Shown: positions 1-64,000 of the stretch, one piece after another
How positions within the stretch are numbered: the first letter of the stretch is position 1
Layout: every line of letters starts with the position of its first letter
Origin: Tetracentron sinense
Lineage: Eukaryota > Streptophyta > Magnoliopsida > Trochodendrales > Trochodendraceae
Direction: 5' to 3'
Assembly: GCA_015143295.1 (NCBI GenBank)
Contig: CM026564.1
Coordinates: 9,846,416-9,910,415, forward strand
Length of the DNA: 64,000 bases
Translations under genes and position numbers: made by a program
Notes under the pieces: model-generated
Database searches by the model: none
What the model saw: only the letters and a program-made list of their open reading frames with translations
Told to the model about the DNA's origin: nothing

Positions 1-31
1 TACGGGAGCACACCTCCCTATCTCAGTCAAG

Positions 32-355
32 TTGAAGTTTAGAAGCTCCAACAACGAAGCGGAGTATGAGGCGTGCATAGCCTGTCTGAAAGAAGCCCGG
101 GGCATCAGAATCGAGGAAATAGATGTCTACGGTGACTCATCTTTGGTAATTTATCAGGCGAATGAATCTTGGGCCATCTGGGAAGCCAAGTTGGTTCCGT
201 ACTTAGCCTACCTCAACATGCTGATCACTCAGTTCAGGAGAATCATTTTCAGTCACAGTTCTAGGAATTACAACAGATTCGCCGATGCACTGGCCACTCT
301 TGCTTCCATGGTTCAGATCTCTAGGGGCATCATGCTTTGGCCGAATGAGATTTAA
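32..355 (+). pseudogene. RNase H fragment of the Tat element
   Basis: A 107-codon open stretch holds the NNEAEYEA motif, a GDS segment followed by a hydrophobic strand, and a C-terminal [11 protein letters not shown] motif. These are typical of the second RNase H domain of Tat elements, which would trim the RNA strand of the reverse-transcription hybrid. The N-terminal part is outside the window. The Tat copy at 42835-43362 has the same motifs in a more complete domain. Confidence 0.8.
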
Positions 356-559
356 CAACAGGATCAGCCTGCCTACTGCCTCAAGCTAAATGCAGTCTCA
401 GACAATCAGCCTTGGTTTACAGACATCAAGCAGTACCTCAAGGACGAGACCTTCCCCCTCGATGCTACCAAAACAGACCGCCGGGCAATCAGAAGACTGG
501 CTATTCAGTTCATCCTCTCAGAGGGAGTCTTGTATAAGAGATTACCGAGCATGATTTAG

Positions 560-1658
560 CTCAAATGCCTGGACACCTGTGAAGCAGCGCAGGTAGTCGT
601 GGAGGTTCACGGAGGAACCTGCAACCCACACATGAATGGGTTGATGCTATCCAAGAAAATTCTCAGGCTGGGCTACTACTGGTCCACCATGAAATTTGAC
701 TGTTGCAGACATGTACAGAAGTGCCACCAGTGCCAAATCTATGCTGACAAAATCAATGCACCGCTGACAAGGCTACACAATCTAATTGTTCCTTAGTCAT
801 TCTCTGCCTGGGGCATCGACGTCATCGGACCCATAGCTCCGAAGCATCTAACGGTCATCAATTCATCCTGATTGCAATCGATTACTTTACAAAATGGGTC
901 ATGGCAGCCTCTTATGTCAATGTAGTAGCCTCTATGGTTCAGCGCTTTTTGAAGAGGGATATCATCTGTCGATACGGTGTTTCATTTGAGATTGTGACAG
1001 ACAATGCTCTTAAACTCTGCAACAAGGGGATGACTGATCTCTGCCAGAAATTCAAGATACAACATCACAATTCCACTTCATATAGGCCACAGACTAATGG
1101 TGCCGTGGAAGCAGCCAACAAAAACCTTAAAAGATCTTTGAGAAGATGGCAACCAACTATTCTGCCTGACATGATATGCTCCCATATGCACTCATGGCCT
1201 ATAAAATATCCATCAGAACTTCAACAAGGGCAACACCTTTCTCTCTGACCTATGGTATGAAAGCAATCCTCCCCATCGAAGTAGAGATTCCGTCATTCTA
1301 GGTGTTAATGGAAGTAGAAATCTCAGAGGCATAATGGGTACAGACCCGGTTTGAGCAGTTGAATCTGATTGAAGAGCGACGACTGAAAGTCATCAATCAT
1401 TCACAGGCCTATCAGAGGCGTATGACTAGGGCATTCAACAAAAGAGTCAAGTCTCGCAGCATCGAAGTCGGTGACCTGGTTCTCCGAAAAGTATTGTCAA
1501 ACCATCCTGATCCTAGGGGTAAATTCACTCCCAACTACGAAGGCCCATACATAGTCCGAGATAAATTCTCAGGCGGCACCCTTCGGCTTGGATGTATGGA
1601 TGACGAAGACCTCCCTGAGCCCATCAACATGGACAAAGTTAAACGATACTACACTTAG
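560..1658 (+). pseudogene. Integrase of the Tat element, broken
   Basis: Three integrase regions follow in order. An HHCC zinc-binding region lies around 600-760 (HGG, then CHQC). The catalytic core lies around 810-1250, with a GIDVIGPI start, a TDNA segment and a PQTNGAVEAAN block that hold the expected D, D and E. A C-terminal domain at 1359-1658 ends KVKRYYT and has a KFTPNYEGPY block. Integrase would join the cDNA to the host chromosome. The reading frame is not continuous across the region, so it is a fossil. Confidence 0.85.
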
Positions 1659-4250
1659 GGTCTAGATCTGATAGGCGTTTTGCACTCGTAGAATCTCTGG
1701 GAAATGACAGGAGGCCATCATTGGCACACTCTTTATCCCTTTATAATGTAAACCTATTTTGCAATTAATGAAAATCCGCTAGTTAGCCCCTTGAGCCTGA
1801 CAGCCTTTCTTTCGACAAACTTTTCAGGGACACCCTCCCTCGTCATCCTTGACATTTTGTCTAAACTACGTCATTATCTGATCCTGCAAAGGGTACGTAG
1901 GTAACCTGACAAATCAGGTGTGGTCGCAAAATCGGGTAATCATACCCCGACTCTCCCCCAAGCAGAGTCCTTTCCCCAAAAAGAGTCATCAACTCCCCCC
2001 CACAGAGTTACTCCCCAAGAAGAGACAAACTCTCCCAACTACCCCGGCGGAGTCGACACCAAGTTTACAAAATATTACATCAAAGGAAAACCCAAAATAG
2101 AAGTTGTAACATTCTTCAAGCCAGGGATTCCCCGAGGAAAATAATTTCTCCGAGCTTTATCCCAACTTCCCCAAAATCAACCTCCCCAGTGGAATCAAAG
2201 CTCTCCTCGTGCGGAGAAAAATCCTCAAAGAGTCAGCCTCTACCAAAGCAGACAATCCAAAAAAAAAAAATCTCTGGAAACATCCAAAGAACAAATCTCC
2301 AGTAGAGAATCCTCATGCAAGCCAGTTGTAGCAAAAGGAAACAATTCGAGGGTGTCCCAAACTTTGGTCCTCTAGCTTACATTTCTTCCCACTCTAAGTC
2401 CTCCTAGATCCCCTAGAAACTACGAGTGCAAGCGCAATATCATATCCACGTCCTCGGTGGAGCACAGTCCAGGGCGATGAAGGGAGCATACTTGCTTCCC
2501 CAGCAAGTCACAGGCTTCCCCAGCCAATCGCGGGCATAAGTGAAAACCGACAACAGCCTCATTGCGCAAAAATTACGCGACTCCCAGACCTAGTCTTACG
2601 AGTAGGGGCAAAAAATGGACAAAAATATTAGCTTCACATGCATGAGGAAAACCGGCAACGGCCTCATTGCACAAAAATTATGCGAACCCTATGACTTGGT
2701 CATTCCAAGGGTAAAAAATAGAGAAAAAGCTGAAAACCAGTTTGGCAACACAATCCGGCAGCAACCAGGCTCATCAGGCTCCACAGTCACCCTCAATAGT
2801 CAGCATCTCTCGACAGGTCAGCATCCTTAGTAAAGATTCCAACAGGGAATATGCCTAGTGGATGTGTTACTCCAGAGCATGTCCCTATCAGAGATTCCAA
2901 CAGAGAATACCCTCAGCAGATGTTTTTACCCCAGGACATATCTCAGGCATACAAGCAAACATCGGAAAATCCCCAGCAGACTGGAAATCCCGAGTTCCCC
3001 GGCAGTAGTCTACAACGAAAACCTATTCCCCAGCCAGTAGTCTATAACAGAGACCTACTCCCCAACAGATTCTTCGGCAACAGGCCGTAACAGTCTTCAA
3101 TCCTCAGCGAATCCCTTAGCAGAAGCTCCGATGGCTCTCAACAGTACTCTCCCCAGCAAGAGTTCAGTCAACTTCTGAAGCCCAGCAGAAAACTCTTTCC
3201 TCGGCATGAGTCCAGAAGCTTACAACAATATTTAGACAAACTTGCCTACCCCAGCAGCATTCTACTCTAAATCATGCTCAGCTCTTCGAGAGTGAAAGGG
3301 AATCCGAAATCCCCTTAAAGCCCTTATCTAAGGCAATTTACTGGCAAATCTAAAAGCTAACAAAGCATACTTTTGTCAAAATCAAAAAAGTCTTTTACAA
3401 AAAGTCCTCTACACTTTTTCAGAAAAGGTTTTTTTTTTTAAAAAAAAAACTTCTGGTTTCAAAATCCGTTGAACCAACTTGCATCGAGCAGCCCTCCGAT
3501 AGGACAAGCATAAGAAGTTGTTTCTGCGCCTCCCCAGCAAGCAGTAGTCAGCAGAGTCATGAGAAAGCATCCTCACCTTTATCCCTTGCATGACGTCACT
3601 TACATAGCGTCATACCTTGCATGACCAAATACTTCAACATCATCTAACTTGATCAATCTTCAGTGCCTCTCGGCCATACCAAAGTCAATCCAACATTGTT
3701 TACCTCAAATCATTAAACATCTTGTACCTTGACAATGTACACCCTTCGACACCCCCATGTGTCTTTGACATCATAGAGTCTCATTTGACGTCGATTCAAC
3801 CTGTCGACACTCACCGCATGTCCACACAGAGACATTCCCGTACGTTCTCGACATCTTAGGTCTCTATTGACGCCGAGTCAATATGTCGACACCTCGCATC
3901 CATCACCCCGTGTGTTCCCAACACCCTGCGTGTTCCCAACACTCCGTGTGTTCCTGGCACCTCATGTGTCTCTCGATCGACTCGGTTAATATCCTCTGGG
4001 AAACACCGTTTTGATCAATCCCCTCGCCGCTTCCGAGTGACGCCTTGCTGTCGGCCAACACCTCCGGGCCTCGCCATCTCTGCTTCTATCTCTCGTCCCC
4101 AACTACTCGCTATCCCCTAGTAGTGGTCTTCACCACATTCGCCATTTGCACAACATTCATACATCTCATCTATCTTGGTATAAAAATAGGATGATTCCAG
4201 TCATTGACATTCTATTGCCATTCCGACACTCTCCGGCAAAGAAAGGCAAC
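1659..4250 (+). mobile_element. Long 3' untranslated region of the Tat element
   Basis: No coding capacity is visible. The stretch is rich in short recurring blocks such as CCCAGCA and CCCAGCAG around 2480-3250, and further on in GTCGACAC-type words. At about 1886-1902 it carries GTACGTAGGTAACC, a word that recurs in similar form inside the LTR (6716-6730). A purine-rich segment, GGCAAAGAAAGGCAAC, lies just before the LTR at 4235-4250 and is the likely polypurine tract. A long spacer between integrase and 3' LTR is normal for Tat elements. Confidence 0.65.
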
Positions 4251-4261
4251 TGTAAACACCC

Positions 4262-4600
4262 AATTTTTACACCCTCTCCAAACCCTAAGACCCTAAAACC
4301 CTAGGACCTAAACCTCGGGCTCAAAGCCCATTACCCTTAGGAATACCCTAAACCCTAGGACAAACCCTAGAATCCTAAAACCCTAGCCCTAGGTATGCCA
4401 TGAACCTTAAAACCCTAAAACCAAGATCCTTGGGCTCAAGGCCCATTACCCTTAGGACACCTAAAACCATAGTCCAAACCCTAGGTGAACCCTAGCCAAA
4501 CCCTAGGACTAACCCTAGACATGCCCTAGACCTAACCCTAGGACTAACCTTAGCTTAAAACCTAGAAAAACCCTAGGACAAGCCCTCACGGGCTCAAGGC
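4262..4600 (+). repeat. Degenerate telomere-like CCCTAAA/CCCTAGG repeats inside the LTR
   Basis: Around twenty imperfect copies of CCCTAAA, CCCTAGG and related heptamers occur within about 340 bp just inside the LTR start. They resemble the plant telomere repeat but are interrupted and mixed, so this is an LTR feature and not a chromosome end. Confidence 0.7.
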
Positions 4601-4804
4601 ACACCTACCCAATCCAAATCCACAAATACCATAGTCATAAGCTATCATGGGCCCAAACAAGGGCCCACCAGCACATGGGGGTCCATTTGGGTGGGGCCCA
4701 CAAACCCTAGTTCAGAAGCTTGGCGGGAAAGTCCCCTATTTGGCAAAAAAATCAACTTTCGGCCCAAGTGAATAGCAGCTTGGCCCAAAAAAGCAAAAAA
4801 GCAT

Positions 4805-4833
4805 GGGTGTCGGTAATCAGTTTACCGACACCC
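4805..4833. repeat. Perfect 12 bp-stem hairpin in the LTR
   Basis: GGGTGTCGGTAA pairs with TTACCGACACCC across a 5-base loop. The same core recurs as hairpins at 5534-5556 (10 bp stem) and 5723-5745. Confidence 0.8.
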
Positions 4834-5533
4834 CCATTTTACCTTTCTTTGAGAGTGACGGTAAATTAATTACCACCACACCTGAAAAACCTTGCTAGAT
4901 GTACAAGCACCCCTCTGTAGCCACATGGGCTTCACCAGTTGGTCCCCTAAGCCTGGTAAATCTTTGAAATACCCCTGAGGGTCCTCCCACTCCTTCTATA
5001 AAGCTCCACCCTCACCCATGCAATCGGACGCCACTTTCATCCTGTGAAAACTCTGCCGAACCTTGAGCTTGCCCCCAGCCTTCCCCCTTCACTCCAATTA
5101 GGTCTCACAACACCTTTAGGCTCCCCAACAACCTCTCCACAGTTACTAGACTAGCCCAGACCTGCTTAGCCTGCTCACCACCAACGTAGCAGCATCACCA
5201 ACCACGTGCAAAGGGTAACAGACCCCCTCTCTTCTCTCATTCTACTTCACCACTATAAGGGACCCCTGATCCCATTTCAGGGATCCCATTTCAGGGGTCC
5301 CATTCTTGCTTTCTTACTTGTTCTTTAGCTCCAAGACCAAGGATAGGGCCCTCTCACCTCATTCATTGGTGTGAGGATACCCTTGAGGTTCGGCATGGGT
5401 TCAACACCTTTCTAAGTATGCTTGGCTTAGTCTCTTTAGGTTCTGGGGGTCCCTCTGGCAATGAGGGAACCCCTGGTAACTCGTGGTGCAGCCCCCCACG
5501 AGGAGGAAATTATTTTTTTCAAAATCTGCTGAT

Positions 5534-5556
5534 GGTCGGTAATCTCATTACCGACC
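5534..5556. repeat. Second GTCGGTAA-type hairpin in the LTR
   Basis: GGTCGGTAAT pairs perfectly with ATTACCGACC across a 3-base loop. Confidence 0.8.
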
Positions 5557-5722
5557 CAATGTACACCCCCTGTAACTCTCTAACCCTGGTTAACTTGAAC
5601 CTTAGTCAGTTCCAGGGCTAGGGTTAGTTGGTTTAGACTGTAAACTACCTCCCTACAAGTTTTTAGACCTTGAATCAGTGTTTAACCATGGTTAAATGGC
5701 TTCCAAACCCATGTCAGCATTC

Positions 5723-5745
5723 TGTCGGTGATTAGTTTACCGACA
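5723..5745. repeat. Third GTCGGTAA-type hairpin in the LTR
   Basis: TGTCGGT pairs with ACCGACA around a 9-base centre. It shares its stem core with the hairpins at 4805 and 5534. Confidence 0.75.
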
Positions 5746-7031
5746 CATATTGCTTATTTTTCAGTAAATTTGGGCCCTTGTGAGGCCCACATGCCTCATG
5801 CTATGGGGTCCACCCCAGGTTCTTTGGAAAGCCATGATACCCCTCTACATTCTTACAAAGTTTCAGACCCAGGGGCCAAGCCTAACCCTAGTTAACAAGG
5901 CCCCAAACCCTGGTCACTCAAACTGTGCTTGGTGTTGGCAGTCCAAATGCCGACATTTCAGACTCTGTTTTTGCATACTTTGGGTCCCTGTGGAGCCTAC
6001 GCCTGGGCACTTCTAAGCCTAATTCTTAACCCATTGGAAAGCTTGCACTCCAAGCTATTTGACTTGTGTTCGCTCTATCCTGGGGGGATCCCTAACCCTA
6101 GTTAGATCCCCACGAACTCATGTTAAAAATTCACTGTAATGGAGATAATTTGATTACCTCTATTTTTTGAATTTTTGATTTTTGGGCTTTGTGCGGGGCC
6201 CAAACCCCGGTAGGAGCCATTCTAGGCCCTGTCATACTTTTTGGGCCTATTTTTGACTTACCATGACCCTTAACCATGGTTAAAGTGGCCTCCGACTAAC
6301 TTTTAACCATGGTTAAGCACCACTTAACCCCACAAAAATTTGGAAAATCCCTAAAAATCTAAAAAAATATAAAAGATAAAAAAATAACTTTTTACCATTT
6401 TTAACCATGGTTAACACTCTTAACTATGATTAACTCTCTTTTAACTCCGGTCAGCAACCCTAACCCTGAGTTAACACGTCTCTTTGCCTCCGGGCTTCAT
6501 CCTTGGCCTTCCGGGTCTAATCCTGAGTCTACCGGGCTACCCCTCGGCCTACCGGGCTCAACACTTTATACATTGACTAACCCAGGTCAAGCAAAACTCT
6601 AATCTGCCAGATTAGGCCCATTAGCCACCTTTTGGTGTACACACACACACCCCCTCGCCTTAGCACAGGCTCAAGTGGTAGAACTATGTTCGGTCTGATC
6701 TCACCCCTTATGTGAGTACGTAGGCAGCCTAACACGAGCCCGACCCTAGTTAGCTTTTACTTTCTTCCGAATAGTATTAACTTAAACACTTAGGCATTTG
6801 CTTAACTTTGACTTTAATTTTGGCTTAAACCTAGCAAGTGGGGAATCACCATGTGTGGAAGTGTCGGGATGCCTAACCCCTTCCCCGAACTTAACCGAAC
6901 CTCTTACCTGAATCTTTGATCGTAGACCAATGTCTTATCTAACATTTTCCTGGGACTTATCCCTTCTTAATTAATAGGTGGCGACTCTCAAATCCCTCTT
7001 GTGAGTTGGAAGTAAAATTCCCGTGCTCACA

Positions 7032-7194
7032 CCTACCATGCAAAGTTTCAAAAGGTGTCATTTGGATGTTTCTTGATAATTGTTGTTGTAAGCAAACTTG
7101 ACCAAGGGCAAGTGTTTATCCCAACTATCTTGAAAATCAAGCATGTAAGACCGAAGCATATCCTTAATGATTTGATTTACCCTCTCCATTTGTT
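7032..7194 (-). pseudogene. Chromovirus integrase, distal piece
   Basis: Read on the minus strand it gives QMERVNQ followed by DSWDKHLPLVKFAYNN, the end of the integrase core. It sits between the Tat LTR and the inserted solo LTR. The proximal piece of the same domain is 3.7 kb away at 10873-11165. Confidence 0.8.
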
Positions 7195-8666
7195 TGTACG
7201 ACCCATAATTTTAATATAATAATTTTTGAGGTTTTTGGTCCTTAATTGACATGAATTTTACTAAAAATAATTATCACTAGATAAGTGTTTGATAAATTTA
7301 TGGGAATTGAGTTTTTGTTCAGGATTGTATATCACTGGTAAATTCAGTGTTTTTTCTCCGGAAATTGCACACAGTGTGTTGGTCGGCTATTTGGACAATT
7401 ACCTGTCATGCCAAATCCGTCACGCATCGATTCATTAAACCGCGAGGCTCGTACATAAGAAAACCAGCAAAATCTGCAACTTTTGAAATTCAGTCGGTAT
7501 GCAATATTTACCAATTGCCCCAATAGAAATCATTGAAACTTGCACACCATATGTTGCTTGGCCCTCTGGACAATTTTCTGTCGTTTCGACTTTATTGCAA
7601 CTCAAACGACTGCGTGTTTAGTGTCTAAAATTAGGAAATTTGTGGGTTTTACAATTTTCTTCCAGACTTAGTGTTTATAGTGAAAACTCAATATTTTTCT
7701 CCGAAATTGCCACAGTAAGTGTCGGACTATCTCTAGTACGATCACCTGTCGTTTTGTTACCATCGCACATCGTCTCACGGAGTTACGGGGCCGTATGCGT
7801 GAAAAACTCAGGAATCTGGTCAAACCGGTCAAAGGACCATAATGTCATCTTGGTGACATCACTGATGATGTCATCACCATAAGGGGTTTATCTAAAGGAC
7901 CCTCCACCCCCTCATTTCTCCCCATTTCGGGAGAGAGAGCCAAAGCTCTGTCCGTGAGCTTTTAGAGAGAGAAAGTGAGGAGAGAGAAAATAGAGAGAGA
8001 AAGGAAGAGATAAAAAGAAGAGGAGCTCTACCTTGGGGTTCTTCGATGTTCTGAGCGTGTTGGCGACGTTTGTTTTACAACTCGGTGCCTTGATTGGTGT
8101 GTAGAGAGAGAGAGTGAAAGTTAGAGAGAGAAAGAGGAAGTTAGAGAGAAAAATTTTTCACTTTGAGATTCTTCGACGTTCCGGACGCATTGGCAATGCC
8201 CATTTTGCAATCCGGAGCTCTGTTTTACGTGTAGGAGGTAAAATCTCTTTCCCTTTTTTCTATTTCCCTTATTAAATTTTTTTTTTTGTACATGGAATGG
8301 TATATGCGATGATGTGTGGATGAAAAAGGGTCAGAGACCCGACATGTGATGCATGAAATGAATGGGGATGTGTGTAAATTGAGTAAAGGGGCATAGCCCT
8401 CGATTTCAGGCTATATAGCTCAGAATTTTGGCTCACATAGAATAATTTGAGACGATATGTGAATGAAAAAGGGTCGGAGACTCGATATTATGTGTATGAA
8501 ATGGATGAGGATGCGTGAAAAATGAGCAGAGGTGCATAGACCTCGGTTTCGAGCTAAACAACTTAGAATTTAGGCTCGATGACCAATCGGGCGATCGATC
8601 TGTACGCGATTTGTTAACTTGGAATGACATAGGCATATAATGTGATGATTATTAAAATTTGTTAGG

Positions 8667-8970
8667 GGCGATGGATGGACCCATCGGCCTGGATATGCCC
8701 CCTAGCAGGACAATCTTGTATGATATGATGTTGTTTGGATGTTGTAAGGTGATGGATGGACCCATCAGCTTGGATATGTTCCCTAGTGGAACAACTCTTG
8801 TATGATGTGATATTATTGAATACCTGAAAGGTAATAGTAGGGTCCATTGGCCTGAATATGTTCCCCATCGGAACGACCCTTATATGATGTGATATTATTG
8901 GATACCTAAAAGGCGATGGCCGGGTCCATCGGTCGGATAATGTTTTCCATCAGAATGGCACATTATCAAA
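8667..8970. repeat. About 3.7 copies of an 81 bp tandem repeat in solo LTR A
   Basis: Units start near 8667, 8748, 8829 and 8911 with GGTGATGGATGGACCCATC-like words followed by TTCCC(T/C)A(G/T)...GGAAC blocks. The units differ at 10-20 percent of positions, so the array is not recent. Confidence 0.75.
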
Positions 8971-9339
8971 ATTGGTGGCACGAATTCAAGTGGGGCTTGG
9001 AATAATTGGGGATTTCTTACGGTTAGAAAATCTAACTTGAGTTAAACATTGTCCGTGGTCCCTCTTTGACTAGGTTTGGAGAGGCAGATCTGCTAAGAGC
9101 CGAGGTTCCTCCATGATTGATAGTTGGGAGAGTTAGGAAGGCATTGGGTCTATGGACCCAAGGTTGTATTGGGTCTACAGACCCAGGGTTATATTGAGTT
9201 TACGAACTCAAGGATGTTACCTTGAGGGGGTATTAACCTGTGCCGACAGGTATATACCCAACAGAGACTGTGATAACAAAAGATGTTTGTTTGGTTCCTC
9301 TGTGACTAATAGTCCGGAGTGGGTGGATTAATATACATA

Positions 9340-9640
9340 GATCCTCTTTGACTAGGTCAGGAGTTGTGATATTTGTTTAGTCCCCCGTGACTGACAGTCG
9401 GAGTGGGTGGATTAACATCCATAGATCCTCTTTGACTAGGTCAGGAGTAATGATATTTGTCTAGTCCTCCGTGATTGATAGTCGGAAGTGGGTGGAATAA
9501 TATCCATAGATCCTCTTTGACTAGGTTAGGAGTGGTGATGTTGTTTAGTCCTTCATAACTGATTGTCGGGAGTGGGTGAAATAATATCCATAGATCTTCT
9601 TTGACTAGGTTAGGATTGACGATGACTTGTGTCACGGGAG
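9340..9640. repeat. About 85 bp tandem repeats in solo LTR A
   Basis: The word CCTCTTTGACTAGGT recurs near 9345, 9425, 9510 and 9597, each time followed by a GATAGTCGG-like word and GGGTGGA. Related single copies occur in solo LTR B near 58197 and 58305. Confidence 0.75.
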
Positions 9641-9659
9641 ATTACCCGAGATAGGCTGA

Positions 9660-10110
9660 GTCTGAGAGTGACAATATATCTTGAGGTAAAAGGCCTTGTG
9701 GATTTAGAAGATGACCTAAGATAGAGTGAGTCTGAGGGTAACAAGATACCTTGAGGTGAAAGGCCTTGTGGATTCAATGATGACCCAAAAATAGGTTGAG
9801 TCCCGAAAGGTAAGATACTTTGAGGTGAAAGACATCGTGGATTCAAAGGATGACCCAAGATAGGTTGAGTCTTGGAGACAAAATGTTTGAGGTGAAAGGC
9901 TCTGTGATATGAGGTATAACCCAAGATGGGTTGTGTTATCTGACAGAAATGTCATGAGGACAGGTTCCTCGCATTGGCTGAGGTCAGAGGTGTTGTGTTA
10001 TCTGATAGAAATGTCATGAGGATGAGGTCCCCACCATGGCTAAGTCAGATGGTTGTGTTGTTTGATGGAGAGGCCGTGATGACAAGTTCCCCGCATTGAC
10101 CGAGATCAGA
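9660..10110. repeat. Two further short-period arrays in solo LTR A
   Basis: Between 9660 and 9930 a unit of roughly 65-70 bp repeats, with TTGAGGTGAAAGGCC(T/A)TGTGGATT and then GATGACCCAAGATAGG-like words split between lines. From about 9930 a unit containing TATCTGA(C/T)AGAAATGTCATG is repeated at about 9937 and 9998 with a weaker third copy near 10060. Confidence 0.65.
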
Positions 10111-10872
10111 TGATTTGTGTTGATTCCAACGAATGAAGGCCCGGATTGTGTACTGAGTCTAATGACTCAAGGTTGTATTGAGTCTAAAGACTTAAGGTAT
10201 GGTTTGAATGGACGTAGGCCCAGTTGATTAATAATTGAGTCTACGGACTTAAGGGTAAATGTTATACACGGGCGAAGACCCAGTCGATCGAGTTTGCGGA
10301 TTCAAGGATAGAGCGTGAGCGCATATCTGAAACGGTAACCTGGTGTCGTGGACGATGATTGGATAAACTTGACGATTAAAGGTTGGGAACCTCAGAATAT
10401 GGTGAAATAGCCCTGAGTGACTTCGGCTAATGAATTGCAATATTATTATTATGCATATTATTATGATATGAGAATTGAACTATAAGACTATATCGTTATT
10501 GATGGATGTTACTATGTGGAAAATAATCTAAATAGATTATGGATTTTGCTGGGCTCTATAGCTCACCCCTTATTTTATGTCTTCAGATTCTGAAGCAGTT
10601 GCCTATTGTTAAGAAGCTATGCTTGATAGATTTTGGAAAGTGTACCGGCGCATTAGTTACGTCAAAAGTAAAGGCTACTGTAACAAATGAGCTAACACAT
10701 TTGTTTATGATGAGTTATCGTGATGACCAATTGTTATTGCTTATATAAGCTCTTGCATAAAAGTTTAAAGTTTCCCGCAATTTTAATCGACAAAGTCTTC
10801 AGTTGTGTGTTAATGACGAACGGGCACGTGTTTCGGAATATGATTCCCTAAGGTGCGGGTTTGGGGAATTAC

Positions 10873-11165
10873 TGTCCATCTGTCTGAAGATGAAATGTCG
10901 TGCTGAAATCCAGATAAGTTCCCATGACTTGTTGAAAACTCTTTCAAATCTCGAAGTAAACCTTGTATCTATATCACAAACGATACTGATTGACACTCCA
11001 TGCAAATAGACTACCTCCTTTATATACAGATTTGCCAGCTGATTGGAATTAAATGTGGTACGATAGGAAAGAAAGAGAGCCGACTTGGTCAAACGGTCCC
11101 CACTACCCAAATAGTATCAAAGTTCCTAGATGTTCTTGTCAAACCCACAATAAAATCCATTGATA
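10873..11165 (-). pseudogene. Chromovirus integrase, proximal piece
   Basis: The minus-strand translation gives GDRLTKSALFLSYRTTF, LANLYIKEVVYLHGVSISIVCD and DTRFTSRF, ending in a QTDGQ-type word at the insertion point of the solo LTR. These are the first and second parts of a chromovirus integrase catalytic core. Confidence 0.8.
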
Positions 11166-11347
11166 TATTTTCCTACTTCCATTAACAGAATGAGAAGAGA
11201 CTAGAAGTCCGGCTGGTCTTTTGTGTTCGACCTTAACTTGTTGGCAAACCAAACACTTGGATACATATGTAATTACATCTCTTTTCATGTTCCTTCACCA
11301 GAAACGTTTCTTGAGATTTTGTTACATCTTGGTGCCTATAGGATGAA

Positions 11348-11845
11348 TTATATATCTAGATCTATGTGTTCATCCAAAATCTCACGCCTTAAGTTTTTAT
11401 TGGTTGAGACACATAGTCTACCCTTGAAAGTGATAGCTTCATTCCCATTCATCGAGAAATCCTCATATGCAATTTCTAAGGATTTAGCTCTATAGGCTAA
11501 TAGTTCTTCCTCTGTCCCTTGTAACTTTGTGATTCTGTTCAAAATAATTGGCATGGTTGCAATGTTAGCTAATAATGCTCCAGAGGTGCTAACACTAAAA
11601 CATGTTTCGTTGTTACACATGTCTTCTAACAACTTCTACTTTTGGATCATCAAGTGTGCCAATAGACAGGAGAGTTTTTTGCTAAGTGCATCTGCCACTA
11701 CATTAGCTTTTCCCGGATAATACTGAATCGAACAATCATAATCTTTGAAAAATTACACCCAACGATGTTATCTCAAGTTAAGCTCTTTTTGTGAAAATAG
11801 ATATTCGAGAATTTTGTGATATGTGAACACCTCGAATTTTATGCA
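11348..11845 (-). pseudogene. Chromovirus RNase H and linker before integrase
   Basis: Minus-strand reading shows FEVFTYH, LEYLFSQKELNLR, PGKANVVADALSKK and then EAITFKGRLCV...LRREILDE. These are the end of RNase H and the start of the integrase zinc-binding region. Several breaks are present. Confidence 0.8.
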
Positions 11846-12344
11846 ATTAATTCATATAAATAGGCTAAAATGAACAAAATATTTGAGTTTCTACATAAGC
11901 ATGGGTCGAGGGGGCAGTTGCCTCCTTAACTTAAAAAAAAAAACTACATTTTATACTGTTTAGGAAAGTGATTGAACTCTCGAAAGTACATAGCACAGCC
12001 GCACGGTTGAAAATCAAGCTGCCACAATTTACACATTCTTTAAATGGTGGGTCCACAATAGTGTTTGCACCTTTGGATTTCCAATCTTATGGCCTTTGCT
12101 CTTGACAATACATTTCTATCAGGAGTTTTAGATCACTTCCTAATTGTTTATTTTAAGATGACATAGCCATGTCAAGAGAGCATCTACTTCCTAACTTTCA
12201 AAATAATCCTTACAAGCAGCTACAAACACATCAGATTGCAACTTGGCCACACCCCATTATTTGCTCCCTCCTACAAGAAAATCTTCTGGTGGGGAAAGTA
12301 TATATTTTAAAAATATAGGTAATGAAATTGACCTATATGAAGGG
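11846..12344. other. Intergenic DNA, nothing recognised
   Basis: AT-rich sequence between the chromovirus remnant and a MITE. A short stem, ATATAGGT pairing with ACCTATAT, lies at 12313-12336. No open frame or RNA gene is supported. Confidence 0.5.
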
Positions 12345-12528
12345 GATAGGATCACATCCAATTGCAACTAAAGAGAGTTTAATGGTTACTTGTCACATTT
12401 GGATTGGAGGAAATAAAAATAAGCAGAAATTCAAATACAGATTTTTTTACAAAATCTTCCAATCTAGATGTGACTCATAAGCAATTGAACTCTCTTGGGT
12501 TCAATTGAAATTGGCTGTGATCTCATCT
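12345..12528. mobile_element. Short MITE with about 60 bp inverted ends
   Basis: GGATCACATCCAATTGC near 12349 pairs, with mismatches, with the complement of TTGGCTGTGATCTC at 12511-12524, and the similarity extends inward about 60 bp on each side (AGAGAGTT and GATTGG blocks). A related single arm lies near 14320-14368. The edges and target duplication are not resolved. Confidence 0.6.
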
Positions 12529-12572
12529 CTCGGAGGAGTTGCCTTGTTTGTGTTGAAGAGGAATGCTATGCA

Positions 12573-13615
12573 ATTTAGGGGTGTCAACGAGCTGAGCTGA
12601 GTTGAGCTGGGCACTACTAGGGCTCGGCTTGTTAGACTTTTACAGATGCTGAGACTCGGCTCGACATCGGATCGAGCTCAGAACGGTCAACTCGAGCTTG
12701 GCTCGTCCACAAATAGTTGAGCTCAAGCTCGGCTCGGCTCGATAATTTTTTTTTCTTTTTTAAATACATTGATAAGCACTAAATTCAATTAAAAAAAAAT
12801 TAAAAGGGTATTTTTCTTTTGGAATGTCATGTGACTCACGTGAAAGCTTGAGTTAAAACTTAATCAGAAATAATTATGTTAATGTATATTAAATATATCT
12901 TACCTAGGGCTGCACAAAGCCTGATCGGCCCGTTGGTGCGGCTTGGCTCGACTCGAGATCGGCCCAAATTTTAGGCTCGAACGGGCCAAGCCAAGCCTAA
13001 AAAAAAGGCCCGAATACTCAATCAAGCCGAGCTTGGGCCAACCCCTGTGTGGCTCGGCCCGGCTCGATTTATGCTCAATTCGGCCCGAACTCGGCTCGGC
13101 TCAACTAGAATATTATTAAAAAAATAAAAATATGATTTATATATATCATTATTATATATATAAATAATATAAAATATTATTTAAAAATAAAAAAAATATA
13201 AAAAGTATTCAAGCCGAGCTCGAGCCAAGCCAAGCCTGGCTAGAGCTTGAATCAATTCGGGCCAAGCCGAGTTTCGAGCCAGACTTTTGAAGTTGGGCTG
13301 AGCTGGGCTTTGGGCCTAGATCAAATCCTTTCAAGTCGATCCGGTTTGGCTAAGCCCGGAAAATCCCGGCCCGAATACAACCCTAATCTTACAAAAAAAA
13401 AAGGTATACTAATATATAATATAAATTGAATTTTTAAAGGGTATTATTATAAAATTAATCGAGTTGAGCTTCCTATTGTTCAAGCTCGACTCGTTTATTT
13501 TTCGAGCTCACTTATAAGGCTCGGCTCGACTTGGCTCAACGAGCCTAAAGTAAAAGCTCAAGCTCAGTTTATTTAGAGTCGAGCTGAGCTGCTCGACTCC
13601 TTGACACCCCTCGGA
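12573..13615. mobile_element. hAT-type non-autonomous TIR element, interrupted by a second one
   Basis: The ends AGGGGTGTCAA (12577-12587) and TTGACACCCCT (13601-13611) are perfect inverted repeats. The flanking 7 bp CTATGCA is duplicated at 12566-12572 and 13616-13622, close to the 8 bp expected of hAT elements. Its subterminal parts are built of GAGCTCGGCTCGA-like words. A 482 bp element at 12904-13385 is inserted in its middle, so the unit was originally about 550 bp. Confidence 0.8.
12904..13385. mobile_element. Nested hAT-like MITE (482 bp)
   Basis: It begins CTAGGGCTGCA and ends TACAACCCTA, imperfect inverted ends, with GGCCCG- and GGCTCGG-rich subterminal repeats around an AT-rich core. 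A 7 bp target copy ATCTTAC flanks it (12897-12903 and 13386-13392). It lies inside the element at 12573-13615 and is therefore younger. Confidence 0.78.
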
Positions 13616-13622
13616 CTATGCA

Positions 13623-14599
13623 TACTTGCACAAACAAACGTTTTCATACTTTCTCGCTTATAATAAAACAAAAACAAAAAAAAAAACTTGCATGACATGC
13701 TAAAAGTGGCAGTGACAGTCACATAACAGTATTATGGACTTTCAACCGTAAAAATGAAAGAAATAAAATACTTTATGCGCCCTTATTTGATTGCTAATAA
13801 AAAATGCAAGTACTAGTGGTGGTAGCGATAGAGGCAGTGGGGGGTGACTACGATGAAGGTGGTAGTGATGGTGGTGGTGGTGGTGGGGATTTGGGGCAGG
13901 ACATGAAATTGGAGATTTTTATTTTCATTTTATCCCCCCAATTTTTTTTCCTCATTTTTGAAAAAAAAATCTTACATTTATTTTCATTTTATCCAAAAAA
14001 AAAAGAAAAAGATCTTATATTATAAAATATTTTACATGCTTAAGTGAGTGAAACAAGCTAGCGAATCAAATTAAAGATTTTAAGTCAACCGAAAATTGAA
14101 TTATCTCATCCTATCTCTTGCAAATCGGGTTCACTCTAAAGTGACGAATTGTGAACCGCAAATCCAGATTCAAATTGACGTATCATTTAACATTGAGGGA
14201 TATAATACCATTGGACAAGTCTAAGGTGTAAAAATATATTAAAAGCAAATGTTATAATGTTGAACCTCAGAGTTAGTGAATCATAATCATAGTTAATAGA
14301 GATTAAAAGAGACACGTGTTGACCTGTGGGTACAATAAAACTCTCCGAGTTCAATCGCAATGGACTGTGATCCGATATCACTAAATGAAACTCGACTAGG
14401 CTTAACCCTAACTAACTAGGGTTAAAGCAATGAAGGTTGGATGGGTTTTATTCGGCTTCCACCGTTAGAAAATTCCGTGGGTTTACGGACACAGTTGAGA
14501 CAAAAAAAAAAGTTGTTGCTATTCGCGAGTTCGAGTGGGCCCGGATACGCGAAATCCTGGGAGGGTCTGTCGAGACGAGTGTGCCCCCCGTTTCCTACT
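13623..14599. other. Upstream region of the FRS gene
   Basis: AT-rich DNA with a short GGT/GGA microsatellite near 13856-13885 and poly-A/poly-T runs near 13940-14012. It must hold the FRS promoter, but no TATA box or defined factor site could be chosen with confidence. Confidence 0.45.
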
Positions 14600-14701
14600 T
14601 GAGATCCTCGACTGAATCTGAGAACCCAACTCTCTCTCTCTCTCTCTCTCTTAGAGGAAGAAGAAGACTTGGAACTTTCTGGACTTCGATCTCTCGACCA
14701 A
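14600..14701 (+). promoter_or_regulatory. Probable 5' untranslated exon of the FRS gene
   Basis: A CT-rich run (TCTCTCTC repeats, 14631-14651) and a purine-rich stretch end at CGACCAA followed by GTAAGC (14702), a good plant splice donor. A possible acceptor, TCTCAG, lies at 15448-15453, 20 bases before the start codon. CT-rich leaders and a leader intron are common in plant genes. This is inferred from splice words only. Confidence 0.45.
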
Positions 14702-15472
14702 GTAAGCCTTCCACTATCTTTTCATCTTTTACTGTAAATTTGAACACATTTTGCTCTATTCCGCCTTCGATTTTGTGTTCAATCAAAGACCAAATCTTGG
14801 TATCCCAGCTTTGCTTTCCGTCATTTATATTCTTGCATGATTAAACTGCAGATCTACCCTCCAAAAATGATTAAACTGCAGATTTCTCCTCAATTAGCAT
14901 CTGATTTCTTTATGGTAGATGGGGTGTTTTGAAATCTCTTTTATGTGTTTGTGGAGATCTCATTGCTCAAAATTTGAGACACGAATGAGATTTTTTTTTT
15001 CTGAAGAAGCATCCTAAGAAAAGAAGAAGAAAGAAACATATTTCTGAATTCCTTTGAATTGATTTTGACAATTGGTGAAACCTAGGGTCCTTTTTTAGTT
15101 GAGCCAGAGTACAATCTCTTCTATACACTGAATGGGTTGGCCCCATTGCTTAATGGGGTCCCACCCAAAGTGCCCAAAATTGTCCTGATTTGATGACCAT
15201 AACCATTTGCTTACGGGGGGCAAATGATGTTGATCGGATGGTTGCGGTTGTCCAATGAGGTTGGTTTTTGGCATAGGTGATATCCCTTGTGGGTCCCGTC
15301 ATTTAGCAGACCAGGGTGCCTTAGAGGTCCTCTTCGACAAATTTAGCTGCTTGATACATTGGTATTATGAATGCAAGTAGATTCACGGTATGTGTTTGTT
15401 GAAATGTTTGGAAAAAGTAGTGTTTGCAATGTCTTGATGTGATAGAATCTCAGTAGTGGCACATAACGTTGT

Positions 15473-18043
15473 ATGGCAGTGGGAGGCGAACATTGTGTGG
15501 GCGAGGAGGCGGAAATGATAGAAAGTTCTTCCGGAAAAGAGTTAGTTGTGTATGAAGGAGATGAAAATATAGAGCCATATAAGGGTATGGAGTTTGAATC
15601 TGAAGAGGCTGCCAAGGTATACTATGATATGTATGCCACGCGCATAGGCTTCATCATGCGTGTTGATGCATTCCGCCGTTCATTGCGCGATGGAAGTGTC
15701 ATTTGTCGTCGACTTGTATGTAATAAGGAGGGTTTTCGCAAAGCCAAACCCAAAACGAGTGAAAGCAGGAAGGTTCGAGCGATCACACGAGAAGGTTGTA
15801 AGGCAATGCTTATGGTAAAGAGAGAGAAGACAGGGAAATGGATGGTGTCGAAATTTATAAAGGAGCATAATCATCCATTGGTGGTTTCCTCGGGTAACAG
15901 TCGCCGGAGTTTGCTTCTATCTTACACACCGGTTAGTTCTTTATAGTTGAACATTGTTTTGAAAATGAATAGCTTTCTTCATAAGTATTGTTATTTAGTA
16001 TTTCTATATGCTATTCTTATTTGCATTTATCAATCATTCAAAGCAGTGATAGGATTCTTCCTATTTTCCATATTGTAACTTTTGATGGGCAATGCATTTC
16101 ATTTCGTTCAAAATTAAGTGACTTATGTGGCCTATAATCTATATATTTAAATTCTAAACTATAATCCTATTATGGCGTGTAGAGATGGTGAATATCACTT
16201 ATCTCTGCCAAAACCTGAAGTTACAATTAGTTGTTTTCATAGATTGTATCCATGGTCTTAAAAATTGCTAAAGCCATTACATTACGGTTTCGACAAAAAC
16301 CGAACCGTTCCGTTACCCGAAATATAAACAGTGTTACGTTAAATAAAGATAGCCATTTTCAATAAAACTAACCCTCGTTTTTAGTTTAAATGACCATTAA
16401 AATAGTATTTTTTTTAAAGAGACGTTTTTAGAATAAACGAATCATTTATACTAAAAATGGTATTTTTTAAAAAGGAAAATTAAAAAAACAAAACGGGGGT
16501 CCGTATTTTTTTTTTGCTATAAATGACCATAAGTTGTGTCGTTTATAGTAAAAATGACACAAAAAATAAAAAAAGGGACGGGTCGTAATGGCCATTACAC
16601 AACAGTTCTGACAGGTTCCGTTACGAACGCCGAATAGTTATTTTAAACCTTGATTGTACCTATTGATTATTAACAAGTCAGTTTTGCTAAAAGGTCTGCT
16701 ATGCATATTGGTATGGAATCAGGATTATTGGATGAAATTACTCAATGTATTTGTCTTAAGAAGGTAAGACTCCCCTGTGAAGTGGTGCATTGTGAAATTT
16801 AATAGTTCTCATTTGGTAAGTGCATCACACTAATCAACTCATATTTAGATACTCTAATTTTCTAAAAGTAACATCCTAGAGTGGGAGGGAGGGAGGGAGG
16901 GAGAGAGAGAGAGAGAGAAAGAGAGAGAGCTTTACCCCTAAAGGGAAACTTAGAACGCGTGGCATTCATAGTAAATAAAAAAGAATATCTTCCAATGCCA
17001 AATAGGTTAACCTTATCTAGTGAAAAAAACTTCAGCATTATATTTTGGAATATCAATATTGCCAAAAAAAAAAACAAGAATAGTCCTAAATATCATAAAA
17101 CCAATTGGAAAAGCATTTGCATCTTTATTGCTTTCTCTGTAAATGTGATCAAATGAGAAATTTTGTGGGAATTCAGTCATTCCAATATTCCCAACTCGAC
17201 TAAAGCATAGCATATAAACAATCAAAAAATGAATATGAAATATACTAGACAAGAGTATATGAACTATAGGATTCTAAGAACCATATTGGCTGTTTGAGAA
17301 AGTATGTGTAGAGTCGTAGAATAGAGAAATATAATTAGATTTGTGTAAACTTTATTTAGAGCCTAAATCATATATCCATAAAAATAATGTAGGATAAAAT
17401 TGGAAAAGTAGTCACCGACTGATCGGTGCGGCAGTTAGGCATCCTTAGACGAAAGAGTAGTCTTTCAGGATTGTTCGTTGTGTGTCACCACCTCCCACCT
17501 ATCCTACACACATTCGATCAAGGTTTTCATTGCGAAGCTATAGTCAAGGTGCACAAAATGATTGAGAAGAAGCAAGCTCGAAGTCATCATATGTTTCTAA
17601 CAAACATATGCTTTCATTCCTAAACCCTAAAATACAGTAATCTATTTGGATAATAACATATTTTAATTTAAGTCTTCCTTTTCGTTTTATTTTGGAGTGA
17701 TGAACATGTATGGGAGATACTTTCCTTTTCATTATGCAGTTGTGGTCTTGGGAGAGGATCTGATTCTAACAATCATATGTGTTCATTCCTAGACTCTACA
17801 TTACAATAATCTATTTCAACAAAAACATTCTAGAGTTGTCCCTTAAAATCATTGCAGAAAATAGTCAACGTTTTAAAACGTGAAGGCGTAAGGCGAGGTG
17901 TTTGGACCTCAAGATGCATGAGGTGTAAGCCTCAAGGTGTAAGGCTTTAGCCTCACAAGAAAGCCTAATGCTCTCTCATTTTAATAAATAACTAAAATAT
18001 AAAAAATGCTAATTACTCAAAAAGTTAATGAAAGATTATAGTA

Positions 18044-18078
<35 letters not shown>

Positions 18079-21000
18079 TATAGAGAGAGAGATATTTAAT
18101 CATACATATATTTGTATTCGTGTACATTGTGTGTGGGCGCTCACGCGTGTACATATTGGAAATACTATATAAATTATTAACTATCACAAAAATAAATATA
18201 AGGGCAAACAAATGTTTGAATGTAGATTTACTTCTTTGTTCATATACATATTGAAGATGATATTCAATCATCAATTTATATGGTGGATTTAGAATTTTAG
18301 TATAAATTTACAATAAGTCATTAACTATATTGTAGGCCAATGACTTCAAAGTTTGCAATGCCTAGTAGGAAAATTATCGTGAATTAGACTTAAAAGAGTT
18401 TTAAAAGTCTAAATACGTTAAACATAATAAATTAAGGTGGCGTTTGGTAACACTAATCTAAATAGGTAGAGCTTATTTGAAAATTGTGCGTAGTTAAACT
18501 TTAGATTGTTAAGTTGAAGGTTAATTGCATGTCTACATCTTTTTGAAGTAGGGGTTTTACCTCTTAAGTAAAAAGTAGCTAAGAGCTACTTTTTAAAGTA
18601 GAGGTTTTCACCTTTAAAATCTCCACTTCGAATTGATGTAGACATGCAATTAATCTTCAACTTAACAATCTGAAGTTCAACTAAGCATAATTTTCAAATA
18701 AGCTCTACCTATTCAGATTAGTTTTACCAAACGCCACCTAAGTGTTGGTTGAAAATAATATCAATCAATAAAGTAGAACTCCAACCATTCTCCTTATGGA
18801 AACTGCTTGCCATTGGGATCAGCCAGTTGCCCTTTCATTTTGCTTCGGCAATAGATCAAAATAGAGGCAACAAAGCCACCCTATTTAGATCCCTGGATCG
18901 CGTTATTCGATTAGCGGACGCCACAAGACAAATTTCATCATTTTCAATGTGTTATCTGTAATAATCAAATAAATAAAGTGTTATTTGTTATTAGTTAAAA
19001 CGAATTATAACTTTAAAAATCGACATTTAAGTCTCAATTATGTTGCTAGAACTCTAATTTTAGATAATGTATGAGGCGTATGCCATAGACATAAAGTGAG
19101 CCTCATAGTGAGTGTTCCTTATGTGAGCCTCATACTTTGAGGCGTGAGCCTCATGGGATTTAAACCTCATGGTTGAGGCTCAAGGCATTTTCCTTAAGCC
19201 TCTCCTCAAGTAAAGCCTCGAGGCGTAAGCTTCACAGACCTCTTAAAACACTGATTTGAGAAAGTATGGGTAGAGTCATAGAATAAGAGAAATATAATTA
19301 GATTTTTGGAGACTTTCTTTAGAGCCTAAATATAAAAATAATATAGGATAGAATTGGAAAAGAAGTTACCAACTGATCGGTTCGGCAATCAGGCATCCTT
19401 AGACGAAAGAGTGGTCATTCAGGAATGTTCTTTGTGTGTCACCACCTCCCACCTATCTTATTCATTCGATCAAGGTTGTCATTGCGAAGCTATAGTCAAG
19501 GTGCACAAAATGATTGATAAGAAGCAAGCTCGAATTTTCATCTTATGTTTCTAACAAATAACAATCATATGCTTTCACTCCTAAACCCTCAAATGCAGTA
19601 AACGATTTCAATAATAGCATGTTTTAATTTGAGCCTTCCTTTTTTTTTTAATTCTGCAGTGATTAACATGTATCTTATTCTAACAATCATATGTGTTCAT
19701 TCCTAGACTCTACATTACAATAATCTATTTGAACCAAAATATTCCAGAGTTGTCCCTCAAATTCATTGCAGAAAATAAAATATTAGTGTAAAAATAAATA
19801 AAAATTAGGTTCATGTGAACGTCATACATTCTTATGCAAATCCTGGCTAAACCCTACTTCAAAAGCTTTTCAAATTTGATCACCTAAGAGGAATAAGAAT
19901 ATTAAGACAAAGAAAAAAATTAGGTCTTAATAGAGGAAAAACCTAGATGAAAGAGAGAGAGAGAGAGAGGCGGAGAAGATACTTATTGGCCGTCGACAGA
20001 GTATTGTCGCTGGAATACTAAATGGCGTCTACTCTGTGAAGGTGTCGTTGGATGAGTTATGGGCATAGGAGAGAGGAGAAGAGAGGAGAGAAAGAAAGAA
20101 AGAGAGCTTGAGTCATTTTTTTTTTGTCGGGTCTCCTCGTAATTAAAAAGTCTTAAGGCCATGAGACCTTAATTATAAGACCTTTTGGTGGGTGTTGAAA
20201 GGCTGCCTTTTTACATCATTTAAGTGACACGACTCACGGGGTTTGCAAGTGCCGGGATTTTTTTTACCAAAAGAACTACATTAAAATATGTAGTTCCCTG
20301 GAAATTGGAAGCCCCGCCACCAATTCACGTGAAAAGACAGGGCATTAGAGCTAGCATCTTTGGTAGCCCAACCTTACATCAAATTTATAATTATCCTTTA
20401 GAGAGACCCACTCAGACGTAAAATAGAATCATGTAAGATCTATATACTTCTCGCATTCTTACAAGAGCTTATGACCATGTGTATGGGTGCAATCTTAATA
20501 GCATCTTACAAAAGAAGGGTTTTAGTGTTAGGTTGGGATATGGACTAAGAGATGCATTGAAGTGTTTTTATTCCGCATTCCTTGTGAGAAGACCATAAAC
20601 GATTTTCTCAACTTTTTAACAGGATTGGGACAAAGAATTCTGCATTGCTCTTTTCTTGTCAGGAAAGGATTAATAGGTTATTGGAGTAAGCAGTGGAGCT
20701 TCATCTCCTCAGGCTTTAAAGTAGGAAACTATGATGATTTCTCATAATAGAAACTGAAATCCTAGAGGAAAGAGAAAAAGAGAAAAAATGGAGAGAAAAG
20801 ATTAGGGGGCTGTTCCTGTTTGTGTTATTTGTATCACTTTTATCCTCAAGATATGATACATTGTATCTACTCCCGTAAAAATAATATATCTCAACACTCC
20901 TCCCTCAAGCTGTACATAGATATCTATATCATACCTAACTTGTTAAGAACAAATTTTAAGTTTGCTTTGGCAAGACCTTTAGTATGTATATCAACAAGTT

Positions 21001-24000
21001 GATTTTTTGTTGTAACAAACTAGTAAACAAAAAATTTGAGAAATAGCCTGCCCTCAGATGAAGTGCTTGTTGACCTCTATGTGTTTAGTGTGATCATGCT
21101 GAACCGGATTTTGAGCAATTTTGATGGTTGTCTTGTTGTCATAGAACAACTTCATTGGAACACCTATTTTGATTTCCAAATTACGTAATAATATTTTCAA
21201 CCACAACAATTCTGCCATACCATGGGCCATTACCCTATATTTGCCTTTTGCACTAGACTTAGCCACCACACTTTACTTCTTACTCCAAGTTATGAGATTA
21301 CCCAAGGTTTTGAATGTCGATATTGCTCGACATGTCGAGCCGGAGAAAAAAATATATCGGAGATATATTGAAAGATATATCGTTTATCGGTATTTTTAGA
21401 AAAATGACAAAAAAAGGGGCAAAACATGGAATTTTGTAGTGAAACTTCAGGAAATGTTATAATAGATGTTAATATACCTTTTATAATAAAATATTAAGAA
21501 AAACAATAATATACATAAGAGATGCAATTAGAAGAGAGTAAAGATGTGCGCTAACGAGTGATGATAATGTATGATTGATTTATGTTTCATTCATTTCTCA
21601 ATCAATCATAAATTCATAATTTATAAGATTCATATAATACAAACCTACACAATACAACCCACCAAAAGAACTACAATCACCACCAAAAGGAGTTATGCGG
21701 AGGTTCGAAGTCATCATCTCTGTCCTGACTAGGCTGGCTATAGTACTGGTTCTTCACATATGTACAAAACTGTGTCCAACTCATCACATTATGGTACATA
21801 GAGGTGTATACTCATGTACAAAACGTTGGTAGTAATGTGGGCTAAGATGTAGTAACATGCCCATCAGTGGATACTATGGGTGATGAGGCATAACTGCCAC
21901 CGGCACTGGGATTTGGAATGCGTGACATATGGAGGTGGTTCATACCCTGAGACATATCCATATGGATATTGGGCCTCTGGTTGTCAATTGTCGTAGCTAT
22001 GTTCTTGAGAGCCCGATGCCTGAGACTGTGCATCCTAGTCATGGTTTGAGGACCGTGTACATTGAGACCCTCTAGAACTAGAGTCTGAATGTTCCATGGC
22101 CTCAAACCAAGCATCGTGTTCCTTGCCCCTGCCCCTGCCCCTGCCTCTGCCCTTGCCCTTGCCCTTGCCCTTGCCCTTGCCCTATCGACAAGAGATGTAA
22201 TATCTCGGTTGGCTTGTTGCTGGATGTGAAGTTGGGGCACCATGATCTTGTCCTGTGTAGAATGGTCGAAGCCAGCCTTTATGGTGAATGGGCTCAGATG
22301 CCTTTGGCTCTCATTTGGTCTAACTCTGACGTTGCCTCCATCCCCAGGATTGTCACCGCTTCCGCTGCTCTCATCATGGTCATCACCACCTTCACTATTA
22401 CTATCAGACAATCTACTTGTCCCAGTGGTTGTTGTACCTAAAGTCCCAGGACCTTTTGGATTTCTCATCATCTCATTAAATGATTTTGCGTTGGAGCTGT
22501 TCCTACTGGTGCTAGATCCCACTTTTGTAGCAATAACCCTTTCCACATCGGGCCTATCTCAGCGGCAGCGCTAGCTATAGTTGCGTTTGGATGCCCATCA
22601 TTTTCATTAAGGGATGAAGCCTTAACCCACTCAGAAAGTGGGTTATCTTGATCATCAGTGGCACCGATTAACATTAGGTCTAAAGGATCCCGCTCAAGTT
22701 GCCTCCCAGTGTCAATTTGCAGTTGCTTGAGTTGTAACTTCATATTATAGTGACAGAAGACTAGTTTTTGTAGCCAAGTAAAGGATCCCGCTCAAGTTGC
22801 CTCCCAGTGTCAATTTGCAGTTGTTTGAGTTGTAACTTCATATTATAGTGACAGAAGATTGGTTTTTGTAGCCAAGTCGGTTCCGTTGCTTTGGGTAGAT
22901 GAGGGCAAATGTACTCCAATTCCACTCACATGCTGAAGAAGAAGCAGTCTGTGCTAACACGCGAGCCGCCAACTTTTTGAGGTTTGGACAGTCGGTTCCG
23001 TACATTTTCCACCAATCAATTGACAATTAAACATTATTATCCATTAGTTTCATAGATATTTTGATGCAGAGAAATAAACTATAGTTACTTTATTGTGTAG
23101 AAATTACTCATCCGGCGTTATCCTAGACTTTGCCTCTTTAGTAGAAGCTCGTCCAAAGCTCCCTCTCGTATCCCTGAAGCGCACTAGCTATAGATTTTGA
23201 GAAAACATGTTCCAATTAGATAGAATATATTAGAATGCAATAATGCACATAAATATGCTATAGTTAATGAGAGAAAGCCATCTCACCTCATTCCCGAAGT
23301 CTCCTTTTTGCTTGCACTTCGGGTCCAACCTTTCGAAGATGTCGTGAACGACCTTCACTAAGTCATCCCGATTCCCCAATTGGTGATTATAGTGGTACAT
23401 TAGGTTCAAATAATATGCTGAAATGTGAAAGTTATACGATATGCAATTATATCAACGGGGCAATAACATTTAATGTAAACATCTAATAAACATCAAACTT
23501 ACCAACAACATGAAGGGGATGCTCCAATGTCCTATCTTAACAGGCATCGATAATCTTGTGGACCCACTTGCTTCCACAAGGGCACACATTCTTTATCGAC
23601 GCCTTCATTACCTGTATTAATTCGTACACAGAACCCATAGTCGGCCATTTATCTATATCTATTACCCTTAATACATGGTAAATAGACTCCCTTAATACAC
23701 GGTAAAAGGCTCTAGTATGGCAACCATCTCATCCACTTTATCCCAAAATGTGTTAAAGATAATGTTCTCAACTTTCTTTGCCAAAACAGTGCGCTTGTGT
23801 GCATACTCCGCCCAATCATTCCCAGTGAACAATGCCTTTAGTCCAATTTTAGGTTTCGACAGACTCTCCAGACAATGTAATTGGTGGTGAAGCGTGGCGC
23901 CCCTGGCCGTACTATTTCACCACCATAGAAGGCCCTCATCTTCGTTAGAACTCAATTGTGGTTGTATGTGAAGTTGGTTATTGTCCTTACTTCTTCAATA

Positions 24001-27000
24001 ACCTCCTTCACAGTTTGCCTTTCTCCTATCGCTTGTAACATCAGGTCTATGCAATGGGCTGCGCACGGGGTCCAGTATAGGTGATACTGATACCTTTTCA
24101 TAAGCATCTTCCCAGCCTTCACGAAGGCACTCCCATTATCAGTCACCACTTGCACTATATTTTTCTTTCCCACTTCCTCTACAACATCCTTCATCAAGTC
24201 ATATATATACTTTGCATCATTTATATTGTCAGATGCATTCATAGACTTTAGTAATATTGTCTTTCTTTGACTGTACACTATAAAGTTGATGATCGAAAGT
24301 CTAGTGAGCCTTGTCCACCCATCGCACATAATATTGAGACCAAAACTTTCCCACGTTGGCTTTACGGTGTCAATATAGGCCCTCATCTCCTTCTCCTCTG
24401 TGTCTAAGTATCTACTTGTAATCTCATATGGAGAAGGAGACTCTACCCTCGGTCCAACCCGTTCTGCCTCATCAATTATGTTCTTAAACTGTAGGGTTAA
24501 GGCGGCATTAGCAGACACATGACTATGTATAAAAAAAACTTAGATACAGCTATGCCAAGCGCCTCTACCAAACATCCCCCACTCCACATTTCCTTCAGCC
24601 ATTTATGTTTTGTATTTCGACTTCTGTACAGAGAGGTACAGTACCCTGTAGTAAACCTTCTATCATCAAAATTTCCACTTTAGTCAGCATCATAGTAAGC
24701 TTATAGCTAGAGATGTCCATGATTAGCAAATAGTATATTTTTTTTCCTAGAGTGGTCTTCAAATAACGTAATATCTTCTCAACAACTTCATAATGAGGAA
24801 TCTGAGGTTCGTGCATGAGCTGCCTCACTACACTAACTAACAACATACACAATGTATGGCTTGGTGAGAGAAAGATAAATAAGACGACAAACTAATCTTT
24901 GATACATCTCTTTATCTTCAAGTAATTGTCCATCACTGGTGCTAAACTTATGATTTGACTTGATTAGAGTATCTGTATGTCAAATATTTAGTTTTGCAAT
25001 ATTCTTAAGTAAGTCTAAGGTATACTTTCTCTATGATATAAAGATGTCCTTCTTGGAGTGAGCCACTTTTGTATCCAAAAAATACTTGAGACTTCTAGGT
25101 CATTGATTTTAAATTCTTGTGCTAGAAACTTTTTAAACTTTTCGGTATCTAGATAATCATATCCTGTCACTTCAATGTCATCTACACAAACAATTAGAAT
25201 TGTAATTAATTGCCCATGACATCTCACAAAGAGAGCGTGATCAGAAGCCAGGAGCAATGTTTTAAAACATGAAGGTGTGATGCGAGGCATTAGGACCTTA
25301 AGATGCTTGAGGCGTAAGCCTCACAAGAAAGCTTTATGCTTTCTCATTTTAACAAATATAAGAAAAATTGCAAAAAGATTCAAGAAATTAATGAAAAATT
25401 ATAGTATATATACATATATATATAGATAGAAAGACATATATTTGTATTCGTATACATTGCGTGTGTTCATGTGGGCACATGCGTACACATAGGAAATACT
25501 ATATAAATTAGTTGAAACAAATAGCAAATTAAAAAAAATGACATTTAAGTCTCAGTTGTGGCTAGAAACCTAATTTTAGTTAATGTATGATACATACGTT
25601 ATACACATAAAACGAGCTTCAAGGCATGAGGCGTGTGTCTCATGGGGTTTAAGCCTCATAATTGAGCCTCAAGCCATTTCCCTTAAGCCTCGTCCTGAGG
25701 CATAAGCCTCACACGCTTTTTAAAACACTAGATAGGAGCGATTGTTTTAGATCATAGATCGATTTCTTCAATCTACAATTTTTTCTCTTACCATTAGGAA
25801 GCTTGAATCCTAATAGAGGAGACATATACATTTCCTTCCACAAATCTCCATGAAAAAAGGCATTGTTCACATCTAGCTGATGTAAAGGCCAAGCAAAACT
25901 CGCTGCCAAATATAACAAAACTCTAATAGGGTTCATCTTTGCAACCGGAGCAAACTTTTTCCTATAGTCTATCCCATTACCTATATATCGGTGTGTATCC
26001 CTAAGCAACTAATCTCACTTTATATCTTTCAATCCGGCCATTAATTATTTTATAATAAACACTCACTTGCAACCAATTGACTACTTTCCTTTGGGAAAAT
26101 TCACAATTTTTCATGTATCATTCTTGATTAAAGCTCTCATCTCTTCCATAATAGACTTACGCCACTTACGATTGGAGACTGTCTCCAAGAATTTGGAATG
26201 TAAAGACACAAAAGAAATAGAGGACAAAAAAATCAGAATAGGCAGGGGACAAAGATGCATAGGAGAAAATTAGAAATAGGATGCACAGTACACTGACGCT
26301 CCCCTCTGCGTAAAGCAATACGAGTGTCATTATTGTAGGAACAAACACCAAAGATGAATTAGGACTACTTGGATCTGAATTAGTAACCGGCTTCACTGTT
26401 TTCAGAATCGGACCGGCCGTCGAACTGTTCGGAGGACCGGTTCTCAGTTCCACCGGTTCAATCGTCCGGTCCGACCGATTCGTCAGCAAATGGTGGGCCT
26501 TGAATTGCCATTACCAAATCTTGACCAACAGATGTGGGCCCATTCAAGTGTATACTCCCTTTGAAAGCTTGTCCAGTATTTCCCCTATGGACCAACAAGG
26601 CAACAACTATGGGACCTATTCAGTCTAAAACCCTCTTCAGAAGCTATTAGTCTATATTAATCATGCTGCTGTAGCAGCTGTCCAACTGTAGCAGTCCAAT
26701 CCAATGACTGTAGCAGCTGTCCAACGACTGTAACAGTCCAATCCAACAACTGAGGTGTCCTCATTCCTTTGGTACAGCGGCTCTCCCAACAAATAAACAA
26801 ATAAGGTGGGCCCATTCTCTTTGCACCTAATCAATTTCTATGTTCGTCTTTCAAACCTCTCAAACCCCAACCTCTGGTTTGCTTCTTCTTTCGTTCAGGA
26901 ACTTCTGGTTTGCTAGAAGTTGACTTCTCCTTTCGTTAAGAGAATTGGTCGCTACGAGCTCTCAAATCCCGGACTTTTCTACGTTTTTTGCTACATCTTT

Positions 27001-30000
27001 TCTTCGAAAAAAATCCCTGGGGATGGTTACCTTCGTTGGGATTGAAAACTCTGCCATCTTGAACTGCTTCTTCTCTTTTTATTCAAAAAAAAAAATTCCT
27101 TGCATGCCGGGCAGTTATGGTAATCGGTCGCCAGTCCACCAGTTACCGGTTCGACCGGTGGGTTTTCCCGGTTCTTTAAAAACAACACTGTTCTCAATTG
27201 GTCCTGGTTTTGGGGATTCTGAAAACCAGCGAGGGGACCAGTTCGACCTGCTGGTCTGGTTTTGACAACATTGACTGGCTTTATCATAGTGGTCCATTCT
27301 CCATTGTCCTTTCTTTTGTCTGGTGTAAACTTGTAATTCCTTCTCAATAGTAGTATTAGTAGGAGTGAAGTGTTGCCCTTGAATAACAAAATGGACAAGT
27401 TGGAATGGAAATGAATTTTTATTCATACTTGGGAAAAAATAATTGTACAATGCTTGGACAACTCACATACTTCACATTATAGACGTAAATTTGAGACAAA
27501 CTCAAATAAGTTAGAATAAATTAACTTTACTGACCGGAAAGATAATTAACCTAGATTACTGTGTTATAATCTGATTTGGGCATCTTTATTGCTTTTAATA
27601 AGACTACTAGACTATAACGTTGAAGAAGAAGTCCTGAAAGACAATGATTAAGAAAAAAAGTTATATAACAATTAAGATTTTTTGTAATACTACTATTGAA
27701 CATGGTTTAAAATTTTGATATGTATCGACCGATACTGACCGATTCGTATCCTGTTTAGAGCTACCTGATACATTGATACGCCGAAAAAAAAAACTTCCCC
27801 ATATCGGGCCGATACGGGACCGATACATGCCCGATATGCCCAATACGGTAGATTTTTCAAATAATTTTTTTTTTCTTTTCATTTATACTAGGATCTATAC
27901 AACAGATCCGATACACACAACTTATTTACATAAAATATTATTTAAGTAAATGGTTTTAAGTTAATTGTACTTTCATTTACATAAGATATTAATATGAAAA
28001 TAAGGTTATCCCCCCTTTTGAATTCAATAAATATTATCATGGATCCAAATTCCTGAAGTATAAAAAGTTAACTTTTCAGTTCAAGAATAAAATCCTCGTT
28101 TCAGCACCTTTTAGGAATTTGGTCAAAATTTCGACTTTCAAATGATAAGCTATTTCTCAAATATTAAAATTTCATAAATTTTATTATATCAAAAATTACC
28201 AAAACCCAAAAATCTAGTAAAAAAAAGTCTCATATTTTAGTCCTAAAAATATTTTCATCTACATGGTCAAAAATTCAAGTAATAATGTAACAATCCAGCA
28301 TAAAAAGAGTTACATTAAGATTAAAATTTATGATTGTAATTCAATACATTCTTATTTAACTCATTGAATATAAGATTCTAATATCAAAATTATTTTTCTT
28401 ATACTTGACTAAGTGACTAAGGTTTGTATTTTCATAACCTTTTATCAACATGCACATTTTTTTATAACTTATGAAATTTTTAACTCTCATGTATATGGTT
28501 ATAAACATAATTGGAGGTTTTCATTTAGTTTGTTTTTAACTGTTATTTGCACTAAAAGAAGTTTTATGCAAGATATCCAAGTTTTTTCTCGCGTATCTAA
28601 TCGTTTCTTAGCGTATCTTTATTTTTTCCGCCGTATCCATCAAATACGGTCCGATACGTCGATACGTATCCTTATTTGGACTTACCGATATGGTACCCGA
28701 TACTGATATTTTGAACCATGCTAATGAATATCAAGTTTGTCGATAAATTTGTAACATAAAGAACAATTGAAAAAAATTAAGTTATTCGAAAGTTTGACAT
28801 CTCCTTTCTCAGAGATAAATGAAAGGGATCCATCAACAATCTTTTTCCTATTTCTTCTAGAAGATGAACTGTAAGTAAAGAAAATTGAGGATAAACTGGT
28901 CATCAGACGCACCTGAATCAATAATCCAAGTTGATCCGAACGAGGAATGACTTACGGAATTAGCAGATGCATGAGTACCTGATTGTGTAACGGATGTGGA
29001 GGTAAAAATACCTTCCAATTAGTTTAGAAGGCATTAGAGACAATTAATTTCAGCTATAAAAAAGTTGTATGAGCTAATGAGGCACCTCCTGTAGAGGAGC
29101 TGATGAAGAAGTATCGAAAGAAGGAGTCATAGTCGTTGCAGTGTGACCGGTATGAACATTCATCTACTGCTCGGGACGGTTAACCTCGTCGGTTTGCCAT
29201 GTAGATCCTAACAAGTTCTTATGTATGTTGAGTCTCCTCACAATGATCACAATTCATTTTATCCTTGTCATCTAAATGCTTGTTCTTTATGATGGAGCCT
29301 TTCTCTCCTTTTGAGCACTATAAGATATAACAAGAGGTGAATGATCGCTGATCAGAGTGGGCTGCATAACCCTTGTCGCACCCCAAAATTCCATGTTGGT
29401 CAATGAGACCTTGGGCCCATGATACTGCATATCCATATAACATAATCAACATAAAAGGCATGCTAAATGTGAATCCCAAAATTTCTTCCTTAATTAATCA
29501 ATATTAATAATAAATCCAATATAGAAACTGTAAACCAACTAACAGAATAATCCGATCACCCATATGATCTCAAATTTAGAAATTAAACCTAAGAAACATC
29601 AACTTAATTTGTGGCTTATTACATCTTTCTCAAATTGAAATAAAAACTAATATCTAGCTACTGGATCAGTAGTATGGATAATGATTCAGATTCACTTTAG
29701 TCTCTTGATAATCACCTTCTTGCTCTTGTGGGTACTCTTCCTCAATCCAAGGTCCCGGATTGCAAATATCGAAACCATCCAAACCCATCGACAGTAACAA
29801 TTCGAGTGAGCATTGAAAACACTCAGTGTATATAAGGTCTAGCTAACAGTGTCATATCATATAATCATGATCATGCTTTATTATAAATAAACATATCTTA
29901 CAGTTCATGTGCGGAAGCATGTCAAAATATTAGTGTTTTAAACCTGAAAACTTGACTTGGAAACTTGCCGAGTAGAGTTAACTCAGAAACTGGGGCAAAA

Positions 30001-33000
30001 CTCATCAGAGTAATGACACCTAAAACTCGGACATATATACTATTTTTCTAATACTATATATATGGTATGAATTCAAACTTAATGATAAACCATACCTGAA
30101 ATGAGATATATAATTCAATATATACTAAACACCCCCCTTTTGTTTTGTATTTATACTTAAGAGTGGGTGGAAAGCAAAAAACACTTTATATGACGAGACC
30201 AAGAGAGCTTAAATTCCTTTCCCTATGGTCAAGCAGTTGAACTCCTTTATTCTTTATCCCGATGCTTCCAATGTGGATTGAAGGTTTATCTGATATCTAG
30301 TTCCGTACCGTCAGGTTCACCGGACCTGACTTTAGCAAGAATTCCTCTTAATTCATGAAAATAATCATATGAAGAATCGTGAGACTAGCTACGGAATAGT
30401 AAGACTTATTGTTTCTTTTGTTGCCCTTGTATAGTTCCATATCCAGACCCATATCCATATCGTTTCACGGGATAGCGGAAAAGCTGTATAGCGGTGGAGG
30501 GTGATTTCCTTTTTGTGTCGCCCTCTTCCTCGCGTTCCTTGTGTCTATCTTTTCTGAAAGGCGGGTCTTCCTAGTGAGAATGCCTCATTGAAAGGGAGAT
30601 GTCTGGTAAAAAGTCGAAACAATATGACTTATGATACCGGATCCAGGCAGAATGGGAATATACACCTCTAGATGACTAAACTTTCCGCGGGATCTGATTT
30701 CTGCGGGATGCTCTTTTGCGCGACGATGAAGAAAAGAAAACAGAATTTAGTCACTCAGGTAGACGGTTTGCTCGATTTTTTATTTTAACAAAAAAAATAC
30801 AAAACTCGGACGAGTCGGGGCAAGTCAGGGCGAGTAAAACCGAGTTTTACTTCAGACTCGAGTTTCGAGTTGACTCGTCGAGTTTTAATACTATGAAACA
30901 TAGCATCATTCACTCATGGCATGTTGAGACTCGTGACTGGACATGTAAGACTTATGCGTGTTCATGTAATCATTTGTACCAATGCATGTAAGAGGATTCG
31001 ACAACGCATGTAACATGAAATTCCCCAATGACATTTAACATGATGATTCCCCATGACATGTAACATTATAATTCCCAATGACATGTAATCATGACGGTGC
31101 TTGTGTTCATGAGACATATACTTGTAATACCTATCATGCGGTGCAACATGTGCTTGAGTGTCATAGTCAACTTTCATCTAGGTCATCCCTTAGATTTCGA
31201 TATCAAACTATCGAACTCCACCAAGGCCACTCACATAACGATGATTAGATAATTCAGGGTCGTTAATATCATTCTCTAAGTATTTACCTACCTGAAGTTC
31301 AACCAATGTTACATGCTTAATTACATATAATTAATGATAAACCATGCCTAAAATGAGATATATAATTCAATATATACTAAACACATTTACCTATATGAAG
31401 TTCAACCAATATCACATGCTTAATTACATATAATTTACATGAAAGATCATACAAGGATAATTCATCGTACATGGAAGGTATTCACCATTAAGGTCATAAA
31501 GTTCCAGATTTAATCTTCATTAATCATAAATTCCTTCCTCCACCTTCATTCATAGTGCAAACCCTAAAATTATCCCCTCCATACTCACTCACATATGCAT
31601 GGATTTTCCAGAAAACAATCACAATATTATGCATAGTTCATCAATATCATCTTTAATTCATAATCATAAATTAGTAGCATATCGGATCCTATATCCATCA
31701 TCCCCTTTTCAATCATAGCAATATTAAACCCTTTTGAAATCATGTAAACCCTACTCTTATCATGATCATGTAACCATAATCGCATATAAACATAGTTTCC
31801 AGATCTTAAAAGCATTGTCTTCTAGATGTTATTAGGTTAGAACAGTGTATAGTACATCTCTCGATCGCTTCCCTACGATCAATCGCTTGAGAAAGATTTT
31901 GGATGAAATCTCCAAGCTTTTCCTTCTGCTCCTTGCAAAACCCTTTGCAAAAACCCTTGATAAACTCTGTCTGGGATTTCTAAAACTCTTAGAATGTTTG
32001 AAATAGTAAGATGTTATTAGGTTAGAACAGTGTATAATACCTCTCTCGATCGCTTCCTTACGATCAATCGCTTGAGAAAGGTTTTGGATGAGATCACTAA
32101 GCTTTTCCTTCTTCTCCTTGCAAAACCCTTTGCAAAAACCCTTGACTAACTCTCTCTGGGATTTCTAAAACTCTTAGAATGTTTGAAATAGTAAAACCCA
32201 TGAGTTAGAGGTCTATTTATAGGCCAAAGAGTCCTTAGAGACTTCTAATTCTCGGAAATCCAAATTTTGGAAAGTTTCTGGGCAAAACAGCCAACGGGCG
32301 GTCGATCGGCCTTTGTTCTACTCTTTGCCTGAAAACCCCATACATCTTTTTTGACATGAGTTTTTCTGGGGTCGATTGGGCTTGAGGGGGGGTCGACCGG
32401 TGGTCTTAGATTTTGCTTGATTTGGCCTTTTTTTTACTCTTAATTCTTAACCATTCATTATACAACAAGTTTAAACATAGTTAAACACAATTTGACATTA
32501 AATGCAATGTTTTGAACAAAATTCCTGATTTTCATTTAGTTTGCACAAGTTTCAAGACAACCAAGTTTTGGGTCTCTACAACCCTCTTATGGCTTTTCTC
32601 ACTTTGCACCATAAAGTAGACTTGGTCTAAAGTAGGAAGCTCCTCTCTCTCTAAAATTTAAACCCTAGAAGAAATCAAAGATCTTGTTCTACTCCACCAA
32701 TGTAGATTCCCATCTTTATCAGTGTCCTACTGTATGACGGACCTGATAATGATCTAACTCTTCCCAAAGTTCTTGAAGAGTAGAGTAGGAAGTAGCTACA
32801 CTCTTCTCCCCCAGTCGAAGAGTAGCAATTTCTTGCCTTAACTATTAAACCCTGACAATGTTTTGATGTTGAGAATAAGTTTTAGTAACTTTATCCCAAA
32901 TCTTTTTCGCTGTCCAAAGGAACAAAAAATCTCTACTAATGTGTGATTGCATAGATCTGAGAAGCTATGACATCTTCTCAAAATTTTCTTGTTTCCATTT

Positions 33001-36000
33001 GTCATATGACATATCATCCATAGTAGATTCCTATACCTTACCATTGAAGTTACCTATCTTCCCTCTTCTGCCGATAGCATAGTTAACGAGGACGTGAACC
33101 AAAGGATTAGGTAAAGAACTCAACTTTTAAATGCTAAGGTATTTTTCAAAATTTAAAATTTCATAAATTCTATCATATCAAACATTATTAAACCCTAAAA
33201 GTCTGGTGAAAAAAGTCTCATATTTTAATCTTCAAAAATATTTTTATCTGCAAGGTCAAAAAATCAACTAACAGTTTAGCAGAAAAATACTAACATTTAA
33301 GCTTTACAAAAAAAATTAAGCATATTATGGGTACCCTCTATTTAAAATACTCTCAAATTTAAATTCCACTAAAATCATATGAATATGTTACTTGGTATGA
33401 GCCGTATGGATAAGTATGGAGGTGTATAGCCTTATTTAGCAATGCCCATAACAATTCACAATTGTGCATTAGTACCCATAGTATCCACCGATGGAAGTGT
33501 TGCTACATCTTGAACCAAATGACTACCAACATTATGTACATGAGTATACACATTGTACCATAATGTGATGAGCTGGACACAATATTATACTTATGTGGAG
33601 AACCTATACAATTGTTAGCCTAGTCAAGACAGAGGTGGGTCTAAGTCGCCGCGTACCTCTATGTGGCTCTGATTGTAGTCCTTGGGGTGAGTTGGATTAT
33701 GCCATCATTTATTTATTATGTATGAAGCTCTAATTTTATATTTTTATTATTATGAAAAAAATATTTTATGTAAGTTATATCAATATTAATCAATCATACC
33801 TTATCGCCGCCCGTTAGCGCACATCTTTGCTCCATTCTCATTGCATTTCTTTTGTACATTGTTGTTTTTTTTTTAAATTTATTCTCAAATGTGTATTAAC
33901 ATATTTTAACATTGCCTGGAGTTTCATTGTAAAATTTCATATTTTCCTATTTTTTTCTCAATTTTTCCATCAATGCATGCGAAATCCCCGATAAATGATG
34001 TATCTTGCGATGTATCCTACAATAAGCTCGTGTTTCATCTTCCATTGCTTTGTTTCACAGTCAGAAGGGTAGTTCGAACAATCCTTTACATTCTTGTACC
34101 AGCCAATGAGAGCTTGAGTCGTGAAACACCACCACTTTGTATCCGTGTCCATAATAATTGCAAATGGCTTTCAGTTTATTCCCATTGATTGCCCGACCAT
34201 GCTTTCAACTCACAACTAGCTCTGAAACGTGTGGCATATTACTTCTATAATGAAAATGAAGAAAAATAATGAATTATGCGAATATAGTATTAAAGTAGAT
34301 ATAAAAGAAATGTAAACATAGCATTCAAACATGAAGATCAGTCATAAAAGTTTCTTCTAATTTATCTTGATTCTATTATACTAATAAAGCAGTGATAAAA
34401 TTCCCTAAACTATTTCTTTACCATTCGAATTCACTGCAAATGACTGGGAAAATCTATCTATAAATTTAATAATAATAATAACATAACCAAGTTGTTGATC
34501 GGTCAAGCTTAATGTCATATAAATAATACATGCATAAATGTTGAGCTATGACATTCAATTTCCTGAAATTATTTTAATATATAAAATAGAAGTAGTTTTT
34601 ATTTTTATTGATTTTCTTTAAATAAGAATTTTTTTCTACAACGCCCAAAAGAAATGTTTTGATATTGTGAGATTCAAAAGCATTTGTCGAAATCTAGCAA
34701 AGAATCCACTTTTTAGTGGCGGTTTTCATGAAATCAGTAAACAATGGATTTTTGGGAGGTTTAGGATTAAAAAATGTTTAGGTGGATTTCGGTCTAATTT
34801 GAGGGGAAAGTATACAAAAAAGACAGTTATTTTCTATTATATTAGTATTAGTTACTGATCCCTGCTCGGTGAGTCTTTCTTCCGTGATAAACTGTTGGCA
34901 CCAGTCCTACATTGTCTCTTTGGACCAAGGATAAAGGGGGCTCAGCGGGAAGAGGATTGTACAATGAGAGAAGCATTGAAGTACTGTAATTGTATAATGT
35001 GAGATGTAGCATTTCGGTCAACATGGATCGAAGTGTTACAATATCATACAAAATGTGTCATGGAATTATTTAGTCTTAAACCTTTGGTGGGGTTTCCTTT
35101 TAGACCCCACCGATATGTTTCAGCCAAAACGTGTCATTTTTTAAAACCATTTTGGGTAGATGAGAAGAGCACAATAGAAGAATATCCAAATATCAAGTCA
35201 ATCCCTGGTGAGGTTCCACTCGAATATAGGGTGGATGCTAATTGAATGTCATCTATCCAGAAGGAATTCATACATGTCAAGTTCAAGGATTTCAATTCCG
35301 AATGGGATTCTGCTATACTTGGAGAGGAGGGCAATGATTACTTTTTGTAACTTGATGTTCATTTTGATCTTTTGTTTTATAGAAATGTTTGACCTATCCT
35401 TGTACAATTTTTTACACTTCAATGATTTATATTCTCCACTACTTCGACAATTTTCTAGATTACTCTTGACTTGGCACTCTGCCATGATTCCTTATATTAG
35501 AACATTAATTGGGATGAAAAACCCGTCCAGGTTTGTTTTCCATTGCTGAATGCCGCCTGAAATAGAGAGATGATGTAATTGAAAATCTCTTTTAACTCTG
35601 AAGTAAGAAGCTGACAATGACTTTGTTGGTAGTAGGTGTTCTCCACTAGGCTGATTTGCCCTAAATCTGTTAACTCAGCCTCACCTCTTTTGTTGGAAAC
35701 CAGAGTGATAGATGAAGTGTTTTAGCCTGTTCATGAATATTGGAAGCTTTCATTTAATAAGCAAATGTCCTGTATAATTCATGAACAATGCCTATAAAGG
35801 GCTAAGTTGTAGCCACCTTGACCTAGAGTTCTGTTGGCCTTAAAGTTCTCTCTTCAAACTCTTTCAAGCTAATCAGCTGCCTGCCTGCCCCAAAGAAATG
35901 GAATCAAAATTCAACTAATAAAGGCTTCCTTTAAGAAGCATTAATTGTATAGAGAGATGAAAATCATGAAATCATTAATTTACTATTACCCCTACTCACC

Positions 36001-39000
36001 ACTTTGACATCCTTATTACTAGCATCTGACGGTTGTAAAACTTCGCCTAGCATTCACTATATTATTAAAGAACATCGCATCTTTATCTCCTTTGAGCTAT
36101 TCCATCCTTGAATTTTGCTCTCAACTCATATCTTTCAATTGGGTGACTTTGTGATTTGAGATTGACGATTTTTTTTTCTCCTAAGATACTGGGGTTAGGG
36201 TGCACATGGGTCGAGCGAGGGTTAAGCTGGGCCCAATCCTTGACCTAGGAGTCGAGTGTGAGTGCCCAGCTTGATCCCAACATGGGGGATAACGACTAAC
36301 CCATGCTTGATGCTTAAAGGAAATGGTTGACCCCAAGCCCATAGTTTAAAATATCGGTATCTGGGTAGGTATTGGTAAGTCCAATATAGGAAATGTTGTC
36401 GATATGTATCAAGGATACACAAAAACTCAGTAAAAAATGAAGGAAATTCACTCAAGGAGACTCAAATCCAAACTTATTTCAAAGCAAAGATAACATCAAA
36501 TAAGGTTGGTAGTCCTTTAGATACTATTTGACTATCTATTTGAGTTTCTACTATTCATTACTTTATACGCTGTGTATAGTATGAATACATATATAGTTTA
36601 AAATATCGGAACCGAGGTACGTGTTGGTAAGTCCAATATAGGAAACGTTGTCGATATGTATTGAGGATACGCACAAAAACTTAGTTAAAAAGTAAGGAAA
36701 CTTAAGAAACTCACTCATGGAGACTCAAATCCAAACTTATTTCAAAGCAAAGATAACATCCAACAGGGTAGTTAGTCCTATAGATACCATTTGAACTATC
36801 TATTTGAGTTTCTACTATTTAGTACTTTATACTTCATAGAACCACATATATGCTGTGTGTATATGTATGAATACATATTTACAGGCTATATTGAGAAACA
36901 AATTGAAGCATGATTCTTCAATAAAACATTCATTTGTAAGTAATGAAATATATAAAATATCAAGTTAAAAAAAGGAAATACATAAAGAGATGCATTCCAT
37001 AAACAATGCATATGCAAAAGCTGTAACTGGGTGATGTTTCTGACTTGATCACAGGTCAATCTAAACCGCAGAGGGCTATTCTGACCTATGGCAAAAGGGG
37101 AAAATGGCAAAGGAAATGGGGTTGAGAGCACACCAAGAATTCTGAGATTACCGAGGATTGGCCGCCCTTGGCCTAGTCAATGACTAGTGGTGTATTGTTG
37201 TCGTGATGATGTTGTCCCTTTTTGGTTAATAACCTTTCCTATTTATAGGATTTTGATTTGGGACAGAATGATTGTCATTCTTTGTAACGGACACATTAAA
37301 TATTTGTAACGCTTTTGGGTATTTAATATAATAACGCCTTTGCATTTATTATAATAAACGCCTTTGCATTTATTTGTGTTAGAACAATCACACCTATTCC
37401 TCGGGTGCTGTACAACGACTTGTTACTCATCAAAAGTTCTAGGTGGATTGGTGAAGGTGGCTTCGCTTTACACGTGATGGCACACTCTTCGACCAATGAA
37501 TCTTTCACCCTCCAAACCTTAAGTCTCTTTTTTACCCTTTTATTATATGCGAACATTATGGAAAAACACATAAGTATATAGTTAAAGGCATTATAGCGAA
37601 AATGTGGACGACACAGTACCCAATACAGGTGAAAGACGTCATTTATCATGATGAAGGCGCAAGAGATAAGTCCACGCATTTCTCTTAAAAAAATCACCCA
37701 TCAACATTAGCCCCCTGTCTGAGACATCATTATAATGTTTGTCGAAGACACGCCTTTGCCTTCATACTTGGGAAAATTTTCAAGATTTTGCAATTTTCGC
37801 CTTTAAACCGAAATATTTAATGCTTGTGCTTTTGAAGCTTGACACGTGTCAAATAGTGACGTTTGACCTGTCGCCTTCGTTTAATGGATATGACCGTTGG
37901 TCATAATGACTGAAGGCGCATCAATCAACAGACGCCTTTTCATATTCCAACTTTTGGTCTCCCACCTTTTGCCTATTTATTTGACTTTTTGGTTCATTTT
38001 CACTTCACCTCTTCTTGTTTGTTCTTATTCTTCTCTTTAACCTCTCTTGCTTTCTCGAGAAACTTTTTCTCTTCTCTTGCATTTCAATGGCTTCGCATGA
38101 AAGGTTGGGAGATATTGGAGACTCGTTTTTCATAGATGCTCAATAGATGCATCCAAACACAAGCATTCCAACTGATGAATGGTGTTTGTTAAGAGAAGAC
38201 CCTACTGATGGCACTGGGAGTCCACCTCCAGCCATAGGTGTTCCAAGATTCAAGGTATCTAGAGGCGATTTCCTTCCAATGAAGCCCACTTTTCGATCTC
38301 ACTCTGGACCATCTGGAGACTGGGAAGGATGGATCCATGATATGCTGAGCGATGATGAGTTCGTAGAACTTCTCAAAGATGCTGGAGTGAAAGAGGCGGT
38401 GGAACTGACTTCATCGTTCCAGATAAAGAGGGATCAGGATGCTTTGAAGCAACTCCTCTTCTGGTGGAACCGATCAACTTATACTTTCATAACCCCTTGG
38501 GGTGAGGTGGCGCCTTCATTAGAGGATGTAGCAGCATTGCTGCAATTAGAGATTTTTGGTGAACATGTCATAGCCGCCATCAACTACAATGACCCAGTTA
38601 TGATGGAATGCACAGAGGCTTTAACATCGGCCTTGAAGGCGTCTACAAAGAAGTCTATGAAGAGAGCCAATTTCAATGACTGGGTCCGTTATTTTTGGAG
38701 AGAACAAGCCTCCAAGAAAAAAGGAGTTGGTACTTCTCAACCCTCAGCTTATGGTGCTGGGATGCACAGCCCTTTCAGGAGAGAGGCTTTTATTGCTGTG
38801 TGGTTGTCAAGATACATCTTCCCCGCCTACCCTTATGAAAAAATCCAAGAGCGCCTTTTTGGTTGCGCTTCGAGAATTGCTAACGGCACGAGGTACTCCT
38901 TAGTTTCTCTATTTTTGGGTAATCTTTACCACAATTTGGATTTATTTCATAGAGATCTAGTCAAATCCAAGGGCGAGTCTCCAATAGAGATCTTCGCTTG

Positions 39001-42000
39001 CGCCTCCTTCCTCCAGATGTGGTTATGGGAGAGAGTCCCAGGATACGCGCCTTCACCTTCTTCATTAGTCCAACTAGCTATTAATAAAGGGACTCCAGAG
39101 AAGTTATTCCCCAGAGCTCTTCGATGGTCTAATGTCAGGCCAAAGAAGAATGCGAAGCTTTTTCATTCACTGGATAAGGGGTTTTTCAACTTCCGCCCTT
39201 ACACTCAGACTCTTGAAGGCGCACTCCCTCTGGACTACTACACTCCGGGGACCTCTTTCCAGCAAGTTGATTTTCCAGGTCATATCACAGCACAAGACCT
39301 CAACTTTTTTGCTATTATTACTTATAGTGTCTTAGTAGTAATCAATGAATCGCCTTTTATATCGGTCTCCTACAACCCCAGCCGTTTTCAGAGACAGTTT
39401 GGCCTTGACCAAGGAGTCCCTTTACTGAGTGTACACGCCTATCCACCACCGGCAGCAGGGAGGATGCACCTGGTTAGTAGATGGCGAGAGTATTTATCTC
39501 CCGCCCTTGACTCCTTTCTATTGCCACAAGCTGATCGGGAGGGACGATATACTCCTGCTATGAAGGAGTATTGGGCCAGGTCGATTACGTATTTTCAAGA
39601 CTTCATCAATTCTCCTTCTCTTGAGGTTCTGCCTGAGGAGCCCAGTCCACGGCTAAAGGGACAAAAGAAGGCAGGAAAGAGAACTCTGAAGAAGACTACT
39701 GTTGGAGGTCTCAAGAGAAAATTAGTGCCAGCTTCTAAGAAGGCGGCTCCTCCAGCAAAAAGGAGTAAGAAGGTAAAACTTTACGCTTTTGACTTTCATT
39801 TCTTTACGCTTTTGACTTTGTTCCATTTCTGCCATTGACTCGAAATCCCTCTTAATTTTTATCTTCTCAAACAAAGGCGAGTACTTCGGGAGAAGAAAAG
39901 ACGTAAGATTTCTTAGCTCATCTTCGGAGGAAATTGAAAAAATACTGATGAAGAGGAAGAAACTGAAGCCATATATATTAGCGAAAGTGAATGGGATAAT
40001 GATTCATCTCCCTCAATTGGTGAAGAGTTAGAGGAGTCAAGGGGCTCTTTTTTCATGCGCCCTCGAAAGAAGGCCCCTAGTACTCCTGTTCACGTAGGGT
40101 CAGAGGCGAGAGAAGAAGCCCCCAGAACTCCCATTCATGACATCACCTGTATCTCGGCTTTCTTCGATGGGATTCCGAGCTACTCCATTAATGGGGTTTT
40201 GAGAAATGATCCAGAGCTTCACGGTGGAGCTGAGGTAATTGGCCAGCCCTCGTGTATTCCCATGGATTCTCTCTCTGGGATCGTGGGTGAAAATATCACT
40301 GGTTTTGAAGAAGATATGGCCATACTGAGAAATGAATTTGGTGATCTCAAAGAATCTACTCAGGTAGTGCCTTCTACAAGTAACCCGCCTTTGGTTACAG
40401 TGTCTTCACCGCCTTTTCAATCAAATGTTCCTGTTCCTTTACCTTCAGTGCCATTGATTGTTGCGCCCCAGATACCTCCAATAGACTCTTCGCCTTTAAT
40501 AGCTTCATGTTTCCTGCCTTCAAGACCTCTTCCAGTACATCAGAGTTCAACTTTGGCAGTTGTTCAAGGAAGTGAGTGGAGCTTGGCTACTCCTTTAGCT
40601 ACAACTCTGATTGGGGATTATAAAGTAAAGCCAGAGTTAGAGCCTTTTGGTTAATTGATTTTTGATAATTACGGCGACATCCTTGATGGCTGCTCTGTCA
40701 AGGCGCATTACTTCTGTTCTGTCTTCTTGGAGTCCATCTGCAAGGTCCTCCTATCAATGCACTAGAAATCTTTCACTGACATTTCTCCAGCCGATTTGAG
40801 GCATTGGAGAACAATTTTAGAAGATGCTCATGCCATAGGCGTTGAAATTGAATGGTTGCTGGTGCGCCTTGATGAACTTTCCATTGCTCAAGAGTTCCAA
40901 GGAAGGTTAATAGCGGCTGAGCAAGAAGAAAATGAGCATATGATAACATTGAACATGTTGGCTGATGCTGAGAAAGATGTTGCTTGATAGGGTGAAACAG
41001 GCAGAGGTAGAGTTGAGGGCTGCTCAGGCTAAACTCTACTCTTTGGAAGAAGAACAACAAATTCTGGCCAAGAACCATGAAGAATTAGAAGAAGTTATTG
41101 TGATGGAGCAGGATAAATTGAAGCCTCTCCGGGAAGAGGGCAAGGCATTGGAACATTTTATTGTAGGTGGACTCCTACAAGATCTTTTTGCTAAAAAATA
41201 GAGTGATGTACATGTACACCCCCTTTCTTTTTAACAGAAAATTTATATGTAATCATCAATATTTTGAGAAATGAAAAGAAAATCTTTATTATCTCTCTTC
41301 ATCTATTTCATGGATGATATAATTTTAGCCACTTCCCATTAATAGGATCATGTAAGATAAGTCCCATCAGACTTCTCAAGTCTATAATATCCGCTTTCCA
41401 TCGCTTCTCGAATAATATAGGGTCCTTCCCAGTTTGGTGTAAACTTAGAAGCGAATGTCCTATTTTTAACATGTAGGGCTGTGCGAAGGACAAGATCGCC
41501 TTTATTGAATAGTCGAAGTCGCACCATTTTATCATACGCCTTCGCTATTCGCCTTTGATAGTTAGTCCCTTGCTCTTCCGCTTTCATGCGCCTTTCTTCA
41601 ATAACTTCAACTTCTTTTGCCTTGACTATCCCATTAATCTCAAGTTTTGATTCGTCATTGAGTATCATTCTTGCCGAAGGGACAGCCATCTCAACTGGTA
41701 GGGTTGCCTCTACACCATAGACTAAAGAGTATGGTGATACTCTTGTCGCTGTTCGAGGCGACGTCCGATAAGCCCATAGTGTCATAAAATTTTGTGACCA
41801 CTTCTTGTACTCGCCTTCTACCATCTTTTTCAATATTTTGAGTAAAGTCTTATTTGTTGCTTCAGCTTGCCCATTTCCCTTCGGATAATATGGTGTGGAT
41901 TTGACATGTTTTATATGATATTTTTCTAGAAGCTCTCGAACAATGTTGTTGACGAAGGGTGTGCCATTATCTGTTATTATCCTGTTTGGGATGCCAAATC

Positions 42001-45000
42001 TATAGATAATATTTTCTTTGATGAAATTGGAGACTGCACCTCCAGTGGCTCGCTTTATGGGCACAGCTTCTACCCATTTCGTGTAATATTCAGTAGCTGC
42101 AATGATCCAAATATTTCCTTCGGAAGGCGGATTTATGGGACCTATGAGATCGAGCCCCCATGTATGGAAGGGCCATGGTGAACTGATTTGTTGGAGTTTT
42201 AATGCTGGAACATGAATCGGATCACCTTGTACTTGACATTGATGGCAAGACTTTACAAATTTAGCTGAATCTGCTTCTATAGTAGGCCAATAGTATCCAA
42301 GTTCAAGGAGTTGAATATACAACTTTTTCCCTTGATGACTTCTACATTCGCCACTATGGACTTCAAAAAGCACTGTTTCAGCTTCTTGTTGATTTAAACA
42401 CCTCAGTGGAGTACCTTTAATCCCTTTTATAAAAAGCTCACTCTGATGTAAGAAAAACTTCTGCGCCTTTCTCTGCAGTCGGGATACATCTTTCTTGTTT
42501 AATGGCAATTCTCCACCTTTTATGTATTCAATATATGGTTGCCTCCAATCCTCTCCATTTTCTACGAGATGGCATTCGATAGGATCAGGAAGCGATTGAC
42601 ATCTAGGACAATCTCTTTGTAAATTGCTAGAGTCAGCAATCATATTTGGCCAATAAAGTCCAAATCTCTGTAAATGTCTGAATAACGGTACCGAAAGATT
42701 TTGACTACAAACCTTGTCGTGTACTTCTTTCAGTTGTCTTTTTGCTTCTTCTATTCCGATGCATTTCATGAGGATTCCATCTGATGACCGACAATACAAC
42801 GTGCCATCCAGGTGTAAGAAGTTTTTCAATGTTTTCAGAGATTCTGTTGAGTCGCCTTTGATGAGTTGGGTTTCAATTTCCTTTCGCCAATCGTTATCTT
42901 CAATAAGTTGAGGGCGTGATATTTCATTCCAGGCAACTGGGACTGTCTTTTTATGACGCTAATATCCTTCATTTCTCCCTCAAAAACTAATTTTGAGGCA
43001 AGTGTGGCTAAAGCATCAGCATGTTTATTACCAGAGCGTCCTGTATGTTCGAAAGTAATTTTCTTGAAACATTTTTCAAGTCGTTGCACTATTGCTCTAT
43101 ACAAGGCAAGACCGTGATCTTTGAGGGCGAAGTCGCCATTCATCTGACTGATGACTAGATTGGAGTCGCCTTTGACTTTCAATATTCGCACCCCCACTTC
43201 TTTGGCCATTGTTAAGCCAATGAGAAATGCTTCATATTCTGCGGTATTGTTTGAACAGTCAAAGTCTAGCTTGAAGGATAGCGAGGTAACTTCACCATCG
43301 GGTGCTTGTAGAACTACTCCGGCTCCACCACCTTTGTTAGTTCTAGAGCCGTCGAAAAACATAGTCCATTCTCCTTCTAAATTGTTGACGAGAGCAACTT
43401 CTGGTAAAATCCCGGGGATTTCTTCTGTAACTTCCAGATCATCCTGTTCAGGAAAACTAGCTAGAAGGTCTACTACCGCCTGCCCTTTTATGGCTTATAA
43501 CGTTTCACATTTTATATCAAATTCTGATAACATGAGGAGCCATTTGGCTGCTTGCCCTGACAGTACTGGCCTCGTTAACAGAAATTTGATTGGATCTGAT
43601 TTAGTGAAAACAATTACCTTGTGTGACAGAAGATAATGCCGAAACTTCTGTGCAACATTAATGAGTGATAAACACATCTTTTCAATCCGTGGGTACTTTA
43701 GCTCTGCATTCCTTAAAGCACGACTGATATAGTATATTGGTTGCTCATTTCCTTCGTCATCGTCTTGAGCTAATAGTGCACCAATGACATGATCTGTTGA
43801 TGCTAAATAAAGCTTTAATGTCTTTCATGGATTAGGAGCAATCATTGTAACTGTTGAAGACAAAACTTGTTTGACCTTTTCGAAAGCTTAGTAACATGCA
43901 GTCGTCCAGTCATATTTGACATCCTTTTTCAACAATTTTGAAAAAAGTTTTGTAATTTCCGCCAATCCAAGTATAAACCTCCGGATAGGATATTCTTCCA
44001 AGAAAACTTTTGAGTTCCTTAAAGTTTCGCGGCGGTGCCATCGTGAGTATAGCCTTTGTTTTTTCTGGGTCAACATTGATACCATGACGATGAACAATAA
44101 AACCGAGAAATTTTCCTGCCGATACTCCGAAGGCGTATTTCAAAGGGTTCATTTTGAGTTGGTATTTTCGGCATCTTTCGAACACCTTTTTCAAAATGGC
44201 CTCATGTATATTTCTTTTTTTTGATTTCACCACCAGGTTGTCAACATAATCTTCTACTTTTTTGTGAAACATGTCGTGGAAGATTGCGGTCATTGCCCTC
44301 TGATATGTTGCTCCAACATTTTTTAATCCAAAGGGCATGACAGTATAATAAAAGTTTCCAAAAGAAGTCCGGAAAGCCGTTTTCTCCACATCACTTGGTG
44401 ACATCCTAATTTGGTTATATCCACTATAACCATCCATAAAGGAAAATAACTCATGACCCGCTATTAGATCGATGAGTAAATCCATGTTTGGAAGAGGAAA
44501 GTCATCTTTTGGACATGCTTTATTCAAGTCTCTAAAATCCACACAACACCGTATTTGCCCGTTTTTCTTCTTTACAAGGACTATATTTGCAAGCCACGTC
44601 GGGTGTTGAATTGGTTTAATGAAACCTGCTTCCAACAATTTCTCAATCTCAACTTTGATTTGTTGCTCTATTTCTGGACGGAAATTTTGAGGTGCTTGTT
44701 TGACTGGTATTGCATTAGGGTCGACATTAAACTCATGCATTATTAAATTGATACTTAAGCCAGACATCTCATGATACGACGAAGACATCTTTATTATCGG
44801 CAAGAAGATTACATAAAGATTTCTTTTCTTCAGCAGACAATTTTGAACTCAAAAATACAGGACGTTGGTCCTTTTCATCTCCTAAATTGATTTTTTCTAA
44901 ATCTTCTTGGACCGCCTTCACACTGTCCTGCATGCATTCTGGGGCATTAGAGACTTCAGTTATTTTTCCTTTTGATGTTCCACCAGTAACATCATTAGAA

Positions 45001-48000
45001 ACTTCAGTTTTTTCTTCTTTTGAAGGTCCATCAGTAGCATTTCTTTCTTTTGTATTTACTACTGGTGGTTGTGATCGTCATAAATGGTATGCTATTCTCC
45101 CATCGGGCAATCTTACTCGGATCTACCTACTTTGATTTGTTGATTTGTGTGGTGATTGTTGGTGCCCGTCCTCCCCGCGAGGATTCTTTGTGATCGAAGT
45201 ATCCTCGGATCTCCTTTTTCCAGTAAAGGTGAGAGGAATGCCTTGAGGGACAGATAAGGCTGTTTCACCTTCGGGTGCGAGCTCATCATAAAAGGTGGCG
45301 TTGGTGATGTGAGCCTCAGATCTGTCAAAAGGGAACGCAGTAGCGGCAACTCGATGTTCTTTTCCTCCCCGAGTCCATTTAAGACATTGATGATAACTGG
45401 AGGGGACAACTTGGTGATGATGCAACCAAGGTCGGCCCAGAAGACAATGATAATTTACTGAGGCATCAAGCACATGAAAGCGAGTAGCACACCTGATAGC
45501 GTCCACCTGAAGGTCGATATTAACATAACCCATTGTGCGCTGGCTGTGATTGCTAAAATCCAAAACATCAATAGATTGAGTAGTAATACGGTTCATAGGA
45601 AGATTAATAGCTTTCACAGTAGAGAGGGGAAGTAAATTAATGGAGGATCTAGGATCGATAAAGACACGGCGAACTGTAGTGCCATTCAGGGTAGCAGTGA
45701 CATACAAAGGATGATTATGATCTGAGCGTGAGGCCATCATGTCAGCATTGGTAAATGTAATAGCGGGCATGGGTGGTGTGGTTTTTGCTGTAGAAGTTTT
45801 CCGGATGGCGCTGTCAGCTTTGAAGCATTCTTCGCCATATCGCTCAACAATTTTGATAAAAGCACGAGCAAGATCATGGCGAGCTGCGTCAGAAAAAGCC
45901 ATGTGATCCATAAAATTCTGGACAGCAGGGAGAAGCAAGAAGGCGGCTTCAGCTGAAGGCGCAATAGTCTCCTCAGTAGCAGCATGATGTCCAACCATAG
46001 CAACCCGCTCTGTAGGTTTGTGTGTGGGTAAAGGATTAGCATGTACCGAGGAATTGCCATCAGGGAGTTGGACTTCGCCCGCGGCGACCTTCCTGTGAAA
46101 AAATCGTCGCAATGGCCAGCAATTACTAGTAGAGTGACTAGTGTTGCGATGATAGATACAATAATTAAGACTCTTTTTGTCCTTTGGTGTCGGACGACGC
46201 AATGGAGTAGGAGGGCGAATGACGCCGTCTCAAAGCCATTCATAGAAATTATCTTCAATGAACTCGATATCGATGGGGAAAGGCGGAGGTTCATCAATCT
46301 TCGAGGGAACAACCTTAGGTTTCTTTGGTGGGCCAGAAGTGGGTCTGGACCGCTTCTTGTCGGGATGAACTTCTGCCGCTAGGATTTGTGCCTTTGGGGG
46401 ACGAGGTTCACGACGCCAAGTTCGTTTTCGTGTGACTTCACTGATTCGCTGGTGCGCCGGGTGGCCTGTTGAAGGCGGGAGAAGTTTGTTATACCGAGAT
46501 TCTCTAAATGAACTCGAAACTCTTTGAGCATGTCGCTGATGCAAGTTTGAATCAAGGAGTTTTCAGTAACAAGATCGCGACACTCAAAGGCGCGCTCGTG
46601 AAACCGTTTAACATAGTCTATCAGTCCTTCAGAAGGTTTCTGTCGTTCTCGGCTGAGATCAATAAAAGAAATACGATCTTCCACTAGGAAATTTTTTTTT
46701 GCAAACGCCGTGACCATGTCCTCCCAAGAGTGGATGGAATTGGGTACTAAATCACTGTACCAAGTATATGCACGGTCAGAAAGAGATTTGGAAAACTCCT
46801 GAAGACGTAATTCGTGGTCAGAGGCGTTCATGCCCAAAGCATCGACAAAACGCTTAAAATGCTCTCTGGCATTGCCGTCTTTTCCATTGTACTGAGGAAA
46901 AGTGGGGACAATATAGCCTTGGGGATATGGCTTTTGCAGTATAGTCGTCGAGTATGGCGGGTTGGAATCAAAATGAAAATTTTCATTCGCCGTTTGCCTC
47001 TGTCGTTCAAGAATGGCAACGACGTCAGCTGCAGTGACATAGCTTAGCTCAGATGTGTCATGGTCATGTGTATCATTCCGAGGGTGGCTACCGTGAATTT
47101 CTTGGAGCAAAAGCAGCATCTGAGTTTGAGCCTCTATAGCCTGAGCTTGGGTTTGGGATTGCTGCAATGTTTGGAGCATAGGGGCCATAACGGACATTAA
47201 CTCGGTAGCCAAACCACCATGATTAGGATTGGGGGTATCTTGGTTAGGTGCTGAAAAATCGTTGGTATTTCCTTCAGTGGATGCCATTTGATATTTGCAA
47301 AATCAAGCCCAGTGGAGTCGCCAAATGTAACTGGGTGATGTTTTTGACTTGATCACAGGTCAATCTAAACCGCAGAGGGCTATTCTGACCTATGGCAAAA
47401 GGGGAAAATGACAAAGGAAATGGGGTTGAGAGCACACCAAGAATTCTGAGAGTACTGAGGATTGGCCGCCCTTGGCCTAGTCAATGACTAGTGGTGTATT
47501 GTTGTCGTGATGATGTTGTCCCTTTTTGGTAAATAACCTTTCCTATTTATAGGATTTTGATTTGGGATAGAATGATTGTCATTCTTTGTAACAGACACAT
47601 TAAATATTTGTAACGCTTTTGGGTATTTAATATAATAACGCCTTTGCATTTATTATAATAAACGCCTTTGCATTTATTTGTGTCAGAACAATCACACTTA
47701 TTCCTCTGGTGCTGTATAGCGACTTATTACTCATCAAAAGTTCTAGGTGAATTGGTGAAGGTGGCTCCACTTTACACGTGATGACACACTCTTCGACCAA
47801 TGAACCTTTCTTCCTCCAAACCTTAAGTATCTTTTTTACCCTTTTATTATATGCGAACATGATGGAAAAACACCTAAGTTCATAGTTAAAGGCATTATAG
47901 CTAAAATTTGGACGACACAGTACCCAATACAGGTGAAAGGCGTCATTTATCATGTTGAAGGCGCAAGAGATGAGTCCACGCATTTCTCTTAAAAAAATCA

Positions 48001-51000
48001 CCCATCAACTTAACTATGTTATCATCATCTCTTACAAGATCGACCATGTGGCTGTGACTGAGGTATCTCAAGTATCAAACTGTCTTTCAGTAAAAGTTAA
48101 TATATGGCGAGCTTTTCCTCCTTTCGAAGAGTCTCCATGTTTTGTCTTACAACAAGCTAGATATCAGGATCCTCCTCATCTAAAGAGATGAACTACCTCT
48201 GCTGTCACATGGATAGAAGAGAAACTTCAGGATTTCTTTTTCATCTCAAAAATTTCTATTACAGCTTCCTGTAAATCAGTTTCTTCATCAACTTCCTGGA
48301 AAATATGATTATCCTCATTTGAGGTGATGGAGTCCATTCGTGTTGTCCCCTTAGATACAGATATTTCTTGTTACCGTTTCTTGCATGTTTGTCGGTAAAT
48401 GTTCCATCATCAACCTCCTTAGGGACGTGTAGGCATGTCTTAACATCCTTTCCCATATGAACCAATTGTTCCTTAAATTTAGCGATGCCTCCGTAATCAC
48501 TGGGACAATATTTGCAAATAATCTTGTGTTTGTCCCCAATCCCCATTCACCCTCTCTTCGTGCTCTCAAGCAATATTGAAAGATCCTAAGGCTTGATTTA
48601 GGACTGCAACACAATAATTAACTTAACAATGAAATAAATATGACAATGTTAAACACGAAGATTCATACTAAAAAATTTGACTAAGAAGAATCTAAGAGAC
48701 AGATTCAACTTATTAATAAAATATAATTATAAAATTAGTGTAAATTAACATAAATAATGATTACTCTCAGGTCTTTTAAAATTTATTTTCATGGGAAATT
48801 TTACAACTCTAAAATAGGAATTTTTTTGAGAAATAGTGCATTCGATATGCAGAATTTTTTACTATTTGAGGGAAAAATTATAAACTTTTTGGTAAAAACA
48901 CTATTTTTTGTTGTGTTGTTGAAACTTCAGGAAATGTTAAATTAAACATAAATACACACTTAAAAATAAAATACGAAAAGAAAATCATTGAACGTAAGAG
49001 ATGTATTTAGAATGGAGCAAAGACGCGCTAGCGATGGTGTATCATATAGGAGATAAATGTAATATACTACCGATAAAAAAAGGATGAATATAATATGCAC
49101 AAGTTGTTGAATACATCCAATACAAACTCAAATGAACAAAAGGACATATGACTACCCCATAGCAAGAGTTGCATTAGATCCATATGGAGTTGCGTGGTGG
49201 TTGAAAGTTGTCTTCTCTGTCTTGATTAGTTTGGCAATAATATTGGTTCTCCACATATGTATAATGTTGTGCCCAACTCATTAGATTATGATACCACGTC
49301 ATGTACTCACGAACTTGACGTTTGTACTCGTCATCTCCAACTTGCACCAACACTCCCTATTAGAATTATTGGCTATAATAGCCATTTGTTATGATCATTG
49401 AGATGGGATCGAAAGCCTTGGCCAGATATTATGTAATGGTAGCCATAAAGGCATCGGTTATAGGAGAATAACTTTCTATTAGATAGTGATTATTGCTATA
49501 TAAGGACATAGCATCGAAGCTAATCTATGGTTAATAGAGGCTTGTATCACTCGAATCTGGCTTAAGTTGACCATGAATCATTGGTTTACATCTACGATCG
49601 TCTCTTCTCGAAGATCCGGATCGCCGATCACTCGAATCTAGCTTAAGGGGGTCGACCATTAATCGTTGCTTTACATACACGACTACTGCCTCTTCTCGAA
49701 GATCCAGATTGCCGATCCTATGATTTTCTTACAATTGGTATCAGAGCTTTGGTTTAAGAGAGGAAGGCCCAATTTTGGCGTCTCCGGTATGGAGATAGTG
49801 TAACCCGCGAGCAACATGTAGACCTTGAGTCGTTGTTTCCATGACAAAGAAGGGAGGTTGGAGCCTTAGAGGTGGTCACGAAGAGGGCCACTGGCCATGT
49901 ACTCAGAGATTTCTAACGGGCAGGGAATGTATGATTTGGAGTCGAATTAGGGTTTGCATTATTAGTATATGGTGTTTGTGATGAATATGTAATCGTAGTC
50001 CCTAGAGAAACAAAGGCTGATCCATCAGATAGCCTTCAAAGAATCAGAAGATGATTTCGACGAAGGCCTAGTGGACTCAGAAAGAGTCAGCCAAGAGACA
50101 GCCCTCATTACAGGACCGACCCTGAAGACGCAATTTAAAGGCTTGGTCCAGGGCGGCGTTTTTGTCCCAACGTCATTTCTATTCCATTTCGAGAGCTCTC
50201 TAGCTGAGCCCTCATTGCTTGATTATCTGATGACAGAGATGAAGCCTTTCAGGGGAGCAATCAGAATAGGGGCTACTCCTAAGAAGAATTGGTCGGCGAA
50301 CGGAGATGAAGGGCTAGCTCGTGGTTCATCCCTAACAATTTCTCCCATGGCGACAACGAGAAAGGCGAGCAATCAGAATAGAGGCTACTCCTAAGAAGAA
50401 TTGGTCGGCGAACGGAGATGAAGGGCTAGCTCGTGGTTCATCCTTAACAATATTCTCCCATGGCGACAACGAATTTCTCTGAAGAAATTGAGGACTATTG
50501 AGGCCATCAATAAAGAACCAAAAGAACTGAGGGAGTGATTATTGGTAGCAAAAAATTGGAAGCTGTAGCCATTAAAATTAGGGCTCCATGATTATGGGTA
50601 GACACGAACCCAGGCCAGCAATTGAGGCTCCACGATTGCTCCAAGTGACGATTCCTTTTCTCTATCGAAGACTTGAAGTAAGATGAAGCCCGTTTATTTT
50701 ATTGGCTTGAGGTTGAAGAAAAGGGCAAGTAATGTGAGAGAAATGAATTCCATTACAGGTGTCACAGGTGTTACTATTCTGTTGGTAGAATATGGAAACG
50801 TATTGAGAGAAATCAAGTCCCACACCCAAAGACGCGTGGTTACTTTTCACAAAAAATTTAGATATTGGCTTATATAAACCACCCAAAACCAAGCTAAGCA
50901 AGCCATGAGCCACACAAGTAGACTCAATGATTGTATGCATGAATAGGAATTGACTACATTGGTTTGGATATGATGTAAATCACATACACTTGTAATGTGT

Positions 51001-54000
51001 ATTGACTTTACATTTTCTGCAATATCAGAGCCATTATAACTCTGATTTCAGATCCGTTTGAACCAGCATGCTCTTGGAGATGTGGGGAACAAAAAAAGGG
51101 ATTAGTTGCAGTTCAGAAAATCAAGTGTTGGACATAAGCATTGGTAACACTAGCAATGAATGGTCAAAATTCTAAAACCCAAACTAGATGTGTTATCGGT
51201 TAATTACTTTTGCTATTGCATGCTATGTTAGTTAGTCATATATAATTTTTTATGACTAGATGAGTACACTAGTGATAAAGTAATAGACATGAATATGAAA
51301 CTTAGTGTACAAGTAACATATTGAATAACATTGGTTTACAAGGTTAGAAAATTTATCTTTGATCCATGTTGATTAAAGATTAACAGATATGATTAGCATG
51401 TAAGCCAATAATACTGCCAATGTCGACATGTATAGAATAGTGGGAGCACAATTTCAATTATAGTATTCCCGAATTAAATTAACGTGACTATTGAATTATC
51501 CATATGAGAATGATATTGATGATGATCGATAGATTTATGCATGATGGAGGACACACATATGACAATGTGAAATAACCTCATGTTTTGGTGGCAATAGATA
51601 TTAGATATAAGTTAAAGCCTATGATATGAAATGAATAATGGTCATATGTTTGGAAGGTAAGCATGATAGACAAACCCGTATTATAGTGTGAAATTGCCTC
51701 AGGGCTTAGAAATCAAAATGCAAGCATGAAGAGCGAACCCGATAGTTTAACATGGAAAAAATCTCATGACTTGATAATAGAAGCATGATGGAAAATCGCA
51801 TGCATTGCGTTGAAAAACCTCATGGCTTGACACAAATATGATGGGTAAATCCGCTGTATAGCGTGGAAATGCCTCATATATTAAAGATTAATATGTATAC
51901 GTGCAAATGTGAAAACAAAATTTTTTTTGCGAGAACCCGCAGGTTAGCGTGAAAAAAACGAATGGCTTAGCACTTAAAAAAGTATATTGGGAGAACCCGC
52001 GAGTTAGCGTGGAAAAACTAAATGTCTTAGTGCTCAAAGAAGCATTTTGGAAGAACTCAGAGAAGCGCATTTTGGGAAAACCCGTAGAATAGCGTGGAAA
52101 AACCAAAATGACTTGAATGGTCAGAAATAATGTTGGAGAACCCATAGGTTAGTGTGGAAAAACCAAATTGCTTACTTATCAGCCCTTTTAGGGTAAGACT
52201 ATAAATATGAGTCAAGAGGAAAAGCTTGTTAGGCAAACATCACCCTACTTGATATATGAAAAGCATCATGTATTTGATGGTGTGTATGAAATAAAGGATT
52301 CAACTTATGCTTTGGGTCTCATAAAGCAGATTCTAAAGTAACCCTACAATGCCTTAATGGCAAGTGGTAAAGAGAATGTTGCGTTCTGTGAAAAGAATTA
52401 AGCATCTTTGCCTTTGCTATCAAGACAACAACATTGAGCTGCATAGATGCTGATTGGGGTGATAACTTGGACAAAATGAAAATTGATATCCGGTTATATG
52501 TTTGCCTTTAGAGAGGTATTGTAGAACAATAAGAAATAAACTTTCATCAAAGCTGGGTAACCATGCTATGGCACCGCTTGAAAAGTCATCTGGTTAAAAC
52601 ATTTTATTGATAAATTGAAGTTGGTAAAGATCGATGGATCAATGAAATTTATACCCCAATAACCGAGCCAACATTAATATGCTAATAGAAGCATAACAAT
52701 GTGTCAGAGCTGTGGTTAAAAAGGAGGATTTTATATTCTTCTAGATCCCATCGCCTGAAATGATTGTTATTAAATCATTAACCAAGAAAATGTATGTCGG
52801 ACTTGTTGATTGAATAAGGCTACGGTAAATGATATACAAAATGGCTCTTAAAGCCAAGTGGGAGTATTAGAAATTATTGGCTGTAATAGCCAGCCAAATC
52901 GTATGTAACGGTAACCATAAAGGCATCGGTTACAAGAGATTAACTCTCTATTAAAGAGTGATTATTGCTATATAAAGACAACATGAAGCTAATCTATGGT
53001 TAACAGATGCTTGTATCACTCGAATTTGGCTTAAGGGGTTCGACAATGAATCGTTGGTTTACATCTACGATTGCTTCTTCTCAAAGATCCGGATCGCCGA
53101 TCACTCGAATCTGGCTTAAAGGGGTCGACCATGAATCGTTGGTTTACATCACGATTGTCTCTTCTCGAAGCCTCGGATTGCCGATCCTATGATTTTCTTA
53201 CACTCCCATCGGTGGATACTGAGTAATAAGTTGTTGACACAATCACCCTCACATGAGGTTGTGGATATCCTTAACCATATCCACACGACTCAAATCCAAA
53301 AGCATATGCATAACTCTGGTCCTAGCTTTGACCATGACCTTGTGTATGCGCATATGACCATGGCACTAAGCCTAATTTTTGAAATTTTACAACATCTACT
53401 TAAAATAATTAAAATTGACAATTGAAAATTTTCAGCCAGTCGATAGATCGGTTGGATACCACAACATACTCAAATTTCAGCTCATTCCGAGTAATATTGA
53501 ACCAGAATCTAAAATATAGAAATGACATACCTAACTCACGGTTCCTCCTGAAAAAATGACTCCCTATGCACTGTGTATCGAGCCAAACAAGGATTAGGTT
53601 GATATTAGTAGAAAAGTAAAATCCCTAGTTTTCTATGTGAGAAGAAGAGAGAAGACTTGTTGTGGGGAAGATGATGAATAGTGATTATAGTTTCTCTATC
53701 TATCTCTTTTATATTATTATAATAGCATTAATAAGGTCATAAATACCCTTAGTAAAGTGTAGACGAGAGTATAATAATAAGTAACATAAGAAAGGATTGT
53801 GAGCTTAGTTACTTAGGTCCATTACAACACCCCCCCCTCAAGTGGGGCATAGATGTGTAACATGCCCAACTTGCCAAAAAAGATAATGATGCCGATTCGA
53901 CGCAACCTCCTTTGTGAGAGTGTCTACCAACTGCTTATTGGTCTTGACAAGCACGAAACTGATTATTCCTGAAGTCACTTTTTCCCGAATGAAATGTTTG

Positions 54001-56399
54001 TCCACATCGATATACTTGGTTCTATCGTATTGGACTGGATTGTGAGCAATACTAATAACTGCCTTATTGTTGTTAAATAGTCACATCTCAAACTGAACTG
54101 GAAAATCAAGCTTCGTCATAAGAATCTTGATCCATAACAATTCACATGCTCCATGTGTTATTGCCTTTTATTCTGCCTCTGCACTGAACCTAGCAACAAC
54201 TGCTTGTTTCTTGCTCCTTCATGTAACTAAGTTCTCGCCTGAAATTGTACAATACCTAGAGGTGGATCTTATGTATGTCATTGAGCCCGCCCAGTTAGCA
54301 TCTTTATAGCCTTCAACTTATAAATGTCAAATTGTATTTCAAAAAAAGTAGCCCATTACTAGAAGATGACTTTAGATACCTCGGTACTCTTTCAGCTGCC
54401 TCATGATGTGTCGTTCACGGTTTATGTATGAACTCACTGAATACACTAACCGAGAAAATGATAAAATTTATATGTCAAGACGAGTCAATGACAAGTAAAT
54501 CAACTTTCCAACTAATCTTTGGAACATACCAACATCCTTCAGCAGTTTTCCCCTTCATTATCAAGTTTGAGACTCCTGTTTTGAAAACATTGTCAACAAA
54601 ATCTTGAAGAATCAAAAGACAAGAAAGATGGGATGATAATGCCGTAATGGACCTGCCTTAGAAAGAGTAGAGTTGTGCTGAACAATGTACGTAAAACCAT
54701 CTGTGCATGGATGACTAGATTTTACTCACCATTTCCAACCTTTTTTGCCATCCCATTAGGATTGTCTCTTGTTTTATCAACAATCTTTGCACCCGTCACC
54801 TTCTAAACTAGTATTAATTAAAAAAAGTTCTGGTATTTATGTTTTGGTGCTTCCTCTGCCTACTTCCTCACTTGATTCCTCAAAGTCTGTCCTCATCACC
54901 CATACTGACCTCATCAATTTATTATAGTACCTGCAACATCCCATTGTGGATACAAGGATCTGCAAACTTCTCTCTTAGTAAACCACCAATAGGATTATCT
55001 GTTTATATACCCATGATAATCTCTATATGTGTGGCATTGTTGCAAATGCCAAGAAGAGACCCCAAATTTTGTTGGTACTAGTGTTTGTTTCCATCCCCTA
55101 TAGGAGGATCATCCATCCATCTATAGCCACATGTGCTGCATTTGGTCCAGCGAGGTTTGAGTGAGATGGCCTAGGGCCTAGGTAACTCAGTCCATATTTT
55201 CCCTTATTAAGGGTAAAAACGAGGTAGGCAATTGAAGTTTATATAAGTTTATTACCCCCAGCCCTTCCCTTAGCCTCTCTCTTATCTGCCCCCTCTACTT
55301 TTCCACGCTCTCTTTTTCTTTCCTCATGTTTTTCTTAATTTTGGTCCAAACCTAGAACTGGACATTTAATTTTGTTTGGGATTTTGTTGAACACTTTTTT
55401 ATGGACTCCCTTTTTTAGATTGTTCCTCAGGCCTTTATGGGGGCAAAACTGTGAATTTTTAGACTTGTAGTTGTTGATGACAATATGATGTTATAGTTGA
55501 GATCCATTTGTGTACGCCCATATCACTCTTTTTCCATGATCTTACGATCTATGTTATATTTTAGTAAATGCTCATCTATTGATATTTTATTCTTACATTC
55601 GCTTGCTTTTGTTAATGCATCGATATGGATCCCTTCTTTTATAGCATTTCATTTCATATTTATGTTTTTTCAAGAAAATATTTTTCTGCTTCAATTAAAT
55701 TAAACAATGGCCATATCCCATTTAAACAAGAGAAAAACTCAGTAAGTATTGATGGCTGCAGTTGCACTTGTCACTTGTGTAGGGGTTGGGGCTTATATAC
55801 TCAGATGTGTCCCTTCAAGAAGATATTTTGGGTGCAAATGGCCCGACTGGATTATTTTTAATTATCTGATCAATTGTAACTTTTAGATTGTTGGGAAAAT
55901 ACAAATTAAATTCGTTGGCAAGTCATTTAATCAAGGCAATGTTCATCTGCGCGATTTCCTTGGTAGGACCCGTTTAATTGGTTTGTCCCATCCTTCTAGG
56001 ATGTGTTCCATGTCATGTCTGCAGTCTGGTGTTGGCAAGGAGCATAGCTTCTTTTCATTCCCTCATTGAAGTGGTATTCTTCATAAGACTTCACATGTAT
56101 GGCATGAGTTGGGAAAACAGTTTCTTCCCCCGACACAAGTAAATCTGCATTTCTTCAATGGAAACTAACAGTTTGTGTACAATTTTCATATATTGCAGGA
56201 TGAGAAAGATAGAAAGATTCGGGAATTGTTGACTGAGTTGCACCGTGAGAGAAAGCGATCTGCAGCTTATCAAGAACAGCTAGGCATGGTTGTGAAAGAC
56301 ATTGAAGAACACACTCAACACCTGTCAAGAAACATCGAAGACATAGTTCAGAATGTGAGAGACATTGAATCTAAGAGGCCAGTCCTTCCACAAAGCTGA
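15473..56399 (+). CDS. FAR1-related sequence (FRS) short-type protein, two coding exons
   Basis: Coding exon 1 (15473-15931) gives 153 residues and coding exon 2 (56199-56399) gives 66, for 219 in all. The FAR1 DNA-binding domain spans about residues 45-137 with a WRKY-GCM1-type zinc set at C83, C109, H132 and H134 (GC...KW...EHNHP). Exon 1 ends YTP and exon 2 opens [10 protein letters not shown], a phase-0 join between a GTTAGT donor and a TATTGCAG acceptor. The combined TPDEKD run matches what I recall of short Arabidopsis FAR1-family proteins such as At3g59470. Residues 154-205 form a charged coiled coil. FAR1 proteins derive from MULE transposases; the short members keep only the DNA-binding part and probably act as nuclear regulators. 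The 40 kb intron is the odd feature. The start codon is the first in frame and is followed by an acidic N-terminus. Confidence 0.87.
16251..16651. mobile_element. MULE-type MITE (401 bp)
   Basis: The ends CATGGTCTTAAAAATTGCTA and (complement) AAGGTTTAAAATAACTATTC are imperfect inverted repeats, and CCATTACA/CCGTTACG-like words recur beneath each end. The 9 bp flanks GATTGTATC (16242-16250) and GATTGTACC (16652-16660) differ at one base, as expected of a Mutator-type target duplication. Confidence 0.75.
16661..17292. repeat. Intron DNA with a GGGA/GA microsatellite
   Basis: A (GGGA)n then (GA)n run occupies about 16881-16930. The rest is AT-rich and shows no recognisable gene or element. Confidence 0.6.
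17293..17863 (+). repeat. Direct duplication, copy 1 (571 bp)
   Basis: It runs from TTTGAGAAAGTATG to GCAGAAAATA and matches 19255-19777 along its length, including the block GAAGCTATAGTCAAGGTGCAC (split here: GAAGCTATAG then TCAAGGTGCAC). Copy 1 is longer by small indels. The two copies flank the TIR element at 17867-19254. Confidence 0.8.
17867..19254. mobile_element. TIR element of the GAGGCGTAAGGC family, with a nested MITE
   Basis: The left end (AACGTTTTAAAACGTGAAGGC) and right end (GCTTCACAGACCTCTTAAAACACT, described in two parts) are inverted. Both subterminal zones are full of GAGGC/GCCTC words. The element at 25256-25730 is a second copy with 9 bp flanks, suggesting Mutator-type chemistry. 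This copy has no matching target duplication but sits exactly between two halves of a direct duplication. It contains a Tourist-like MITE and no coding capacity. Confidence 0.7.
18436..18738. mobile_element. Tourist-like (PIF/Harbinger) MITE, 303 bp
   Basis: The ends GGTGGCGTTTGGTAA and TTACCAAACGCCACC are perfect inverted repeats, and nearly the whole unit folds into one long hairpin. A 3 bp TAA flanks both sides (18433-18435 and 18739-18741), as expected for Tourist-like MITEs. Confidence 0.85.
19255..19777 (+). repeat. Direct duplication, copy 2 (523 bp)
   Basis: It matches 17293-17863 from TTTGAGAAAGTATG to GCAGAAAATA. It begins one base after the TIR element ends. Confidence 0.8.
19778..20744. 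other. Unassigned intron DNA
   Basis: Contains GA microsatellites near 19950-19970 and 20070-20105 and otherwise AT-rich sequence. No supported gene. It could be old intron or the outer part of an unrecognised element. Confidence 0.5.
20745..20910 (-). repeat. 3' LTR start and polypurine tract of the copia element
   Basis: On the minus strand GCTTGAGGGAGGAG (20910-20897) is followed by TGTTGAGATATATT at 20896, the usual copia order of polypurine tract then LTR. The far LTR edge near 20745 is uncertain. Confidence 0.6.
20950..21300 (-). pseudogene. Copia RNase H, C-terminal piece
   Basis: [47 protein letters not shown] and [14 protein letters not shown] are hallmark copia RNase H blocks. The upstream part lies beyond the hAT insertion at 24620-24860. 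Confidence 0.88.
21842..22743 (-). pseudogene. hAT transposase C-terminal tail, low complexity
   Basis: Two overlapping frames (22743-22468 and 22546-21842) hold [23 protein letters not shown] and then a serine/glycine/aspartate-rich stretch with an Arg-Ala dipeptide run. The run comes from a hexanucleotide repeat (GCCCTT/GCCCCT) at about 22126-22186. It is part of the hAT element, not a separate host gene. Confidence 0.7.
22681..22878. repeat. About 98 bp tandem duplication inside the hAT element
   Basis: The block starting AAAGGATCCCGCTCAAGTTG near 22682 repeats from near 22780 to about 22878 with only a few changes. It duplicates part of the hAT coding tail and looks fairly recent. Confidence 0.8.
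22838..23026 (-). pseudogene. hAT dimerisation domain
   Basis: The peptide has [22 protein letters not shown], then [17 protein letters not shown] and KQRNRLGY. This is the hAT C-terminal dimerisation region (the usual motif is SSACERNWS; here W replaces R). It is followed in another frame by the tail at 22743-22468. Confidence 0.85.
23952..24518 (-). pseudogene. hAT transposase, DUF659 region
   Basis: A 188-residue open frame contains [51 protein letters not shown] and [18 protein letters not shown]. These are the DUF659 core motifs of plant hAT transposases, including the TDNG aspartate of the catalytic core and the CAAHCIDL block. Translation also continues weakly upstream to about 24600 in another frame. 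The domain here looks well preserved, but the gene as a whole is not, because the N-terminal BED finger is missing and the downstream part is scattered over frames. Confidence 0.85.
24600..24860 (-). pseudogene. Copia connection/RNase H, N-terminal piece
   Basis: [22 protein letters not shown] and GYCTSL-type blocks match the region between copia reverse transcriptase and RNase H. It ends at the hAT insertion. Confidence 0.82.
25010..26390 (-). pseudogene. Copia reverse transcriptase in two pieces
   Basis: The N-terminal piece (26390-25740) shows [53 protein letters not shown] and [10 protein letters not shown]. The second piece (25255-25010) shows [12 protein letters not shown] and [12 protein letters not shown], which contains the catalytic YVDD-like box. 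A 475 bp TIR element lies between them. Confidence 0.85.
25256..25730. mobile_element. TIR element of the GAGGCGTAAGGC family (475 bp)
   Basis: The ends AATGTTTTAAAACATG and (complement) TAGTGTTTTAAAAAGC are inverted. Subterminal words such as GAGGCGTAAGCCTC match the element at 17867-19254. Flanking 9 bp copies GCCAGGAGC (25247-25255) and GATAGGAGC (25731-25739) differ at two bases and interrupt a copia reverse transcriptase, which fixes the ends. A 9 bp target suggests a Mutator-type origin. Confidence 0.78.
26393..27274. mobile_element. TIR element with CCGGTTCG-rich ends (about 880 bp)
   Basis: TCACTGTTTTCAGAATCGGACC at the left is an imperfect inverse of the right end (complement TCAATGTTGTCAAAACCAGACC). 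GGACCGG and CCGGTTCGACCGG words crowd both ends. The centre (about 26500-27100) is ordinary sequence with repeated GTAGCAGCTGTCCAA words near 26670-26745. It lies between copia reverse transcriptase and linker. The target duplication (CCGGCT against CTGGCT) is degraded. No coding capacity is supported. Confidence 0.6.
27276..27430 (-). pseudogene. Copia integrase-RT linker piece
   Basis: A minus-strand frame reads [23 protein letters not shown], which resembles the linker before copia reverse transcriptase. It is short and the call rests mainly on its position. Confidence 0.55.
27431..27692. other. AT-rich remnant between copia linker and TIR element
   Basis: Decayed sequence in which copia integrase would be expected. 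No integrase motif could be recognised. Confidence 0.4.
27701..28720. mobile_element. TIR element with GATACGTATCG-rich ends (1020 bp)
   Basis: The left end CATGGTTTAAAATTTTGATA and right end (complement CATGGTTCAAAATATCAGTA) are inverted repeats. Subterminal words CCGATACG/CGATACGTATCC repeat at both sides. The 8 bp flanks CTATTGAA (27693-27700) and CTAATGAA (28721-28728) differ at one base. The AT-rich interior shares a segment with 33130-33310. No transposase is present. Confidence 0.75.
28860..29340 (-). pseudogene. Copia protease and gag zinc knuckle
   Basis: Minus-strand reading gives [14 protein letters not shown] at 28935-28880, the copia protease active-site block. [11 protein letters not shown]-like CCHC knuckle lies near 29260-29225. 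The stretch is heavily decayed. Confidence 0.72.
29930..30892. mobile_element. TIR element with CGAGTTGACTCG-type ends, nested in the solo LTR
   Basis: TTAGTGTTTTAAACCTGAAAAC at the left is an imperfect inverse of the right end (complement AGTATTAAAACTCGACGAGT). Both ends have GACTCG/CGAGTT words. No clean target duplication was found. The centre contains a block of different composition at 30135-30755. Confidence 0.55.
30135..30755. other. Block of unlike composition, possible organelle-derived insert
   Basis: About 620 bp lacks the AT-rich runs of its surroundings and is more GC-rich, with words such as CACGGGATAGCGGAAAAGC and GAAAGGCGGGTCTTCC. The texture resembles plant mitochondrial spacer DNA, but no organelle gene was recognised in either strand. 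Just before it, at about 30080-30131, lies a 50 bp stretch that is a near copy of 31331-31383 in the surrounding LTR. Confidence 0.35.
31824..32193. repeat. 185 bp tandem duplication in the solo LTR
   Basis: Two adjacent units (31824-32008 and 32009-32193), each beginning AGATGTTATTAGGTTAGAAC, match closely. Confidence 0.85.
32590..33125 (-). pseudogene. Copia gag (UBN2-type) fragment
   Basis: Minus-strand blocks include [44 protein letters not shown] and [20 protein letters not shown], followed by LWEELDHYQ. These match the copia gag domain known as UBN2. It is the 5'-most recognisable part of the copia element, and its downstream continuation lies beyond the solo LTR. Confidence 0.82.
33130..33310. 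mobile_element. Fragment related to the interior of the TIR element at 27701
   Basis: AAATTTCATAAATTCTATCA and GTCTCATATTTTAATC blocks match 28150-28290 in the same order. Only an interior piece is present. Confidence 0.6.
33350..34020 (+). mobile_element. hAT fragment, 3' part, opposite orientation
   Basis: The complement of 21360-21900 matches here: CATAGTATCCACCGATGG, TACATGAGTATACAC, CATAATGTGATGAG and the final TTTACTATATCG-poor AT zone. It therefore carries the tail and 3' untranslated part of the same hAT family, coding strand plus. The body of the transposase is missing. Confidence 0.7.
34021..36340. other. Unassigned intron DNA
   Basis: Mostly AT-rich, without recognised elements. 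At 35033-35335 two adjacent short frames read [26 protein letters not shown] and then [25 protein letters not shown] (each given in part). They look like eroded protein-coding sequence but match no family I recognise. The rest may be old intron. Confidence 0.45.
36345..36875. repeat. Tandem duplication (about 252 and 280 bp units)
   Basis: Units begin ATAGTTTAAAATATCGG at 36342 and 36595. Both contain GGTAAGTCCAATATAGGAAA, CAAATCCAAACTTATTTC and GAGTTTCTACTATT in order. The second unit is longer by small indels. The start word resembles ends of ATATCGG-type TIR elements, so this may be a duplicated element end. Confidence 0.8.
37022..37706 (-). repeat. 3' LTR of the Tat element
   Basis: The plus-strand edges are TGTAACTGGG and CATCAACA. 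It matches 47326-48010 over all 685 bp. The adjacent TTAGCCCCCTGTCTG (37707-37721) is, on the minus strand, the polypurine tract. Confidence 0.92.
37707..37721 (-). promoter_or_regulatory. Polypurine tract of the Tat element
   Basis: The minus strand reads CAGACAGGGGGCTAA directly before the LTR start TGTTGATGGG. It would prime plus-strand DNA synthesis. Confidence 0.8.
38147..39838 (+). CDS. Plant mobile domain (PMD) protein, antisense gene carried by the Tat element
   Basis: A 563-residue open frame lies on the strand opposite to gag-pol. Recognisable PMD features are [30 protein letters not shown] (given in part: [19 protein letters not shown]), [54 protein letters not shown] and a final lysine/alanine-rich tail ([12 protein letters not shown]) that looks like a nuclear signal. 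The PMD is shared by host MAIN/MAIL-type nuclear proteins and by several TE groups. A CT-rich leader and a TATTTAT word lie upstream (37970-38080). The tail runs into a GTAAAA donor-like word near 39775, so the ORF's last residues may be intronic. Its role in the element is unknown; captured host sequence or a silencing-evasion role are guesses. Confidence 0.85.
   Translation: MHPNTSIPTDEWCLLREDPTDGTGSPPPAIGVPRFKVSRGDFLPMKPTFRSHSGPSGDWEGWIHDMLSDDEFVELLKDAGVKEAVELTSSFQIKRDQDALKQLLFWWNRSTYTFITPWGEVAPSLEDVAALLQLEIFGEHVIAAINYNDPVMMECTEALTSALKASTKKSMKRANFNDWVRYFWREQASKKKGVGTSQPSAYGAGMHSPFRREAFIAVWLSRYIFPAYPYEKIQERLFGCASRIANGTRYSLVSLFLGNLYHNLDLFHRDLVKSKGESPIEIFACASFLQMWLWERVPGYAPSPSSLVQLAINKGTPEKLFPRALRWSNVRPKKNAKLFHSLDKGFFNFRPYTQTLEGALPLDYYTPGTSFQQVDFPGHITAQDLNFFAIITYSVLVVINESPFISVSYNPSRFQRQFGLDQGVPLLSVHAYPPPAAGRMHLVSRWREYLSPALDSFLLPQADREGRYTPAMKEYWARSITYFQDFINSPSLEVLPEEPSPRLKGQKKAGKRTLKKTTVGGLKRKLVPASKKAAPPAKRSKKVKLYAFDFHFFTLLTLFHFCH
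39880..41201 (+). pseudogene. Downstream part of the antisense PMD gene
   Basis: Two coding-like regions follow on the same strand. 40055-40654 has a proline/serine-rich segment preceded by acidic sequence. 40790-41201 contains an [20 protein letters not shown] block and a heptad-rich coiled coil ([22 protein letters not shown]) with a stop at 41199-41201. The layout of PMD, then linker, then coiled coil is that of the large PMD proteins found in plant TEs. It is broken or multi-exon; which of the two cannot be decided by eye. Confidence 0.65.
41348..42829 (-). CDS. Tat integrase, long open frame
   Basis: A 493-residue frame. The zinc-binding region (about residues 145-200) shows [10 protein letters not shown] and CHQCQVQG. 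The core runs from [13 protein letters not shown] through [11 protein letters not shown] to [12 protein letters not shown], giving the D, D and E of the catalytic triad. The C-terminal part holds FNKGDLVLR and [15 protein letters not shown]. Integrase inserts the element's cDNA. The frame is uninterrupted over all three domains, but it is part of a broken pol and is treated as a fossil. Its end converges with the antisense PMD gene, about 150 bp apart. Confidence 0.9.
   Translation of the reverse strand: MKNFLHLDGTLYCRSSDGILMKCIGIEEAKRQLKEVHDKVCSQNLSVPLFRHLQRFGLYWPNMIADSSNLQRDCPRCQSLPDPIECHLVENGEDWRQPYIEYIKGGELPLNKKDVSRLQRKAQKFFLHQSELFIKGIKGTPLRCLNQQEAETVLFEVHSGECRSHQGKKLYIQLLELGYYWPTIEADSAKFVKSCHQCQVQGDPIHVPALKLQQISSPWPFHTWGLDLIGPINPPSEGNIWIIAATEYYTKWVEAVPIKRATGGAVSNFIKENIIYRFGIPNRIITDNGTPFVNNIVRELLEKYHIKHVKSTPYYPKGNGQAEATNKTLLKILKKMVEGEYKKWSQNFMTLWAYRTSPRTATRVSPYSLVYGVEATLPVEMAVPSARMILNDESKLEINGIVKAKEVEVIEERRMKAEEQGTNYQRRIAKAYDKMVRLRLFNKGDLVLRTALHVKNRTFASKFTPNWEGPYIIREAMESGYYRLEKSDGTYLT
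42835..43362 (-). pseudogene. Second (archaeal-type) RNase H of the Tat element
   Basis: A 175-residue frame starts [18 protein letters not shown] and contains [29 protein letters not shown] and [18 protein letters not shown]. These supply the D, E, D and D expected of RNase H. A second RNase H after the usual one is the mark of the Tat lineage. It matches the fragment at 32-355. Confidence 0.88.
43495..44803 (-). pseudogene. Reverse transcriptase and first RNase H of the Tat element
   Basis: The long frame (44803-43910) holds [60 protein letters not shown] and [14 protein letters not shown], the last being the catalytic YxDD box. It then runs into [17 protein letters not shown] decayed RNase H ([26 protein letters not shown]) follows to about 43495. 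Pol is broken here in a few places. Confidence 0.88.
45123..46202 (-). pseudogene. Zinc-knuckle and protease region of the Tat element
   Basis: A 359-residue frame begins with a [20 protein letters not shown] block typical of Tat gag-pol boundaries. It contains the protease segment [19 protein letters not shown] and [23 protein letters not shown]. The usual active-site triplet of the family is DPGSS. Confidence 0.82.
46379..47287 (-). CDS. Tat gag, open frame
   Basis: A 302-residue frame starts 20 bases after the primer site. The N-terminal half is glutamine-rich ([22 protein letters not shown]). The capsid-like gag region contains [56 protein letters not shown] and [37 protein letters not shown] (parts shown). 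Gag would form the virus-like particle. It reads through to the DNA-rich linker region near 46230 in another frame. Confidence 0.85.
   Translation of the reverse strand: MASTEGNTNDFSAPNQDTPNPNHGGLATELMSVMAPMLQTLQQSQTQAQAIEAQTQMLLLLQEIHGSHPRNDTHDHDTSELSYVTAADVVAILERQRQTANENFHFDSNPPYSTTILQKPYPQGYIVPTFPQYNGKDGNAREHFKRFVDALGMNASDHELRLQEFSKSLSDRAYTWYSDLVPNSIHSWEDMVTAFAKKNFLVEDRISFIDLSRERQKPSEGLIDYVKRFHERAFECRDLVTENSLIQTCISDMLKEFRVHLENLGITNFSRLQQATRRTSESVKSHENELGVVNLVPQRHKS
47307..47323 (-). promoter_or_regulatory. Primer-binding site, tRNA-Arg type
   Basis: The minus strand reads TGGCGACTCCACTGGGC two bases inside the 5' LTR edge. Tat/Ogre elements commonly use tRNA-Arg; the assignment is from memory of that family. 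Confidence 0.75.
47326..48010 (-). repeat. 5' LTR of the Tat element
   Basis: It matches the 3' LTR over 685 bp. TATTTATAGG at 47543-47552 and the complement of ATTTAATATAATAA near 47624 are candidate promoter words, and two close copies of AACGCCTTTGCATTTATT occur near 47636 and 47662. Confidence 0.92.
48011..48640 (-). pseudogene. hAT transposase N-terminal fragment with BED zinc finger
   Basis: Minus-strand frames read [42 protein letters not shown] (in parts: [17 protein letters not shown]). This is the BED-type finger at the start of DUF659 hAT transposases, with C-x2-C and H plus C ligands. It is cut off on the left by the Tat element. Confidence 0.75.
48740..49352 (-). mobile_element. 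hAT fragment, 3' part (continues at 53208)
   Basis: GAAACTTCAGGAAATGTTA, AAGAGATG and CACATATGTATAATGTTGTG(C) words match the 3' part of the hAT at 21360-21800 in the same orientation. It is split from 53208-53410 by the LTR element at 49358-53202. Confidence 0.72.
49358..49733 (+). repeat. 5' LTR of the non-autonomous element
   Basis: 376 bp, with an internal duplication of about 85 bp (units near 49553 and 49633, each with CACTCGAATCT and TCGAAGATCC words). Confidence 0.85.
50071..50394 (+). pseudogene. Short open frame inside the non-autonomous LTR element
   Basis: A 107-codon frame with no motif I recognise. It may be a gag remnant because it follows the primer site by about 330 bp. It overlaps a 109 bp tandem duplication. 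Confidence 0.35.
50257..50475 (+). repeat. 109 bp tandem duplication in the non-autonomous element
   Basis: The block with GGCTACTCCTAAGAAGAATT, GGAGATGAAGGGCTAGCTCG and TCCCATGGCGACAACGA is present at about 50260 and again at about 50369 with very few changes. Confidence 0.85.
51640..52180 (+). repeat. Degenerate tandem array, period roughly 60-70 bp
   Basis: Words of the form GAACCCG(C/T)AGGTTAGCGTG and GGAAAAAC(C/T)(A/T)AATG(G/T)CTTAG recur at about 51930, 51990, 52080 and 52140. Weaker versions (GTATAGCGTGGAAATGCCTCA) extend back to about 51680. Confidence 0.7.
52865..53202 (+). repeat. 3' LTR of the non-autonomous element
   Basis: 338 bp. Same ends as the 5' LTR and the same order of internal words. 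Confidence 0.85.
53208..53410 (-). mobile_element. hAT fragment, continuation of 48740-49352
   Basis: It starts CCATCGGTGGATACT, matching CCCATCAGTGGATACT at 21860 in the hAT tail, and resumes exactly at the target duplication of the LTR element. Confidence 0.72.
53637..54690 (-). mobile_element. Ty1/copia retrotransposon, 3' end, broken
   Basis: Minus strand: a connection/RNase H region (54690-53850) with [25 protein letters not shown] and DKHFIREK blocks. It is followed by the polypurine tract CACTTGAGGGGGGGG and the LTR start TGTTGTAATGG at 53829. The LTR's far end, near 53637 (plus strand TGTGAGAAGAAG), is uncertain. It is a different copy from the copia at 20745-33125. Several breaks are present. 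Confidence 0.78.
54700..56198 (+). other. Unassigned DNA at the 3' end of the giant intron
   Basis: No TE signature was found, and this is the best candidate for surviving original intron. T-rich sequence precedes the acceptor, which reads TTCATATATTGCAG at 56185-56198. A 45-codon ATG frame near 55750 is not convincing. Confidence 0.5.
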
Positions 56400-56750
56400 T
56401 TGCTGCTAGCTTGTCAAAGTGGCTGCCATTGTATCATGTTGTGGGTATGCCTCTGGTTTATTTTTCAGGTTGTATAGTTAATTTCTTCATCAAGAGGTAC
56501 TTAAAAACCAGGTAAATTTTAGTGAGGTGCTCTAAACCTGGTTGTATAGAATATTGGTAGAAAATTTAGATCCTGAAGCATAGCTCCAATACCAGCATGC
56601 ACGCAAAAGTGGTATAACATGGGTTATTCTCGGAGCAATTTGCGTTGAAGGAGGGTTCACGTGAGTTTTTCCTAAACATTTTAATTGTGTCCAAATTAGG
56701 ATATTTTTCTTTGAAAGATGTGGCAGATTTCGAATTTCTTAGATCAAACC
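56400..56750 (+). other. Probable 3' untranslated region of the FRS gene
   Basis: The 351 bp between the FRS stop codon and the solo LTR contain no element. T-rich stretches could serve as near-upstream poly(A) elements, but no clear AATAAA was found. The transcript may end here or read into the LTR. Confidence 0.45.
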
Positions 56751-59525
56751 TGTAACGACCCAGAATTTTAATATGATAAAATTATGCGTTTATGGGTCCT
56801 TAATAGAGGTTAATTAGTTAATTATTTGTTAAATTGATAAAAATGGATTTTGTTCGGGATTGGATTGTACTGGTAAAATTTCAGTGTTTTTTCTTAAAAA
56901 TCGTGCACAATATGCGGGTCGACTATCTGGACGATCACCTATCGTTCCAGTTCCGTCGCGTATTGATTTGCGAGACCGCGGGAGTCTTAAATGTAAGAAA
57001 ATCGAGAAAATCAGGAAATTCCAGATTTTTCCGGATTTAGTGGGACTCCATAATTGTTGGAGATTTTGATAGAAATCCGTGCGACTGGTACCACAATGTG
57101 CCGGTCGGTCGTGAGGATGATCGTCTGTCGTTTCAGCTGTTAATTGTCTCATACGAAGAAACGACAGCGTGATTTGTGTCCGAAATCAGAAAATTAGTGA
57201 GTTTTATAATTTTCTTCCGGATTAAAGTGTAGTTGTCAAAATTCAGTATTTTTCCCTAAATTTTTTACAATAGGTGTCGGACTGTCCCAAGTTCAACCAC
57301 CAGAAGTTTCGTTGAGATCGGTGTCATATAGTAGGGTTTCGGAGGGCATATGCGTGAAAAATGGGAAAATCTGATCAAACCGGTCAAATTGGTCAAGGTA
57401 GTTGGCTTAGTCAACTACCACTTTCCACACCAAATGGGTCATGTGCTTTTGCACATGATCTAAACCCCATTTAAGGCATATATAAATGGGGGTCAGCCCC
57501 TCATTTGCTCACGGTTTACAGTTGCAAACAGTGCTCTGCCCAGAAATTTTTTAGAGAGAGAAAGTGAGGAGAGAAAGAAAAAGAGAGAAAGAGGAGAGAG
57601 AAAGAAGAGAGAAGCGGGTCCTTGATATATTTCGACGTCCCCGACGCGTTGGCGGCGTCTGATTTCTTCTCCGACGCCTCGATTTGCGTGTAGAGAGAGA
57701 AAAAGGTAGAGAGAGAAAGTGAAAGTTAGAGAGAGAGGAGCTTTATCTTGGGGTTGATCGTCCTCCCGGACGCGTTGGAGACATCCGTTTTTGCACTAGC
57801 TGCCTTGAAAAGCGTGAAGCAGGTAAAACCCCTCTTTTCTTCTCTTTTTCCTCTTATTTTGCTATATTCTTTTATCTGAAGTATATGCATGTCTTTTGGC
57901 GTGAATGAAAAAGGGTCGGAAACCCCTATGTGATGTTGTGATTTTATGTGGTCCATCGGGGAGCCCAGATCGGGTCCCTGGTAAATTGTATCGCCACTCT
58001 AGGGTGACGAAAAATTGTTTTGCATGTCGTGTAAGGCTATGAAGACATCCATTAGCCTGAAAACGTTCCCTAATAGGACGGTGTGTTACCAGAGTTGGTT
58101 CATGGGCGCGAGACCCAAGTATTTCAGTTAATCAAGCGAGGCTTGGGTTAACCTGTGATTAGAAAATCTAACCAGGGTTAATATAGTCCGTGGTTCCTCT
58201 TTGACTAGGTCAGGAGAGACGGTGTCCAGTAAGGCTCGGGGTTCCTCTGTGACTGATAGTCGGGAGATGTCGGTCTGTTTGTGTAGGTCGTCCGTGGTGC
58301 CTTTTGGACTAGGTCAGGAGTGACGATGTCCTGCATGGCCTGTGGTTCCTCCGTGATTGATAGTCGGGAGATGTGAGAGTCCTAGGGAGTTTAAAGTGGC
58401 TGAACATCAGATAGTGTATAGTCCGGGGTTCCTCTCTGGGTGGGTCAGAAGATATCGGCACCGTGTCTATCGAGGTCCCTTCTTGGTGGAACGTCAGGAG
58501 ATGTCGGCATTGATATAGATGTCGGGGTTCCTCTGTAGACTAGCCAGAAGATGACGGTAGGCAGGTTGGTCGGGGTTCCTTCTTGACTAATACTCAGGGC
58601 GATGATGGTGAATACACGGTAGATGTTGCCAGTCAGTTGAATGGAAAAGTATTGTCCTTATTGGGTGAATGCCCATGTTGTGTGTGTAAGCTTCGGATAC
58701 GAAGTGGTTTGAGTTGGTATACTCAGGGTTGGTGTATTTGTCTGAGTTGGTGGACTCATGGTTCGGTATGGAATCATCGGATTCTAGGTGAGTTGGGTTG
58801 GTATACCCAAGGTTTGGTCGTGTTTGGGTGAAAGCCGGAATAGCGTGTGTGAGTTAAAATGACTCAATGTATTATGGTTAGGATTTAGAGACTTTAAGCT
58901 GAACATTTGTGGGCTGTGGCCAATTAATAGTCTTAGAACTCGAAATGAAACATGATTGATGATCGAAACAATAACTTGGTAATATAATACATTCATAACT
59001 GAACCTCATAATTGGAAAGTAATATGAGGTCGGGAACCTCGGTTAGGGTGACGTAACCCTAAGTGACATTGGGTCACAGTTTATTATATACTGTTCTATT
59101 TTACTGTAACATGTAAATTGAACTGTTTATTATATCATTATTGATGCGTGTTATTATGTGGAAAATAATTTAGAAGGATTGTGGTTTTATTGGGCTTCAT
59201 AGCTCACTGACTTTTTATGTCATCAGATCTTGGAGCTGCTGACCAGTAAGTGAAAAGTCCAACTGGACATTTTGGAAGCTTGTACAAGTTGTACCCGGCG
59301 TGATAGAGGCGCCTACTTTTGTAAAACAAACTTGATGTAAATAATACAGGTATATGGTTTGTATGATGGCTATTGTGATGACATGTGTTATTTGCTTTTT
59401 GGAAGCATCTGATAAATGTTTAAATTTCCCGCATTTTCGCAGGTAAAGTCTTCCACTTGCATGATTTGACGAACGGACGCGCGTCTCGGAACTTGATTCC
59501 TTAGGTGCGGGTTCGGGGCGTCATA
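56751..59525. mobile_element. Solo LTR (2,775 bp), copy B
   Basis: It starts TGTAACGACCC and ends GGGGCGTCATA, with AAACC duplicated at 56746-56750 and 59526-59530. It aligns with copy A at 7195-10872: AATTTTAATAT, GGGTCCTTAAT, the GA-rich block, TTTTTATGTC(A/T)TCAGAT and GATTCC(T/C)TAGGTGCGGGTT. It is about 900 bp shorter because the tandem arrays of copy A are less expanded here. No coding region is present. Confidence 0.82.
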
Positions 59526-59530
59526 AAACC

Positions 59531-60490
59531 TGTACTGATTTAGTAAACTAAATAATCAGCTTGTCTTATATGAATGATGCAAAGAGCGTTCTATGTTGCT
59601 AACTGAACATTACTGTCCGATCAAAAGAAAAGGAAAACACATTACTGACAGGGAAAGGTGAAAATGATTTTTTTTTTCTCACCATCTCTTTTCAGAGCTT
59701 TAAGTTGCAGTAAGGTAATGTTTGGGAATGGTTAAGGTCTAAATGTAGCTTAATACGGGATTTTAGTAATTACTTATTTAGGAACATGTTGTTTGAATGT
59801 CTCTAGGAACCAGCTGATATGCTTAATAGGTCTAAACTGTCAATCTCCCAAGTCTGTCTAGAATGAGTGTGGCCTGTGCTTAATTAAGATAGCTGAATGA
59901 TTTTTTATAGTAAGCTATACTAATCACCGGGCATGTCAAAAATTTACTTTAAATTTACTATCAAACATTTAAAAATCCAATAATACCCTTTGAGCTTTAA
60001 AGATTTACTCAAAATCTGATTACATTATTCTTATAAACAATTTGTTGAATACCCTTTTAGCTTTAAGGTAGATAAAGAATACCCTTTTAGTTTTAGAGTT
60101 AAAATCTCATATTTAAACTCTTAGTTTTAAGATAGCAAGGTGGGTCTATTTTATCCGATGGCACATCCTTGATTGGACAATCAACATTATAGCTATAAAC
60201 CTTTTAGTTACGGATATTTAAGCAACATACATAGACCTAAACTTTACAGTTGAGCGTTTTTAAATGCTACCTAACTTTCTCATTGATGCTATTATTGCCT
60301 TGCTGGGTTTGGTTGAACATGTCTGCATCATCTCAACTAATTCTGGCTTATTTTTTAAAATTAAAGGGAAGGATCTAATCACTGAAAATTGCTTTAATCA
60401 CCCCAAAAATATCCGAGTCAAACAATTGACAGCAGACAAGTGGGATTAAATTGACTTACTGGAAATAGTTGTTTACAATTTAATAAGGGG
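59531..60490. other. Intergenic DNA, nothing recognised
   Basis: AT-rich spacer between the FRS side and the neighbouring gene. A CCTTT(T/A)AG(C/T)TTTA word recurs four times near 59990-60125. No gene is supported. Confidence 0.5.
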
Positions 60491-60840
60491 TTTTGGTAAC
60501 TCTAAATATCTAGAGTTTCTTTGAAATTAGAGCTTATTCAGACTTTAGAGCTTTTGATAAGAGTCTAATAAAACTTCTAAAAAAAATAATTACAGTGGCT
60601 CTTTTTCTTTGTTAGAGGATATTTTGTATACATGTGCATAACTTTTTCAAACTAGACTTTTATATCCTTAATTCTTTTAAGAACTTCCAAATATACCTTC
60701 ATCCTTTATATTTCTCCTTAAATTAGATAATTTTTTTTAGAGTTTTTATTAATCGATCAAACTCTAAAAAAATATTAATAAAGCTTATTTTTTAGAGTTT
60801 ATTACAATAGGCAAGTGTTTCCAAATGGATCATAAGTCTA
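60491..60840. mobile_element. Possible MITE, AT-rich
   Basis: The left word GGGGTTTTGGTAACTCTAAA is loosely inverse to TTTAGAGTTTATTACAATAG...GTGTTTCC at the right, and TTTAGAGTTT/AACTCTAAA words recur inside. The ends and target duplication are unclear. Confidence 0.35.
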
Positions 60841-61500
60841 CGAATACTCCCAAAGTGTACTCCCAAATCCTAACCCTTTAGCTCAATTATTAAAGGGTCA
60901 AGATTAGAGGTGGTGTGGCATTATAAAAGACAAAATAAGCCAAACAAATCGTGACCAGTAGTGGTTAGTTATAAATAGTCAGATTCGGGAGTACTTAGGT
61001 ATATATTTGGGAATACCCATAGTCCGACTCATTTAATAAAATGAAAGATTGTGAATTTTTAACTCTTCTAATTTGTATATTTTACCGAACAAACTTTTAT
61101 AAAGATTCGGGAGTAGACTTAGGAATATATTTGCGAATACCCATTGCCGGACTTATTTAATAAAATGAAAGATGGTGAATTTTTAACTCTTCTAATAAGC
61201 TCTGATTTGTATATTTTACTAAACAAACTTTTATAAATCAGAATTTTTTTCCTCCAAAATAGTGAAATTACCAAACAACATTGGGTCTATTTAGAATAAA
61301 TGTCTAGTTTTTAAGTCTATTTAAATGAATAAATGAAGGGAAATAGTTAAATAGTCTAGGAATACTCCCAAATATATTCTCAAATCCTAACCGTTAATCT
61401 CAATTATTAAATGGTTAGGATTAGAGCTGTTGTGGCATTAATGAAGACAAATATAATTGGGAGAACCATGGACCGACTCTTTTAAATAAGCCCTATTAGA
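60838..61500. repeat. Cluster of related inverted and tandem repeats
   Basis: GAATACTCCCAAA words at about 60842 and 61358 face complementary GGGAGTA...TTTGGGAATACCC words at about 60988 and 61109. A 122 bp tandem unit starting GATTCGGGAGTA occurs at 60982 and 61104. It looks like two or three short MITE copies joined. Confidence 0.6.
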
Positions 61501-61534
61501 TCAGATAAGACTTTAAACACCGCCTTAGTCAAAA

Positions 61535-61590
61535 GAATGTAGAGGCACACTTCAATACCTTAAAATGTAGAGGCACACTTCAATACCTAA
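61535..61590. repeat. 28 bp direct tandem duplication
   Basis: AATGTAGAGGCACACTTCAA is present twice in a row near 61537 and 61565, downstream of the membrane-protein gene. Confidence 0.8.
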
Positions 61591-61676
61591 AGTACATTAT
61601 ACAATACACAACCTAAAGATAAGATTTAAAGATATGAACCAGTGGGCAGTGGGCCATGCATCCCAAAAGGGTTTTA

Positions 61677-62367
61677 CTAGTGTGTAAAAGCATACATAGT
61701 AGTAGAAATATACACCACAAGTGCAGAAGAAACCAACGTAAGCAGAGCCGTGACCGCATGAACAGCACTCTTACTTCCGCACGATAACATCCCAAGCCTG
61801 ATCTGAATCACATTAACCATCGACAGCATCAAGAACACACACCCCATTATAGATCCACAAGCAGATCCCAACATCCCAAATCTCAAAACCTTCAAATTGA
61901 TGTGAGCCTTAAAAGCTTCATCAACGTCCTTACTGTTGAGAAGATTGATTGCAAGCTTCAAGCCCTGAGCCACTAAGCTTGAGAAGAGGAAGAAGCTGAA
62001 CGATACGACTTCGAAGACCAAGAGTTTTTTGGCCACGTCAATGCCTGCGTCACAGACGTCTTTGTTCTCGAGGCTGTGTTGGCCTGGTGTGGTCAAGGAT
62101 AGGCCCACGAATACTGCTATTGTGAACAGGGAGTTCACGTTAACCAGGCCGTCTAGTGCTTGGACATGAACACTTGTTGTTGTTCTTGATGGTAATGATG
62201 ATGATGATGGTGTTGTTGTTATGACTGTTCTTGTTTCTCGATCATAGTGTTCTTTTGGGGTCGATTCAGACCTGAAATATTTGGAAAGATAATCATCATA
62301 TGAAAGTGAATTTAATATCTGAGAGAGAGAGAGAGAGAGAGAGATTTGAAGAGTATTACCCGTCCAT
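61677..62367 (-). CDS. Plant-specific four-helix membrane protein, two exons (MEE60-like?)
   Basis: Exon 1 contributes ATGGACGG (62367-62360). The donor GTAATA and acceptor ATTTCAG bound a short intron (62359-62272) carrying a GA microsatellite. Exon 2 (62271-61677) completes 200 residues. Residues 1-38 are polar and serine/threonine-rich; then comes a conserved-looking VHVQALDGLVNVNSLFT stretch. Predicted membrane helices lie at about 46-62, 86-112, 132-157 and 172-193. It resembles, from memory, a plant family of unknown function that includes a protein annotated MEE60 in Arabidopsis; this link is weak. The reading frame is intact with plausible splice sites, so it is likely a live gene. 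Confidence 0.75.
62306..62344. repeat. GA microsatellite in the intron of the membrane-protein gene
   Basis: About 16 GA units on the plus strand (CT on the gene strand), placed just downstream of the splice donor. Confidence 0.85.
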
Positions 62368-62626
62368 GATTGAATCTTCTCTCCTTGATTATGTTTGTGT
62401 TTTTCTGATGAGAGACATAGAGAGAGGAAAGGTGAGACGCTTACGCTTAGCACTTTATTTTTCACCTAGAAAGAAGGAAGAAAGAAAGATATGCTTTGCT
62501 TTTGATTGCTTTCTGGGATTGATTGGAGTCGGCGTGGAGAGGAAGACAAGAGGAACCAACTGGGTTTGTTCTAAATGGGGTCGTTCTCTAACCATTAAAG
62601 CTACGACAAACGACAATATTTGATTG

Positions 62627-63004
62627 GCCCAGGATTCTCTCAAGTTCAACTTGAGAGAATCTCTCAAGTTTGAACCCCTAGAGGTCGCCACATGTCTCCT
62701 TTGACACCCCTTAACCATGGGTAAGGTTCACCCACCCCATGGGTTCACTCACCCATCCTTAGTTTTTTTTTTTTATATTAATTATTATTTTTAAATTAAA
62801 AAACTGTTTTAATATTAAAAAACTCTAAAAACAGTTTTCTTTAATTAAAAAAATAATAATTAATATAAAAAAAAAACCAAGGATGGGTGGGTGAACCCTA
62901 GGGGTGGGTGAACCTTACCATGGTTAAGGGGTGTCAAAGGAGACATGTGGCGACCTTCAAACTCGAGAGATTCTCTCAAGTTGAACTTGAGAGAATCCTG
63001 ACTC
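62627..63004. mobile_element. MULE-type MITE with about 130 bp inverted arms (378 bp)
   Basis: AGGATTCTCTCAAGTTCAAC and its complement lie at the ends. The arms, including GGGGTGTCAAAGGAGACATG words, pair over 130 bp or more around an AT-rich centre. The 10 bp flanks TATTTGATTG (62617-62626 and 63005-63014) are perfect. It sits about 260 bp upstream of the start codon of the membrane-protein gene, in its promoter region. Confidence 0.85.
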
Positions 63005-63014
63005 TATTTGATTG

Positions 63015-63105
63015 TAACAAAAACAAAAGGACAATATTTGAAATGACTATATTAACCTCTTTAAAACTAGTAATGAACTATATTTTAAAGACTTGGGATT
63101 AGGGC
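63015..63105. other. Short spacer
   Basis: AT-rich sequence between the MITE and the terminal GC-rich repeat. Nothing recognised. Confidence 0.4.
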
Positions 63106-64000
63106 TTAGGGCTGTCAAAGGGCCGGCTGGGCCTGCCCGGGGTCAGCCCTAGCCCTACCCTTCCCTATAAGAGTAGGGCCCTAGCCCTTCAAGGGCCGGG
63201 GTTGATCGGACCCTAGCCTTGCCTCAAGGGTCAGGGCTGGGGTGCCTGAGCCAAAGGATTGGAATAAAGACCGAGAATTTTTTTGTAATGGACGCTTGAT
63301 TGATTGTTACATTAAATTAGCTTCAGTCTTGAATTTGATAGATTGGACATGTTATTTCAAAACTGCTGAACTATAGTTATTACTATCGACCTATAAAACA
63401 TATTCACAGGGGTTCTCCAAACATGCTGCAAATAATGCCTAGCCAAGAGATACAAAACTACATGAATTAAGGTATTTAATAAAATAAATTTAAAAAGAAG
63501 AACTAGAAATATCAAATTAATCAATATAGGAAGGATAAAAGGAAATAAATAATTTTTTTTCTAGCTGAAACTCTTATTTGTCACATGATTTTGTTGCGTA
63601 ACCTAAATATATCAAATCAGATTTTAAGACAAAATGCAAGTTATAAGAATCAAAACCCTTGAAATTACTATGAAAATCACGGTCCACACCAAATAACCCA
63701 AACTTTTGCCTAAAAGTTATCTATGGACATAATAGATTGAAAGAAACCCTAAGTAAACTTACAACATAATAGTAAATAATAAAAAGAAATTGGGATTATA
63801 TTTTGAATTTCACTAATATCTTATATATGATATATAAAACTTATCCTAGACTATATACTGTAGTGTAATGGAAGTAGGGGGTACCCTAGCCCGACCTAGC
63901 AAAGGAAGGGTTTGGGGATTTTGGGCCCTACCTAGCCCAAGGGCCGGGGAAGGGGCAAGGCTTTGGAGGACTTGGGCGAGCTGGGTCGGGCTGGGTACCC
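63106..64000. mobile_element. TIR-like element with GGGCTAGGGC-rich ends, cut by the window edge
   Basis: TTAGGGCTGTCAAAGGGCCGG at 63106 opens a block (to about 63245) of GCCCTA/GGGCCGG words. An AT-rich stretch follows (63260-63850). A second GC-rich block from 63873 (GGGTACCCTAGCCCGACCTAG) contains complementary words. The pattern matches the hAT-like MITEs at 12573 and 12904. The right end is outside the window. Confidence 0.55.

Follow-up and report, generated by a model that had tools for sequence, protein, structure and literature searches.

A 40-kb intron rich in transposable elements very probably splits a short FAR1-family gene of Tetracentron sinense and is long in other members of the family

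FRF proteins carry a FAR1 domain without the MULE and SWIM domains (PMC6000157), as do FRF1-FRF4 of Arabidopsis (subgroup 6 of the FRS-FRF family). Two reviews (PMC6000157 and PMC13306707) call them truncated, and their passages on FRFs leave a terminal exon unmentioned. The full-length FHY3/FAR1 and FRS5-like genes bear the FAR1 domain at their start, and the FRS genes retain the MULE transposase and SWIM domains in precomputed Pfam assignments. The gene that we describe here resembles the Arabidopsis FRFs in coding for a short protein with FAR1 and neither of the other two domains, and differs from the picture in the reviews in that a C-terminal FRS exon is kept while the middle is missing, and in having a 40-kb intron. 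With the full-length genes it shares the FAR1 domain at the start, the terminal exon, and the acceptor residue and phase of that exon.

Introns inflated by transposable elements are already known. In grapevine, 2,697 introns of 3-100 kb were reported (PMC3058033), in Sapria himalayana 23 genes have introns of more than 100 kb (PMC10246380), and TE-inflated introns are described in gymnosperms (PMC9364684); as far as these accounts go, such introns are long, made up largely of repeats and found in functional genes, as the present one appears to be. The view of the initial annotation that introns of this length are rare in most angiosperms needs correction in the light of the first two reports. 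Introns average 283 bp in the annotation published for Tetracentron sinense itself (PMC7709256), and 2,308 bp in its sister Trochodendron (PMC6859433). Unlike the grapevine, Sapria and gymnosperm cases, however, the homologous intron is long in all 13 genes of the family that we could read, is partly older than a duplication, and lies at what would be the scar of a domain loss; the family-wide pattern and this place at a transposase scar are what is worth keeping.

The window, that is, the whole stretch of 64,000 nucleotides of contig CM026564.1 that was analysed, holds a gene of two coding exons (the C14 copy), which has a twin on the minus strand of C8:

15473-15931, + strand: coding part of exon 1, with the FAR1 DNA-binding domain; 86% amino-acid identity to the C8 twin
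15932-56198, + strand: GT-AG intron of 40,267 bp in phase 0; the twin intron has 11 collinear anchors
56199-56399, + strand: exon 2, a terminal module including the stop, coiled-coil-like by eye; 88% amino-acid identity to the C8 twin

The 459 nt of exon 1 and the 201 nt of exon 2 give an open frame of 219 residues when joined. The intron boundaries read CCG/GTTAGT ... TATATTGCAG/GATGAG (the slash marks the splice site), and in the twin CCG/GTAAGT ... TATATTGCAG/GATGAG enclose an intron of 18,738 bp between C8:39366884 and C8:39348145, so that the open frame and the near-identical boundary words of the twin bear out the phase-0 join of 15931 to 56199 with a GTTAGT donor, as first proposed. The proposed gap of 40,267 bp was likewise measured as such, and there are no assembly gaps at the locus (no N across the whole window). 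Pfam finds a sole family above its cut-off in the 219-residue protein, FAR1 (PF03101, E 1.4e-31, residues 50-137). Among 287 homologs the top one, from Nelumbo nucifera, is 80% identical across 98% of the length, and the junction is ungapped in 24 of 24 homologs aligned from the best 120. For four of the 120 homologs listed (P0016, P0022, P0039 and P0068) the entire frame lies within contigs that, at 932-1019 bp for the longest, are too short for a long intron. A search of the window for another exon-2-like or exon-1-like sequence gave none (next best E 0.66 and 0.13, respectively), which leaves no alternative last exon in the window. Neither a tRNA nor an Rfam match at the gathering cut-off was found in the window, nor a sequence relative of the 219-residue protein in the PDB. 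The observation of one gene split by a 40-kb intron is confirmed at the level of the sequence, and both the gene itself and its intron of 40,267 bp are very probably real.

The 219 residues fit the length of the family, as the initial annotation had it, but the protein itself is probably shorter, owing to a further intron upstream:

14702-15479, + strand: probable 5'UTR intron, CAA/GTAAGC ... ATGGCAG/TGGGAGG; both boundaries are kept in the C8 twin

This 5'UTR intron is likely and would include the ATG at 15473, which would then be intronic. Behind the acceptor the twin reads TGGATGG, with an ATG where many relatives start; the C14 copy reads TGGGAGG and is without it. Translation would probably start at the Met at 15515, giving 205 residues, and the Telopea protein P0017 starts at the matching position.

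The relationship between the C14 and C8 copies rests on synteny, on Ks and on intron homology. Exon 1 has a Ks of 0.343 and exon 2 one of 0.348, near-equal values that are expected if the two exons were duplicated together, and Ka/Ks is 0.24 and 0.16, respectively (one-sided Fisher p 5e-7 and 7e-5). If synonymous sites change at 3.25e-9, the rate given for Trochodendrales (PMC7709256), a Ks of 0.344 corresponds to about 53 My, near the younger, at 59 Mya, of the two genome duplications reported for the species. The same source describes 24 chromosomes with the syntenic quartets 2/5/6/24 and 8/14/16/20, and the places of the best paralog hits fit these quartets; a neighbour gene (61659-62437) is also collinear between C14 and C8. 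In two protein trees the two copies were not placed together (forks 88/88 and 85/82), and a joint C14 and C8 clade was not rejected (AU p 0.253). Next to the gene we noted a frame of 262 residues on the minus strand (61677-62465), with no Pfam match, membrane-protein-like by eye and with two collinear stretches on C8.

How old is the intron? Eleven stretches of the C14 and C8 introns align in order, 3.2 kb in total, with identities of 66.7-75.4% and a weighted mean of 69.5%; one of them is weak (25383-25440, E 3e-4). The surviving old parts include:

15932-17203, + strand: 5' part of the old intron, with anchors 15932-16206, 16654-16889 and 16969-17203; 68.9-71.6% identity to the twin, in order
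20345-20640, + strand: old intron block; 70.5% and 70.6% identity to the twin, in order
34645-35867, + strand: mid-intron old block that matches the twin intron
55058-56198, + strand: 3' part of the old intron up to the acceptor; 69.7% and 67.6% identity to the twin

These anchors being collinear in the twin, at least 3.2 kb of the intron, spread over its full length, predates the duplication; together with the shorter gap of every pair between them, the anchors come to 16.8 kb, an upper guess for the intron at that time. The rest has mostly turned over between the twins. The 35 matches listed for the mid-intron block are one self match, three pieces of the twin intron, 30 at an inserted 173-bp repeat and one of 160 bp on C21. 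The anchors show no excess of identity that would point to constraint (69.5% vs 72.4% expected from a Ks of 0.344 without it), and on this comparison they look like survivors and not like conserved elements. The initial annotation saw the intron as filled by newer elements; younger elements are indeed present, but some of the intron was already there before the twins arose by duplication.

The repeats that we recognised in the intron are the following:

23952-24518, - strand: hAT transposase fragment, DUF659 (PF04937, E 1e-49), antisense to the gene
25018-25320 and 25712-26008, - strand: two decayed copia reverse transcriptase pieces (PF07727), antisense to the gene
27701-28720, unstranded: high-copy dispersed repeat of about 1 kb, with dozens of copies at 81-88% identity (40 scored of 12,760 first-look candidates)
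34803-34975, unstranded: dispersed repeat of 173 bp inserted in the C14 copy, where the twin has a 22-bp gap between anchors
37022-48009, - strand: Tat-like Ty3 LTR retrotransposon of 10,988 bp, with LTRs at 37022-37705 and 47326-48009, antisense to the gene
49358-53207, unstranded: older LTR-like repeat whose terminal direct repeats are about 365 bp long and 82% identical
53601-54572, unstranded: dispersed repeat of about 1 kb with genomic copies at 81-83%

They amount to about 17.0 kb, at least 42% of the intron, a lower bound that counts matched stretches only, 15.4 of the 40.3 kb having been searched as DNA against the genome and the best candidates scored. The copia and hAT elements named in the initial annotation were found again as the reverse transcriptase pieces (E 3.1e-6, below the curated cut-off, and 4e-21) and as the DUF659 fragment, a family that we take to be hAT. 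The large LTR element is confirmed as well, since it has gag, reverse transcriptase, RNase H and integrase in that order between two LTRs; the name Tat is that of the initial annotation, and we write Tat-like. It sits in a stretch of 19.2 kb that corresponds to 1.3 kb in the twin. Matching 5-bp flanks, looked for by eye as a target-site duplication, were not seen, which may reflect decay or recombination. Its LTRs are 95.6% identical (K2P 0.045). A substitution rate of 1.3e-8 comes from grasses, and with this rate the element would be 1.7 My old. The two lineage rates from PMC7709256 give an age of 7.0-8.3 My. Between the integrase and an LTR, and antisense to the element, lies a frame of 563 residues with a Plant Mobile Domain (38147-39838, + strand, E 1.5e-47). 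This domain is also found in host genes. A nested host gene was not found among 37 intron frames scanned by Pfam, a scan that covers a minority of the 126 frames of at least 55 residues outside the Tat-like element; at E <0.001 it gave just TE domains and the Plant Mobile Domain, and two further matches (E 0.021 and 0.039) fell below their cut-offs. The older LTR-like repeat has more than 20 genomic relatives at 75-85% among the matches listed, its inner part (49748-50924) being without a listed match. All three domain-bearing elements, Tat-like, hAT and copia, are antisense to the gene, a number too small to count.

The length of the intron, on which the initial annotation laid stress, is striking, but long introns recur in the other 12 genes of the family that were read, at 2.9-36.8 kb. 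Searching the genome (1.16 Gb) gave 150 matches with the protein and 31 with exon 2 as query. Of these 31, 18 were paired by eye with an exon 1 on the same strand, five lie in FHY3-like genes, four are orphans and four are weak; short FAR1-only frames without an exon 2 are outside this count. The 18 pairs of short FAR1 genes are about 2.7 to 40.3 kb apart, and both splice sites could be read in 13 of them, including the window gene and its twin (one boundary only in the other five). In these 13 homologs of the same genome, with donors picked by eye, the GT-AG boundaries, phase 0 and the position of the intron are all conserved, and the introns measure 2,942 to 40,267 bp (median 17,068). Exon 2 is cut short by an early stop in one of the 13 (C8:39385120-39373671), which is perhaps a pseudogene. 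As a control, exon matches to chaperonin (PF00118) and myosin head (PF00063) in the same genome were chained into introns. The chaperonin set, with 96 rows, gave 28 chained introns and, after dropping three on the near-duplicate contig C958 and three below 60 bp, 22 with a median of 852.5 bp; the myosin set, with 91 rows, gave 43, and 40 with a median of 103.5 bp once three below 60 bp were dropped. The 62 control introns have a median of 134 bp and two of them reach 2.9 kb, in a control that favours short introns, since neighbouring exons must be detected and some genes span 20-30 kb in which longer introns may hide. The difference in length (Mann-Whitney p 1.2e-8) is descriptive only, because the 13 FRF introns are not independent. 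From these gene models an unusually long intron looks like a trait of the family and not like a one-off. At C16:6589812-6592489, about 2.7 kb separate the donor from the exon-2 match (acceptor not read) in a gene nested among genes with 29-32 kb, and the intron therefore either grew several times or shrank.

The initial annotation assigned the gene to the FAR1 family and derived it from a transposase, which holds; more exactly, the sequence comparisons below identify it as an FRF gene, that is, an internally deleted FRS/FHY3-like gene that retains the terminal exon. No Pfam match to the MULE transposase core or to SWIM was found in the protein, and a tblastn search of the C14 and C8 introns with six FRS-type frames of the same genome gave no transposase remnant (best E 0.12). 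In a midpoint-rooted tree of proteins that did not include an Arabidopsis FRF, the window protein groups with short proteins of Nelumbo, Macadamia and Populus (support 92/97), apart from two FRS rows. In a full-length FHY3-like gene on C6, the long frame continues from GQPLST into V-S-S, as a GT donor after GQPLST would allow, and the last exon, DDKDKKIQEL, lies directly behind GTTAG; in the public protein P0121 GQPLST is joined to DDKDKKIQEL. The terminal module stands at the C-terminal end of 90 of 120 FRS proteins in a pattern search (47 of 120 with a strict pattern), and FRF exon 2 aligns with the FRS tail with an hhalign probability of 98.3% (E 2e-14, 55 ungapped columns), against E 0.0012 for the reversed control and 0.043-0.77 for five shuffles. 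The starts of the two exons coincide in residue position and in phase, and both lie behind an AG. FRF exon 2 being homologous to the FRS last exon in this way, the FRFs would be FRS genes with an internal deletion in which the last exon and, of the intron before it, at least the acceptor have been retained. This makes the description of FRFs as truncated more precise, since the middle of the FRS protein is lost and the C-terminal exon kept; we do not claim that the point is unpublished.

We are fairly confident that the locus is an intact FRF gene, with a FAR1 exon and a terminal coiled-coil-like exon, and that the one intron between them, of the ordinary GT-AG type, occupies an old position and was inflated by transposable elements. 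The gene model, the homologous boundaries, the old intron shared with the twin, the LTR insertion on one side and the long introns of the family are observed. We propose that this acceptor and the one of the last intron in full-length FHY3/FRS genes are homologous, that the transposase and SWIM core, which stood between the FAR1 domain and the last exon, disappeared in the FRF line and left the intron as the mark of the scar, and that insertions of transposons later inflated this old-position intron. The 40 kb would be transcribed and then spliced out, either at once or recursively, the elements inside would be kept silent, and the protein could compete for DNA sites with FHY3/FAR1, a role that the reviews propose for the Arabidopsis FRFs. 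A wider idea, which we put forward tentatively and to which we give somewhat less than an even chance, is that loss of the core gave birth to the FRFs and brought the last FHY3/FRS intron right after the FAR1 domain, and that in this lineage the homologous intron later turned into a position-specific sink for transposons, of great length even ahead of the last whole-genome duplication and long in all the genes read. A transposase-derived gene hosting younger elements, as noted at the outset, is supported; if the wider idea holds, a domesticated transposase family would carry a tolerated store of younger transposons in place of the lost transposase.

The pairing of the exons bears on a reading in which a single-exon FAR1 gene ends at 15946 (YTPVSSL-stop), exon 2 being an unrelated relic far away from it. 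Read on past the donor, the frame of exon 1 does meet a stop after 15 bases of intron, and four clear exon-2 matches of the 31 are without an exon 1 partner, but in the twin the two exons are paired likewise, with matching boundaries and Ks, 18 such pairs occur in the genome (both splice sites could be read in 13), and the homologs of other species are contiguous proteins; two unrelated pieces are strongly disfavoured and very improbable indeed. Less easily set aside, although still unlikely, is a recent silencing of the C14 copy, in which the insertions, especially the 11-kb LTR element, stopped productive splicing and the C8 twin alone works. The loss of the start ATG of relatives, the donor GTTAGT in place of the twin's GTAAGT, the length of 40 kb, 11 kb of it an element aged about 7-8 My, and the absence of the gene from the listed public proteins (120 of 287) would fit, as would a tree branch slightly longer than that of the twin (0.076 vs 0.052). 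In the other tree, however, the branches are nearly equal (0.06 vs 0.056), both exons are open with Ka/Ks below 0.25 in each, the in-frame Met at 15515, where Telopea P0017 starts too, remains, other family genes have introns of 29-37 kb, and the twin is likewise missing from the listed proteins. The purifying selection is averaged over about 53 My and is no proof of function after the last insertion.

Selection could instead keep the family intron long, through regulatory elements or a delay in transcription. All 13 genes read have at least 2.9 kb, against two of 62 control introns, which would agree with this; the anchors, however, are no better conserved than expected without constraint, most of the sequence between them has turned over, the C16 gene has about 2.7 kb (acceptor not read) among relatives of 29-32 kb, and length may simply be inherited. 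We consider a selected length quite improbable, and return to the intact FRF gene with a transposon-inflated intron as the preferred reading.

The 120 homologs listed of 287, all of them at most 80% identical, include neither the window gene nor its twin; this search covers lengths of about 120-383 residues. From the same collection, three FRS proteins of Tetracentron are listed. Such an absence fits a gene broken up by a long intron, and also a silent gene. We infer that annotation missed both genes through the length of their introns, which suggests that long introns may hide conserved genes from annotation. The 13 family genes, with a duplicate pair among them and the same intron at about 3 to 40 kb, form a natural series usable for testing the effect of intron length and of intronic transposons on the expression of similar genes.

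Around the gene, two related direct repeats (7198-10866 and 56755-59518, 65-78% identity) flank it on either side, which suggests an old element family on each side, and an integrase fragment lies upstream (901-1248, + strand, E 1.7e-4, below the cut-off). On C8, an orphan copy of exon 2 (C8:39314206-39314400) has a TAG stop and an altered acceptor, and there is also a second copy of the neighbour gene (a stretch matching 61659-62350); together these perhaps represent a partial segmental duplication.
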